DNA of 49,557 bases from Pseudomonadota bacterium (GTDB taxonomy: Bacteria; Pseudomonadota; Alphaproteobacteria; Rhizobiales; Beijerinckiaceae): positions 1 to 49,557 of the forward strand of contig JAJXYV010000068.1 in NCBI GenBank assembly GCA_021780435.1, written 5' to 3'. Below, piece after piece: positions 1 through 49,557 of the stretch (its first letter is position 1; each line of letters starts with the position of its first letter). The position numbers and the translations under genes were made by a program. The notes under the pieces are model-generated. The model did no database searches and was not told the DNA's origin. It was given only the letters and a program-made list of their open reading frames with translations.

Positions 1-1
1 C

Positions 2-1240
2 GCCTTGGCGATCCTCGCCATCGCCGCCGCCGCGCTCGAAGCCCCGCTCTTTCCGATCGACCCTTCGCTGCCGGCGTCAATCCAGGCTGATCTGCTGCGG
101 CAGGCGGGCGACGCGCTGGTTGTCGACGACGACCAGATCGTTGAAATTCAATCCATGATTGCCAGCGCCGCAGGCGCGCCCCTGGCCTATGCGCCGCCTC
201 GAGGCCCCGCCCTGTTCATCGCGACAAGCGGCTCGTCCGGCGCGCCCAAGGCGGCCATTCTGACCGGGGCCAATCTCGCGGCCTCGGCCGCCGCCTCGGC
301 GACGATCACCCCCCTCGATCCGGGCGACCGCTGGCTGGCGACTCTCCCGCTTTTTCACATCGGCGGATTCTCCGTTCTTGCGCGTTGCGCTTTCGCCGGG
401 GCCGATCTGGTTCTCTGCGATGGTTTCGATCCGGAACGAACCCGTTCAATCCTGGCCGCCGAGCGGATCACCCACGTCTCCCTTACGCCAACAATGCTTG
501 CGCAACTTGTCGCGCAAGGCCCAGCGCCGCGCAGCCTTCGGCACGCCCTCGTCGGCGGCGCTTCGCTTACCGCGCAACGCGCGCATGAAGCCGCCGCCTT
601 GGGCTGGCCGGTTCAGCCGACCTATGGGATGACGGAAACAAGCGCGCAGATCGCGACGCTGCCCCGTCTGCCGGAAGGCTGGCGCAGCGGTCAGATGGGA
701 AGGCCGCTGCCCGGCGTTGAAATCGGGTTGACGGCGGACGGACGGCTCAAAGCGCGCGGTCCCACAATCATGCGCGGTTACGCCAATCCGGATCTGGAGC
801 CGGGCGACGGTTTGCGCGACGGCTGGTTCATCAGCAATGATCTCGCCGAAATTTCCGCTTCCGGCGACCTGAGCATCCTGGGTCGCGCCGACGACGTCAT
901 CGTGACCGGCGGCAAGAAGGTTCTGCCCTCGGCGATCGAGGATCTGCTCGGCGCCTGCCCTGGCCTTGGCCGTTTCACAATCGTCGGCCAGCCCGATCCC
1001 CTCTGGGGCCATATCGTCGCCATTCACTACGATGGCGCGATCCCTCCCCGTGAGTTGCTCGACTGGTGCCGGCGTCATGTCGCCGGCGCTCACCGGCCGC
1101 GCGCCGCCCATCGGATCGAGCGCTTTCCTTTGCTCGCCAATGGCAAGGTGGACCGCGTCGCCTTACGCAGACTGGCGCTCAGGCGCGAGTCCCAGACCGG
1201 CGCCGGCGGGAAGAACGATCCGGCCGCCGGCGATTTTTAG
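2..1240 (+). CDS. menE: o-succinylbenzoate--CoA ligase MenE, 5' end cut by window
   Basis: MenE activates o-succinylbenzoate to its CoA thioester in cytoplasmic menaquinone synthesis. The visible part is an ANL-superfamily adenylation enzyme: the phosphate-binding loop TSGSSGAPK lies about 70 residues in, YGMTETSAQ near residue 210, the hinge-region motif GRADDVIVTGGKKV near 295, and the C-terminal NGKVDR lysine motif near 377. The reading frame is open to the first base and begins inside the motif that family members carry about 40 residues from their start, so the true start lies upstream; the TTG at 5 is unlikely to be it. The assignment to MenE rather than another acyl-CoA ligase rests partly on the menFDBC operon alongside. 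Its 3' end overlaps the 3' end of the convergent menC gene by 78 bp. Confidence 0.88.
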   Translation, partial: ALAILAIAAAALEAPLFPIDPSLPASIQADLLRQAGDALVVDDDQIVEIQSMIASAAGAPLAYAPPRGPALFIATSGSSGAPKAAILTGANLAASAAASATITPLDPGDRWLATLPLFHIGGFSVLARCAFAGADLVLCDGFDPERTRSILAAERITHVSLTPTMLAQLVAQGPAPRSLRHALVGGASLTAQRAHEAAALGWPVQPTYGMTETSAQIATLPRLPEGWRSGQMGRPLPGVEIGLTADGRLKARGPTIMRGYANPDLEPGDGLRDGWFISNDLAEISASGDLSILGRADDVIVTGGKKVLPSAIEDLLGACPGLGRFTIVGQPDPLWGHIVAIHYDGAIPPRELLDWCRRHVAGAHRPRAAHRIERFPLLANGKVDRVALRRLALRRESQTGAGGKNDPAAGDF

Positions 1241-2215
1241 AGGCTCGGCGACATCCTCGCGCAGCCAGCTTCCGGTTGCGAGGCCATGGACCGCGTCGCC
1301 GTCGAGCGCGGCGGCCAACTGGGCCGTGGCGGCGACTCCGATCGCGGATTCCACGACGGAGGTCGCCACCACCTCCATCCCCGCTCTGGCGGCGCGTTCC
1401 GCCAGGCGCATGCTCGCCCCGAACCCGCCGACCCGCGCCGGCTTCAGGACCAGCCGCCGCACCGCGCCCGCGGTGAAAATCCGCTCGGGCCCAAGATCGA
1501 ACAGGGATTCGTCGATCGCCAGCGCGAAGGGAACCCGCTTCTGCAGCACGGCCAGCCTTTCCAGCGACGGCTCAGCCAGCGGCTCCTCGACGCCGTCGAT
1601 CGGCACATCGGCGATCGCATCGAAAAAGCACGTGGCCTCGTCGTCGCGCCAGGCGCGATTGGCATCGAGCCGCAACCGCAACCGACCTTCGACCCTCCTT
1701 GAGAGCTCCACGAGGCGACCCGCTTCGACCTCGGGACTGTCGAGCCCGACCTTGATCTTCGCGACCGCAAATCCCTGTTCGAGCGCCGCCGCCGCGCGCT
1801 CCGCGCAAAGCGCGTCGAGCGGGCCGAGCGCCGCATTGACCTTCAAGGCGTCCGGAGCGCCGCTGCGCAAGGCGTGGCGCAACGGCAGCCCGCGCAGGCG
1901 CATGGAAAGGTCGAGCAGCGCCATCTCCAGCGCCCAGCGCGCCTCGGCACTGGCGACCTCCGGCAGGGCCCCAAAGGCCTCCTCCGCGTCCAGCTGCCGC
2001 AACCGCGCCGCGCCGCGCTGGAGCGCCGCGAAGGCGCGCGCATGGCCCTCCCCACCCGAGCTGGGAAGCGGCGCGCAATCGCCCCAGCCGGAGGCGCCCT
2101 CGCCATCGGCGCGGACAAGCATCCCCATCCGCGTTCCAATGGTCGCGGACGCCGCGCGCCACGGCTGCTTCAGCGGCAGGCGGTAGGGTCGCAGATGGAT
2201 GGACTCGATGCGCAA
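1163..2215 (-). CDS. menC: o-succinylbenzoate synthase MenC
   Basis: MenC dehydrates SHCHC to o-succinylbenzoate. It is an enolase-superfamily protein of 350 residues with the complete active-site set visible: the K-x-K pair at K153/K155, metal ligands at D184, E210 and D235, and the second acid/base lysine at K258 in LVLKPA. The start is a TTG that directly follows the TGA of menB (TGA-TTG), which implies translational coupling; the next in-frame ATG lies about 30 residues inside conserved sequence. It is the last gene of menF-menD-menB-menC. Enolase-superfamily members include dipeptide epimerases and muconate cycloisomerases, but the operon settles this as MenC. Confidence 0.93.
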   Translation of the reverse strand: MRIESIHLRPYRLPLKQPWRAASATIGTRMGMLVRADGEGASGWGDCAPLPSSGGEGHARAFAALQRGAARLRQLDAEEAFGALPEVASAEARWALEMALLDLSMRLRGLPLRHALRSGAPDALKVNAALGPLDALCAERAAAALEQGFAVAKIKVGLDSPEVEAGRLVELSRRVEGRLRLRLDANRAWRDDEATCFFDAIADVPIDGVEEPLAEPSLERLAVLQKRVPFALAIDESLFDLGPERIFTAGAVRRLVLKPARVGGFGASMRLAERAARAGMEVVATSVVESAIGVAATAQLAAALDGDAVHGLATGSWLREDVAEPLKIAGGRIVLPAGAGLGLAPERQSA

Positions 2216-3052
2216 TCAGGGACGCCTCTTGAACCGCCCGAAATCCGGCGCGCGCTTTTCGACAAAGGCGTTGCGGCCTTCCTGGCCTTCCTCGGTCATA
2301 TAGAAAAGCGCCGTGGCGTTGCCCGCCAGTTCCTGGACGCCGGCGAGGCCATCGGTGTCGGCGTTGAAGCCCGCCTTGAGCACGCGCAGCGCGGTCGACG
2401 AATGGCGCAGCATCTCCCGGCACCAGACCATGGTTTCCGCCTCCAGCCGCGCCAGCGGGACAACCGCGTTGACGAGCCCCATTTCGAGCGCCTGGGCCGC
2501 GTCATATTGCCGGCAAAGAAACCAGATCTCCTTCGCCTTTTTCGTGCCCACCGCGCGCGCCATCAGCCCTGCGCCGTAACCCGCGTCGAAACTGCCGACC
2601 TTCGGCCCGGTCTGGCCGAAGCGCGCATTTTCGGCGGCGATTGTCAGATCGCAGACAAGATGCAGCACATGGCCGCCGCCGATGGCGTAACCAGCGACCA
2701 TGGCGACGACTGGCTTCGGCAACGTCCGGATCATCCGTTGCAGATCGAGCGCGTTGAGATGATTGACGCCGCTTTCGTCGCAATAGCCGCCGTCGTCGCC
2801 ACGAATTTTCTGGTCGCCGCCGGAGCAGAAGGCCTCGGTTCCGGCGCCGGCGAGGATGACGACGCCGATCTCGGCGTCGAGCCGCGCGGCGTGCAAGGCC
2901 GTCATCATTTCCTCGACCGTTTCCGGCCGAAATGCGTTGCGGCGATGCGGACGATTGATGGTGATCTTGCCGACGCCTTCTGCTTTCTCGAACAGAATGT
3001 CACGAAACGCCGCGGCCGTAGCCGGGCGCCAATCGATTGCGGATGTGATCAC
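2216..3052 (-). CDS. menB: 1,4-dihydroxy-2-naphthoyl-CoA synthase MenB
   Basis: MenB is the crotonase-fold enzyme that closes the naphthoquinone ring, converting o-succinylbenzoyl-CoA to DHNA-CoA. The 278 residues show the family signatures: [14 protein letters not shown], the glycine-rich oxyanion-hole segment [28 protein letters not shown], and the C-terminal block [20 protein letters not shown]. The resemblance to the enterobacterial enzyme is close along its whole length. The start is GTG, immediately after the TAA of menD. Position and spacing make it the third cistron of a coupled men operon. Confidence 0.96.
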
Positions 3053-4726
3053 TTATGCGTTCTCCTGACTCGTCGCGAAAAATGTGCGACACAGCGAAAG
3101 GCTGAGCCGCGGATCGATGACGGCATGAACCAATGTCGCGCCCGGCGCATTCAGGCTTTCGGCGACGGCGGCGACACCCTCGGCCCCATTCTCGACGCGC
3201 CGGTAGTCCAGTCCGAAAGAGCGCGCCAAAGCGGCGACGTCGAAAACTTGCGGAGTTCGCCAGCCGCGCTCGAATTCGGGCAAGGCGTTTTGTGGCAGAT
3301 GGTCGAAAATGCCGCCGCCGCCATTGTCCATGACGACGATCGTCAGCGGAAGTTCGCGCGCCAGCAGCAGCGCGTTGACGTCGTGCAGAAAGGCGAGATC
3401 GCCGAGCACGGCGACGACCCGCCCGCGCGCGGAGGCGAGGCCGCAAGCGGTGGAGAGATTGCCGTCGATGCCGCTCAAACCGCGATTTCCGAAACAGGCG
3501 ATCCGTCTGGCGGCGGCGCCGCAGAACCATTCCGCCGCGCGGATCACCAGAGAATTGGCGAGGAAAAGCGTGGCGTCGTCGGGAGGCGATTGGAACAGGG
3601 CGCGAAGCAGCCCGCCTTCGAAGAGAGGACCGGCGGCGCAGACGGCTTCCGCGTTGCGCCGGGCGCTTCGGTCCCGCGCCAGCAAGGCTTCCAGCCAATC
3701 GTCCGGCGCGGGCGCCGCCGCAAGGGCGCGGCACAGGGCGGCAGGGTCGGCGGCCAGGAAATGCGAGGCGATCCGGTCGGGATCGGCGAAGCGCCCATCC
3801 TCGGCAACGACGATCTGGACCGCTGCGGCGTTGGCGCGCAGCCAGGAATGGACCGCCTTGCCGACCGGCGCCGGACCGAAGCGCAACGCCCAGTCGAAGC
3901 GGGGCGCTGCGCGCGCGATCCAGTCGGGAAAGGCGAGAATGCGCGGGTCGTCGCGCCCGTCGAAACGAAGGCCGGACAAGATGTCGGCGACGATCGGAGC
4001 GTTGAGGCGGCGCGCGAGAGCGACGACGTCATCACGAAAATCCTCGCCCAGATCTTCAGGCCCGCAAAAGATGACGCCGCGACCGCGCAGCAAGGCTGCG
4101 ACGCGTTCGAGTTGAGGCGTGTCGAGCGTGGAGCGGCCATGCAAAACCTCGGGCCGTTTGGCGCCCGACGAACAGGGCGACGCATCCCGAGGCGCCAGCG
4201 GCTCGCGAAACGGCGCGTTGACATGAACCGGGCCCGCGACGGGAAACCGGCTCTGCTCCACCACGCGGGCCGCGAAATCAGACAACCATCCATCCTCGCC
4301 CTCCGGCGGCGGCAAAGCGTGGAAGGCGCGGACATGGCGGCCGAACAGACCGATCTGGTCCATGGTCTGATTGGCGCCGCAATTCTGCAATTCCGGCGGA
4401 CGGTCCGCCGAGATCAGGATCAGAGGAACCTTCGCCATATCCGCCTCGACCACGGCGGGCGCCCAGTTGGCGACCGCCGAGCCGGAAGTCGCGATCAGGA
4501 CCACGGGACGTTTTTCCGCCTTGGCGAGCCCCAGCGCGAAAAAGCCGGCCGAGCGTTCGTCGAGCACGACATGGGTCTTGAGATCCGGGCGCCGCAGCGC
4601 CGCGAGAGTGAGCGGCGTCGAGCGCGATCCGGGCGAGGCCACGACCCGGCGCACGCCGGAACGCGCCAGACCGTCGAACAACGCGGCCGCCCAGCGAAAG
4701 CCCAGTTCGGCGTCGCCCGCAGTCAT
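3053..4726 (-). CDS. menD: SEPHCHC synthase MenD
   Basis: MenD is the thiamine-diphosphate enzyme that joins isochorismate and 2-oxoglutarate, the committed step to menaquinone. The 557 residues match the usual length. The N-terminal domain has SPGSRSTPLT and the catalytic-glutamate segment DERSAGFFALGLAKA; a central block reads NQTMDQIGLFG; the C-terminal ThDP/Mg domain has GLSGIDGNLSTACG and GDLAFLHDVNALLLA. The frame stays open upstream to 5071, but the ATG at 4726 is the right start: it overlaps the menF stop as ATGA and places the first conserved helix at residues 4 to 20. Translation is probably coupled to menF upstream and menB downstream. Confidence 0.95.
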   Translation of the reverse strand: MTAGDAELGFRWAAALFDGLARSGVRRVVASPGSRSTPLTLAALRRPDLKTHVVLDERSAGFFALGLAKAEKRPVVLIATSGSAVANWAPAVVEADMAKVPLILISADRPPELQNCGANQTMDQIGLFGRHVRAFHALPPPEGEDGWLSDFAARVVEQSRFPVAGPVHVNAPFREPLAPRDASPCSSGAKRPEVLHGRSTLDTPQLERVAALLRGRGVIFCGPEDLGEDFRDDVVALARRLNAPIVADILSGLRFDGRDDPRILAFPDWIARAAPRFDWALRFGPAPVGKAVHSWLRANAAAVQIVVAEDGRFADPDRIASHFLAADPAALCRALAAAPAPDDWLEALLARDRSARRNAEAVCAAGPLFEGGLLRALFQSPPDDATLFLANSLVIRAAEWFCGAAARRIACFGNRGLSGIDGNLSTACGLASARGRVVAVLGDLAFLHDVNALLLARELPLTIVVMDNGGGGIFDHLPQNALPEFERGWRTPQVFDVAALARSFGLDYRRVENGAEGVAAVAESLNAPGATLVHAVIDPRLSLSLCRTFFATSQENA

Positions 4727-6069
4727 GCGCTCTCCTCGATAAGCCGCAACAGATTCTCCATTTTGAGGCGGGTTTCGTTCCACTCCGCCTCGGCGCGGGA
4801 TTCCGCCATGATTCCGGCGCCGGCCCACAGCCGCGCCTCGCGCCCGCGCAGGAAAGCCGAGCGAAGCACGACCGCCGCCTCGCCGTCGCCGTCGAGATCG
4901 ACCCAGCCGGCAAGGCCGGTATAGAGACCGTCGCGCGACTCTTCGACCCGCTCCAGCCAGGCCCGCGCCGCCTCGCGTGGAAAACCAAGCACGGCTGGCG
5001 TCGGATGAAGTCGCTCGATCACGTCGAACAGATCGAAGCCGGGCCGCAGCCGACCGGAAACCGGCGTCCACAAATGCTGCAAGCCAAGAAGGCGCATGAC
5101 CATCGGAACCGGCGCGCGATTGACGTCACTGCACAATTCGCCCAGGGCGTCGGCGATGAAACGCGCGACGATTTCGTGTTCGCGCCTTTCCTTGGGCGAG
5201 GCGAGCATGGCCGAAGCGGCGCGCCGGTCCTCGGCGGGATCGTCATGGCGGCGCGCCGTTCCCGCGAGGGCATGGCTTACGACAAGATCGCCGCGTCTTT
5301 CGGCCAGAAGCTCGGGGCTGTCCGCGATGACCACGCCTTCCTGCAAGGGAATCTTGAACCGCCGCCCCGTCTGCCTCGTCTCGGCCATCCCGCGCAGCAG
5401 GCGATCAGCGTCGAAAGGAGCCGACGACGTCACGGTCATGTGGCGCGCGAGGACGACTTTCGAAAAGCGACCGGATTTGATTCCCGCGACAGCCTCTTCG
5501 ACCCGCGCGCGCCAGGATGAAAAGTCAGGCCGCGGCGCGCGCTCGCGCCGTCCGCCCGAACGCGGCCCTGGCGGCGGCGCGGACTCCAGAAGCCGCATCC
5601 AATCGGCCTCCGCGGCCTCCGCTCCATTCGCGTCCCGCAGGCCATTCAAATAGAGCCATTGCCCGCCGCGGCCCGACCTCAGGACGATTTTCGGCAGGCC
5701 AAGCCGGGTCGCGCCGCTGAAGGGCGGCGCGGTCAGCCGCGCCGAGGGCGGCGGGCCAGGATCGCCGAACGTCTCCAAATCGCGCCGTAGATAACGCCAG
5801 CCAGCGACGTCCATTTCGGCGCCGACGAGGCCAAGACCGCAAAAGCTGGCCGATCGCGCAGGCGCCTGCCAGATCCAGTCGCCATGGCTTCCATCGAAAA
5901 GCGGGGAAAGACTCTCGGGAACCCCCAAGACAACGCTGAAGGCGCGACCGGAGGGCAGGCGCGCGACCCTCGGCAGAACCCGATGGAGCTCGCCTCTCAA
6001 CCAGACCCGCCATGGCGGCGGATCGGCGGTGGAGGCTATCGCACAGGAACTGGTGTTGATCTGCCGCAA
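4723..6069 (-). CDS. menF: isochorismate synthase MenF
   Basis: MenF converts chorismate to isochorismate, the branch point from aromatic metabolism. It is a chorismate-binding enzyme of about 448 residues. The C-terminal half carries the family motifs: the catalytic lysine in SGRFSKVVLARHM, the block HPTPAVLGFP, GLYTGLAGW, and the Mg-binding segment GAGIMAESRAEAEWNETRLKM. The N-terminal half is poorly conserved, as is usual. No ATG lies at the N-terminus; the TTG at 6069 is the best candidate and the frame is open further upstream, so the start is uncertain. It is the first gene of menFDBC and is divergent from the SCO gene, sharing a 130-bp intergenic region that holds an FNR-like palindrome. 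A salicylate or siderophore isochorismate synthase is unlikely given menD, menB and menC. Confidence 0.92.
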   Translation of the reverse strand: MRQINTSSCAIASTADPPPWRVWLRGELHRVLPRVARLPSGRAFSVVLGVPESLSPLFDGSHGDWIWQAPARSASFCGLGLVGAEMDVAGWRYLRRDLETFGDPGPPPSARLTAPPFSGATRLGLPKIVLRSGRGGQWLYLNGLRDANGAEAAEADWMRLLESAPPPGPRSGGRRERAPRPDFSSWRARVEEAVAGIKSGRFSKVVLARHMTVTSSAPFDADRLLRGMAETRQTGRRFKIPLQEGVVIADSPELLAERRGDLVVSHALAGTARRHDDPAEDRRAASAMLASPKERREHEIVARFIADALGELCSDVNRAPVPMVMRLLGLQHLWTPVSGRLRPGFDLFDVIERLHPTPAVLGFPREAARAWLERVEESRDGLYTGLAGWVDLDGDGEAAVVLRSAFLRGREARLWAGAGIMAESRAEAEWNETRLKMENLLRLIEESA

Positions 6070-6132
6070 AGGACGCCGCCGCCAAGAATTGTTCGCTGAA
6101 GAGCAGCTTGCCTCAGACTCCCGACGCGAAAT

Positions 6133-6146
6133 TTGTTGATCGTCAA
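6133..6146. promoter_or_regulatory. FNR/FixK-type site between menF and the SCO gene
   Basis: TTGTT-GATC-GTCAA matches the FNR consensus TTGAT-N4-ATCAA at 8 of 10 positions. It lies in the divergent menF/sco intergenic region. Towards the SCO gene, AAAACT at 6168 to 6173 is centred 31 bp from the palindrome; towards menF, CAAGCT is centred 32 bp away. Both hexamers are weak -10 matches, so which direction is controlled cannot be decided from sequence. Confidence 0.35.
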
Positions 6147-6199
6147 AGACGGGAGCCGCAATCCCGCAAAACTGTCGCCGATCGATATGGGAGGTTTGG

Positions 6200-6769
6200 A
6201 TGGATCGCCGCGCCCTCTTGCTGGGAACATGTTCCTTCGCGCTGAGCCTGAAAGTCGCATTTGCCGACGACGCCGAGCCTTCTTATGGCGGAACCTTCAT
6301 CCTCGTCGATCAGCATGGGCGCCCCGTCACGGACGAAAACTATCGCGGGAAATACATGCTGATCGCCTTTGGCTACACCCATTGCCCGGACATCTGTCCG
6401 ACCGTGCTGGCGACCATGGCCAACGCCTTGAACCGGCTCGGCCCCGAGAGCGATCGGATCACGCCGATCTTCATCACATTGGACCCCGCGCGCGACACGC
6501 CCGCCGTCCTGGCTGACTATGTCTCTTCCTTCTCGCCGCGGATGGTCGGATTGACCGGCCCGGACGAATATGTCGAAAGCGTCGCGAAGAAATACCGGAT
6601 CAAATATGAAAAGCATCCCGAGAAGAACGGGGACTATTCGATCGACCACACGGCCGCGATCTTCCTCATGGGCCGCGACGGGCAATTTCTCGAACGTTTC
6701 AACGACGGCATGAAAACGGAGGATATGGTGGAGCGAATCCGGGCGCGCCTGAAAAGCGACAAGCCGTGA
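6200..6769 (+). CDS. SCO1/SenC-family copper chaperone
   Basis: SCO proteins are periplasmic thioredoxin-fold Cu chaperones that metallate CuA centres. This protein of 189 residues has an N-terminal signal segment (about residues 1 to 22, ending near AFA), the copper-binding C-x3-C at C62/C66 in HCPDICP, and the third ligand H150 in DHTAAIFLM. A strong GGGAGG ribosome-binding site precedes the ATG by six bases. It overlaps the next gene as GTGA, so a copper chaperone and a quinone methyltransferase are made from one mRNA. Given the nos operon next door, NosZ CuA is the likely client; a cytochrome oxidase CuA is the alternative. Confidence 0.92.
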   Translation: MDRRALLLGTCSFALSLKVAFADDAEPSYGGTFILVDQHGRPVTDENYRGKYMLIAFGYTHCPDICPTVLATMANALNRLGPESDRITPIFITLDPARDTPAVLADYVSSFSPRMVGLTGPDEYVESVAKKYRIKYEKHPEKNGDYSIDHTAAIFLMGRDGQFLERFNDGMKTEDMVERIRARLKSDKP

Positions 6770-7488
6770 AAGCGCCAACCGACCAGACCTTCGGCTATGA
6801 GAATGTCGCGCCGGAGGAAAGGCGCGCGCGAATCCGCCGCGTCTTTGCGAATGTCGCCGAACGCTATGACCTGATGAACGATCTGATGTCTTTCGGGATC
6901 CATCGACTTTGGAAGCGCGCCCTGATTGGCGCGGCGGCGCCGAGGTCAGGAGAAACCCTGGTCGATCTCGCGGGAGGCACGGGCGACGTCGCCGCGCAGC
7001 TGGGCGGCCCCGACCGGCGGGCCATCGTCTGCGATCCGAGCCCGGAGATGATGGAAGCCGGGCGACGGCGCGGATTGCCGCAGGTCGAATGGATTGCGGG
7101 CGAAGCCGAGGCCCTGCCTTTCGCCGATGGAACGATCGATTGCCTGACGATCTCCTTCGGTATTCGCAACGTCACCCGGCTGCGCGAGGCGCTGCGCGAA
7201 ATCCATCGCGTCCTCAAGCCCGGCGGGCGTTTCCTGTGCCTCGAATTCTCGCGCCCGCAGGCTTGGCTCGCGCCGGCTTACGACCTTTTTTCCTTTCAGG
7301 TCATCCCCCGACTCGGCGCCCTGATCGCGCGCCAGCCTGAAGCCTATGAATATCTCATCGAATCGATCCGGCGTTTCCCCGACCAGCGCGAACTGGCCGA
7401 TTTATTCGCCGAAGCCGGCTTCGCCTCGGTGCGCTGGCGCAATCTCTCCTTCGGGATCGCCTGTATCCACAGCGGCGTGAAGGGCTGA
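6766..7488 (+). CDS. menG: demethylmenaquinone methyltransferase (UbiE/MenG family)
   Basis: This SAM-dependent methyltransferase of 240 residues performs the last step, methylating demethylmenaquinol; UbiE enzymes also methylate a ubiquinone intermediate. Visible signatures are FANVAERYDLMNDLMSFG near the start, SAM motif I DLAGGTGDVA near residue 66, SFGIRNVTRLREALREIHR, and the LKPGGRFLCLEFS motif. The start is GTG, overlapping the SCO stop as GTGA. Its place among men genes favours a dedicated MenG role. If the host makes ubiquinone it should carry another ubiE elsewhere, which would make this a second copy. The gene converges on tlpA with a 12-bp gap. Confidence 0.92.
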   Translation: MKAPTDQTFGYENVAPEERRARIRRVFANVAERYDLMNDLMSFGIHRLWKRALIGAAAPRSGETLVDLAGGTGDVAAQLGGPDRRAIVCDPSPEMMEAGRRRGLPQVEWIAGEAEALPFADGTIDCLTISFGIRNVTRLREALREIHRVLKPGGRFLCLEFSRPQAWLAPAYDLFSFQVIPRLGALIARQPEAYEYLIESIRRFPDQRELADLFAEAGFASVRWRNLSFGIACIHSGVKG

Positions 7489-7500
7489 ACGCGCTTTTCC

Positions 7501-8016
7501 CTATTCCTCGCCGAACAGCCGTTCGAACAACGTCGTAATGCGGCTGCTTTCCCAGTTGATCGGCCCTTCGATGCGCGCGACGATCCGGCCGTGGCGGTCA
7601 AGCACCAGCGCGCTTGGTATGCCGACGAAGCCGAGCTTCTTGGCCGCCTCGCGCGAGGGATCGGTAAATTTCGCGAGATGGATGATGCGCCGCTCGGCAT
7701 AAAAGGCCGCGGCGGCCTCCAGTCCGTTCGCATCGATCGACACCGGAACGACGACCAGCCCGCGGCTTCCCCAAAGCGCCTGCAGACGGTCCAGGGCGGG
7801 AATTTCATCGCGGCAAGGGAGGCACCAGCTCGCCCAGAAATCGAGCAGCACAACCTTGCCGGAAAAAGCGTCGATCGTCGTCGGGAGACCCGCCGCATCG
7901 CGAAATTCCAAATGCGGCGGCGCGCCGCGATCCAGCGCCAAGGCCCAACGCGACGGCAGCCACAAGGCGGCGCCAAGCGCAAGAATGGACAATCCGGCGA
8001 GAACGGCGCGCTTCAT
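7501..8016 (-). CDS. TlpA-like periplasmic thiol-disulfide oxidoreductase
   Basis: This is a thioredoxin-fold protein of 171 residues with an N-terminal hydrophobic anchor or signal (about residues 4 to 28) and the redox motif WCLPC at C65/C68, followed by the cis-proline segment VGIPSALVLD. TlpA/ResA-type proteins keep periplasmic cysteines reduced, including those of SCO proteins, CuA sites and apocytochromes c. It overlaps menA as ATGA and is the last gene of the nos-menA run. I infer that it serves NosZ, SCO or the two cytochromes; its exact partner cannot be read from sequence. Confidence 0.87.
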   Translation of the reverse strand: MKRAVLAGLSILALGAALWLPSRWALALDRGAPPHLEFRDAAGLPTTIDAFSGKVVLLDFWASWCLPCRDEIPALDRLQALWGSRGLVVVPVSIDANGLEAAAAFYAERRIIHLAKFTDPSREAAKKLGFVGIPSALVLDRHGRIVARIEGPINWESSRITTLFERLFGEE

Positions 8017-8939
8017 ATCAGGGCGCCGAGGCCGAGGAGGAACGCATAGAGCGCCTGGGTCAAGGCCGTGCGCGCAAGCACCCGGTTGAGGCCTGGTCCC
8101 GGCGCCTCGGCGAAGAGCGCCCGCGCCTGGCCCCAGGCGAAAGGCGCCGCGCCGAAGGCCAGCCAGAGCGCGCGCTCAGGCGCCGCGGCGACCATGACGA
8201 CGACCAGCGCGAAAGGCGCCGCCATCATCAAAGCGAAGAGGGCGCGGGAGCCCCCCGCCCCCGCGACAATGGCGAGCGTCCGGCGCCCGACGCGGGCGTC
8301 GGCGACGGCGTCGCGATGATTGTTGACCATCAGGACGCCTGCGGCGAACAGGCCGAGCGCGAGCCCGGCCAAGAGAGGCTCGGAGTGAAGCGCGCCGGCG
8401 CATAGCCAATAGGTTCCCCCGACCGCGCCGAGGCCGAAAAAGGCGATCACGAACAATTCGCCGAAGGGCGAATAGGAAATCGGCGCCGGCCCGCCCGCAT
8501 AGGCCCAGCCCGACAGAATCGAGAGCGCGCCAAGAAGAAGGATCGGCCAGCCGCCGAAAGAGACGAGAAACAAGCCGCCGGTCGCGGCGAGCGCGAAAAA
8601 GCCAAAGGCCGCCCGTTTGATTTCCTCGGGCGTGAGCAAGCCGCCGGCGGCGGCGCGCGCGGGCCCCATACGATCCGGCCCGTCGCCGCCACGCTCGAAA
8701 TCCCCCACGTCATTGTACAGGTTGGTCGCGATCTGAATGCAGATCGCGGCGAGCGCCGCGACGAATACGGCCGGCCCATTGATTCGCCCGGCGAATGCCT
8801 CGGCGAAGCAGGCGCCGACGAAGACGGGCGACAAAGCCATCGGCAAGGTGCGTGGCCGCATGGCCGAAAGCCAGACGTCAAGACGGGAGCCGGAAACCGG
8901 ACTTGAAACGACAGTCATCGCGCCAACCTTCGCTTTCAT
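8013..8939 (-). CDS. menA: DHNA polyprenyltransferase MenA
   Basis: MenA is the membrane prenyltransferase that attaches the polyprenyl chain to dihydroxynaphthoate. The 308 residues carry eight or nine hydrophobic segments and both aspartate-rich motifs: NLYNDVGDFERGGD near residue 72 and NNHRDAVADARVGRRTLA near 205. N-terminal RPRTLPMALSPV is typical of MenA rather than UbiA. The ATG is preceded by AGGAG six bases upstream. It begins only 42 bp after nosY on the same strand and overlaps tlpA, so it appears to be co-transcribed with the nos genes rather than with menFDBC. Confidence 0.94.
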   Translation of the reverse strand: MKAKVGAMTVVSSPVSGSRLDVWLSAMRPRTLPMALSPVFVGACFAEAFAGRINGPAVFVAALAAICIQIATNLYNDVGDFERGGDGPDRMGPARAAAGGLLTPEEIKRAAFGFFALAATGGLFLVSFGGWPILLLGALSILSGWAYAGGPAPISYSPFGELFVIAFFGLGAVGGTYWLCAGALHSEPLLAGLALGLFAAGVLMVNNHRDAVADARVGRRTLAIVAGAGGSRALFALMMAAPFALVVVMVAAAPERALWLAFGAAPFAWGQARALFAEAPGPGLNRVLARTALTQALYAFLLGLGALI

Positions 8940-8981
8940 GGCCTTCTCCTGAAGCGCGGCCGCCGCGCAACAGGTTGCGTC

Positions 8982-9809
8982 TCAGACGAGATCGCTCGAT
9001 TTGAAACGCCAGAATCCGATCGCGGCGGCGACGATCCCGATCAGCGCCGGGTAGAGAAAGGCCCAGACGAGATAGGCGTCCGGCCCCACCCTGTCGAGAA
9101 TCGTGAAGGCGGCGGGCCCCAAAAGAACGAGCTGCGGATCGAACAAGGCCATCGCCGCGGTTCGGAATACCTGCAGCGGATTCATCAGGCTGATCCCGAC
9201 GATGAGTTCAGGTGAGACGCGTTCCTTGAGCATGATCCCGAGCAGGATGAGGTCGAGAAAAAGCAGCAGGACCAACCAGAGCATGAAGGCGGCGCTCTGC
9301 GCGACATCGGATGAGCGGGCCAGGGCCGAGATCAGGAAGCCCAAGCCGAGGAAACAGATCGACAGCGAGAGCAGCAGCGCCGAATAGACGAAAAAGTGCT
9401 TCCACGGAATCGGCAGGCCTTTGAGACCGCCCCAGACGGCCGCCGCGGCCATGGCGAGAAAGACAGGCGCGAAGATCGCGACGAAGCGGCCGAGAAAACG
9501 CCCCCAGTACCAGGCGCCGATCGAAACCGGCAAGGACAGCATATATTCGAAAACCCCCGCTTCGCGGTCGCTCGCCACCGAGCGAACAGTCGAAATCAGG
9601 ATGAAGATCGGCAGGATCGCCATGCTGAGCTGGATATAGGTCACGAGCAGCCGCGACAGGCCGGTGAAGCCCATGACCTGGCTTTCGGTCAGCCCGAAGA
9701 CCATGAGCAGCGCGACAATGCCGCCGAAAACCATGGTATAGAGCAGGAACCACCGCGCGCGCAGGGACTCGGTCACATCAAGCCGCGCCGTCAGAAAAAG
9801 GTTGTTCAT
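8982..9809 (-). CDS. nosY: NosY, ABC permease for nitrous oxide reductase maturation
   Basis: NosY is the membrane part of the NosDFY transporter needed to assemble the CuZ cluster of NosZ. This protein has 275 residues with about six hydrophobic segments and the ABC-2 arrangement: an N-terminal amphipathic stretch (NNLFLTARLDVTESLRARW), a first membrane helix, and the segment SVASDREAGVFEYMLSLP between helices 2 and 3. It overlaps the stop of nosL as ATGA and follows nosF and nosL in the operon. Family and neighbourhood agree. Confidence 0.92.
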   Translation of the reverse strand: MNNLFLTARLDVTESLRARWFLLYTMVFGGIVALLMVFGLTESQVMGFTGLSRLLVTYIQLSMAILPIFILISTVRSVASDREAGVFEYMLSLPVSIGAWYWGRFLGRFVAIFAPVFLAMAAAAVWGGLKGLPIPWKHFFVYSALLLSLSICFLGLGFLISALARSSDVAQSAAFMLWLVLLLFLDLILLGIMLKERVSPELIVGISLMNPLQVFRTAAMALFDPQLVLLGPAAFTILDRVGPDAYLVWAFLYPALIGIVAAAIGFWRFKSSDLV

Positions 9810-10261
9810 TTCGCTTCCTCCTTCGGCGCGCAGTGCTTCTTCTTCTGTGCGTCCTGGCGCATCGCGGCGAAATCGACGGCTCCTTCGCCGGGCGCGGGAA
9901 CGGCCGCGAAATCATAGTTCATCGGGCTTCGTCCGGGGCGATAGAAGGCATGGCGCGCGTCGAGCCAGGTCTTGCCGTCCTCGCTGTCCATGACCCAGAT
10001 TTCCTTCGCGCCATCGAGGCCAGGACCTTGCATGTCCAGCCAGTTCAGGGCGTCGCCGACATCGTCGAACTTGTGAACCGAATTGTCCTTGGCGAGGCGG
10101 ATCTCCGCCGCATAGTTCGGCGTCGAAATGATCATCCCGCACATCTCGCAGACGTCCCGGCCATATTTGATTTCGACCGGCCCGGGGCCGTCGCTGCACG
10201 CCGCCAGCAAAAAAAGCACGGCGGGCGCAAGCCGCCTAAGCATTGACAGGGCCGGACGCAT
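9806..10261 (-). CDS. nosL: NosL, copper-binding lipoprotein
   Basis: NosL is a periplasmic Cu(I)-binding lipoprotein that supplies copper for NosZ. With the ATG at 10261 it has 151 residues: a short hydrophobic leader ending in the lipobox LLAAC, then the conserved segment YGRDVCEMCGMIIS holding the putative copper ligands, and a central KFDDVGDALNW. The frame stays open upstream to 10525, but that part is antisense-like sequence over nosF. GGAG seven bases before 10261 supports this start; an ATG at 10243 is the alternative. The gene starts inside the last codons of nosF. Confidence 0.9.
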   Translation of the reverse strand: MRPALSMLRRLAPAVLFLLAACSDGPGPVEIKYGRDVCEMCGMIISTPNYAAEIRLAKDNSVHKFDDVGDALNWLDMQGPGLDGAKEIWVMDSEDGKTWLDARHAFYRPGRSPMNYDFAAVPAPGEGAVDFAAMRQDAQKKKHCAPKEEAK

Positions 10262-11126
10262 GCCGTGTCTCCGGGCAAGGGGCTTCATCGAACGAGGCGG
10301 AGGAAATCGAACCGGAATAATGCGACAGGAGGCAGAGAAAGCGCAGCCGATCCGGCCCCGCCACTTCGCCGGCCCAGGCGCGGCCGTCGGCCCCGCCCTT
10401 AAAGCCCCACTGCGACAGCGCCGAAGCAAAAGCCGGCTCCGCAAGCGACATTTCCAGGCTGATCCGCAGCGCCGCGCTGTTGAGCCGATCTTCCGCGAGA
10501 TGCTGGTCGAAGGCGATGACGCCACGATCCATCTCGATCACGCGCGTGACGAGCGCGGCGACTTCGTCAACCCTGTGGCTCGACATGATCATCGTATTGT
10601 CGCGCCGCTGGGCCAAAAGAGAGAAAAATTTCTGGCGGGCGATCGGATCGAGATTGGCCGCCGGCTCGTCGAGAATGAGCAACTGGGTCCGCCGTCCGAG
10701 CGCGATCGCGATCAGCAGCTTCTGCTTCTGCCCGCCGGAAAGTTTCACGAAAGGCCTGTTCGAGATTTCCGAAAGGTCGAGGCCGAGTTCTCCCGCGACC
10801 TCTCCGATGCGTCTGGCGTCCGCGGCGCTGACGTCGGCGGCGAAACAGACGAGATCGGAGGCCGTCATCTTCAATGGCGGCGGCAATTGCGGAACAAAGC
10901 CGATCTGCCGCAGGACATCCGAGCGCCGCGCGCGCGGATCGAATCCACAAACGCGAATCTGTCCCTGTGCGACATATTCGCCGAGGATGCAGCGGATCAG
11001 GGTCGTCTTGCCGGCGCCATTGGCGCCGATCAGCGCGATGCGTTCGCCCGCTCCCACCTTTAGCGCAAGGTTATCGATGACCCGCGTCTTGCGAAAGGCC
11101 TTGGACAGTCCCTCAAGTTCGATCAC
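10236..11126 (-). CDS. nosF: NosF, ABC transporter ATPase
   Basis: NosF powers the NosDFY complex. It is an ABC ATPase of 296 residues with Walker A GANGAGKTT at 34 to 42, Q-loop FVPQ, signature LSGGQKQK, Walker B LLILDEP and switch histidine SSH. The C-terminal tail of about 80 residues after the nucleotide-binding domain is normal for this subfamily. The start is GTG (IELEGLSKAF follows) with an AAGGA box six bases upstream. It follows nosH after a 91-bp gap, the longest in the nosB-nosY stretch, and overlaps nosL by 26 bp. Confidence 0.93.
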   Translation of the reverse strand: MIELEGLSKAFRKTRVIDNLALKVGAGERIALIGANGAGKTTLIRCILGEYVAQGQIRVCGFDPRARRSDVLRQIGFVPQLPPPLKMTASDLVCFAADVSAADARRIGEVAGELGLDLSEISNRPFVKLSGGQKQKLLIAIALGRRTQLLILDEPAANLDPIARQKFFSLLAQRRDNTMIMSSHRVDEVAALVTRVIEMDRGVIAFDQHLAEDRLNSAALRISLEMSLAEPAFASALSQWGFKGGADGRAWAGEVAGPDRLRFLCLLSHYSGSISSASFDEAPCPETRHASGPVNA

Positions 11127-11217
11127 GCCTCATCCTTTCGAGCGCGTTTTTCCACACGCTATCGGCTTTGGGCATTGCATCGATGCTTTGGCGCAAACAA
11201 ATTCGCGAATGGCGCGC

Positions 11218-12189
11218 CTACAGCAATTTGTTCAGGCCCTTGATGTCAAAGGTCAGGGCCTTGGTCGGGCAGACTTCCACGCACATGCCGCAGCGGGTGC
11301 AATCCGCGCCGATATTGATGCGGACATCGTCCGCATAGCCGATCTTGGTCATTTCCAGCACATGCGGCACCATGCAGACGTCGCGGCATTTGCCCTCATG
11401 CAGGCAATTGGCGAGGCTGTAGGTCACGGTGATCGGCGCGGCCGAACCGACAAAGCCATAGGTCATGCCGATCGGGCAAATGTAGCGGCACCAGAACCGG
11501 CGCGAGTAGAAGACCTCGATCAGCAGCAGAACGCCGACCCATATCAAGGCCAGCGACGCTCCATAGGTGAAGGCGCGCGACAGGATGCCGACCGGCGAGA
11601 TGACTTCGAAGACCGTATAGCCGGTGGCGAAGGCAAGCGCCGCGAAGATCGCATAGAGCACGGTGCGCGCGCCGCGATGAAGCGCATGGTCTTTGACCAG
11701 CCCGCGCACGGCGAGCCGCAGGTGCAGCATCTCCGCCCATTCCCCAAGCAGGTGATAGGGACAGGCCCAGGCGCAGAAGCTCCGGCCGCCGACCAGCCAC
11801 CAGATGAATACGACGGTGGCGGTGCCGATCAACAGATTGATCACGACATGCTTGTAGGCCAGCATGACCTGCAGCGCCGAGTTCACGTCGGCCATATGGA
11901 AGCCGACGAAACGAGAAGCGGTCAGCGCGCCTTCGACGAGCTGGACGTCGGCGCGATAGGACAGCACAAAAAGCAGGTTGATGACGATGATCGAGATCCA
12001 GCGCCAGTTCCGCCAGAAATGGCTTCGATAATTCTGTTCGCGCTCCTCGGCGATGCGGCGCTTTCGATCGGCTTTGCCTTCCTTGCTGTTCTGCCTCGCG
12101 AATTCGGCCTGCGCCGCAGGCGTCAGGACCGTGGGTTTCCGCGGCGCCCGCCCGAGCATGATGGCAAGATTGTCCAGTAGCCTGCTCAT
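11218..12189 (-). CDS. nosH: NosH, NapH-like quinol dehydrogenase membrane subunit
   Basis: NosH is a polytopic membrane iron-sulfur protein of the NapH family, which with NosG oxidises menaquinol and delivers electrons towards the periplasm. The 323 residues begin with a basic cytoplasmic stretch, then about five membrane helices, with the C-x3-CP motifs FCAWACP and CRYICPIG between helices. The C-terminal part has CLHEGKCRDVCMVP and the ferredoxin motif CTRCGMCVEVCP. The ATG at 12189 is chosen because GGAG lies six bases upstream and the nosG stop ends one base earlier; the frame is open a little further. It takes the role that NosR fills in clade I clusters. Confidence 0.92.
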   Translation of the reverse strand: MSRLLDNLAIMLGRAPRKPTVLTPAAQAEFARQNSKEGKADRKRRIAEEREQNYRSHFWRNWRWISIIVINLLFVLSYRADVQLVEGALTASRFVGFHMADVNSALQVMLAYKHVVINLLIGTATVVFIWWLVGGRSFCAWACPYHLLGEWAEMLHLRLAVRGLVKDHALHRGARTVLYAIFAALAFATGYTVFEVISPVGILSRAFTYGASLALIWVGVLLLIEVFYSRRFWCRYICPIGMTYGFVGSAAPITVTYSLANCLHEGKCRDVCMVPHVLEMTKIGYADDVRINIGADCTRCGMCVEVCPTKALTFDIKGLNKLL

Positions 12190-12190
12190 C

Positions 12191-12961
12191 TCACGCTCCG
12201 TGTTGCCCCGGCCACACGGCGCGCGCATCGACAACGATCGCCGCGGGCTGCGCCGGACAGATCGTCTCGCAAAAGCCGCAGCCGACGCACGACTGGTGGA
12301 CGACCGGGGTCTTTCTCTTGTCGTCGGGCTCGCCGGTCAGCTTCTCCAGGGTGATCGCGCCTTCGATCGGGCATTCGCGCACGCAAAGGTCGCAGAGCTC
12401 CAGATCGTATGGGTGCTCGGCGAGTTCGATCGGCTTCCAGCGATTGACCGACATGTAGCGATGCAGGATGGTCGAATCGTCGGCGCGCGCGACGCCCTTG
12501 AAGCCGCGCCCCTGGCGCGCCAGACAGCGGTCTGGCCCCGCGAGGCGCGCGACGCCCATCCGCACCTGATCCTTCGTCGAAATATCGTGCGACAGCGCGC
12601 CGGTCGGACAGGCGAGGACGCATTGCACGGCGTCGCAGGAGAAGTCGCAGCCCTGCTTGCGCGCATCGATATAAGGCGTTCCGATCCCGTAGCCTTCGTC
12701 AATGTCGGCGAGATGGATCGCCTTGACCGGGCAGACCTGGACGCACTGGCCGCATTTGATGCAGGCGGCCAGAAATTCGTGTTCGACGAGCGCGCCGGGC
12801 GGTCGCAATCTCTCGCGCCAACGCCGGACGACGGGTATGAAGCCCAGCATCGCCAGCCCGGTGAAAAGACCCGCCGCGACCGTGGAGCGCAGCAATCGCC
12901 GCCGATCCTCGCTCTTGAGCTTTTTCCCGTTGCGCTCGAACAATCGATCGAAGAGCGACAT
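12191..12961 (-). CDS. nosG: NosG, NapG-like ferredoxin subunit
   Basis: NosG is the polyferredoxin partner of NosH. The 256 residues hold four cysteine clusters for [4Fe-4S] centres: CIKCGQCVQVCP, CDFSCDAVQCVLACP, CDLCVRECP and CVGCGFCETICP. The N-terminus has a basic RRR followed by a hydrophobic stretch (RRRLLRSTVAAGLFTGLAML), consistent with Tat export and membrane anchoring as in NapG. The ATG at 12961 (MSLFDRLF) is the sensible start although the frame is open upstream. The gene begins two bases after the nosD stop and ends one base before nosH. Confidence 0.92.
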   Translation of the reverse strand: MSLFDRLFERNGKKLKSEDRRRLLRSTVAAGLFTGLAMLGFIPVVRRWRERLRPPGALVEHEFLAACIKCGQCVQVCPVKAIHLADIDEGYGIGTPYIDARKQGCDFSCDAVQCVLACPTGALSHDISTKDQVRMGVARLAGPDRCLARQGRGFKGVARADDSTILHRYMSVNRWKPIELAEHPYDLELCDLCVRECPIEGAITLEKLTGEPDDKRKTPVVHQSCVGCGFCETICPAQPAAIVVDARAVWPGQHGA

Positions 12962-12963
12962 GT

Positions 12964-14211
12964 CTAACCTCCTGCCGCCGCGCCATCGTTGTCGAAGGGA
13001 TGCGTCGCCGGCTGCTTGTCGCGCAGGACCAGCACGGGCCTGGAGAAGGGCGCGAGCCTCAGAAGAAAATCGAGGCTTTCGAGCGCGGGCGAACCGCGGA
13101 AGAAGCTCGCCAGGGGCGTGTTCGCCCAGAGCTTGTCGGCGTAGGAATAAATTTCGAAAGGCGTCTCGCCGACCCCGGAATGTTTGCGATCGAAGCCCTG
13201 GTAGTCGTCCCAGTAATTGCCGTCCCATTGGCTCGCCGTCGCGGCGCCGCCGTCCTGAACCATCACGTCGGTGAAATTGCCGACGAAATCATTGCGCGAA
13301 AAAATATTGCTCTCCTGATTGCGGTGATATTGCACGCCTATGCCGTTGAAGGCGAAGCGATTGCCGCGAATGACATTGGGGCGGTCGGGATCGGAGGGCG
13401 AATCGTCGTTGTAGAGACCGATGGCGCAATCGAGAATGAGGTTGTTCTCCAGGGTGACGTTATCCGCCTCCTTGAGGCCAATTCCCTTGCCGACGGCGCC
13501 GTTGCTGCGCAGGATCCGATTCCCGACAAGGCGGAGATCGCTGGAGAACATCGAGAAAATACCGACGCTGTCCTCGATGTAGGTGTTGCCCTCGGCGACA
13601 TTGCCGCTCGCATACATGAAATGCGTTCCGTAGCGGCCGCCTTCGATCTCATTGCCCTTGAGGAGATTGCGGGTGGAATATTCGAAGATCACGTCCCGAT
13701 GGGCAAAGACCTTGTTGCCTTCGATGCGGTTGTCATTCGACCACCAGACGCGGATCCCGTCGCCGCGCATGTCCTCCGAGCCCTTGCCGCCGAGGATTCG
13801 ATTGTCGCGCAGGATGTTGTTGTCCGACCGCTCCACATCCACGCCGGTCAGGCAATCCTCCAGGACATTGTCCTTTACGATGCTGAAGCTGGCGTTCTGC
13901 AGCAAAATGCAGGCGTCGCCGGCTTCGTGCCGCTGACCGCTATGTTCGATCTTCAGGCCGGCGATCGTGATCTGGGCGCCGTTCACGGTCAACACCGTTC
14001 CCGCGTCGTTGCCGGTCACCACGACAGAACCGGAGCCGTCCAGCGTCATCGCCTTCCCGAGGACGACCGGCCCGGAATAGCGGCCGGCCGGAGGGCGCAG
14101 CACGCCGCCCTCGGGCGTCGCGTCCACCAGCGGCTGCAGGGGCGGCGCTTCGTCGGCTCGGGCGGCGGCGGCGGCGAACAAGGCGATCGCCGCCAACACG
14201 ATCTGTTTCAT
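12964..14211 (-). CDS. nosD: NosD, periplasmic beta-helix copper-maturation protein
   Basis: NosD is the periplasmic partner of NosFY in CuZ assembly. This protein of 415 residues has a clear Sec signal (MKQIVLAAIALFAAAAARA) and then a right-handed beta-helix built from degenerate repeats of the form NxIxGN, the CASH-domain pattern, from about residues 60 to 330. The ATG at 14211 overlaps the nosB stop as ATGA; upstream frame continuation is not coding. Beta-helix proteins also include pectate lyases and epimerases, but the operon and the periplasmic signal make NosD secure. Confidence 0.94.
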   Translation of the reverse strand: MKQIVLAAIALFAAAAARADEAPPLQPLVDATPEGGVLRPPAGRYSGPVVLGKAMTLDGSGSVVVTGNDAGTVLTVNGAQITIAGLKIEHSGQRHEAGDACILLQNASFSIVKDNVLEDCLTGVDVERSDNNILRDNRILGGKGSEDMRGDGIRVWWSNDNRIEGNKVFAHRDVIFEYSTRNLLKGNEIEGGRYGTHFMYASGNVAEGNTYIEDSVGIFSMFSSDLRLVGNRILRSNGAVGKGIGLKEADNVTLENNLILDCAIGLYNDDSPSDPDRPNVIRGNRFAFNGIGVQYHRNQESNIFSRNDFVGNFTDVMVQDGGAATASQWDGNYWDDYQGFDRKHSGVGETPFEIYSYADKLWANTPLASFFRGSPALESLDFLLRLAPFSRPVLVLRDKQPATHPFDNDGAAAGG

Positions 14212-14867
14212 TGCCCGCCCCGCGCGGCGCGCAACTGCTTGCGCCGCAGCAGCACGGCGACGACGAGAGCCAGTGACGACGCGACCAGAAGGCCGAAGCC
14301 GTAGGTCGGATAGGAAAAAGTGGAGAATTGCGCGACCTTGCCCTCGCCGAACACCGTCGGCATGAAGGGCTTCACGGTGAAGGCGCCCATGGGGCTCAGA
14401 GTGTGGCCGAAATACCAGAGCCAGCCCGAATAATCGATGACGAAGCCCAAAGGCACGAGAATCGCCGGCAGCGCGAGCAGCCACCACAGCGGGCCGCTGT
14501 AGAACATGAAGGCGACCAGCATCAGCCCGAGGGCGATAAAGATATAGGGCGCCAGCGCGATCTCAAATTTCGCGCCTTCGGCGATCGGCTTCATGCCGAT
14601 GTAATGATTGATCGTGTTCATCTCGTGGACGCAATCCAACGTCTCGTCCGACTCGATTTCCGCCCTCGGGCGGGTGTGACAGCCGTTCATGACGCCGTTG
14701 AAATGGAACTCGATGCGGATGCCGTCGGGAAAGGCGTCTGCTGGATATTGCGGCGCCGTGAGGGCAACCCACCAGATCGGAGAGAAAAAGGCCATGGCGA
14801 GCAAGGCCATGGCCGCGAGGGTCAACAGGCGGAACGGCGCCGCGCCTGGTTTTCCGGAGTTATTCAT
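14208..14867 (-). CDS. nosB: NosB-type membrane protein of clade II nos clusters
   Basis: Clade II nos clusters carry a small polytopic membrane protein of unknown biochemical role between nosZ and nosD, called NosB. This protein fits by position and build: 219 residues, one helix near the N-terminus (about 14 to 36), a periplasmic domain with CHTRPRAEIESDETLDCVHE and NTINHYIGMKPI, then three further helices. The paired C and H residues and the NHYIGM motif of the loop look functional. The ATG at 14867 has GGAG six bases upstream. It overlaps nosD as ATGA. No enzyme fold is recognisable. Confidence 0.82.
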   Translation of the reverse strand: MNNSGKPGAAPFRLLTLAAMALLAMAFFSPIWWVALTAPQYPADAFPDGIRIEFHFNGVMNGCHTRPRAEIESDETLDCVHEMNTINHYIGMKPIAEGAKFEIALAPYIFIALGLMLVAFMFYSGPLWWLLALPAILVPLGFVIDYSGWLWYFGHTLSPMGAFTVKPFMPTVFGEGKVAQFSTFSYPTYGFGLLVASSLALVVAVLLRRKQLRAARGGQ

Positions 14868-15102
14868 CGAGCGCTCCGCATGAATTGGGATTTGAGGGGA
14901 CGGTTCCGAACTCAGATTCCGGGCCTGCCGCCAATCTGGCGCCGTTGCTCAGGTTCGACCGTGCGGTTAAGCAAACAGCAGGACGAACACTCGCTTTTGC
15001 CGGGATCATGGAGACATCCGGCGACGCCGCGTCTCTCGGTGCGACGACGACGCGCGCCGGATGTTCCAAGGTCAAAGGGATTCGCGGCCTCGGTCGCGGG
15101 CG

Positions 15103-15840
15103 TCACTCGAAATCGGGATTCTTCCAGCCGCTTGGCGCGAGCTTGTCCTTGGGCGGCGACAGACGCGACACGTAGTCGAGCACGTCCACCGTATCCTTGT
15201 CCGAGAAATTCTTGATCTGCGCCATCATGTCAGGATTGGCGTTGCGGCGCTTGCCTTCCTTGATCCATTTGTACTGGCGCAGCAAATATTCGTAATGCTG
15301 GCCCTGGATGCGCGGATAATATTTCTCCTCATTGCCCTCGCCGTTCTCACCATGGCAGCGCACGCAATTGTCGGCATAGAGCTTCTTGCCGTGTTCGAGA
15401 TCCGTGCCCGGGCCTTTGCCGTTGTCGGGGTTCATCGGCAGGTTTGCGATATAGGCCGTCACGTCCGCGACCGATTGCTCGCCGCCGATCTCGGACGTCA
15501 AGGCGAAGGGATACATGGTCGGATTGTCGCGGTTGCCTTCGCGAATATCGGTCAACTGCTTGATGAGAACCGTGCGGTGCTGTCCCGCGAGTTCGGGGAA
15601 GGTCCCGTCGATACGACCCCAACCTTCCGGCATGTGGCAGGCCGAGCAAACCTCGTAGACTTCCTTGCCGTGCTTGAGATCGGGCGTCAGTTTCAACGCC
15701 GCGTCGCGCTCGCCGCCCTGCACCATCCATTCATGCTTCTTGCCTTCGGCGTCCACTGTGACCTTTGCCGCATCCTCGGCGTGAGCGATTGGCGCGCCCA
15801 AGGCGAGGACCGAGGCCAAGGCGATTGCGAATCTCTTCAT
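15103..15840 (-). CDS. diheme c-type cytochrome, second of two in the nos operon
   Basis: The 245 residues begin with a Sec signal (about 1 to 21, ending in HAE) and hold two class I cytochrome domains with CSACH at 65 to 69 and CVRCH at 159 to 163. The layout resembles cytochrome c4 or c5-type periplasmic carriers. The start at 15840 is preceded by GGAGAG. It sits between the first cytochrome gene and nosB. In epsilonproteobacterial clade II clusters two cytochromes (NosC1, NosC2) lie between nosG and nosH instead, so I assign function by role, not by symbol: it probably carries electrons from NosGH to the CuA of NosZ. Confidence 0.87.
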   Translation of the reverse strand: MKRFAIALASVLALGAPIAHAEDAAKVTVDAEGKKHEWMVQGGERDAALKLTPDLKHGKEVYEVCSACHMPEGWGRIDGTFPELAGQHRTVLIKQLTDIREGNRDNPTMYPFALTSEIGGEQSVADVTAYIANLPMNPDNGKGPGTDLEHGKKLYADNCVRCHGENGEGNEEKYYPRIQGQHYEYLLRQYKWIKEGKRRNANPDMMAQIKNFSDKDTVDVLDYVSRLSPPKDKLAPSGWKNPDFE

Positions 15841-15983
15841 GTCTCTCTCCATTTGTCTCGATTGCCGCGGCCGCCACGCCTGACGCCGGACCCGGAACGC
15901 GAACATTCCGGAACCCAGGCCGGATGACGCTGCAGAAATTCGCAGCACGCGGCGCCTCAACTCGCATTCCGCGGAACGCCGCC

Positions 15984-16634
15984 TTATTTCGCGGCGCTTC
16001 GATCGACCTGCGACAGATATTCGGACAGCGCGTCGACGTCCGCGTCGCTGACGCGCTTGACCATCGCCGTCATCAATTTGGAACGGCCGTTATTGCGGAC
16101 GCCGTCCCGAATCTCCTTGATCTGAAGGGCGAGATATTCCTTCTTCTGCCCGCCGATGACCGGATAGCCCGCCGTCGGCTTGATCCCTTTCGCGCCGTGG
16201 CAGCCAACGCAGCCGGATTTCGCATAGATGGCTTCGCCCTCGGTCGCCTTGGCGGCGTCGCCCGGCTTGACCGGCGGCGACGGCAAGGCTGCGAGCCAGG
16301 CCGCGATCGTCTTGAGTTCGTCGTCGCTGACGACGCCCATCACATCCTTCATCGCCTGGGTGCGCGGATAGCCGCGCGCGTCGGGCCCTGAAACACGCTT
16401 GCCCGATGCGATGTCCTTCATCTGCTCATAGAGATAGGCCTCGTTCTGAGCGGCCAGATTTGGATACATGAGGATCGCTTTCGAGCCGTCCCTGCCATGG
16501 CAGGCCACGCAGGTCCGGCTCATGAAAAGCTGCTTGCCGCCGGGCGCGTCCTCGGCCCGCGCCGTTGCGGACAAACCGGCAAAAATCCCCGCCAGCGACA
16601 ACGCCAGCAACGTTTGTCGTTTCCAAGAAGCCAT
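15984..16634 (-). CDS. diheme c-type cytochrome, first of two in the nos operon
   Basis: This secreted cytochrome of 216 residues has a signal peptide (about 1 to 27, ARAEDA), and two heme motifs, CVACH at 42 to 46 and CVGCH at 142 to 146, each with a following methionine ligand candidate. The two halves are similar in layout, as in cytochrome c4. It follows nosZ after 65 bp that contain a strong hairpin, and is followed by 143 bp before the second cytochrome. Role inferred: electron carrier to NosZ. It differs from its neighbour in lacking the charged insert before the first heme. Confidence 0.87.
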   Translation of the reverse strand: MASWKRQTLLALSLAGIFAGLSATARAEDAPGGKQLFMSRTCVACHGRDGSKAILMYPNLAAQNEAYLYEQMKDIASGKRVSGPDARGYPRTQAMKDVMGVVSDDELKTIAAWLAALPSPPVKPGDAAKATEGEAIYAKSGCVGCHGAKGIKPTAGYPVIGGQKKEYLALQIKEIRDGVRNNGRSKLMTAMVKRVSDADVDALSEYLSQVDRSAAK

Positions 16635-16667
16635 GTGCGGCCTCGCTCCGATGGATATTTGGGAAAA

Positions 16668-16692
16668 GGGAGGCCGGGACGCCCGGCCTCCC
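16668..16692 (-). terminator. hairpin just downstream of nosZ
   Basis: A perfect 11-bp stem (GGGAGGCCGGG with CCCGGCCTCCC) closes a three-base loop. Read on the minus strand, it starts 8 bases after the nosZ stop and is followed by TTTT and then CCC, a short tract for an intrinsic terminator. It may act as a partial terminator or as a 3' stabiliser that leaves more nosZ message than message for the downstream genes. Confidence 0.6.
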
Positions 16693-16699
16693 TCGGGAC

Positions 16700-18997
16700 T
16701 TACTGCGCCTTCTTCGCGCCGTTCTGCTCGAGATAGGTCTTGGCGCGCAGGCCGATGTCGGCGGCCTTCACCTGATATTGCCACCACTGGTTGGCCCACA
16801 GCATCGCGTTCTGCCAGTCCTTCTTCTTGGCGAAGTCGTCGGCCTTGGCGCGCGCGTCCTTGGCGAAATTAAGCTGGTCGGTCGCATCCGTGACCAGCCC
16901 CACCACCGTCGGGAAATCCTTGTAATTGACGGACGTGATATAGGCGACGACGCCGTCGATCACGTCCTGGGTCTTCAGGTTTTCCTTGTACTGGTTGTTG
17001 AAATCCGCCTCGGTATAGGTCTGGCCCGTGCTGTATGCGGCCGGCTGGGCGACCGCCCCGCCCTTGGGCGCGACCATCAGATAGCCTTCCATCTCCAGAT
17101 GCAGCGCCGAGCAGAACTCGGTGCAGTAATAGGGATAGACGCCGGCCTTGGCGCTCTCGATCGTCGCGGACGCGGTCTTGCCGGGCTCCAGCGACAATTG
17201 GACGTCATGCTGGGCGATGGCGAAACCATGAGTTTCGTCCTCCGCGCGCTCCGCATTGGTCCAGTGGAAGATCACCTTGTCGCCTTCCTCCGCCTGGACG
17301 ATTTCCGGGTTGTAATGCGAGCGGATGACCGTCCCGAAGACCTCGACCTTGCCCGGCGAACGATCGACATGCTCCGAGCCCGGACGCACCGCATAGGGCG
17401 AGGCTTCCTCGGTGCGGCTGTTGGTGCCGTATTTGTAACGGATCAGCGGCTTGATCTTGTCCAGGGAGATCGCCACCGCGTAATGCGGTTCGCCAAGCGG
17501 GAGCGGCATGTCATAGAGCAGCTTCATCTTGTCGCCGCTGATGTCGATCAGCTCCTCGTTCTGCGGATGCAGCGGACCGACCGGGTCGAAGCGATCTATG
17601 GCGAGCTTGTTGAGCGCGACGAGATATTTGCCCTTCGGATGCGCGGTGTCGCCTTCCATCGTCATCAGATGGCCGATGTTGTAGTAGACCGGGATCTTGT
17701 CGAGGACCTTGCCTTCGCAATAGTCCCACTTCACCACCTGGCTGTCGACATAGAGCGAGGTGTAGACAATGCATGGCTTGCTGTCGAACTGGTTGTGCAG
17801 CGGGCCGAGGCCGAGCGCGACCTGGGTGTGCAGCGATTCCTTCATATCGAGGATCGGAATGCCGTAATCGTCCTTTCCGGCGAATTTCTTGGCGTCGACC
17901 AGCTTCATGATCTTGTCGAAATCGAACACCGAGTCATGGGTGTCGAGCTTGCCGCTGACGATCACGAATTTGCCGTCGGGCGACACATCGACGCCATGCG
18001 GGCTCTTCGGCTCGGGCACGAGATAGAGCAGGCCCTCATCGATCGCGGTCTTGAGCCGGATCACTGCCATGCCATTGATCTTTTCGACCTTGCCGGCCTT
18101 GAAGACGGCTTCCGCCTTCTTCCAGTTGATGATGTGCAGAAGGTCCGTGTCGTGAGCCGAACAACCCGCCTCGAAGGGCGGACGGCCGGATTCGATGCCG
18201 CCGACATAGCGTTCGGTGCACAGCGAATTGGTGAACGACCAATCATTCGACGGACCCTTGCCCGTCGCGGTCAGATCCTGGCTGTAGGGCGGAAGTTCGA
18301 TGGTGAAGGAATTCTCGGGCTCGATCAGGCCCTTGTCCCGATTGAATTTCCAGTAGGTGATGCCGCCGCGATAATCGTTGAACTTGTCGAGCCCCTGGTA
18401 TTTGCGGTCGAGCGTTCCCGGATATTGCGACGCCTCAACGACATATTCGGTATTGTTGGTGACGAAGGCGCCGCCGTGATCCGTCGTCAAAATCGGATTG
18501 ACGACGATCTGATGCGTCTCGAAATCCTTGAGGCTGATGACCGCGATGCGCGGCGTCGATTTGTCGTTGATGAACAGATATTGTCCATCATAGTCGCCAT
18601 CGGTCTTCGAAATGTTGGGATGATGGGTGTCGCCCCAGGTGATCGGCTTGCCCTCGGGCGTCTTGGAGCTTTCCAGGATCGCCTTCGACTCGTCGTCATA
18701 TCCGTAGCCCTGCCACGGCTCGCGGTTGAAGACGCCGATATATTTGATGATGCGCATCGACGGGATGCCGAAGACGATGACGCCGCCATATTGGCCGCCC
18801 GAGGCGAAGGACAGGAATTCGTCGCGACCGCCGGTCGGCGTGTAGGTCTTCGCGGCGGCAAGCAAATCCTGATCTGTCAGGTTGCGCCGTTTCATCACAT
18901 CCTGAAGCGACTCGTCCGCGAAGGCCGAACCGACCAAAGAGACAGTCACACCCAGCACGCCCGCGAGCATGGTGGTTTTCATCAATCTGGATTTCAT
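16700..18997 (-). CDS. nosZ: nitrous oxide reductase, clade II type
   Basis: NosZ reduces N2O to N2 in the periplasm. The 765 residues start with a Sec signal (MKSRLMKTTMLAGVLG, cleaved near SAFA) with no twin-arginine motif, the hallmark of clade II. The beta-propeller domain supplies the CuZ histidines: DTHHPN at 123 to 128, TTDHGG, SPHGVD, GLGPLHNQFD, NIGHLM and GEPHYA. The cupredoxin domain has the CuA set C625, C629, H633 and M636 in CTEFCSALHLEM plus the upstream HGFAI histidine. About 129 residues follow M636, longer than usual; this tail contains no CXXCH, so it is not the heme domain of epsilonproteobacterial cNosZ. The ATG has AGGGGG upstream. No clade I partners (nosR, nosX) are present. 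Confidence 0.96.
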   Translation of the reverse strand: MKSRLMKTTMLAGVLGVTVSLVGSAFADESLQDVMKRRNLTDQDLLAAAKTYTPTGGRDEFLSFASGGQYGGVIVFGIPSMRIIKYIGVFNREPWQGYGYDDESKAILESSKTPEGKPITWGDTHHPNISKTDGDYDGQYLFINDKSTPRIAVISLKDFETHQIVVNPILTTDHGGAFVTNNTEYVVEASQYPGTLDRKYQGLDKFNDYRGGITYWKFNRDKGLIEPENSFTIELPPYSQDLTATGKGPSNDWSFTNSLCTERYVGGIESGRPPFEAGCSAHDTDLLHIINWKKAEAVFKAGKVEKINGMAVIRLKTAIDEGLLYLVPEPKSPHGVDVSPDGKFVIVSGKLDTHDSVFDFDKIMKLVDAKKFAGKDDYGIPILDMKESLHTQVALGLGPLHNQFDSKPCIVYTSLYVDSQVVKWDYCEGKVLDKIPVYYNIGHLMTMEGDTAHPKGKYLVALNKLAIDRFDPVGPLHPQNEELIDISGDKMKLLYDMPLPLGEPHYAVAISLDKIKPLIRYKYGTNSRTEEASPYAVRPGSEHVDRSPGKVEVFGTVIRSHYNPEIVQAEEGDKVIFHWTNAERAEDETHGFAIAQHDVQLSLEPGKTASATIESAKAGVYPYYCTEFCSALHLEMEGYLMVAPKGGAVAQPAAYSTGQTYTEADFNNQYKENLKTQDVIDGVVAYITSVNYKDFPTVVGLVTDATDQLNFAKDARAKADDFAKKKDWQNAMLWANQWWQYQVKAADIGLRAKTYLEQNGAKKAQ

Positions 18998-19356
18998 TTT
19001 TGCCCCCTTCGGCAAAAGCCCTCGCTCGCGCAGCGAAAGCTGAACGCCGGCCGCCTCGCGCCCGCGAAGCCACATCAGCGACGTGAACCTAGGCGGACGA
19101 GGTCAATACGCCTTGATTTTTGTTAATCTGAATATGTGCATCCAATTTTTTCTTTTCTAATCAATGCGGTGTCATTTTGTCGCGGGGCGCAAATCCAGAT
19201 TGCGCTCGCCATCGGGAATCGCGGCGAACGCAGTCAATGAAGCGGAAGCCGAGGACCGGCGCGGAACCAAAAATGCACGAGCCGGTCGCCTCTCCATCGA
19301 GCACCGGGAGCGGGCCGCCGATTTTCCCACGGCGCCTGTCTTGCGCTGGCGGATCT
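18998..19356 (-). promoter_or_regulatory. nosZ upstream region
   Basis: These 359 bases separate nosZ from the pentapeptide-repeat gene on the same strand. The part near 19,110 to 19,170 is markedly AT-rich for this genome and holds the FNR-like palindrome and a candidate -10; the predicted transcript start near 19,078 gives a leader of about 81 bases. I see no gene in the rest. Confidence 0.5.
19113..19126 (-). promoter_or_regulatory. FNR/FixK-type site upstream of nosZ
   Basis: TTGAT-TTTT-GTTAA on the plus strand (TTAAC-AAAA-ATCAA towards nosZ) matches the FNR consensus at 8 of 10 positions. On the minus strand TAGGTT at 19091 to 19086 fits TAnnnT and is centred exactly 31 bp downstream, the spacing expected when the activator sits at -41.5. 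This supports anaerobic activation of the nos-menA operon by an FNR, FixK or DNR-type protein. Confidence 0.5.
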
Positions 19357-19920
19357 TTATTGCCGTCCGGCCGGCTCGTCGGCGATAGGTTCGCCTTCGA
19401 TGCAATCGCGCCCCGACGAACCCGCCTTGCAGACCCGATCCGTCGGCCAGAGCGCTCCCTCGATCTTGGCGCCTTCCAGGCGAACCTTGCGGAGATCGAC
19501 CAGTTGCAACCGCGCGCCGCGCAAGTCTGCGCTCGAAAGATCGGCGCCTTCGAGCAAGGCGAAGCTGAGGTCGGCGTCGCGAAGGTCTGCGCCACGCAGG
19601 TTCGCGCCTTCCAGATGAGTCTGACGAAGGGTCGCGCCGTTGAGGTTCGCGCCCGAAAGATCGGCATGTTTCAGATTGGCGGCATAGAGATTCGCGCGCG
19701 ACAAATCCGAGGCGGAAAGCCTCGCGCCTTCAAGCTCCGAAGCCGAAAGGTTCGCGTCATGAAAATTGGCGGCGGAAAAATCGTGATCGACGCCATCGAG
19801 TCCGCGCAAATCGGCGCCCGCGCAGACAGCCCCGGCTCCGGGCTGGCATTCAGCCTGGGCAAGCGCAGGCCCCAACGCCGACAGAAGCGACGCAAAAACC
19901 AATTTCGGGAACCAGCGCAT
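19357..19920 (-). CDS. secreted pentapeptide-repeat protein
   Basis: This protein of 187 residues has a Sec signal (about 1 to 23, ending ALAQAE) followed by some 20 consecutive A(D/N)LxX-type repeats from about residue 35 to 150, which fold as a right-handed quadrilateral beta-helix. The repeat block is unbroken (for example ANLNGATLRQTHLEGANLRG). A cysteine-containing tail (DRVCKAGSSGRDCIEGEP) may form a disulfide in the periplasm. No enzymatic motif is present. It lies upstream of nosZ on the same strand and divergent from the hemerythrin gene; whether it takes part in N2O respiration is unknown. Confidence 0.85.
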   Translation of the reverse strand: MRWFPKLVFASLLSALGPALAQAECQPGAGAVCAGADLRGLDGVDHDFSAANFHDANLSASELEGARLSASDLSRANLYAANLKHADLSGANLNGATLRQTHLEGANLRGADLRDADLSFALLEGADLSSADLRGARLQLVDLRKVRLEGAKIEGALWPTDRVCKAGSSGRDCIEGEPIADEPAGRQ

Positions 19921-19982
19921 GAACAGCCCCTGTCGCTACGACGAACTCTGTCCATCTCTTCTCCGATCTTGCCGGCTCGTCT

Positions 19983-19996
19983 TTGACCATTGTCAA
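19983..19996 (+). promoter_or_regulatory. FNR/FixK-type site upstream of the hemerythrin gene
   Basis: TTGAC-CATT-GTCAA has perfectly symmetric arms and matches TTGA-N6-TCAA completely. TAAACT at 20018 to 20023 is centred exactly 31 bp downstream, a class II activator spacing, predicting a start near 20,031 and a 22-base leader. It is the best palindrome of the three found in the window. The divergent pentapeptide gene has no TAnnnT at the equivalent distance. Confidence 0.6.
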
Positions 19997-20052
19997 GGAC
20001 CGCGTCCGGGGCGGCGCTAAACTTGGGCGATCTGACGCCGGGCGCAAGAAAG

Positions 20053-20490
20053 ATGAGCGAAAACGACGACTTCCTATTGATCCTCGGCGTTCCGGAAATG
20101 GATCGCGACCATCAGGCGATCGACGCTTTGTTTTCGGCCGTCGCCGCGACGGGGGATGCGGAGCTTCCTAGCTTGCTCGATCGGATCAGCCGCGAATTGG
20201 AGGCGCATTTCGCCCGCGAGGAACAGTTGATGGCGGACGGCCATGTGCCTCTTGTCGAATGCCACAAGGCGCAGCACAGGATGCTTCTCCGCGAGGTCGC
20301 CGAAATGACCAAGGTCGCGCCCGTCGCCCCGGCAAAAGACCTACGCCGGCTCATGCAGTTCGTCCTGCCGCAAGTTGTCGCCGCCCATGTCGCGAGCGTC
20401 GACCGTGTCGCCGCCGCCTATCTGACGGGAGACATCGAAGATCGCGATCTGGCCGCGCTGCGTTTGCAAACCGCGGCGGCTAAAGTGTAG
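20053..20490 (+). CDS. single-domain hemerythrin
   Basis: Hemerythrins bind O2 reversibly at a non-heme diiron site; bacterial members act in O2 delivery or sensing, and some in NO or iron-sulfur stress. The 145 residues form the four-helix bundle with all seven canonical ligands: H20, H52, E56, H71, H75, H112 and D117 (EMDRDH, EAHFAREE, ECHKAQH, AHVASVD). No methyl-accepting or other domain is attached. I start it at the ATG at 20053; an in-frame ATG at 19990 lies inside the FNR-like palindrome and would be upstream of the predicted transcript start. Its promoter resembles that of nosZ, which suggests low-oxygen expression. Confidence 0.9.
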   Translation: MSENDDFLLILGVPEMDRDHQAIDALFSAVAATGDAELPSLLDRISRELEAHFAREEQLMADGHVPLVECHKAQHRMLLREVAEMTKVAPVAPAKDLRRLMQFVLPQVVAAHVASVDRVAAAYLTGDIEDRDLAALRLQTAAAKV

Positions 20491-20619
20491 GATCAAATTC
20501 GTCGTCGCCCGATTGGCGTTTGTTCCGTCTTCCTGTAGTTTGCGGCGAATGAAGGCTTCGTTCCCTCCGCCATCGGCGCGAGAACACCCAAGCCATCGAC
20601 GCGAGACGCCGGACAAGAC

Positions 20620-20874
20620 ATGTGCGAACAGGCGAAATTATCGGGACGCTTCAATCCCGATCTTTGCCCACTGCTGGACGGTCTCTCGCCCGAAGCCAAG
20701 GTGAAGCGGATGCGTGAAGATCCCATCATCCGCAACTGCGTCGCGGCGATCGAAGGCGTCCAAGAGGTTTCGCGCGAAACGGCCAAACTTGCGGCGGCTT
20801 ATGAGCGCCGCCGGGGTCGTCGTTGCGGATTGGATCAGGGTGGCGACGAAGCGAAAGACAGCCCCGTCACGTAA
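20620..20874 (+). CDS. hypothetical protein of 84 residues
   Basis: I do not recognise this protein. It has two cysteines near the N-terminus (residues 2 and 16), a central amphipathic helical stretch (PEAKVKRMREDPIIRNCVAA, then IEGVQEVSRETAKLAAAYE) and a basic then acidic tail. The composition is that of a soluble protein rather than a random GC-rich frame. It starts 130 bp after the hemerythrin stop on the same strand, with only a weak ribosome-binding site. It may be co-expressed with the hemerythrin. It could still be spurious. Confidence 0.45.
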   Translation: MCEQAKLSGRFNPDLCPLLDGLSPEAKVKRMREDPIIRNCVAAIEGVQEVSRETAKLAAAYERRRGRRCGLDQGGDEAKDSPVT

Positions 20875-21089
20875 TTCGCGAAACAATCGATCGATCCGCG
20901 ACCGCTTCCGCCGGGGAAATCCCGCAGGCCCCTTCCCATGTCACGTCGCTCGGATGATCGAACGGCGACGCGAGCGCCTTTCGCTCCGGGTCGGCGCCTT
21001 CCACAAAACCGTCTTCCGGACAGGCGCGCAAATGCCCGGCGCCCCCATAATTGGCGCAGGCAATGCGGGAAGCCTGCGGCCGAGGCCCT

Positions 21090-22919
21090 TTACTCCACCG
21101 TGACGCTCTTCGCCAGATTGCGCGGCTGGTCCACGTCCTTGCCCATGAAGACCGCGGTGTAATAGGCGAGCATCTGGATCGGGGCGGCGTAAACAATGGC
21201 CGCGAAATCCGGCGCCATGTCGGGCAAGCGGATTTCGCCGGCGAGCGAGACCGCCGCGGCGTCGATGGCGTTGGAATCGCCGACCATGACGATCCGGCCG
21301 CCGCGCGCCGCCACCTCCTGAAGGTTCGACACCGTCTTTTCGAGAACGGGATCCGTCGGCGCAATCACGATCACCGGCAATTGCTCGTCGATCAGCGCGA
21401 TCGGGCCGTGCTTCAACTCGCCCGCGGCATAGCCTTCAGCGTGGATATAGGAAATTTCCTTGAGCTTGAGCGCGCCTTCGAGCGCGAGCGGAAAAGACGG
21501 GCCGCGCCCGAGATAGAGCACGTCCCGCGCCTTGCCGAGATGGTGCGACAGGGCCTCGATGCCCGGTTCGAGCTTCATCGCCTCCGCGAGCAGGCCCGGA
21601 ACGACCATCAGCTCATTGACCAGCCGCTTTTCCTCCGCCTCGTCCAGCACGCCGCGCGCCCGGCCGAGCGCGATGGCCAGCGCCGCCAGAACGGTAAGCT
21701 GGCACGTAAAGGCTTTGGTCGAGGCGACGCCGATCTCTGGCCCGGCGAGCGTCGGCGCGGCGACGTCGCTCTCGCGAGCGATGGTCGAGGTCGGCACATT
21801 GACCACGCCGATGACCTTCTGGCCGTGAGCGCGCGCGAAGCGCAGGCTGGCGAGCGTGTCGGCCGTCTCGCCCGATTGCGACACCACGATCATCAGGCCC
21901 TGTTCGGGCAAGGGCGCGTCGCGATAGCGGAATTCCGAGGCGACGTCGATCTCGACCCGAAGGCGCGCGAAGCGCTCGAACCAATATTTGGCGACCATGC
22001 CCGCGTAAAAGGCCGTGCCGCAGGCCGTCAGCGTGATTCCCGTGAGGCTTTTGGCGTCGAAGGGCAGGTCAAAGGGCAACCGCACCGCGCCGGCGGAGAA
22101 ATCGACATAATGGGCGAGCGTCCGCGCCACGACCTCCGGCTGCTCGTGGATCTCCTTGGCCATGAAATGCCGGTAATTGCCCTTGTCCACCAGAAAGGCC
22201 GAGGCTTGGGTCTTGAGCTTCGGGCGCTCGACCGCGCGATTGTCCTCGTCGCGGAATTCCGCCGCGCCGCGGCGCAGGATGACCCAGTCGCCATCCTCGA
22301 GATAGGTGATCGTGTCGGTGAAGGCGGCGAGGGCGAGGGCGTCCGAGCCGAGATACATCTCCCCGCCCTCGCCATAGCCGACCGCCAGAGGCGCGCCGCG
22401 CCGCGCGCCGATCAGCAGGTTTTCCTCGCCATCGAACAGGAAGGCGAGCGCGAAGGCGCCCTTGAGCCGGCGCAGGCTCGCGGCCACCGCTTCAACCGGC
22501 GACAGGCCGCGATTGAGCTGTTCCGTCACGAGATGGGCGACCGCCTCGGTGTCGGTCTGGCTGACGAATTTGTGGCCGAGCGCGATCAGTTCCTCGCGCA
22601 ATTCGCGGAAATTCTCGATGATCCCGTTATGGACCACCGCCAGCCTGTCGGTCGCGTGCGGATGGGCGTTGTTCTCGGTCGGCCGGCCATGGGTCGCCCA
22701 GCGGGTGTGGCCGATGCCGACCGAGCCGTGAAGCGGCTTGGCCTGCAGCAAGGCTTCGAGATTGCGCAGCTTGCCCTCGGCGCGGCGGCGCTCCAGCCGG
22801 CCATGCTCCAGCGTGGCGACCCCCGCCGAATCATAGCCGCGATATTCGAGCCGCTTCAGAGCGTCGATCAAGGCGCCGGCGACCGGGCCCTGACCGAGGA
22901 TGCCGACAATTCCGCACAT
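21090..22919 (-). CDS. glmS: glutamine--fructose-6-phosphate aminotransferase GlmS
   Basis: GlmS makes glucosamine-6-phosphate, the first step to UDP-GlcNAc. The 609 residues are full length. The N-terminal glutaminase domain begins with the nucleophile C2 (MCGIVGILG) and includes HTRWATHG and NGIIENF; two SIS domains follow (ACGTAFYAGM, SQSGETADT, ELKHGPIAL), and the C-terminal end NLAKSVTVE is typical. It lies 95 bp downstream of glmU on the same strand, so the two UDP-GlcNAc genes probably form one operon. I find no glmS ribozyme-like region or obvious sRNA target, and regulation is not visible. Confidence 0.97.
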   Translation of the reverse strand: MCGIVGILGQGPVAGALIDALKRLEYRGYDSAGVATLEHGRLERRRAEGKLRNLEALLQAKPLHGSVGIGHTRWATHGRPTENNAHPHATDRLAVVHNGIIENFRELREELIALGHKFVSQTDTEAVAHLVTEQLNRGLSPVEAVAASLRRLKGAFALAFLFDGEENLLIGARRGAPLAVGYGEGGEMYLGSDALALAAFTDTITYLEDGDWVILRRGAAEFRDEDNRAVERPKLKTQASAFLVDKGNYRHFMAKEIHEQPEVVARTLAHYVDFSAGAVRLPFDLPFDAKSLTGITLTACGTAFYAGMVAKYWFERFARLRVEIDVASEFRYRDAPLPEQGLMIVVSQSGETADTLASLRFARAHGQKVIGVVNVPTSTIARESDVAAPTLAGPEIGVASTKAFTCQLTVLAALAIALGRARGVLDEAEEKRLVNELMVVPGLLAEAMKLEPGIEALSHHLGKARDVLYLGRGPSFPLALEGALKLKEISYIHAEGYAAGELKHGPIALIDEQLPVIVIAPTDPVLEKTVSNLQEVAARGGRIVMVGDSNAIDAAAVSLAGEIRLPDMAPDFAAIVYAAPIQMLAYYTAVFMGKDVDQPRNLAKSVTVE

Positions 22920-23014
22920 GAAAACACTGTCTCCGATTGAACTCGCGATGCAACAAGGCCGAGTTCAGGCTCCCGCGCAAATCACTTTGCATGACATTTG
23001 TTAACGCAGCCGCC

Positions 23015-24394
23015 TTATTTCGCAGCCTTCAGCGCCGCCATCTTCTTGCGGAAGGCCGTCGCCCAGCCGGGGATGACCGCCTGCCGGCCGCGCGCCACGG
23101 CGAGCGCGTCGGCCTCGACATTGTCGGTCACCACCGAGCCGGAGCCGACGAAGGCCCGGTCGCCGACCTCGACCGGCGCGACGAGCGCCGAATTCGAGCC
23201 GATGAAGGCGTCGGCGCCGATTTTCGTGCGATATTTCAGGAAGCCATCATAATTACAGGTGATGACCCCGGCGCCGATATTGGCGCGCGGGCCGATGCTG
23301 GCGTCGCCGACATAGGTCAGATGGTTGACCTTGGCCCCCTCGCCAATGTCCGCCTGCTTGATCTCGACGAAATTGCCGATCCGCGCCTTTTCGGCCAGTT
23401 TCGCCCCCGGCCGCAGCCGCGCATAGGGTCCGATCGCGACAGACTTCGCGAGCGTGGCGCCTTCGAGATGCGAGAAGGAATGGATGACGCAGCCATCGCC
23501 GACAGTGACGCCGGGGCCGAAGACGACATGCGGCTCGACGACCACATCGGCCCCCAGCACCGTGTCGAAGCTGAAGAAGACGGTTTCCGGCGCGACCAGG
23601 GTCGCCCCGTTCAGCATGGCGGCGAGCCGCAGCCGGCGCTGGATTTCGGCCTCGGCGACGGCGAGTTGCGCCCGGTCGTTGACGCCCAGCACCTCTTCCG
23701 CCGGGGCCATGACCAGGGCGCAGGCCGCGCCGCCCGCGCGGGCGATGGCGACCGCGTCGGGCAGGTAAAATTCCTTCTGCGCGTTGTCGTCCCCGATCTG
23801 CTCCAGCCAGCCAAGCGCGCGAGCGCCATCGAGCGCCATCAGGCCGGCGTTGCAGATTCCTACTTTCAACTCGTCGGGCCCCGCGTCCTTGTGCTCGCGG
23901 ATCGCGAGCAGCGCGCCCGCTCCGTCGGTCAGGAGACGGCCATAGCCCGTCGGGTCCGCGGGCTCGAAGCCCAGTGCGACCACGCCGGCGCCCGCGCGAA
24001 GCCTTTCGCGCAGATGCGAAAAGGTTTCCGGACGCGCCAGCGGCGTGTCGGCGAAGAGAACGAGAATATCATCGAAGCCTTCGGCGATGGCTTGACGCGC
24101 CGCGAGCACGGCGTGGGCGGTGCCAAGCCTTTCCGACTGCACGAAAACCCGGGCCTCTGGCGCATTGCCGCGCGCCTCGGCGGCGACGTCGTCTCGCCCC
24201 GGGCCGACAACCACGGCGATCGAATCCGCGCCGGCGCGGGTCACGGAGTCGAGCACATGGGCGAGCATGGACCGACCGGCGATCCGGTGGAGCACTTTCG
24301 GCAGGGTCGAGCGCATCCGCTTGCCCTCGCCGGCGGCGAGAACAATGGCGAGGCAGCGTCGCGGCGCGCCGCTCCGATCCTTTTGCATGGTCAT
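23015..24394 (-). CDS. glmU: bifunctional UDP-GlcNAc pyrophosphorylase / GlcN-1-P acetyltransferase GlmU
   Basis: GlmU acetylates glucosamine-1-phosphate and uridylates the product. The 459 residues show the N-terminal nucleotidyltransferase domain (LAAGEGKRMRSTLPKVL, DTPLARPET) and a C-terminal left-handed beta-helix of hexapeptide repeats with the acetyltransferase segment KQADIGEGAKVNHLTYVGD and NYDGFLKYRTKIG. The ATG at 24394 with GAGG seven bases upstream gives the family's normal length, although the frame is open further. It is divergent from opgD across 208 bp and precedes glmS. Confidence 0.96.
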   Translation of the reverse strand: MTMQKDRSGAPRRCLAIVLAAGEGKRMRSTLPKVLHRIAGRSMLAHVLDSVTRAGADSIAVVVGPGRDDVAAEARGNAPEARVFVQSERLGTAHAVLAARQAIAEGFDDILVLFADTPLARPETFSHLRERLRAGAGVVALGFEPADPTGYGRLLTDGAGALLAIREHKDAGPDELKVGICNAGLMALDGARALGWLEQIGDDNAQKEFYLPDAVAIARAGGAACALVMAPAEEVLGVNDRAQLAVAEAEIQRRLRLAAMLNGATLVAPETVFFSFDTVLGADVVVEPHVVFGPGVTVGDGCVIHSFSHLEGATLAKSVAIGPYARLRPGAKLAEKARIGNFVEIKQADIGEGAKVNHLTYVGDASIGPRANIGAGVITCNYDGFLKYRTKIGADAFIGSNSALVAPVEVGDRAFVGSGSVVTDNVEADALAVARGRQAVIPGWATAFRKKMAALKAAK

Positions 24395-24602
24395 GAATGG
24401 ACCTCGGGAATGACGTGGCTGGTATAGGTGAGCCGCAAAATAGGGCAAAGCAAAAAAATCGGCCTCGCCTCCGCCGCAAATTAGTTTATAACGCGCCGAA
24501 TCCGGGAAGATGCGCGCGAGCGGGCGCCCCGCCGCGCTCCCCCGCCCCGCGGGCGATCCGCGCATCGAACAAAACAACGGGACCATACGGACGGCCCAGC
24601 CG

Positions 24603-26132
24603 ATGCTGAAAAGACGGGATCTCTTGCAACTGGCGGGAACTGCCGCCGCTTTCGCCGCCGTCAGCCCCGTTTCGTCCGCCCTGGCCGACAATCCGGCCGC
24701 CGAGCCGACGCCTTTCAGCAACTCCTCGGTGGTCGATCTCGCCCGCGTGCTCTCGACCAAGCCATTTTCCGCGCCGAACGCCGAACTGCCCGGCCCGCTC
24801 GCCAATCTGTCGCAGGAGGCATTCGCGGCGATACACGCCAAGCCCGAAGGGCTCATCTGGGCCGACAATTCCAGCGACTTCGTGATCGAGCCCCTGCATC
24901 GCGGCTTTGTCTACACCACGCCGATGATGATCTATCTGGTCGAGGACGGACAGGCGCGGCGGCTGAACTATGACGCGTCGAAATTCATTTTCGGCGGCGT
25001 CAATCTTCCGTCGCCGCCCGTCAATCTCGACTTTTCCGGCTTCCGCGTCCTGCGCCGCGACGACCACGGCGCCCTGAAGGAACTCGCGGTCTTCCAGGGC
25101 GCGAGCTTCTTCCGCTCGCTCGCGCCGGGCCAGAATTTCGGCGTGACGGCGCGCGGGCTCTCGATCCGCACCGGCGACGCGCGCGGCGAGGAATTTCCAA
25201 TCTTCCGCGCGGTCTGGATCGAGAAGGCCAGCGTCGCCGCCAACGCCTTGACCGTCAACGCCCTGCTCGATTCCGACAGTGTCGCCGGCGCCTATCGCTT
25301 CACGCTCCATCCCGGCGACGCCACGATCATCGACGTCGAGTGCTCGCTGTTCCCACGCGCGCCGATCGACCTGTTCGGCCTCGCAACCATGAGCGCCACC
25401 TGCTCTTTCAACCCGCTCGACCGGCGCGGCGACGACGATATCCGCGAATCCGCCGAGGAGTTGACCGGCTTGCAGATGCTCACGGGCGCCGGCGAATGGC
25501 TGTGGCGCCCTGTCGCCAACCGCGGCAATCTCCAGATTTCCGAATTCGTCGACCAGAATCCCAAGGGATTCGGCTTCCTCCAGCGCAACCGCGACTTCGA
25601 CGATTTCTATGATCTCGCCCAGCGTTGGGAGCTCCGCCCCTCGCTCTGGATCGAACCGATCGGCGATTGGGGCTCCGGCTCGGTCGAACTGGTCGAGATC
25701 CCCTCGGACAACGAAACCGCCCAGAACATGATCGCCTTCTGGCGCTCGAAAACCCCGCTCGCCAAGGGCCAGCAGGCCGATTTCGCCTATCGGCAGTTCT
25801 GGTGCTGGACGCCGCCTTCCCAGCCCAGCGTCGCGACGACCGCCGGGACGCGCGGCGGCCGCGGCGCAGCGGCGAAACAACGACGATTCCTGGTCGAATT
25901 CCGTGGCGACACTCTGGCCGACGCCGCCCGGTTGGCCGACGCCAAGCCCAATATTTCGGTTTTTCCGGGAAAAGTGGTCGCCCAGCGCGTCTACAGGGCG
26001 CCGGAGAGCAAATCCTGTTATGTGCAATTCGACCTCGATCCCGGCGGGGAGGCCGCGGTCGAGATTCGCCTGACGCTTGACGCCCAGGGCGCCCCCCTGA
26101 CCGAGACCTGGCTGTACCGATGGACTCAGTGA
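24603..26132 (+). CDS. opgD: periplasmic glucan biosynthesis protein OpgD/OpgG family
   Basis: OpgD/OpgG proteins act in the periplasm on the beta-glucan backbone of osmoregulated periplasmic glucans. The 509 residues start with a Tat-type signal (KRRDLLQLAGTAAAFAAV), which favours the OpgD branch; OpgG normally has a Sec signal. The mature part has PFSNSSVVDLARVLS near the start and the typical domain with FRAVWIEKA, GEWLWRPVANRGNLQISEF, GFGFLQRNRDFDDF and an ending in WLYRW. The ATG at 24603 is preferred over upstream frame continuation because it places the Tat motif at residues 3 to 11. It overlaps opgH by 13 bases. Confidence 0.92.
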   Translation: MLKRRDLLQLAGTAAAFAAVSPVSSALADNPAAEPTPFSNSSVVDLARVLSTKPFSAPNAELPGPLANLSQEAFAAIHAKPEGLIWADNSSDFVIEPLHRGFVYTTPMMIYLVEDGQARRLNYDASKFIFGGVNLPSPPVNLDFSGFRVLRRDDHGALKELAVFQGASFFRSLAPGQNFGVTARGLSIRTGDARGEEFPIFRAVWIEKASVAANALTVNALLDSDSVAGAYRFTLHPGDATIIDVECSLFPRAPIDLFGLATMSATCSFNPLDRRGDDDIRESAEELTGLQMLTGAGEWLWRPVANRGNLQISEFVDQNPKGFGFLQRNRDFDDFYDLAQRWELRPSLWIEPIGDWGSGSVELVEIPSDNETAQNMIAFWRSKTPLAKGQQADFAYRQFWCWTPPSQPSVATTAGTRGGRGAAAKQRRFLVEFRGDTLADAARLADAKPNISVFPGKVVAQRVYRAPESKSCYVQFDLDPGGEAAVEIRLTLDAQGAPLTETWLYRWTQ

Positions 26133-28300
26133 TCGCCTCCGCCGCCCCGACGCCCGCCGCCGAAATCGCGCCGTCTCTTGCGCCGGCCATGCCTGCGGAA
26201 TCGCCGCTGGAAATGCACGCGCAGAAATTGTTCCGTTTCGACCCCTCCAAGGAACGGCGCAAATTCGCCCGCAAGCCCCGCGCGCCCTGGCTTTCCCGCC
26301 TCGTCACCTTCGGCGGCGGCCTCGCCCTGACGGTCTGGGGCGGCCATGAAATGTACCGGGTCATCGACGTCGGCGGCATCACCTTCCTCAAATGGGTGCT
26401 GCTGGTTCTGTTCGTCGCCAATTTTTCCTGGATCGCCTTGTCCTTCGCCGCCGGCGTCGTCGGGTTCCTGCATCTCCTCTTTTCCCGCCCGAAGCCGCCG
26501 GCCCTGCCGGAAAAGCTCGCGACCCGCACCGCCGTGGTCATGCCGATCTATAACGAAAGCCCGTCGCGCGTTTTCGGGGCGCTCCAGGCGATCTACGAGG
26601 ACGCCGAGGCGACCGGCCTTGGCTCGGCATTCGACTGGTTCTTCCTGTCCGACACGACCGATCCCGACACCTGGGTCGCCGAGGAGCGGGCGCTGATCGG
26701 ACTCCGCGGGCGACTAGGGCCTCAGGCCCGGATCTACTACCGCCATCGCGCCAAGAACACCGAGCGCAAGGCGGGCAATATCGCGGATTTCGTCTCGCAT
26801 TGGGGCGGCGCCTACAACCAGATGGTCGTGCTCGACGCCGACAGCCTGATGACCGGCCACGCCATCGTCTCGCTCGCGGCGGCGATGGAGGCGGACCCGG
26901 ACGCCGGGATCATCCAGACCCTGCCGCTGATCATCAACCGAAACACGCTGTTCGCCCGCGTGCAGCAATTCGCCGCCCGCATCTATGGACCGATCATCGC
27001 CGACGGACTGTCGTGCTGGATGGGCCGCGACGGCAATTACTGGGGCCATAACGCGATCATCCGCACCGCCGCCTTCGCCGCCCATTGCGGACTGCCCCAA
27101 CTCAAGGGCAAGCCGCCGTTCGGCGGCCATATCCTGAGCCACGATTTCGTCGAGGCCGCGCTCATGCGCCGCGCGGGCTACACGGTTTACATGCTGCCCT
27201 CGCTGCCGGGCTCCTATGAGGAGAGCCCGCCGTCGCTGATCGACGTCGCCGCACGCGACCGCCGCTGGTGCCAGGGCAATCTCCAGCACATCAGCATCCT
27301 GCCCGCCAAGGGGCTCGTCCTCGCAACCCGCCAGCATTTCGCCACCGGCATCATGGCCTATATCGCCTCGCCGCTCTGGCTGGCGCAATTGCTGGTCGGC
27401 ATCCTGCTCGTCCTGCAGGCGAGCTATATCCGGCCGGAATATTTCTCCAAGGACTTCACGCTTTTCCCGACCTGGCCGCGGTTCGACGCCGAACGGTCGC
27501 TGCAATTGTTCATCGTCACCATGGCTGTGCTGCTCGCCCCCAAATTGTTCGGCCTGATCGTCGCGCTTTTCGACGGCCCGACCCGGCGCGGCGCCGGCGG
27601 CGCGATCCGCCTGGTTCTCTCGACCCTGTTCGAAGTCCTGATGTCGGCGCTGCTCGCCCCCATCATGATGCTGGTTCACGCCGGCCATGTGCTTCACATC
27701 CTGTTCGGCTTCGACACCGGCTGGGAGCCGCAAAGGCGCGACGACGGCTCCGTGCCGTTCAAGTCGATCATGCGGCGCCACCGCGACCATGTGATCCTCG
27801 GTTTCATTTCATTGATCGCGGCGTTGCTGATCTCGCCCTCGCTCGCCGCCTGGATGTCGCCCACCATCGCGGGCCTGATCCTGGCGATCTTGCTGTCGTG
27901 GGGAACCGGGCTGAAATCGGTAGGCCTCGCCTTTCGCCGCCTGGGCCTTCTGACAACTCCCGAAGAGCGCGAGCCGCCGCCGATCGCCGTCCGCGCCAAC
28001 GCCTTGTCCGAAACTCTGGCCGCCGAGGGCCAGGATCACTTCGACGCCCTGCGCGTCCTGCGCGACGATCCTGAACTTTGCGCCCTGCATCAGGCTTATC
28101 TGCCTTCCGCCTCCCACCGCGCCCGCGGCGAAATCACGCCGGAACGCGCCTTGGCGATCGCCAAGCTCGGCGAGGCGCGTTCGATCGACGACGCGGCCGC
28201 ATGGATCCAGCGCAAGGAGCGCATGGCTCTGTTGCAGGACCGGGCGCTGCTCGCCCTCCTCTCGCGCCTGCCCGCCGGAGAGCCGCGCGCGGCCGGATGA
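26120..28300 (+). CDS. opgH: glucans biosynthesis glucosyltransferase OpgH
   Basis: OpgH is the inner-membrane family 2 glucosyltransferase that polymerises and exports the linear glucan backbone from UDP-glucose. The 726 residues contain two N-terminal helices, a cytosolic catalytic domain (VVMPIYNESPSRVFG, LDADSLMTG, a DRRWCQGNLQH motif corresponding to Q/RxxRW) and five or six C-terminal helices. It is shorter than the enterobacterial enzyme, as is common outside that group. Its ATG lies inside the last codons of opgD without its own ribosome-binding site, so translation is probably coupled. Confidence 0.95.
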   Translation: MDSVIASAAPTPAAEIAPSLAPAMPAESPLEMHAQKLFRFDPSKERRKFARKPRAPWLSRLVTFGGGLALTVWGGHEMYRVIDVGGITFLKWVLLVLFVANFSWIALSFAAGVVGFLHLLFSRPKPPALPEKLATRTAVVMPIYNESPSRVFGALQAIYEDAEATGLGSAFDWFFLSDTTDPDTWVAEERALIGLRGRLGPQARIYYRHRAKNTERKAGNIADFVSHWGGAYNQMVVLDADSLMTGHAIVSLAAAMEADPDAGIIQTLPLIINRNTLFARVQQFAARIYGPIIADGLSCWMGRDGNYWGHNAIIRTAAFAAHCGLPQLKGKPPFGGHILSHDFVEAALMRRAGYTVYMLPSLPGSYEESPPSLIDVAARDRRWCQGNLQHISILPAKGLVLATRQHFATGIMAYIASPLWLAQLLVGILLVLQASYIRPEYFSKDFTLFPTWPRFDAERSLQLFIVTMAVLLAPKLFGLIVALFDGPTRRGAGGAIRLVLSTLFEVLMSALLAPIMMLVHAGHVLHILFGFDTGWEPQRRDDGSVPFKSIMRRHRDHVILGFISLIAALLISPSLAAWMSPTIAGLILAILLSWGTGLKSVGLAFRRLGLLTTPEEREPPPIAVRANALSETLAAEGQDHFDALRVLRDDPELCALHQAYLPSASHRARGEITPERALAIAKLGEARSIDDAAAWIQRKERMALLQDRALLALLSRLPAGEPRAAG

Positions 28301-28411
28301 TGCAAATCGGCAACGCCGGACGCGAAAAATCGGGCGTCGTTAATCCGAGGTTAATCCGAACCGGCGAAAATCGGGGCGTTACAGAGCGGGCATGGCCCGC
28401 CGGAGCCGCCG

Positions 28412-29173
28412 ATGTACGACCTGATTCCGCCGTCGAAGCCCTTGCCGCAGGAGGCGCAGCGGCCTTTCCGACCGTTTGAGGACGAAGCGCCGGAGATCGA
28501 ATTCCGGCCTGTCGATCCGCGCCAGAGCAAATGGCGTTTCGCCGCCGCAGCAGCCGGCGCCCTGCTCGTGACCGCCGGTCTCGGCTGGGCGAGCGCCGGC
28601 GGAATGAGCGCCTTGTTCGCGCCGCCGCCGCCGGACCCGATCGCCGTCAAGGCGGCCGAGGCTTTCAACGCCGCCACGGCGCAGGGCCAGGAACTGGCCG
28701 CGCTGCGCGTCCATGTCGAAAGCCTGAAAAGCAAGCTCGACGCGCAGGCGCAAAAATCACGCTCGGAAGAGACGACCATCGCCAATCTGCAGAAGAACCT
28801 CGCGGACGCCAAGGCCATTGCGGCGGCGACGACCTCGCAACTGCAGGCCAGGCTCGAAAAGGTCCAATCGGAAACCGAGAAGACCGCACAGAAGCTCGTG
28901 GACAAGACCCCGACCGCCTCGATCGGCAAACCCTTGCCGAAACCGGCGCAGGTCGCCGCCCCCGCCGCTGCGGGCCGTTATCGCGGTTTCGTCCTGCGCG
29001 ACGCGAGCGGTCGCCGCGCCATCATCGAGGGCGCCGGAAGGATGGAAGAGATCGAACCGGGCGACATCCTGCCCGGCGGCGCCGTGGTCGAACGGATCGA
29101 ACGGCGCGGCCAGAATTGGGTGGTCCTGACCGACCGCGGCTATATCGGCCCCGAATATATGTTCGACGATTGA
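28412..29173 (+). CDS. membrane-anchored coiled-coil protein of unknown function
   Basis: I do not recognise a named family. The 253 residues divide into a proline-rich, acidic cytoplasmic N-terminus (1 to 42), one membrane helix (about 43 to 65), an alanine-rich coiled coil (about 78 to 155), a proline/alanine linker, and a compact C-terminal domain of about 65 residues (GRYRGFVLRDASGRRAIIEG to the end) containing PGDILPGGAVVERIERRGQNWVV. That last part recalls the small periplasmic domains of GspC/PilP-like proteins, an impression without a search. It follows opgH by 111 bp on the same strand; a structural envelope role is possible. Confidence 0.8.
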   Translation: MYDLIPPSKPLPQEAQRPFRPFEDEAPEIEFRPVDPRQSKWRFAAAAAGALLVTAGLGWASAGGMSALFAPPPPDPIAVKAAEAFNAATAQGQELAALRVHVESLKSKLDAQAQKSRSEETTIANLQKNLADAKAIAAATTSQLQARLEKVQSETEKTAQKLVDKTPTASIGKPLPKPAQVAAPAAAGRYRGFVLRDASGRRAIIEGAGRMEEIEPGDILPGGAVVERIERRGQNWVVLTDRGYIGPEYMFDD

Positions 29174-29217
29174 GGCCCACCGCCTCGCGAGCGGCTGACC
29201 GGCGCCAGAGCGAGCGT

Positions 29218-29811
29218 CTAAAACTCGGGGCGCAGCGCGCGGCGCGGCGCGCGAGCCTGGACGAAGGCCTCCGCCAGGGCGGGCAGAATGTCCTCCACCC
29301 GGTCGCGGACGAGATAGCGCGCCTCCAGATGCGGGCGGATGAAGCCCTGCTCGCGCATATGGTCGAGCAAAGCCAGCAATGGCCCCCAGAATCCGGCGAT
29401 ATCGGCGATCAACACCGGTTTGTCATGGCGTTGCAACTGGACCCAGGTGAGTTGTTCGACGAGCTCCTCAAGCGTGCCGATTCCGCCCGGCAGAGCCACG
29501 AAGGCGTCGGCTTTTTCGAACATCAGCCGCTTGCGCTCGTGCATGTCCTCGACGACCACGAGGTCCTGGACGCTTTCGAGCATGTGTTCGCGCTTTTGCA
29601 GGAAGCGCGGGATGATTCCGGTGACATGGCCGCCGGCTTCCAGCACGGCATGGGCGACCGCGCCCATCAGGCCGAGATCGCCGCCGCCATAGACGAGGCC
29701 GACGCCGTTTTTCGCCAGTATTCGCCCGAAATCCCGCGCCGCCGCGACGAAAGCGGGATCCGCGCCCACCGACGAACCGCAATAAACGCAGATTTTGCGA
29801 ATCCCAGTCAT
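29218..29811 (-). CDS. LOG-family nucleotide 5'-monophosphate phosphoribohydrolase
   Basis: LOG-family enzymes release a base from nucleoside monophosphates; plant and some bacterial members activate cytokinins. The 197 residues have the defining motif PGGIGTLEE at 108 to 116 and the upstream MHERKRLMFEKADAF with the catalytic arginine, plus the Rossmann start VYCGSSVGADPAF. Length is normal for the short bacterial type. It is convergent with the upstream coiled-coil gene (44-bp gap) and divergent from pepN. Whether it acts on cytokinin precursors or in general AMP turnover is not visible. Confidence 0.92.
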   Translation of the reverse strand: MTGIRKICVYCGSSVGADPAFVAAARDFGRILAKNGVGLVYGGGDLGLMGAVAHAVLEAGGHVTGIIPRFLQKREHMLESVQDLVVVEDMHERKRLMFEKADAFVALPGGIGTLEELVEQLTWVQLQRHDKPVLIADIAGFWGPLLALLDHMREQGFIRPHLEARYLVRDRVEDILPALAEAFVQARAPRRALRPEF

Positions 29812-30000
29812 CGGCGGCTCCTTATCGGTCCTTTTTGTCGCGGCGGGCGGAGACGGTCAAGGCGGGCGCAAGGCGAATTTCTCTTTCGTCGGATGGCGAT
29901 TTCGGCGCCGCAATCATAAATTGGGCGCTATAGAGTTCCCCTCAGAGAATCGCAGGATCGTTCGCAGGGCCTCCCGCGCCCGCAACCCCGAAGAGGCGTC

Positions 30001-32661
30001 ATGTCCGACAAGCCCGAAGCCGCTCCCGCCCCGCCTGTCCGCCTCGCCGATTACCGCCCCACCGACTATCTGATCGACCAAGTCCATCTCCAGATCAGCC
30101 TCGACCCTGTTGCGACCCGGGTCATTTCCCGCCTCAGCCTGCGGCCGAACCCGGCCGGCGTTCCTGGAGCGCCGCTCGTTCTCGACGGCGGCGACCTCCG
30201 GCCTTTCCGCGCCCTGCTCGACAACGAGGCGTTGAACCTTGCCGAGGTCGCGACGCCCGATCGCCTGACCATCGCAAACCCGCCGGCGCGCCCTTTCACG
30301 CTGGAGGTCGAAACTTTGCTCGACCCCTCGGCCAATACGCGTCTCGAAGGTCTTTACCGCTCCGGCTCGGCCTATTGCACGCAATGCGAGGCCGAGGGCT
30401 TCCGGCGGATCGCCTATTATCTCGACCGGCCAGACGTCATGAGCGTGTTCACCGTGCGCATTGATGCCGACAGGAGCGAGGCGCCGGTCCTGCTGTCCAA
30501 TGGCAATCCGGTCGAGAGCGGCGAACTCGGCGGCGGCCGCCATTATGCGGTCTGGCATGACCCTTTCCCCAAGCCGGCCTATCTCTTCGCCCTGGTCGGC
30601 GGCGATCTCGGCTCGATCGAAGACGAATTCACGACCGCCTCCGGCCGCAAGGTCAAGCTGGCGATCCACGTCGAGAAGGGCAAGGAGCACCGCGCCCATT
30701 ACGCCCTGGAGGCGCTGATCCACGCCATGCGCTGGGACGAATTCGTCTATGGCCGCGAATATGATCTCGACGTGTTCAACATCGTCGCCGTGCCCGACTT
30801 CAACATGGGCGCGATGGAGAACAAGGGCCTCAACATCTTCAACGACAAATATATCCTGGCGGTGCAGGAGACCGCGACCGACGTGGATTACGCCGGGATC
30901 GAGACGGTCGTCGCCCACGAATATTTCCACAACTGGACGGGCAACCGCATCACCTGCCGCGACTGGTTCCAGCTCTGCCTCAAGGAAGGCCTGACCGTCT
31001 ATCGCGATCAGGAGTTTTCCGCCGACCAGCGCTCGCGCGCCGTGGGCCGCATCGCCAATGTCCGGACCCTGCGCGCGACCCAGTTCGTCGAGGACGCCGG
31101 GCCGCTCGCCCATAACGTCCGTCCGGACGCCTATCATGAGATCAACAATTTCTACACGGCGACGGTCTATGAGAAGGGCGCGGAGATCATCCGCATGCTG
31201 CGCGCGCTGATCGGCCACGAAGCCTATCACAATGGCATGGCGCTCTATTTCCAACGTTTCGACGGCAAGGCCGCCACGGTGGAGGATTTCATCTCCTGCT
31301 TCGCGGAGAGCTCGGGCCGCGACCTGTCGCAATTCTCCCTCTGGTACCACCAGGCCGGCACGCCGCGCCTCAAGGCGCGCGGCGCCTATGACGCCGCGGC
31401 CAAGACCTACACGCTCGACCTCTCTCAGGAGACGGCGCCGACGCCTGGCCAAGCAGAGAAAAAGCCTCTGCTCATGCCGATCCGGCTCGGGTTGATCGGC
31501 CGCGACGGCCAGGAAATCCGGTTGGTCGTCGACAACCCAGCCGATGCGCGCGAAGCCGCGACCGGCATTTTCGAATTGTCGGCCAAGGAGCGGCGGATCG
31601 TCTTCGAGAACGTCCCGACCCGGCCTGTCCCGTCGCTCCTGCGCCGCTTTTCGACGCCCGCGATCCTCGATGTCGATCTCGACGAAGACGATCTGCTGCT
31701 GATGATGGCCCATGACAGCGATCCCTTCAATCGCTGGCAGGCGGTCCAGACCTTCGCCACAAGGCTGATGATCCGCTCGACCCGGCTGATCCGGTCCGGC
31801 GAATTGCCCGAATTCAACCCCGCTTTCGCCGAGGCGCTTGGCGGCGCGATCGAAGCCGGCGAGGCCGACCCCGCCTTCGCCGCGCAGATGGCCATGCTGC
31901 CCAGCGAAAGCGACATCGCCCGCGATATTGGCGCCGATGTCGATCCCGACGCCATCCACATGGCGCGCCGCTCGTTGCGCTCCAATATCGGCAAGCTGCT
32001 CGGCGGACGCCTTGTCGCCGTCTACGAGCGCCTGACCTCCGATGCGCCCTTCTCACCCGACGCCGCCAGCGCCGGGCGCCGCGCCCTGCGCAACGCCTGC
32101 CTGGACCTTTACGCGGCCGGCGCGCCCGGCGACGGCTCCGAGATCGCGATGCGCCAGTTCCAGACCGGCGCCAACATGACCGACCAGATGGCCGCGCTCG
32201 CGACGCTCTGCGCCCACGCCACGCCGCAGCGCGAGCGGGCGCTCGATTCCTTCTTCCGCTCCCATGCCGACGAGCCGCTGATCCTCGACAAATGGTTCTC
32301 GCTTCAGGCGATGATCGCCGAACCGGAAACGCTCTCCCGGGTGAGACGCCTGACCCACAGCCACGCCTTCAGCCTGACCAATCCGAACCGCGTGCGGGCG
32401 CTGATCGGCGCCTTCGCCAACGGCAATCCAACCGGCTTCAACGGCGCCGACGGCGCAGGCTATCGTTTCATCGCCGAAACCGCGCTGAAACTCGACGAGA
32501 TCAATCCGCAGGTCGCCGCGCGGCTGCTTTCCGCCTTCCGCTCCTGGCGCAATCTCGAAGCGGGGCGGCGCGCCCTGGCGAAAGCGGCGCTGGAGAGCGT
32601 CGCCGCGCACGAAAGGCTCTCGCCGGACGTGCGCGATATTGTCGCCCGCTCGCTGGCCTGA
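30001..32661 (+). CDS. pepN: aminopeptidase N (M1 family)
   Basis: PepN is a cytoplasmic zinc aminopeptidase that trims peptides from protein breakdown. The 886 residues match the bacterial PepN type. The exopeptidase motif GAMENKGLN is followed by the zinc site HEYFHNWTGN (H306, E307, H310) and the distal glutamate E329 in LKEGLTVYRDQEFS. The C-terminal helical domain (RSNIGKLLGG, NPNRVRALIGAFANGN) is intact. No signal peptide is present. It stands alone on the plus strand after a 189-bp intergenic gap. Confidence 0.97.
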   Translation: MSDKPEAAPAPPVRLADYRPTDYLIDQVHLQISLDPVATRVISRLSLRPNPAGVPGAPLVLDGGDLRPFRALLDNEALNLAEVATPDRLTIANPPARPFTLEVETLLDPSANTRLEGLYRSGSAYCTQCEAEGFRRIAYYLDRPDVMSVFTVRIDADRSEAPVLLSNGNPVESGELGGGRHYAVWHDPFPKPAYLFALVGGDLGSIEDEFTTASGRKVKLAIHVEKGKEHRAHYALEALIHAMRWDEFVYGREYDLDVFNIVAVPDFNMGAMENKGLNIFNDKYILAVQETATDVDYAGIETVVAHEYFHNWTGNRITCRDWFQLCLKEGLTVYRDQEFSADQRSRAVGRIANVRTLRATQFVEDAGPLAHNVRPDAYHEINNFYTATVYEKGAEIIRMLRALIGHEAYHNGMALYFQRFDGKAATVEDFISCFAESSGRDLSQFSLWYHQAGTPRLKARGAYDAAAKTYTLDLSQETAPTPGQAEKKPLLMPIRLGLIGRDGQEIRLVVDNPADAREAATGIFELSAKERRIVFENVPTRPVPSLLRRFSTPAILDVDLDEDDLLLMMAHDSDPFNRWQAVQTFATRLMIRSTRLIRSGELPEFNPAFAEALGGAIEAGEADPAFAAQMAMLPSESDIARDIGADVDPDAIHMARRSLRSNIGKLLGGRLVAVYERLTSDAPFSPDAASAGRRALRNACLDLYAAGAPGDGSEIAMRQFQTGANMTDQMAALATLCAHATPQRERALDSFFRSHADEPLILDKWFSLQAMIAEPETLSRVRRLTHSHAFSLTNPNRVRALIGAFANGNPTGFNGADGAGYRFIAETALKLDEINPQVAARLLSAFRSWRNLEAGRRALAKAALESVAAHERLSPDVRDIVARSLA

Positions 32662-33050
32662 CCCAGGACGGCCAGGCCCGCCAACTCCGACGACGGTTCT
32701 GGCGGGCGAAGCCCCAGCGCAAGGCGCGCCGAAGCGCCTCGCCTTGATTTCGCGTCAATTTCGTCAAATTCCAGCCGCGCCCCGCCGAGAAGGGCGGCGT
32801 CGTCCCCTTTGCCGCGACGGCGCGACCAGCGCTTTGTTTCGACTCGACTTTTCGCCCTTTTGCGCTTGAGGACGCCCTGCGTCACTTGACCTAACGTCTT
32901 CAAACCGCGCCGATTTCCGCCATAAAATTCTCTTTCATTAACGAAAATTTAGTCTGGACAAAAAGCCGCCTTCGGATTCGAATGAGGGTGATTCGGAGGC
33001 GTCTCAGTAAGGCTCCGGATCGCCCAATTTCACCACAGTGGGAGCGTGTC
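32662..33050. other. 389-bp intergenic region between pepN and the sensor kinase
   Basis: I see no gene here. An inverted repeat CTGGCC...GGCCAG straddles the pepN stop, and CAAGGCG (32720 to 32726) pairs with CGCCTTG (32740 to 32746); neither has a U-rich tail, so termination is doubtful. Bases 32,920 to 32,960 are AT-rich (AATTCTCTTTCATTAACG) and probably hold the kinase promoter. A clear GGGAG lies six bases before the kinase ATG. Confidence 0.4.
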
Positions 33051-35453
33051 ATGGCGCGTGCGAACGCAGCCGATGCCTCATTATGCCTTGATCCGGCCGA
33101 GCCGCTCGACGCCCCCCGCAAATCGGCCGGGGCCGCGATGAGCCAGCTTTTCCTGGCCAGCGACGCGCCCCGCCGCCGTGCGCCGCCAACGCCCGCGCGC
33201 GGCGCCGAACCGCCGACCGCTTCTCTGTCGTCGAGGGAAAAGCTGGAGCCTCTGCTCCACAGCGCCATTCCAACGATGATCGTGCTCTTCCTGCTGACGC
33301 TGTTCGGGGTCGCCGCCCAGGTCGCGCTGCAGAGCCATGACCGGGTCGTGCCGGAAGCCCTTGGGCAGATGGAAATGGTCGCCCGGCTTGCCGCCGAGGA
33401 CCTCAACGCCGCTGCGCGCCGCGCGCCGCCCGGCGAGCCCGCCGCCATGATTCTGGAATCCGCGCTCGGCCGCCTCCAGACGCAGGGCAGGATCATCGCG
33501 GTGACCGACGCCGACGGCAGGGTGGTCGCCGCCTTGCCGCAGGGCGCGATTCCAGAAGTTCCGCTCGCCGACCATCTCGGCCCGGCCCAGCCCCTCACGG
33601 TCTTCGCCGAAAAGGCCGGGCCAATGCGCCTGATGCTTCCGAACGGCGCCGAGGTGCTCGCCGCGGTTCGCAATCTCGACGCGCCCTTCGGCCAGCTCGC
33701 GATCCTGCGGCCGATCGAGAGCGCCATGTCCGACTGGCGCACGGCCGCCCTGCGCTCGGCCATCCTTTTCATCCTGACCAGCGCGGTCACGGCCATCGTC
33801 GCCTTCGCCTATTTCACCCAGGCCAGTCGCGCCATCGACGCCGAATCCGACCGCGCCCGAATCCGCAACCGGATCGACGCGGCGCTGGAGCGCGGACGTT
33901 GCGGCCTCTGGGACTGGGATCTCGCCACGGGGCGCATCTACTGGTCGGAGTCCATGTACGACATGCTGTCCATGACCCGCGCCGGCGAATTCCTCTCCTT
34001 CGGCGACGTCCGCGAGCTCATCCATCCCGAAGACGACAATCTCGCGGCCGTCGCGGAACAGCTCACAGCCGGGCGGATCAATGCGATCGACCACGCCTTC
34101 CGCATCCGCGACGCCCAAGGCCAGTGGATCTGGATCCGCGCCCGCGCCCAGGTGATCCACGAGGGCCGCGAGCGCGCGCCCCATCTCGTCGGCATCGCGG
34201 TCGATATTTCCGAACAGGTCCGTCTCGCCGAGCGCAGCGCCGCCGCCGACCTTCGGTTGCGCGACGCGGTCGAGTCGATCTCCGAGGCCTTCGCGCTCTG
34301 GGACGCCGACAACCGGCTTGTGCTGTGCAACTCCCGGTTCCAGCGCGTCCATGGCCTTCCCGCCGACTGCACGGCGCCGGGCGCGCCTTACGCCAGGGTC
34401 ATGGCCTATTCGAACGGCTTCGCCGAACAGGCCGAAGCGCTGCCCGACGACGGCGCCGGACGGGCCTATGAGGCCCGGCTGGCCAACGGCCGATGGCTGC
34501 AGATCAACGAGCGCCGCACCAAGGACGGCGGCTATGTCTCGGTCGGCGCCGACATTTCCGCGCTCAAGCAGCACGAGCAGCAATTGCTCGACAGCGAGCG
34601 CCGCCTGACCGCCACGGTCGCCGATCTGCGCAAGTCCCGCCAGACCCTCGAGCTTCAGGCCCAGCAACTCGCTGAGCTCGCGGAGCGCTATCTCGAACAG
34701 AAAGCCGCGGCGGAAACCGCCAATCGCGCGAAATCCGATTTGCTGGCCAATATGAGCCATGAGCTGCGCACGCCGCTGACCCATATCATCGGTTTCGCGG
34801 AGGTGATGGAGCAGCAGTTTTTCGGCGACATCGGCAATCCGCGCTATGTGCAATACGCCAGTCATATCCGCCAGTCGGGCGAATATCTCCATGGCGTCAT
34901 CAGCGACGTGCTGGAAATGTCGCGCCTCGACGCGGGGCAGGTGATCCTGCACGCCCGCGAGGTTGACCTCGCCCCGACGCTCGCCGAAGCGGTGGACGCC
35001 TATCGCGCGCCGGCGCAGGCCAAGGACGTCACGATTGCATTCGATCCGCCCGCCGAGGCCCGCGTTTTCGCAGATCCGGACCTGCTCCGCCGCGTCGTTG
35101 GCATCCTCCTCAAGAACGCCTTGAAATTCACGCCCGAGGGCGGCAGGGTCGCCGTCCGCGCGCTGCGCCAGGGCGCGGCTCACGATATTGTCGTGGAGGA
35201 CAGCGGCTGCGGCATGAGCGCGGAAGAACTGGCGCTTGTCTGCCATCCCTTCGAGCAGCCTTCGCCGCTGATGCAGGACGGCATGAAGGGCGCGGGCCTC
35301 GGCCTGTCGATCGCGCGCTCCCTCGTGGAGCTGCATGGCGGCGAATTGCGGATCGATTCCTCCCCCGGCAAGGGCGCGCGCGTCTGCATCCATCTTCCCG
35401 GCCCGCGCGCGCAGGCGCGCAACCGCCTCGCCGCCATCAGCGCTGCGGAGTGA
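33051..35453 (+). CDS. membrane PAS-PAS sensor histidine kinase
   Basis: This is a sensor kinase of 800 residues. Two membrane helices (about residues 73 to 97 and 244 to 265) flank a periplasmic sensing region of about 145 residues. Two PAS domains follow (GLWDWDLATGRIYWSE, then AFALWDADNRLVLCNSRFQ), a coiled coil, and the kinase core: H570 in NMSHELRTPLTHIIGF, N-box LLKNALKFTPEGG, DSGCGM, and GAGLGLSIARS. No receiver domain is attached. The H-box style is that of the alphaproteobacterial PdhS/PleC/DivJ group, which acts on DivK, but this is only an impression. No response regulator gene is nearby. The ATG at 33051 has GGAG six bases upstream. Confidence 0.9.
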   Translation: MARANAADASLCLDPAEPLDAPRKSAGAAMSQLFLASDAPRRRAPPTPARGAEPPTASLSSREKLEPLLHSAIPTMIVLFLLTLFGVAAQVALQSHDRVVPEALGQMEMVARLAAEDLNAAARRAPPGEPAAMILESALGRLQTQGRIIAVTDADGRVVAALPQGAIPEVPLADHLGPAQPLTVFAEKAGPMRLMLPNGAEVLAAVRNLDAPFGQLAILRPIESAMSDWRTAALRSAILFILTSAVTAIVAFAYFTQASRAIDAESDRARIRNRIDAALERGRCGLWDWDLATGRIYWSESMYDMLSMTRAGEFLSFGDVRELIHPEDDNLAAVAEQLTAGRINAIDHAFRIRDAQGQWIWIRARAQVIHEGRERAPHLVGIAVDISEQVRLAERSAAADLRLRDAVESISEAFALWDADNRLVLCNSRFQRVHGLPADCTAPGAPYARVMAYSNGFAEQAEALPDDGAGRAYEARLANGRWLQINERRTKDGGYVSVGADISALKQHEQQLLDSERRLTATVADLRKSRQTLELQAQQLAELAERYLEQKAAAETANRAKSDLLANMSHELRTPLTHIIGFAEVMEQQFFGDIGNPRYVQYASHIRQSGEYLHGVISDVLEMSRLDAGQVILHAREVDLAPTLAEAVDAYRAPAQAKDVTIAFDPPAEARVFADPDLLRRVVGILLKNALKFTPEGGRVAVRALRQGAAHDIVVEDSGCGMSAEELALVCHPFEQPSPLMQDGMKGAGLGLSIARSLVELHGGELRIDSSPGKGARVCIHLPGPRAQARNRLAAISAAE

Positions 35454-35467
35454 TCAGGGACAGGAAA

Positions 35468-35719
35468 TCAGCGGGAAAAGACCTTGTCCATATGGGCGGC
35501 GAGCGCGAGGTCCTTTTCGGTGACCCCTCCAGCGCTGTGGGTGGACAGGTCGACCCAGACCCGATTGTAGATATTGGTCCATTCCGGATGGTGATCGACG
35601 CGCTCGCAATAAAGGCCGACCTCGACCATGAAGGCCAGAGCCCGGGCGAAGCTCCCGAATTCGAACACCTTGGCGATCCGCTTGTCGTCGCCGCTCCACC
35701 CATCAGGAATTCCGACCAT
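35468..35719 (-). CDS. pterin-4a-carbinolamine dehydratase family protein, short
   Basis: These enzymes dehydrate 4a-hydroxytetrahydrobiopterin to recycle the cofactor of aromatic amino acid hydroxylases. The 83 residues hold the family motif: DHHPEWTNIYNRVWVDLSTH followed by GGVTEKDLALA, with the two adjacent histidines and the conserved aspartate. Length is below the usual 95 to 110, with the loss at the N-terminus, yet the ATG has GGAGG seven bases upstream and looks genuine. No phenylalanine hydroxylase is in the window. It is convergent with the kinase and divergent from the M20 peptidase. Confidence 0.88.
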   Translation of the reverse strand: MVGIPDGWSGDDKRIAKVFEFGSFARALAFMVEVGLYCERVDHHPEWTNIYNRVWVDLSTHSAGGVTEKDLALAAHMDKVFSR

Positions 35720-35795
35720 TTCCCGCCCTCCGCCGCAAAGCGTGACGCGCTCCCCGCGCGCTGGTATTTATAGCCTGAATCAAGCAGGAGCCGAC

Positions 35796-37181
35796 ATGTC
35801 CAATCTCGAAAAGGCGCTGGCCGCGCTCGACGCCGACCGACAGGGCGCGTTGGAGCGATTGTTTCACCTCCTGCGCTTCAAATCCATCTCCACCGATCCG
35901 GCCTATGCCCCGGAATGCGCCTCCGCCGCCGACTGGCTGGTCGGACAGCTCAAGGAGCTCGGCTTCGAGGCCTCCACGCGGCCGACGGCCGGCCATCCGA
36001 TGGTCGTCGGCAAGGCCAAAGCCGCGCGGCCTGACGCGCCCCACGTGCTGTTCTATGGCCATTACGACGTCCAGCCGGTCGATCCGCCGGAGCTTTGGAA
36101 CACCGATCCGTTCACGCCGGCGATCGCCGAGCCGGAGCCGGACCGCAAGCAGATCGTCGCGCGCGGCGCCGCGGACGACAAGGGCCAGCTCATGACCTTT
36201 CTCGAAGCCTGCCGCGCCTTCCGCGCCAATGGCGGCCTGCCCTGTCACATCAGCATCCTGTTCGAAGGCGAGGAAGAATCGGGCTCAACCTCCCTGCCCG
36301 CCTTCCTCGCCCAGAACGGCAAGGAGTTGAAGGCCGACCTGATGCTCGTCTGCGACACCAATATGTGGGATCGCGACACGCCGCTGATCACCTGCATGCT
36401 GCGCGGCCTCGTGCTCGAAGAAGTCGTCATCAAGGCCGCGAGCCGCGACCTTCATTCCGGCATGTTCGGCGGCCCCGCCGTCAATCCGATCCATGTCCTG
36501 GCGCGGGTCATCGCCGGCCTGCACGACGAGGACGGCCGGATCGCCCTGCCGGGCTTCTATGACGACGTTCCGGAACTGCCGCCCGAAATCAAGGCGCAAT
36601 GGGCGGCGCTCGACTTCAGCGAGGCCGCCTTTCTCGGCGAGGTCGGGCTTTCCGTTCCGGCGGGCGAGGCGGAATATTCCGTGCTTGAGCAGATCTGGGC
36701 GCGGCCGACCTGCGACGTCAACGGAATCGTCGGCGGCTATACCGGCCAAGGCTCCAAGACCGTGCTGCCGGCGCAGGCGAGCGCGAAATTCTCGTTCCGT
36801 CTCGTCGGCAAGCAGAACCCCGAGGAAATTGTCCAAGCCTTTCGCGATTACGTGCGGAAAAATCTCCCCGACGACTGCGAGGCGGAATTCGTCAGCCATG
36901 GCGCAAGCCCGGCGCTTTCCCTGCCCTTCCGCTCCGAGGCGATCCAGCGCGCCAGCCGCGCGCTTGAAGCCGAATGGGGCAAGCCCGCCGTCCTTGCCGC
37001 CTCGGGCGGCTCGATCCCGGTTGTCGGCCTGTTCAAACGCGAGCTGAAAATGGATTCGCTGATGGTCGGCTTCGGCCTCGACGACGACCGCATCCACTCG
37101 CCCAACGAGAAATACGAGCTCTCGTCCTTCCAGAAGGGCGCGCGAAGCTGGGCCCGGATTCTCGCGGCCCTCGCCGGCTGA
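35796..37181 (+). CDS. M20-family dipeptidase
   Basis: This cytoplasmic zinc peptidase of 461 residues belongs to the M20 family (ArgE/DapE/CPG2/carnosinase type). Metal ligands and catalytic residues are visible: H89 in FYGHYDVQPVDP, the bridging aspartate in RGAADDKGQLM, the general base and metal ligand in FEGEEESGS, and D in LVCDTNMWD. The dimerisation insert with DLHSGMFGG is present and the C-terminal histidine motif DDRIHSPNEKYEL completes the site. GGAG precedes the ATG at 35796. The organisation fits dipeptidases acting on neutral dipeptides; the exact substrate is unknown. Confidence 0.93.
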   Translation: MSNLEKALAALDADRQGALERLFHLLRFKSISTDPAYAPECASAADWLVGQLKELGFEASTRPTAGHPMVVGKAKAARPDAPHVLFYGHYDVQPVDPPELWNTDPFTPAIAEPEPDRKQIVARGAADDKGQLMTFLEACRAFRANGGLPCHISILFEGEEESGSTSLPAFLAQNGKELKADLMLVCDTNMWDRDTPLITCMLRGLVLEEVVIKAASRDLHSGMFGGPAVNPIHVLARVIAGLHDEDGRIALPGFYDDVPELPPEIKAQWAALDFSEAAFLGEVGLSVPAGEAEYSVLEQIWARPTCDVNGIVGGYTGQGSKTVLPAQASAKFSFRLVGKQNPEEIVQAFRDYVRKNLPDDCEAEFVSHGASPALSLPFRSEAIQRASRALEAEWGKPAVLAASGGSIPVVGLFKRELKMDSLMVGFGLDDDRIHSPNEKYELSSFQKGARSWARILAALAG

Positions 37182-37198
37182 GTCGAAGGAACAAAAGC

Positions 37199-37223
37199 CG
37201 AATCGGCGACCTGCGCCGATTCG
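37199..37223 (+). terminator. intrinsic terminator after the M20 peptidase gene
   Basis: A perfect 10-bp stem (CGAATCGGCG with CGCCGATTCG) closes a five-base loop, 17 bases after the stop codon. CGCTCG and then TTTTGTT follow on the plus strand. The U tract is slightly displaced but the hairpin is strong. Confidence 0.65.
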
Positions 37224-37417
37224 CGCTCGTTTTGTTCGCGCAAAATTCCGCGCTTCCCATTTTGGGGCGCCGCCCGTGCGGATCGTCTCAAGTTTTCATT
37301 CAAATTTCGAACAAATCGAAAATATGCCCGTTTCAGCGATTCGTTCGGTGAATATTCCCGTCCTGATCGCCGAATCCCGTTTCGGGCCTTAAGCGCGCGT
37401 TAACAGGCAAGGCGACG

Positions 37418-37939
37418 TTAGGACTTTTTCCCGCGTCCCTTTTTCGCGGCTCTGGGAACCTTGGCCGGCCAGGCGACGATATGGTCGAGCAGATCCTCGA
37501 CCGTCAATTCGTCCTCGAGCGCGCTGACCCGGCCGAGGATGGAAATCCCCGCCTCGACAACGCTCTCCGGGCGTCCGCTGACCAGCGGATGCCAGTCCGG
37601 CAGGTCCTCGCCATGAGCCAGCAGGCGATAGGCGCAGGTCGGCGGCAGCCAGGTCAACGCGGCCGCCGTCTCCGGCGCCAGGCGGATGCAATCCGGCACG
37701 CGGCGCGTGCGATGGCCGTAATCGGCGCAACGCGCCGTCGTCGGATCCAACAGGCGGCAACCGACGTCGGTGAAATGAATTTCGCCGGTGTCTTCGTCCT
37801 CGAGCTTCACCAGGCAGCAGCGGCCGCAACCGTCGCACAGGCTTTCCCATTCCGACTTCGTCAGATCGGACAGCGCGCGGCCACGCCAGAAAGGCTCCTT
37901 CGGCTTGGCGGCGCGCGTGACTTTTTTCGGCGGATTCAT
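37418..37939 (-). CDS. YcgN-type (UPF0260) cysteine-cluster protein
   Basis: This protein of 173 residues belongs to the widespread YcgN/UPF0260 family of putative metal-binding proteins with unknown function. The family cysteine pattern is visible: LCDGCGRCCLVK, then VGCRLLD, ARCADY, PDCIRL and PTCAYRLL, enough cysteines for a zinc or iron-sulfur site. WHPLVSG is another conserved block. The C-terminus is lysine-rich. It is divergent from the PBP1A gene. No biochemical role is established that I can name. Confidence 0.9.
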   Translation of the reverse strand: MNPPKKVTRAAKPKEPFWRGRALSDLTKSEWESLCDGCGRCCLVKLEDEDTGEIHFTDVGCRLLDPTTARCADYGHRTRRVPDCIRLAPETAAALTWLPPTCAYRLLAHGEDLPDWHPLVSGRPESVVEAGISILGRVSALEDELTVEDLLDHIVAWPAKVPRAAKKGRGKKS

Positions 37940-38112
37940 GGACTGTTTCAGTTTGGGGCAAAAGTCGCTGGCGCAGCTTTTGCGCTTGAAGGTCGATGGC
38001 GTTAAGACAATGTTAAAGGCGTCGGCGCGAACGACCTGTCAAGACCCACGACCTCGGGCGAGACAAGGTCGAACGGGTCGCCCCGGGGAAACTGCAATGG
38101 AGCGGAGCCGCC

Positions 38113-40338
38113 TTGGCCTATGATTTCCGCAAAGCCAGATGGTTCCGCGCCATCAGGAATGCGCTGCTCGGCCTTGATTCGTGGATCGACAGCACGTTCT
38201 ATTCGCTCGGCGTCGACACGGCGGAGTTGTGGCGCTCCTATGCCGGCTTCACCGAGCGTTTCCATGTGCGCGGAGCGACCCGCGCGGCGGTCGAAATCGC
38301 CTGCGAAGGCCTGACGCTCGGCGTTTTCGGCGGCATGGTCCTTGTCGTCCTCGCCCAGCCGGCCTTCCGCCTCACCGCCTCCGGGGACTGGCTGAAAAAA
38401 ACAGACCTCGCCGTCACCTTCCAGGACCGCTACGGCAAGGAGGTCGGGCGGCGCGGCATTCTCCACGACGACGCGGTCCCGCTCGACCAATATCCCGATT
38501 ATGTGGTCCAGGCCGTGCTTTCGACCGAGGACCGCCGCTTCTACGATCATTGGGGCGTCGATCCCATCGGCCTGTTGCGCGCCTTCACCGTGAACGCCCG
38601 CTCCTCGGGCGTGGTTCAGGGCGGCTCGACCCTCACCCAGCAGCTCGCCAAGAACCTGTTCCTCTCGAACGAGCGCACGCTCACCCGCAAGATCAACGAA
38701 GCCTTCCTCGCCTTCTGGCTCGAATCCCATCTGACCAAGAAGGAAATCCTCCAGCTTTACCTCGACCGCGCCTATATGGGCGGCGGAACCTTCGGCATCC
38801 AGGCGGCGGCGCAATTCTATTTCGGCCGCTCGATCAAGGACGTAACCCTCGCCCAGGCGGCCATGCTCGCCGGCCTGTTCAAGGCGCCGACCAAATTCGC
38901 GCCGCACGTCAACCTTCCCGCCGCCCGCGCCCGCGCCAACGACGTGCTGAACAACATGGTCGTCGCCGGCTATCTGCGCGAGAACCAGATCGCGGACGCG
39001 CTGCGCAACCCCGCCTCGCCGGTCGATCGCGGGAGCGAGGCCGCGCCGCCGGACTGGTATCTCGACTGGGCCTTCGACGAGATCAAGGCCCTGGCCGACG
39101 CCGGCAAGCTCGGCCGCGACCGCGTCTTCACCGTCCGCGCGGCGCTCGATTCGGCGCTCCAGCGCAAGGCTGAAGAAACCATCGACCAGATGTTGCGCGA
39201 GAGCGGACCGGGTTTCAACGCCCATCAGGGCGCGGCCATCGTCCTCGAACCTGACGGCGCGGTGCGGACGATCGTCGGCGGCCGCGATTACGCCGCGAGC
39301 CAGTTCAACCGCGCGACCGACGCCCAGCGCCAGCCCGGGTCGTCCTTCAAGCCCTATGTCTATCTGACGGCGCTGATGAGCGGAAAGTTCACCCCCGACA
39401 CGACGGTGGTGGACGCGCCGATCTGCCTTGGCAACTGGTGCCCCAGGAATTACGGCGGCTCCTACAAGGGCGCCATGCCCATGTGGAATGCGCTCGCCCA
39501 TTCGCTCAACACCGTTGCGGTGCGGCTTTCGGTGGCGATCGGCGACGGCGACGCCAAGAAAGGCCGGGCGCGGATCATTGCGACGGCGCGGCGGCTCGGC
39601 GTCACCGCGCCCCTGCCCGACACTCAATCCCTGCCGCTCGGCGCCGACGAAGTCAGCCCGATGGACCAGGCGACCGGTTATTCCGCCTTCGCCAATGGCG
39701 GAAAAAGGGTCAAGCCCTATGCCGCAATGGAAATTTACAACAGCCGCGGCGAACTCATCTACAGCCATGATCGCGACGGCGAGAAGCCGGTGCAGGTCGT
39801 GGACCCACGCTATATCAACGAACTCGTCTTCATGATGACCCAAGTCGTCGAACAGGGCACCGGACGGCGCGCCCAGCTTGACGGGATCAAGGTCGCCGGC
39901 AAGACCGGCACGACCAACGAATATAAGGACGCCTGGTTCTGCGGCTATACGGGCAATTTCGTTGGCATTGTCTGGTACGGCAATGACGACGACCAGCCGA
40001 TGGAAAAGATGACGGGCGGTTCGCTCCCCGCGGCGACGTGGCACGACATCATGGCCTTCGCCCATAGCGGCGTGGACCTCAAGCCGCTACCGGGCCTGCC
40101 GTTGCTCGCCGAACAGGGTCCGGTGGCGCAACTCACCGACAGCGGGGGCGGACAAACGCTCAAGGTCCGCGAACAATTGACCAGAAAGTCCTCGCAGGCG
40201 CTCGGAACGATCGAAAACCTCATGAAATCGGTCGGCGAAAAGCATGGCGCGCTGGATCTCGCCCAGCGGCGTTACGCTGCGGCAGAGCTTTCGACGATCG
40301 CCATTCGGCGCCCGCCGCCGATTGTCAACCTGCGTTAG
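38113..40338 (+). CDS. penicillin-binding protein 1A, bifunctional transglycosylase/transpeptidase
   Basis: A class A PBP polymerises and cross-links peptidoglycan at the periplasmic face. The 741 residues have one membrane helix (about 65 to 85), the family 51 glycosyltransferase domain with catalytic E139 in STEDRRFYDHWG and GGSTLTQQLAKN, and the transpeptidase domain with S410xxK413 in PGSSFKPY, the AHSLNT motif and K597TG. The start is a TTG with GGAG five bases upstream. The N-terminal cytoplasmic region of 60 residues is longer than in many PBP1A proteins. An adjoining pbp regulator gene is not visible. Confidence 0.93.
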   Translation: MAYDFRKARWFRAIRNALLGLDSWIDSTFYSLGVDTAELWRSYAGFTERFHVRGATRAAVEIACEGLTLGVFGGMVLVVLAQPAFRLTASGDWLKKTDLAVTFQDRYGKEVGRRGILHDDAVPLDQYPDYVVQAVLSTEDRRFYDHWGVDPIGLLRAFTVNARSSGVVQGGSTLTQQLAKNLFLSNERTLTRKINEAFLAFWLESHLTKKEILQLYLDRAYMGGGTFGIQAAAQFYFGRSIKDVTLAQAAMLAGLFKAPTKFAPHVNLPAARARANDVLNNMVVAGYLRENQIADALRNPASPVDRGSEAAPPDWYLDWAFDEIKALADAGKLGRDRVFTVRAALDSALQRKAEETIDQMLRESGPGFNAHQGAAIVLEPDGAVRTIVGGRDYAASQFNRATDAQRQPGSSFKPYVYLTALMSGKFTPDTTVVDAPICLGNWCPRNYGGSYKGAMPMWNALAHSLNTVAVRLSVAIGDGDAKKGRARIIATARRLGVTAPLPDTQSLPLGADEVSPMDQATGYSAFANGGKRVKPYAAMEIYNSRGELIYSHDRDGEKPVQVVDPRYINELVFMMTQVVEQGTGRRAQLDGIKVAGKTGTTNEYKDAWFCGYTGNFVGIVWYGNDDDQPMEKMTGGSLPAATWHDIMAFAHSGVDLKPLPGLPLLAEQGPVAQLTDSGGGQTLKVREQLTRKSSQALGTIENLMKSVGEKHGALDLAQRRYAAAELSTIAIRRPPPIVNLR

Positions 40339-40562
40339 GGCCATCCCCCCGCCGCGCTCCCCTCCCGGCCGGAAAAACAGCGACAGGACCGAGCGAAATC
40401 CGATGCTTGCCGCTTGAATCGTCATTGCATTTCCAATTGGACATGCAAAACTCCCGGCGTCAGGCGCGAGCGCCCGTCGATATCGGGCGACGACGGAACG
40501 CCGTTCATTCGGACGCCGCCAAACCTGGCGTCGGGAATAAAATCAGCCAACGGAGGAACAAG

Positions 40563-42005
40563 GTGACGACCGCGACGAAAGCCCCCGGTGAGGCCGGTCA
40601 TGAAGGCGCCTTGGTCAAAATCGCAATCGGCTTCACGGCCTGGGCAGAACGCTGGTTCCCCGACGCCTTCATCTTCGTGGCCATCGCTGTGGTCGTCGTC
40701 GCGCTGGGGGCTTTGGCGAATGGCGCTTCCCCTGTTTCCATCAGCCTCGCCTTCGGCAATGGCTTCTGGAGCCTGATCACCTTCACCATGCAGATGGCCT
40801 TCGTCGCCATCGGCGGCTATGTCGTCGCCACCTCCGCCCCGGCCGCGCGCCTGATCCGCGGCCTCGCGGCCTGGCCAAAATCGGGCGTGAGCGCCGTGGG
40901 CATGGTCGCCGCCATCAGCACGACGGCCTCCCTGCTCAACTGGGGCCTCAGCCTGATCTTCAGCGGACTGCTGGTTCTCGCCCTCGCCCGCCGTCGCGAA
41001 CTCCGCATGGATTACCGCGCCGCTGGCGCGGCCGCCTATCTCGGCCTGGGCTCCGTCTGGGCGCTCGGCCTGTCCTCGTCGGCGGCGCAACTCCAGGCCA
41101 ACGCCGCGAGCCTGCCCAAGAGCCTGCTGCCGATCACAGGCGTTATTCCGTTCAGCGAAACGATCTTCCTTTGGCAATCCATGACGATCGCGGCGATCAT
41201 CATCGTGGTTTCGATCGTCATCGCGACCTGGTCCGCGCCCGGTCCGGAAACAGCGCTGACGGCGGAAGCGATGGGAGTCGATGTCACGCCGGAAGGCGCG
41301 ATCGACGAGGACCGGCCGACCCAGCCGGGCGAATGGCTCGAACATTCGCCGATATTGACCCTTCTGCTCGTCCTGCTTGCGAGCGGATGGGTCATTCACG
41401 AATTTTCGCGCCAGAGCGCGATGATCGCGATTTCCAATCTGAACACTTATAATTTCCTGTTCATCATGGTCGGCATGCTCCTGCATTGGCGACCCGCGCG
41501 CTTTCTCGACGCCGTCAAGAAGGCGGTTCCCGCAACCTCGGGCGTCCTGATTCAATTCCCGTTTTACGGGGCGATCGCAGCCATCCTCACCCAGCCGAAG
41601 AACGGCGCCGGCCTCACGGTTTCGGATCAGATCGCGCATGCCTTCGTAAGCCTGACGACCCAGCACGTCTATCCGCTCGCGATCGGCGTTTATTCGGCCA
41701 TTCTCGGCTTTTTTGTTCCCTCGGGCGGCGGGAAATGGCTGCTGGAGGCGCCCTATCTGATGCAGGCGGCCAATGACCTGCGCGTGCATCTTGGGTGGGC
41801 GGTGCAGGTCTATAACGCCGCCGAGGCCCTGCCCAACCTGATCAACCCGTTCTGGATGCTGCCGCTTCTGGGCGTGCTGGGCCTTCGCGCCCGCAACCTC
41901 GTCGGCTTCACCTTCCTGCAATTGCTGGTGATGCTGCCGCTCGTGCTCTTCCTGCTTTGGGCGTTCGCCTATACGCTCGATTATCATCCGCCTGTGACGC
42001 CGTGA
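40563..42005 (+). CDS. short-chain fatty acid transporter (AtoE family)
   Basis: AtoE-family permeases import short-chain fatty acids such as acetoacetate or butyrate. The 480 residues are almost entirely hydrophobic, with about 12 membrane segments; family blocks include LNWGLSLIFSGLL, ALGLSSSAAQLQANA, NLNTYNFLFIMVGMLLHW and GFFVPSGGGKWLLEAP. The start is the GTG at 40563, supported by GGAGG seven bases upstream; the frame stays open to 40407 but that part is not membrane-like. No thiolase or CoA-transferase gene accompanies it, so the substrate is not confirmed by context. It converges on murJ with a 9-bp gap. Confidence 0.9.
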   Translation: MTTATKAPGEAGHEGALVKIAIGFTAWAERWFPDAFIFVAIAVVVVALGALANGASPVSISLAFGNGFWSLITFTMQMAFVAIGGYVVATSAPAARLIRGLAAWPKSGVSAVGMVAAISTTASLLNWGLSLIFSGLLVLALARRRELRMDYRAAGAAAYLGLGSVWALGLSSSAAQLQANAASLPKSLLPITGVIPFSETIFLWQSMTIAAIIIVVSIVIATWSAPGPETALTAEAMGVDVTPEGAIDEDRPTQPGEWLEHSPILTLLLVLLASGWVIHEFSRQSAMIAISNLNTYNFLFIMVGMLLHWRPARFLDAVKKAVPATSGVLIQFPFYGAIAAILTQPKNGAGLTVSDQIAHAFVSLTTQHVYPLAIGVYSAILGFFVPSGGGKWLLEAPYLMQAANDLRVHLGWAVQVYNAAEALPNLINPFWMLPLLGVLGLRARNLVGFTFLQLLVMLPLVLFLLWAFAYTLDYHPPVTP

Positions 42006-42014
42006 GGATCGTCC

Positions 42015-43580
42015 TCAAGCGGCGCCGCGCCGCTTGAGGACAAGGCGCCCGAGGCCCAACTGCTGGGCGGTGACGCCCAGCGCCCTGCAGCCGCCGATCA
42101 TCGCGCCGCCATAGACGACGAGGCCGACGAGGCCGAACAGCGCCAGCGCGATCAGGCTGCCGAACACGCCCATCCTCGCGCCGAGCGCCGCGAAAGGCGA
42201 CTGAAGCCAGAGCGCGATATTGGCGAGGACGACCGCGGCGGTCGCCGCCGCCAGCGTCACGCCCTTGAGGATGTCATCGGGCTGGAACAGAAACCGGCGC
42301 AGGCCGATGATCGCGAGCGCGGCCAGATTGATCCAGGCGTTGGCCGAGGTCGCCAGCGCGATGCCGACCGCGCCGAGCGGCTTGTAGAGCAGGATCTTGA
42401 GCAGCAGGTTGATCGCCAGCGCCCCGAGCGACACCAGCATCGGCGTCTTGGTGTCGCCCATGGCCTGAAAGCCCGAGCGCAAGGCGTTGATCGCGACGAT
42501 CGCCACGAGCCCGGAGCCATAAGCGCGCAAGACGGCGGCCGTGGCCAGCGAATCGCCGGCCTGGAAGGCGCCGTGCTGGAACAGGGCGCGGACGATCACG
42601 TCGGGAATGACCATGAAGGCGACGACGAAGGGGGCCGTCAGCGCGAAAGTCATGCCGAGCGTGCGGTTCTGGGCGGTGAAGGCGCCTTCCCAGTCCTCAC
42701 GTGCGAAACAGCGGCTCATTTCCGGCAGCAGCACGGTGCCGGCGGCGACGCCGACAAGTCCGATCGGCAGTTGATAGAGCCGTTCGGCGTAATAGATCGA
42801 CGACATGCCGCCGGTGTTGAGCATCGAGCCGATGATCGTGTCGGCGAACATCGCGATCTGGAGGCCGGACGAGCCGATCACCGCCGGGCCGAACATGCGG
42901 AAGAAGGCGCGGACATCCGCGCTCAAGGTCGGCCGGGCGATCTTTTCCATGAGGCGCAGCCGGCGCGCCGAGAACATGAGCAGGGCGAGCTGGGCGAGTC
43001 CCGAGGCGGTGACGCCCGCCGCCGCCGCATAGGCTGCGTTGGGGAAGAGAAAGGCGACGGCCAGGAAGGCCATGGTGACGACATTGAGCAGCACCGGCGC
43101 GAAGGCCGCCACGGCGAATTTGCCATGGGCGTTGAGTGTCGCCGAATGCATGGTGACCAACGTCACGCAGAACAGATAGGGGAAAGTGATTCGCGTGAGG
43201 CGAACGGCGAGATCGAATTTTTCCGGATCGGCGGCAAAGCCTGGCGCCATGAGGTGAACGAAGCCCGGCATGAACATCCAGCCAAGAGCGAGAATCACGA
43301 TCTGCGCGATGAGCAGGAGCGTGAAGATCTGGTTGGCGAAATGGCGCGCCGCCCAGATATCGGATTTTTCATAGACCCGCAGATAGGTCGGCACATAGGC
43401 GGCGTTGAAGGCGCCCTCGCCGAAGATCGCCCGAAAGTGATTCGGCAGACGCATCGCGACCGCCAGGGCGTCGCCCATCATGCCGGCGCCGACCAGGCCG
43501 CTGAGCATGACGTCGCGCAGGAAGCCGGTCAGGCGGGAAAGCAGCGTCAGCCCGCTGACCGAGAGAAAACTTCTGTACAT
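42015..43580 (-). CDS. murJ: lipid II flippase MurJ
   Basis: MurJ flips lipid II across the inner membrane for peptidoglycan synthesis. The 521 residues contain about 14 membrane helices and the MATE/MOP-type start SVSGLTLLSRLTGFLRDVMLS. Conserved segments include RLPNHFRAIFGEGAFNAAYVP, the charged residues that line the cavity, and YYAERLYQLPIGL. Length and sequence are full. It is the second gene on the minus strand after the glycosyltransferase with 39 bp between them; both work with polyprenyl-linked sugars, but co-regulation is unproven. Confidence 0.95.
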   Translation of the reverse strand: MYRSFLSVSGLTLLSRLTGFLRDVMLSGLVGAGMMGDALAVAMRLPNHFRAIFGEGAFNAAYVPTYLRVYEKSDIWAARHFANQIFTLLLIAQIVILALGWMFMPGFVHLMAPGFAADPEKFDLAVRLTRITFPYLFCVTLVTMHSATLNAHGKFAVAAFAPVLLNVVTMAFLAVAFLFPNAAYAAAAGVTASGLAQLALLMFSARRLRLMEKIARPTLSADVRAFFRMFGPAVIGSSGLQIAMFADTIIGSMLNTGGMSSIYYAERLYQLPIGLVGVAAGTVLLPEMSRCFAREDWEGAFTAQNRTLGMTFALTAPFVVAFMVIPDVIVRALFQHGAFQAGDSLATAAVLRAYGSGLVAIVAINALRSGFQAMGDTKTPMLVSLGALAINLLLKILLYKPLGAVGIALATSANAWINLAALAIIGLRRFLFQPDDILKGVTLAAATAAVVLANIALWLQSPFAALGARMGVFGSLIALALFGLVGLVVYGGAMIGGCRALGVTAQQLGLGRLVLKRRGAA

Positions 43581-43619
43581 GGGGCGACGGCGCTCGCAAT
43601 AAGATCGGACGGATCGGGT

Positions 43620-44600
43620 TTATTCGTCATCCGCCTCGGCCTGGGCGCCCGCCGCGGCGCCGATTCGCTCGGCGACGACATAGAGCGGGCGGCCTTTCAC
43701 CTCAGCGAAGACGCGGCCTATATATTCGCCCAGAACGCCGAGCGAAATCAGCTGGACGCCAGCAAAGAACATGATCGACACGATCAGCGAGGCGAAGCCA
43801 GGAACGGTGACGCCCCAGATGAACACTTCAAGCACGTAATAGACCGCGTTGACCAGAGCGAAAGCGGCGATGGCCGTGCCGATATAGGTCCAGACCTTCA
43901 AGGGCACCGTGGTGAAGGACACGATGCCGTCGAAGGCAAAGCGGGTCAGCTTGCCATAGGAGAATTTGGATTCGCCGGAATGGCGCTCCGCAACTTCGAA
44001 GGGCACGCCGACCGATTTGAAGCCGATCCAGGCGTAAAGGCCCTTGGAGAAACGCGCGCGCTCACGCAGGCCCTTGAGCGCGTCGAGCGCGACGCGGTCG
44101 AGCAGGCGGAAATCGCCAGCGCCCTCGGGGAGGTCGATTTCACCGAAAGCGCTGAAAATATGGTAGAATTTTTTTGTGAACCAGCGCCGCGCCGGCGAAT
44201 CCGTTTCGCGGCTTTGCCGGACTGCGTAGACATTCTGGTAGCCCTCGCGCCATTTGGCGACGAAAAGACCGATCGCCTCGGGCGGATGCTGGAGGTCGGC
44301 GTCCATGATGACCGCGCCCCGGCCGAGCGCGGCGTCCACCCCGGCGGCGATGGCGATTTCCTTGCCGAAATTGCGCGAGAAGGAAATCGCCCTGAGGCGC
44401 GGATCTTCGGCGTTGAGCGCGCGCAGAACCTCCCGCGTGTCGTCGCTGGAGCCGTCATCGATGAAGATGACCTCGAAACTCTCGACGCAATCGAGGGCCG
44501 GAACGAGCCGCCTGACCAGCGGGCGCAGATTCGCGCTCTCGTTGAATACCGGGACGATCACCGAGAGTTCGGGGGTCGCGCCGTTACATGGGTCAGGCAT
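43620..44600 (-). CDS. family 2 glycosyltransferase, polyprenyl-phosphate type
   Basis: This 326-residue protein has an N-terminal GT-A domain (LSVIVPVFNESANLRPL, FIDDGSSDDT, metal-binding MDADLQHPPE) and two C-terminal membrane helices (about 235 to 290), the layout of ArnC/GtrB/DPM1-like enzymes that transfer a sugar from a nucleotide to undecaprenyl phosphate. The ATG at 44600 is chosen because it precedes the conserved start by ten residues; an upstream GTG is possible but lacks support. It is divergent from a ChbG/HpnK-type deacetylase gene, a pairing that fits an undecaprenyl-linked sugar used to decorate an envelope glycan. The sugar is unknown. Confidence 0.92.
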   Translation of the reverse strand: MPDPCNGATPELSVIVPVFNESANLRPLVRRLVPALDCVESFEVIFIDDGSSDDTREVLRALNAEDPRLRAISFSRNFGKEIAIAAGVDAALGRGAVIMDADLQHPPEAIGLFVAKWREGYQNVYAVRQSRETDSPARRWFTKKFYHIFSAFGEIDLPEGAGDFRLLDRVALDALKGLRERARFSKGLYAWIGFKSVGVPFEVAERHSGESKFSYGKLTRFAFDGIVSFTTVPLKVWTYIGTAIAAFALVNAVYYVLEVFIWGVTVPGFASLIVSIMFFAGVQLISLGVLGEYIGRVFAEVKGRPLYVVAERIGAAAGAQAEADDE

Positions 44601-44766
44601 CAAAAGTTCCGTCTCTTCCGTCGCCGGGCAATCTGCCCCGGACGTTACCAAAAGTCCCGCAAATTCGCCCCCCTGTCGGGATTTTTCGTCGGACCCGTCA
44701 AAGAACTAGGCCGCGCGGCGAAAATGCGCAAGAAAGGGGCGATTTTGCGTCTGTAACGGCCCCCTC

Positions 44767-45615
44767 ATGACCGCCCTCGCCTCTGTCGCGCTTTGCGCCG
44801 ATGATTTCGCCCTGTCACCCGCGGTCACGCAGGGAATCCTCGAAGCGCTCGCCGCCGGGCGATTGACCGCGACCTCGGCCATGACCACGCAAGGAAACTG
44901 GCCTGACGCGGCAAAAGCCTTCCGCGCGCTTCGACCTGACGCCGATCTCGGCTTGCATTTCAACCTGACTCTGGGCGGGCCGCTGGGGAAGATGCCGTCC
45001 TTCGCGCCCAATGGCGCCTTTCCGGCGATGAACGCCATCGTTCCCGCCGCCTGGCGCGCCGCCTTGCCGCGCCACGAAATCCGCGACGAATTGCGCCGCC
45101 AGCTCGACGCTTTCGAAGACGCCTATGGCGCGCCGCCCGATTATGTGGACGGCCACCAGCATGTGCAGGTTTTGCCGGGAATCGCCGAGGACCTGATCGC
45201 CGAACTCAGCCGTCGCGGGCTGGCGGGAAAAATATGGCTGCGCGACAGCGCCGACCGGCCCAAGCGAATCTTCGCCCGCGGCCGGCACTGGGGCAAGGCC
45301 CTGACCGTGGCCGCGCTGGCGCGCGGTTTCCGCGCCAAGGCCAAGGCCGCCGGCTTCAAGCTCAACGACGGCTTTTCCGGCTTTTCCGATTTCGACGCGA
45401 AAGCTGATTATGGCGCGGATTTCGCGACCTATCTGCGCGCGCCCGGCGCAAGGCCGCTGATCATGGGCCATCCCGGCCATGTGGACGCCGAACTGGCGCG
45501 CCTCGACCCGGTGACCGAATCGCGCGAAACGGAACTGGCTTTTCTGCTCTCCGACCGTCTCGGCGTCCTTCTCGCCGAGGCCAACGCAAAACTCGCGCGG
45601 CTCTCCGCGATGTGA
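44767..45615 (+). CDS. ChbG/HpnK-family carbohydrate deacetylase
   Basis: This family (YdjC fold) removes acetyl groups from sugars; HpnK members occur near hopanoid genes and others near polyprenyl-sugar genes. The 282 residues show the metal-site motifs CADDFALS, LGLHFNLT, DGHQHVQVLPG and MGHPGHVDAEL, all with conserved aspartate or histidine. No hopanoid gene is in the window, so the divergent glycosyltransferase is the more likely partner. The two genes share a 166-bp intergenic region. Which sugar is deacetylated is unknown. Confidence 0.88.
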   Translation: MTALASVALCADDFALSPAVTQGILEALAAGRLTATSAMTTQGNWPDAAKAFRALRPDADLGLHFNLTLGGPLGKMPSFAPNGAFPAMNAIVPAAWRAALPRHEIRDELRRQLDAFEDAYGAPPDYVDGHQHVQVLPGIAEDLIAELSRRGLAGKIWLRDSADRPKRIFARGRHWGKALTVAALARGFRAKAKAAGFKLNDGFSGFSDFDAKADYGADFATYLRAPGARPLIMGHPGHVDAELARLDPVTESRETELAFLLSDRLGVLLAEANAKLARLSAM

Positions 45616-45618
45616 CGT

Positions 45619-46665
45619 TCAACAGTCGAGCACGTTCGCCAGATCGGCAGCGTCGGCGCCGACGGCAAGGAAGCGCCCCTGCTTGACCTCGGCGAGATCG
45701 CGCAGGAACGGTTCGTCGCCATCGCGGAATCGGACCAGGTTCAGGCCGCGCGGCGCGAAGGCGGCGTTGGCGAGGGCCTCATCATCGGCGCCGACGATCC
45801 ATTCCGCGCGCGCAAAGGCCTGCGCCCGCTCCGCGAAAGACATGGGGCGCGGATCGACCACGGCGAAGTCCCGGCGCGCGAGCAGATCGACGAGCGCGGC
45901 CTCGTCTTTGGCGGCAAGACCGCCTCTGACGAAAATCCTCAGGGGCGAAGCCTCGCTTTGCGCAAAACGGGCGGGCAGGAATTCCAAAACTTCCATCGCG
46001 CTCTGCGATTTGACTGGAGGAAGACCGGCGACTGGCAGCGGAAAAACCAGGCGTTGGAAAAAGACCGGCTCCTCGCCGATGGCGACGATCCGCTCCGGCC
46101 GCACGCCGAACAGGCCAAGACTGTCGCGCATGATCCCCGCCATCGCCCCCGGAGCGCCTGAGACGACGATCCTGAACTCCGACAGGTCGCAAAACTGCGC
46201 CGCGATCGCGATGCGCGGCAGCGTCTCGACCAGCCAGCAGCCATAGTCGCCATCGCCCGGCTGGCGCAGGAAGATGAAATCGCCGGAGAGGCGCTTCATC
46301 TGTCGCAGGGGCGGGATGCGCACGGAAATTCCGCCGTCCCTCTCGCGGCGGAAGGGCCCAAAGCGTGGCTGCTCGGCAGCGCGGCCAAAACTTTCGGCGA
46401 CGATCCCGCCGCCGGCGGCGACCAGGATTCCGCCATCGACGGAGCAGGCGTCCTCGAACAGGGCCAGGCCGCCGGCGGGGGGTCGACCTTCGCCGCCATC
46501 TGCGCGCGGATACGGCGATTCGGCCGGCATGGCGTGAAAAGCCTTCGCCAGCTCCGCCGCGGGACGGACCCGCGCGCGACGCCAGAACGGCGAGGTCAGC
46601 GCCAGCCTCTGCTCGCCCAAATCGAAAAACCGCCAGGCGAAATCCGCAGCCCTGCCCTGCGTCAT
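45619..46665 (-). CDS. glycosyltransferase family 61-like protein
   Basis: This 348-residue protein resembles the GT61/DUF563 family found in capsule and other glycan loci. The characteristic central block is DYGCWLVETLPRI, followed by a Rossmann-like half with a RIFVRGGLAAKDEA segment and a WIVGADDEALANAAFAP block that matches the family's SGPAGSGLANMLFAP position. Key residues are only partly conserved, so confidence is moderate. I start it at the ATG at 46665; a TTG three codons upstream is an alternative. It follows the PCuAC gene by five bases in the terC-PCuAC-GT61 run. Confidence 0.62.
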   Translation of the reverse strand: MTQGRAADFAWRFFDLGEQRLALTSPFWRRARVRPAAELAKAFHAMPAESPYPRADGGEGRPPAGGLALFEDACSVDGGILVAAGGGIVAESFGRAAEQPRFGPFRRERDGGISVRIPPLRQMKRLSGDFIFLRQPGDGDYGCWLVETLPRIAIAAQFCDLSEFRIVVSGAPGAMAGIMRDSLGLFGVRPERIVAIGEEPVFFQRLVFPLPVAGLPPVKSQSAMEVLEFLPARFAQSEASPLRIFVRGGLAAKDEAALVDLLARRDFAVVDPRPMSFAERAQAFARAEWIVGADDEALANAAFAPRGLNLVRFRDGDEPFLRDLAEVKQGRFLAVGADAADLANVLDC

Positions 46666-46670
46666 CGCGC

Positions 46671-47165
46671 TCAATAACCCATCGGCGGCGGTTCTGAGTC
46701 GCCGGACGGCGACGGGCCCGTGGCGCCTAACTTCTCAATGGGCATGGTCACGGTGATCGGCCCGGCCTTGGCGAAATCCAAAGTGACATGGACGGCGCCG
46801 CCCTGGACGAGCGGCTGCTTCAGGCCCATCAGCATCAGATGATAGCCGCCGGGCTTGAGGGGCACGGTCGCGCCGGGCTTGATCTCGAGCCCCTCGGGCA
46901 AAGCCCGCATTTTCATGACCGAATTGTCCATCGCCATCTCATGGAGCTCGACGCTTGTGGCGACGTCGGCCGTGATGGATTTCAACCGGTCAGGCGCCGA
47001 GCCCTTATTGACGATGGTGAGATAGCCGACGCCGACCGTGGCCCCTTGCGCGGTGGCGCGGCTCCAGGGCGCGACGATCTCGATATCAGCGGCCCAGGCG
47101 GCGCCCGCGGCAAAAAGCGCAACGCCGGCAACCACGGCGCGCGTCGTCATCTTGAGATAGCGCAT
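46671..47165 (-). CDS. PCu(A)C-type periplasmic copper chaperone
   Basis: PCuAC proteins bind Cu(I) and deliver it to CuA centres, often with SCO. The mature domain carries the H-x10-M...H-x-M motif: H75 in ELHEMAMD, M86, and H109/M111 in GGYHLMLMGL. A Sec signal covers residues 1 to 25 (ending AAWA). The ATG at 47165 has a strong GGGGGG box; the ATG at 47180 overlapping the terC stop lacks one. The C-terminal tail is proline-rich. It is 40 kb from the SCO gene and follows a TerC gene, so a link to NosZ is only a possibility. Confidence 0.9.
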   Translation of the reverse strand: MRYLKMTTRAVVAGVALFAAGAAWAADIEIVAPWSRATAQGATVGVGYLTIVNKGSAPDRLKSITADVATSVELHEMAMDNSVMKMRALPEGLEIKPGATVPLKPGGYHLMLMGLKQPLVQGGAVHVTLDFAKAGPITVTMPIEKLGATGPSPSGDSEPPPMGY

Positions 47166-47176
47166 GTCTCCCCCCT

Positions 47177-47860
47177 TCATTCATCGGCGACGCGATTGAT
47201 CTTTCGCCCGCGCGAATAAATGTACGCCAGCAATATGGCGATCAATGCGCCGACTGGCGGCGTGAAATCGCGCATGAGGTCCGGCGGCATGGCGCTCGAC
47301 AGAACCAGCGTGTCCGCCGCCGCCATCCGCCCGGCGATCCAGCCCAGCAGGCCGGCGCTCGCCCAGAGCAGCGGCGGCTTGCGCAGGATGGTGATGAATT
47401 GCGCGGAACCAAGGGCGAGCAGCGGGATCGACAGGCCAAGGCCGAACATGACCAGCGGCTTGTCGCCCTGCGCCGCCCCCTGCACGCCGATCATGTTGAG
47501 CAGGGCGCCCTGGGAATCATAGGCGAGCGCCGCGGCCATGGCGGGCCCGAGGCGGCGGTTCGGCGTTATTTGCGGGCTCTTGTCGGATTCGCCGCGCATG
47601 GTCGCCAGCAGCGCGGCCCACAGCAGGAAAGCGGCGCCCACGAAGCCAAAGCCAGGCAGGTCCGAAACCGCCATGAGCGCATAAACGAGCGCGATGCGCA
47701 GCAGGATGAACAGGATCGTGCCGAGATTGACGCCCAGCCGCTTCTGCTCCTGCGGCAAGGCGCGGGTCGCCAGAGCCAGCACCACCGCGTTTTCGCCGGC
47801 GAGGACGAAATCGATCCACAGAAGCTCGATCAGGCTGGCGATCGTTTGCGAAAGATCCAT
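47177..47860 (-). CDS. TerC-family membrane protein (YjbE type)
   Basis: TerC-family proteins are polytopic membrane proteins linked to metal-ion export or to metalation of secreted enzymes. The 227 residues have about seven hydrophobic segments with the family start LLWIDFVLAGENAVVLALA, including the conserved aspartate and glutamate. A second charged segment is FGLGLSIPLLALGSA. I choose the ATG at 47860, which places the first helix right at the N-terminus. The gene is followed directly by the copper chaperone. Substrate ion is unknown; manganese or calcium is typical for relatives. Confidence 0.85.
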   Translation of the reverse strand: MDLSQTIASLIELLWIDFVLAGENAVVLALATRALPQEQKRLGVNLGTILFILLRIALVYALMAVSDLPGFGFVGAAFLLWAALLATMRGESDKSPQITPNRRLGPAMAAALAYDSQGALLNMIGVQGAAQGDKPLVMFGLGLSIPLLALGSAQFITILRKPPLLWASAGLLGWIAGRMAAADTLVLSSAMPPDLMRDFTPPVGALIAILLAYIYSRGRKINRVADE

Positions 47861-47939
47861 CGATGGGCTCGTTGTCTTGTCTGGCGCTCGCGCGGGCTTA
47901 GGCCAAAAGCTCGTATGATGAGCGAACGCGCGGCGCAAG

Positions 47940-48518
47940 TTAGGCGATCGCGAAATCTTTCGCCATGAGCAGAATGACGCGGGCCGCGCGCTCAAGCATG
48001 ACGCCGCGCCAGTTCGGAAGATGCAGGAAGCAGGCTCGGCGATCCATCAGCAGCGAAAGATAGAGGCTCTCGTTGCAGAGATAATCGCCGGCGTCGCGCG
48101 ACGGAGCGGTGGCAAGGCCCTTGCGGCGCGCGAGCGCCGCGAGACGCGGCGCCGAGCAGGGCGCGCGCAAGCCGTCAGGTCCGCCATGGACGATGAAGCG
48201 GCAAAACGCCCGCCGCCGCGCCGCATCCGGCTTCAGGATCGAGACGCGATTGCGCGCGAGCGTCTCGACGGTCAGGCGGCGCCGGCGTCCGGCCACGCCG
48301 AGCAGCAGGACCGCATCGGGGCTTGTCGCCGCGAAGAGGCGCGACAGCAAGGGCGACAAGGCGTCATGCTCCACCGGCAGGACGGCGACATGGAGGTCGA
48401 TCCCGGCCAGGGCGAAACGCCTTTTCTCCATTTCCAGTCGCCGCGCAACGATTTCCGCCGGGTTGCGGCGATGACCGGGAAAGGCGCTGAAACCCGCGAC
48501 GAGCAGCGACCGGCGCAT
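47940..48518 (-). CDS. peptidase C15 (pyroglutamyl peptidase)-like protein
   Basis: The 192 residues resemble pyrrolidone-carboxylate peptidase, which removes N-terminal pyroglutamate. The start VAGFSAFPGHRRNPAE matches the family pattern GFxPFxxxxxNPS. Catalytic residues appear conserved: E85 in VETLARN, C148 in GDYLCNESLY and H166 in FLHLP. It is somewhat divergent and the substrate may differ. Either the ATG at 48518 or a GTG at 48524, which overlaps the meaB stop as GTGA, may be the start. It appears coupled to meaB, with no obvious metabolic link. Confidence 0.78.
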   Translation of the reverse strand: MRRSLLVAGFSAFPGHRRNPAEIVARRLEMEKRRFALAGIDLHVAVLPVEHDALSPLLSRLFAATSPDAVLLLGVAGRRRRLTVETLARNRVSILKPDAARRRAFCRFIVHGGPDGLRAPCSAPRLAALARRKGLATAPSRDAGDYLCNESLYLSLLMDRRACFLHLPNWRGVMLERAARVILLMAKDFAIA

Positions 48519-48520
48519 GG

Positions 48521-49522
48521 TCACAGCCCAAGCGCGGCGGCGATCTTGTCCACGGCGATTGTCGGCGACAACGCGCCCGCCGCGACCTTGCGCTCCAACT
48601 CCGGCAGCATGGCCCGCACCTTGTGATCCGAGCGCAGCCGCGAGAACATCAGTTCCTCCAGCATCGCCCACATCCAGCGGACCTGCTGGTCGCGGCGCTT
48701 GCGCGCCAGTTCGCCCGAAGCTTCGAAGCGATGGCGATGTTCGACCACCTTGGCCCACATGTCGTCGAGGCCGATATTTTCCAGCCCCGAGATCAGCACC
48801 ACCGGCGGCGACCAGTTCGCTGAGGCCGGCTGCATGATGTGCAGCGCCGCGCGATATTCGCCTGCCGCCGCGACGGCGCGGGCGCGGCCCTCGCCTTCCG
48901 ATTTGTTGACCGCGATCATGTCGGCGAGTTCGAGCACGCCCTTCTTGATGCCCTGCAACTCGTCGCCGGCGCCCGGAAGCATCAGCACCAGGAAGAAATC
49001 GGTCATTTCGGCGACCGTGGTCTCCGACTGGCCGACGCCGACCGTCTCGACCAGAATGACGTCGAAGCCCGCCGCCTCGCACAAGAGCATGGTCTCGCGA
49101 GTCTTGGCGGCGACGCCGCCGAGCGTGCCGGACGAAGGAGAAGGCCGGATGAAGGCGTTGCGCTCGACGGAAAGCCGCGCCATGCGGGTCTTGTCGCCAA
49201 GGATCGACCCGCCGGTGCGCGCCGAGGAGGGATCGACCGCAAGAACGGCTACCCTGTGGCCGCCCGCGACGAGATTGGCGCCCAGAGTGTCGATCGTCGT
49301 CGATTTGCCGACGCCCGGCACCCCGGTGATCCCGACGCGCATCGCCTTGCCTGTGTGCGGCAACAAAATCTGGACGAGTTCGCGCGCCTGGCGCTGGTGA
49401 TCGTCTTTTCGGCTTTCGACCAGGGTGATGGCGCGGGCGAGCGCGGCCCGGTCGCCCGCGCGCAGGCGTTCGGCGAGTGTCGGGATATCAAGGGCGCGGG
49501 GATTGGGTTGCGGCGAAGTCAT
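48521..49522 (-). CDS. meaB: methylmalonyl-CoA mutase-associated GTPase MeaB
   Basis: MeaB is a G3E-type GTPase that protects and loads cobalamin-dependent acyl-CoA mutases. The 333 residues have the P-loop GVPGVGKST at 67 to 75, VDPSSARTGGSILGDKTRM in the switch region, DVILVETVGVGQSE for Walker B and the base-specificity motif AVNKSEG. Length is normal. The mutase genes are not in the window; upstream of this gene the window ends. It overlaps the peptidase C15-like gene by four bases if that gene starts at GTG. Confidence 0.96.
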   Translation of the reverse strand: MTSPQPNPRALDIPTLAERLRAGDRAALARAITLVESRKDDHQRQARELVQILLPHTGKAMRVGITGVPGVGKSTTIDTLGANLVAGGHRVAVLAVDPSSARTGGSILGDKTRMARLSVERNAFIRPSPSSGTLGGVAAKTRETMLLCEAAGFDVILVETVGVGQSETTVAEMTDFFLVLMLPGAGDELQGIKKGVLELADMIAVNKSEGEGRARAVAAAGEYRAALHIMQPASANWSPPVVLISGLENIGLDDMWAKVVEHRHRFEASGELARKRRDQQVRWMWAMLEELMFSRLRSDHKVRAMLPELERKVAAGALSPTIAVDKIAAALGL

Positions 49523-49557
49523 GCGGTTTTATAGGCGGGCGGCGTCGCCGGCGAAAG

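Follow-up and report, generated by a model that had tools for sequence, protein, structure and literature searches.

Menaquinone biosynthesis genes adjoining a clade II nitrous oxide reductase operon in an alphaproteobacterium

Nitrous oxide is a major greenhouse gas whose main known biological sink is nitrous oxide reductase. The factors limiting this enzyme in nature are debated. Among the systems closest to the locus considered here, Wolinella succinogenes has a clade II (Sec-type) nos cluster with a NosG-C1-C2-H module (Hein et al. 2017, as cited in an excerpt of PMC11102522). The Men (o-succinylbenzoate) cluster has been gained several times by Pseudomonadota, according to an excerpt of PMC11707229 in which a word search finds neither 'nos' nor 'nitrous'. 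Finally, Lactiplantibacillus plantarum has a partial menaquinone pathway that is fed by exogenous DHNA (excerpt of PMC10746273).

Here, we analyze a stretch of 49,557 nucleotides (the window), which is one complete contig of a fragmented MAG (G000; 3.18 Mb, 276 contigs, 93% complete), so that the block of genes at its left end may continue leftward. Matches between contigs of its order sample and named records place the host in the alphaproteobacterial order Hyphomicrobiales, in keeping with the class supposed in a first-pass annotation. Compared by tetranucleotide composition with 215 kb sampled from the same MAG, the whole window gives an r of 0.93 and the men part 0.67; for 24 of the genome's own 6-kb pieces, the median is 0.77 and the lowest value 0.49. 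This composition, and the 79-89% nucleotide identity with a genus mate (G327) over the stretch from SCO to nosZ, oppose mis-binning. A plasmid origin was also rejected, since a search with NosZ and MenD of 72,556 plasmid records found no place with at least 60% identity. The best plasmid match of NosZ (50%) is on a Thermomicrobium megaplasmid, which has menD about 70 kb away and no NosG/NosH match near nosZ; the menD of Azospirillum B510 has no annotated nos genes nearby.

Composition of the block

All of the genes named in the first-pass annotation are present, in the order that it gave and with no unrelated gene seen between them; the identifications come from Pfam and NCBIfam, with the exception of nosB. 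One tight run on the minus strand comprises nosZ, two cytochrome c genes, nosBDGHFLY, menA and tlpA, and the rest of the block consists of SCO-menG, menFDBC and menE. Several open reading frame starts were adjusted by eye, so that nosZ occupies 16700-18997 instead of reaching 19126.

The nos cluster is of clade II, as had been proposed: NosZ scores 824 bits with the Sec-type model TIGR04246 (cut-off 625) and 376 bits with the Tat-type model TIGR04244, below the cut-off of 625, and the assignment also draws on a tree. NosZ has no CXXCH heme motif. Continuing along the minus strand, two di-heme cytochromes c (15984..16637 and 15103..15840, both starts reset) each match PF00034 twice and contain two CXXCH motifs. 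The NosB-like membrane protein at 14208..14867 matches no Pfam family and is recognized only by the recurrence of a gene at this position in nos loci. It is followed by nosD (12964..14214, start reset; PF05048, 140 bits), nosG (12191..12964, start reset) and nosH (11218..12189, start reset). NosG is a NapG-like ferredoxin-type protein with four CX3CP motifs (NF007012 NapG, 152 bits, under its cut-off of 269), and NosH is a NapH-like membrane 4Fe-4S protein with Fer4_5 and Fer4 matches and three CX3CP motifs. The ABC ATPase gene nosF (10236..11126; PF00005, 90 bits), nosL (9806..10246, start reset by eye; PF05573, 25.8 bits, cut-off 24) and nosY (8982..9809; ABC2_membrane_2, 74 bits, with counterparts matched at 56 out of 79 nos loci) complete the nos genes. 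NosR is absent from the block, where every gene is assigned otherwise.

The same run continues into menA (DHNA polyprenyltransferase, 8013..8939; TIGR00751, 174 bits, above cut-off), which sits 42 bp from nosY and overlaps by 4 bp the gene for a TlpA-like thiol-disulfide protein (7501..8016; PF08534, 60 bits). On the plus strand, the SCO1/SenC copper chaperone gene (6200..6769; PF02630, 175 bits) overlaps by 4 bp the methyltransferase gene menG/ubiE (6766..7488; TIGR01934, 266 bits, above cut-off), which is of the genus type by tree. Beyond the divergent menF/SCO intergenic region (6070..6199) lie, on the minus strand, menF (isochorismate synthase, 4723..6069; TIGR00543, 265.5 bits), menD (SEPHCHC synthase, 3053..4726, ATG start reset by eye to 4726; TIGR00173, 419 bits), which overlaps menF by 4 bp, and menB (DHNA-CoA synthase, 2216..3052; NF005637, 476 bits), all above cut-off. 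They are followed by menC (o-succinylbenzoate synthase, 1163..2215), barely above its cut-off (TIGR01927, 131.0 bits against 130.55). The plus-strand menE (o-succinylbenzoate-CoA ligase, 2..1240) has lost its 5' end at the contig edge and owes its name to a Pfam AMP-binding match (positions 60-383 of 384) and to its position. The block thus encodes the gene set of the o-succinylbenzoate (Men) pathway from MenF, MenD, MenC, MenE and MenB to MenA and MenG; neither menH nor menI (DHNA-CoA thioesterase) was identified among the scanned open reading frames of the contig.

The menF/SCO intergenic region has a weak FNR-like site at 6133-6146. In all, 20 FNR-like matches with at most two mismatches were counted (9 expected), most of them inside coding sequence, and for this reason shared FNR regulation was dropped as evidence.

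We consider it reasonably probable that the block is a clade II N2O respiration operon with menaquinone biosynthesis joined on. By analogy with Wolinella, electrons would pass from menaquinol to NosGH, then to the two cytochromes c and to NosZ, yielding N2, and menaquinone would serve N2O respiration. MenA, and probably MenG, would be wired into the nos genes, raising the level of the low-potential quinone together with that of the reductase, the tight run perhaps forming a single transcription unit, while SCO and TlpA probably act in copper-site maturation.

Association of menaquinone genes with clade II nos

The data that bear on this reading are gene content and order, recurrence, trees, and presence/absence counts. 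In a sample of 249 genomes of the order, MenA is over cut-off in 14 of the 15 genomes with clade II nosZ versus 11 of the 234 others (Fisher p 2e-15, kinship ignored); by genus, in a hand count from the same lists, the figures are 10/10 and 1/102. In this sample, MenA over cut-off is confined to the ten clade II nosZ genera plus one more, g73, which has seven genomes with MenA but without clade II nosZ. The physical tie, noted in the first-pass annotation, goes beyond chance: in 10 of the 15 genomes, no more than 12 kb separates menA from nos genes. The order SCO-menG-tlpA-menA-nosY is identical in G027, G379 and G137; G320 has no menG match, and the contig of G165 stops after tlpA.

Across a wider set of nos loci, neither menA nor menG occurs within 10 kb at 8 of 26 alphaproteobacterial loci (classified by title) and at 45 of 52 others (L189 set apart). 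Open reading frames near nos at 46 loci were grouped by single-linkage clustering. Among the first 60 clusters that occur in at least 4 loci each are those of SCO, TlpA, menG and menA; inspection by eye adds genes of the nap, nir, nor, Crp/Fnr and copper-chaperone types. These clusters contain no further recognized quinone-type gene, a weak negative because the two largest are lumps of 195 and 451 open reading frames. As judged from the presence and position of these genes, the functional link of menaquinone genes to clade II nos is wider than the first-pass annotation claimed. Men-nos adjacency, which it proposed to look for in other genomes, recurs there; the DHNA-making block was seen near nos in only 3 of the 20 genomes found to have both menD and clade II nosZ (G000, G312 and G270; flanks limited). 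Both genes also occur in an isolate, Rhodobium orientis (G060). The cases outside the window in which the block adjoins nos are G312, of another genus of the same family, and a betaproteobacterium, Rhodocyclaceae MAG STA_62 (L213).

Could the menaquinone serve some other process, such as the reaction center of relatives or nitrate reduction, with adjacency to nos a by-product of the clustering of anaerobic genes? Each of the 13 genomes in which menD was found, across the order and the family, carries either a reaction center or clade II nosZ. Reaction-center genes occur in 10 of them, as this explanation would predict, and the other three (G000, G327 and G312) all have clade II nosZ; in G000 no reaction center was found, an absence that, given the fragmented assembly, may be a gap. 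In addition, nap- or nar-type genes lie near several nos loci, and G312 has cytochrome-d1 and NorB-type genes downstream. Against these observations, menA is inside the nos run and not merely near it, MenA in the order sample has the restricted distribution described above, no nap genes were seen among the scanned open reading frames of the window contig, and one genome (G049, 84% complete) has a reaction center but no menD match. We regard this explanation as unlikely.

Possible sources of the naphthoquinone head group

How would a genome with nos-side menA but without menD obtain its naphthoquinone? Among 26 tested menD-less genomes with clade II nosZ, MenA is over cut-off in 25, and MenB or MqnC in none; in a set of 35 such genomes, 8 are without MenA over cut-off, 3 of these without any match. 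The futalosine route was rejected as the source, since MqnC is over cut-off in 0 of 249 and 0 of 40 genomes. Matches below the cut-off occur in 24 and 4 genomes, respectively, many of them in open frames near 800 aa in length that we take for other radical-SAM proteins, presumably FbiC/CofH; G279, a delta proteobacterium by title, comes near the cut-off (409 of 428 bits). The orphan-menA pattern also occurs in records not titled MAG (Defluviimonas nitratireducens, Maritimibacter sp. HL-12, Bradyrhizobium sp. Y36 and Paramagnetospirillum kuznetsovii), which suggests that isolates have it.

The menD-less genomes may depend on outside DHNA for N2O respiration. More broadly, and tentatively (we would put its chances below even), many ubiquinone-type Proteobacteria would draw on a dedicated menaquinone pool for clade II N2O respiration, built by nos-side menA/menG with a head group that, in most of those sampled, would have to be imported as DHNA from neighbors. 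If so, N2O reduction, a step relevant to climate, would hinge on cross-feeding, and genomes like that of the window, with DHNA genes beside nos, would be self-sufficient exceptions. Alternatively, nos-side MenA and MenG of the menD-less genomes could build another prenylated quinone on a precursor other than DHNA, or DHNA could arise by an unknown route; 25 clade II nosZ genomes with MenA over cut-off, no MenD match and neither MenB nor MqnC over cut-off would fit. However, all three such MenA proteins tested exceed the TIGR00751 cut-off and have a DHNA prenyltransferase model as their best NCBIfam match (one of the three passes the cut-off of that model), two such MenG proteins exceed that of TIGR01934, and the nos neighborhoods, subject to the lumping of the largest clusters, contain no further recognized quinone-type gene, all of which makes this alternative improbable in our view. 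With clade II nos tied to the last menaquinone steps and the DHNA pathway often missing, the prediction is that many alphaproteobacterial N2O reducers need menaquinone, or its precursor, for the use of N2O.

Histories of the two halves and comparison with known systems

The first-pass annotation had further proposed that the block is a self-contained module able to work after transfer into a ubiquinone-only host. For such a module, men and nos would share a donor and host relatives without nos would lack menaquinone genes. The genus tells otherwise. Three sampled members (G363, G391 and G433) have their men cluster ordered as in the window, together with a photosynthetic reaction center, and have no clade II nosZ over cut-off; the arrangement in these phototrophs is menE><menCBDF<>menG><menA. 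Altogether, 5 of the 6 members of the genus that were sampled have menD, these three among them; G413 has MenA and lacks both menD and clade II nosZ. G327 shares the nos island of the window (NosZ 92%), and its menE/CBDF genes and its menA are on two further contigs, one each; no menA lies within its nos operon and no DHNA genes are close by, so the men-nos linkage is not required. Relatives thus carry men genes elsewhere, untied to nos, which the annotation itself had named as counting against transfer.

Trees agree. MenD of the window is placed with its genus (support 99/94), as are MenA and MenG, and a quick NosZ tree joins the window to G327 and next to G312 of another genus; the men and nos halves therefore differ in history and give no sign of a shared donor, which speaks against recent uptake of the block, as a module, by a ubiquinone-only host. 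Joint acquisition of nos and its own menaquinone pathway as one cassette finds encouragement in the complete adjacency in the window, in the second and third cases of G312 and L213, and in the placement of the L213 MenD in a 100/100 clade otherwise of alphaproteobacterial MenD, by which men blocks may move, but the genus members contradict a recent transfer, an older one requires loss of nos in the sampled genus phototrophs, and the difference in GC (men 0.68, nos 0.62) counts weakly against it as well, leaving it the least probable of the readings considered here.

In the account that we favor, of an N2O respiration operon with menaquinone biosynthesis joined on, the DHNA-making genes (menE and menCBDF) belong to the men cluster native to the genus, which in phototrophic relatives accompanies, and presumably serves, the reaction center. 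In G000, where no reaction center was found, this cluster would have come to adjoin nos; the menG/menA pair, present in both kinds of cluster, may have been the route of a recombination.

Like Lactiplantibacillus plantarum (excerpt of PMC10746273), the menD-less nosZ genomes keep the late enzymes and are without the DHNA-making genes; unlike it, their late genes lie beside an N2O reductase operon, in Proteobacteria, and their uptake of DHNA is putative. The window resembles the Men clusters in the excerpt of PMC11707229 in having its men genes at one locus and in their sparse occurrence across the phylum, and differs in the position of menA/menG, and of the entire block, beside nos. With Wolinella it has in common nosZ, nosB, nosD, nosG, nosH, two c-type cytochromes, nosF, nosL and nosY; in contrast to Wolinella, its NosZ is without a heme motif, and the window adds menA, menG, SCO and TlpA, together with the adjacent genes of the DHNA pathway.

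Gene content of the block

The left end of the window opens with menE (2-1240, + strand), which is cut by the contig edge, followed by menC, menB, menD and menF (1163-6069, - strand), SCO and menG (6200-7488, + strand, overlapping each other by 4 bp), tlpA (7501-8016, - strand), menA (8013-8939, - strand) and nosY (8982-9809, - strand). Between nosY and nosZ (16700-18997, - strand), the same strand carries nosL, nosF, nosH, nosG, nosD, nosB and the genes for two di-heme cytochromes c. Gene starts were set by eye from the translations. The genes named in the first-pass annotation were all recovered here, with family models (menCBDF among them) except for nosB, which was assigned by recurrence and position alone; the scanned ORFs of the window yielded neither menH nor menI. 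In the nos run, menA is the last gene but one, lying 42 bp beyond nosY and overlapping tlpA. The encoded NosZ is of the Sec type (TIGR04246, 824 bits), and no heme motif was found in it. Adjoining the nos genes are a pentapeptide-repeat protein gene (19360-19920), whose product clusters with ORFs from three other nos loci, and an FNR/NNR-like palindrome, TTGACCATTGTCAA (19983-19996), upstream of a hemerythrin-domain ORF.

The window is one entire contig (C249) of the source MAG, G000, which comprises 3.18 Mb in 276 contigs, is 93% complete and belongs to the order Hyphomicrobiales, perhaps to a Rhodoblastus-like genus. The tetranucleotide pattern of the window correlates with that of a 215 kb sample of G000 (r 0.93), and that of the men part (r 0.67) falls inside the range of the genome's own 6-kb pieces. 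From SCO to nosZ, nucleotide identity with the genus mate G327 is 79-89%, menA and gaps excepted.

Late menaquinone genes beside clade II nosZ

The order SCO-menG-tlpA-menA-nosY...nosZ is repeated exactly in genomes G027, G379 and G137; G320 has the same layout without a menG match, and in G165 the contig ends after tlpA. Other arrangements place menG-menA just upstream of nosZ (loci L153, L201 and L212, with Rhodobacterales-type titles, and genomes G012, G049 and G086), menG alone in that position (Rhodobium orientis and G097), menG-menA after nosY (Magnetospirillum-type loci), or tlpA-menG-menA after nosY (two Rhodoferax loci). In five loci (L167, L195, L196, L210 and L213) nosZ is present twice, with a few kb separating the copies. 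The best plasmid match to NosZ (50%) is on the Thermomicrobium roseum megaplasmid (L056), where the nos cluster has no NosG/NosH match.

Of 79 named loci around the closest NosZ sequences, 22 have a menA match within 10 kb (one of them, L211, weak) and 16 have menG. One or the other is present at 18 of the 26 alphaproteobacterial-titled loci (8 have neither) and at 7 of the 52 other loci (45 have neither), L189 being counted apart. A sample of 249 genomes from the order contains 15 with clade II NosZ and 25 with MenA over cut-off, and MenD was found in 8. MenA exceeds the cut-off in 14 of the 15 clade II nosZ genomes versus 11 of the 234 others (Fisher p 2e-15, kinship not corrected); counted by hand by genus, it does so in 10/10 nosZ-II genera versus 1/102 others (g73). 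Ten of the 15 have menA no more than 12 kb from nos genes; the exceptions are G060, G097, G166, G062 and G128, the nosZ of the last two being on a contig end or short contig. Two observations run against the link: MenA over cut-off is missing from 8 of 35 menD-less clade II nosZ genomes, and G413 and the 7 genomes of g73 (family f44; e.g. loci L079 and L087) have MenA but no clade II nosZ. The g73 genomes also lack menD and have an MqnC-like match of 330-348 bits, below cut-off.

Among the matches listed in searches of the open-access literature on nosZ or N2O and menaquinone, no title or abstract opening reported nos-men linkage. PMC12480950 discusses demethylmenaquinone in the setting of extracellular electron transfer for denitrification, and not gene linkage; PMC11707229 describes several acquisitions of the men (o-succinylbenzoate) cluster by Pseudomonadota, and the words "nos" and "nitrous" are absent from its text.

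Late genes without the DHNA pathway

Twenty-six tested clade II nosZ genomes were without a menD match (E limits 1e-40 or 1e-30). MenA exceeds the cut-off in all but one of them (G128), and the nos genes have menA within 12 kb in 24/26 and menG in 19/26, although 13 of the 26 were chosen for menA near nosZ, so that the order sample alone gives unbiased figures. Three such MenA match DHNA prenyltransferase models, and two such MenG match MenG/UbiE models. MenB was tested in 34 genomes (these 26, 7 with menD, and G413, which has neither): it exceeded the cut-off in none of the 26, versus 7/7 with menD. Matches of 216-318 bits, below cut-off, occurred in four (G320, G379, G027 and G255); the window MenB itself scores in this range against the BadI model. 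MqnC, of the futalosine route, was over cut-off in none of the 26, with sub-cut-off matches in G255 and G262. DHNA may come by another route, or the quinone may be of a different kind. DHNA uptake has a precedent in another bacterium (PMC10746273): L. plantarum keeps the late genes alone, and menaquinone is present after growth with DHNA. Missing data are an unlikely cause of the absent DHNA genes, because 10 of the 13 coded genomes have a completeness of 94% or more and, among the rest of the 26, four do not carry MAG in their titles.

Proposed assembly of the block and proposed role of menaquinone

The first-pass annotation had read the block as a self-contained N2O-respiration module that supplies its own menaquinone and so could work after transfer into a ubiquinone-only host. 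As far as sampled, a single transferred module is not borne out: the men cluster occurs in genus members without clade II nosZ, and the MenD and NosZ trees differ. Clade II NosZ is over cut-off in 5 of 149 genomes of the family (G000, G327, G312, G320 and G379). Five of the six genus genomes examined have menD (G000, G327, G363, G391 and G433; it is absent in G413), and three of these (G363, G391 and G433) have a reaction centre, no clade II nosZ, and a men cluster, menE (+), menCBDF (-), menG (+), menA (-), ordered as in the window. In G327 the nos island is without menA and the DHNA genes are on another contig. On its flanks, that island (G327:C54; L246:204-3965 and L247:9075-12219) has a NarG-type gene and, together with UbiD, a U32 peptidase that by eye resembles UbiU/V, possibly for anaerobic ubiquinone synthesis.

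The window sequence falls within the genus clade for MenD (99/94), MenA (100/100) and MenG (99/98; a rival grouping was not rejected, p 0.11), and in a quick NosZ tree it joins G327 and then G312. Placing the window MenA in the clade of nos-linked MenA from other genera was rejected (AU p 0.001, for a group chosen post hoc from the tree). A second menA of G000 (C225:463-1311, L128) is 71% identical to that of the window and collinear with G327:C22 and G413:C1, both of which have their own menA at the matching site. The lineage of the MenA between nosY and tlpA thus differs from genus to genus, as would fit recruitment into the operon on several occasions or with replacement. The window block would then have arisen by an inferred join of the genus men cluster to a nos cluster already bearing menG.

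Similar joins occur elsewhere. In G312, of the same family and another genus, menC-B-D-F, SCO and menE neighbour a nos cluster that runs in the opposite orientation, and cytochrome-d1 and NorB-type genes follow at a greater distance. The window and G312 joins may be one event, because the menF/SCO neighbourhood is common to both and their NosZ are sisters. In Rhodocyclaceae STA_62, convergent menE and menCBDF lie upstream of two nosZ genes. With limited flanks, menD was near clade II nosZ in at least 3 of the 20 genomes having both. In a Hydrogenophilales MAG, menD directly adjoins a NapGH/NosGH-like 4Fe-4S pair (L258:12-3397, G261:C31).

Each of the 13 menD genomes from the order and family samples has a reaction centre (10 genomes) or clade II nosZ (6 genomes), and three of them have both; those that lack a reaction centre (G000, G327 and G312) all have clade II nosZ. 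In G049 (84% complete; C93 and C85), a reaction centre is present along with clade II nosZ and, beside it, menA-menG, but there is no menD match. Our best guess, because of the reaction-centre/nosZ pattern of the menD genomes and the gene order, is that menaquinone here serves N2O respiration. The proposed menaquinol route through the Nos cytochromes is based on Wolinella work cited in PMC11102522.
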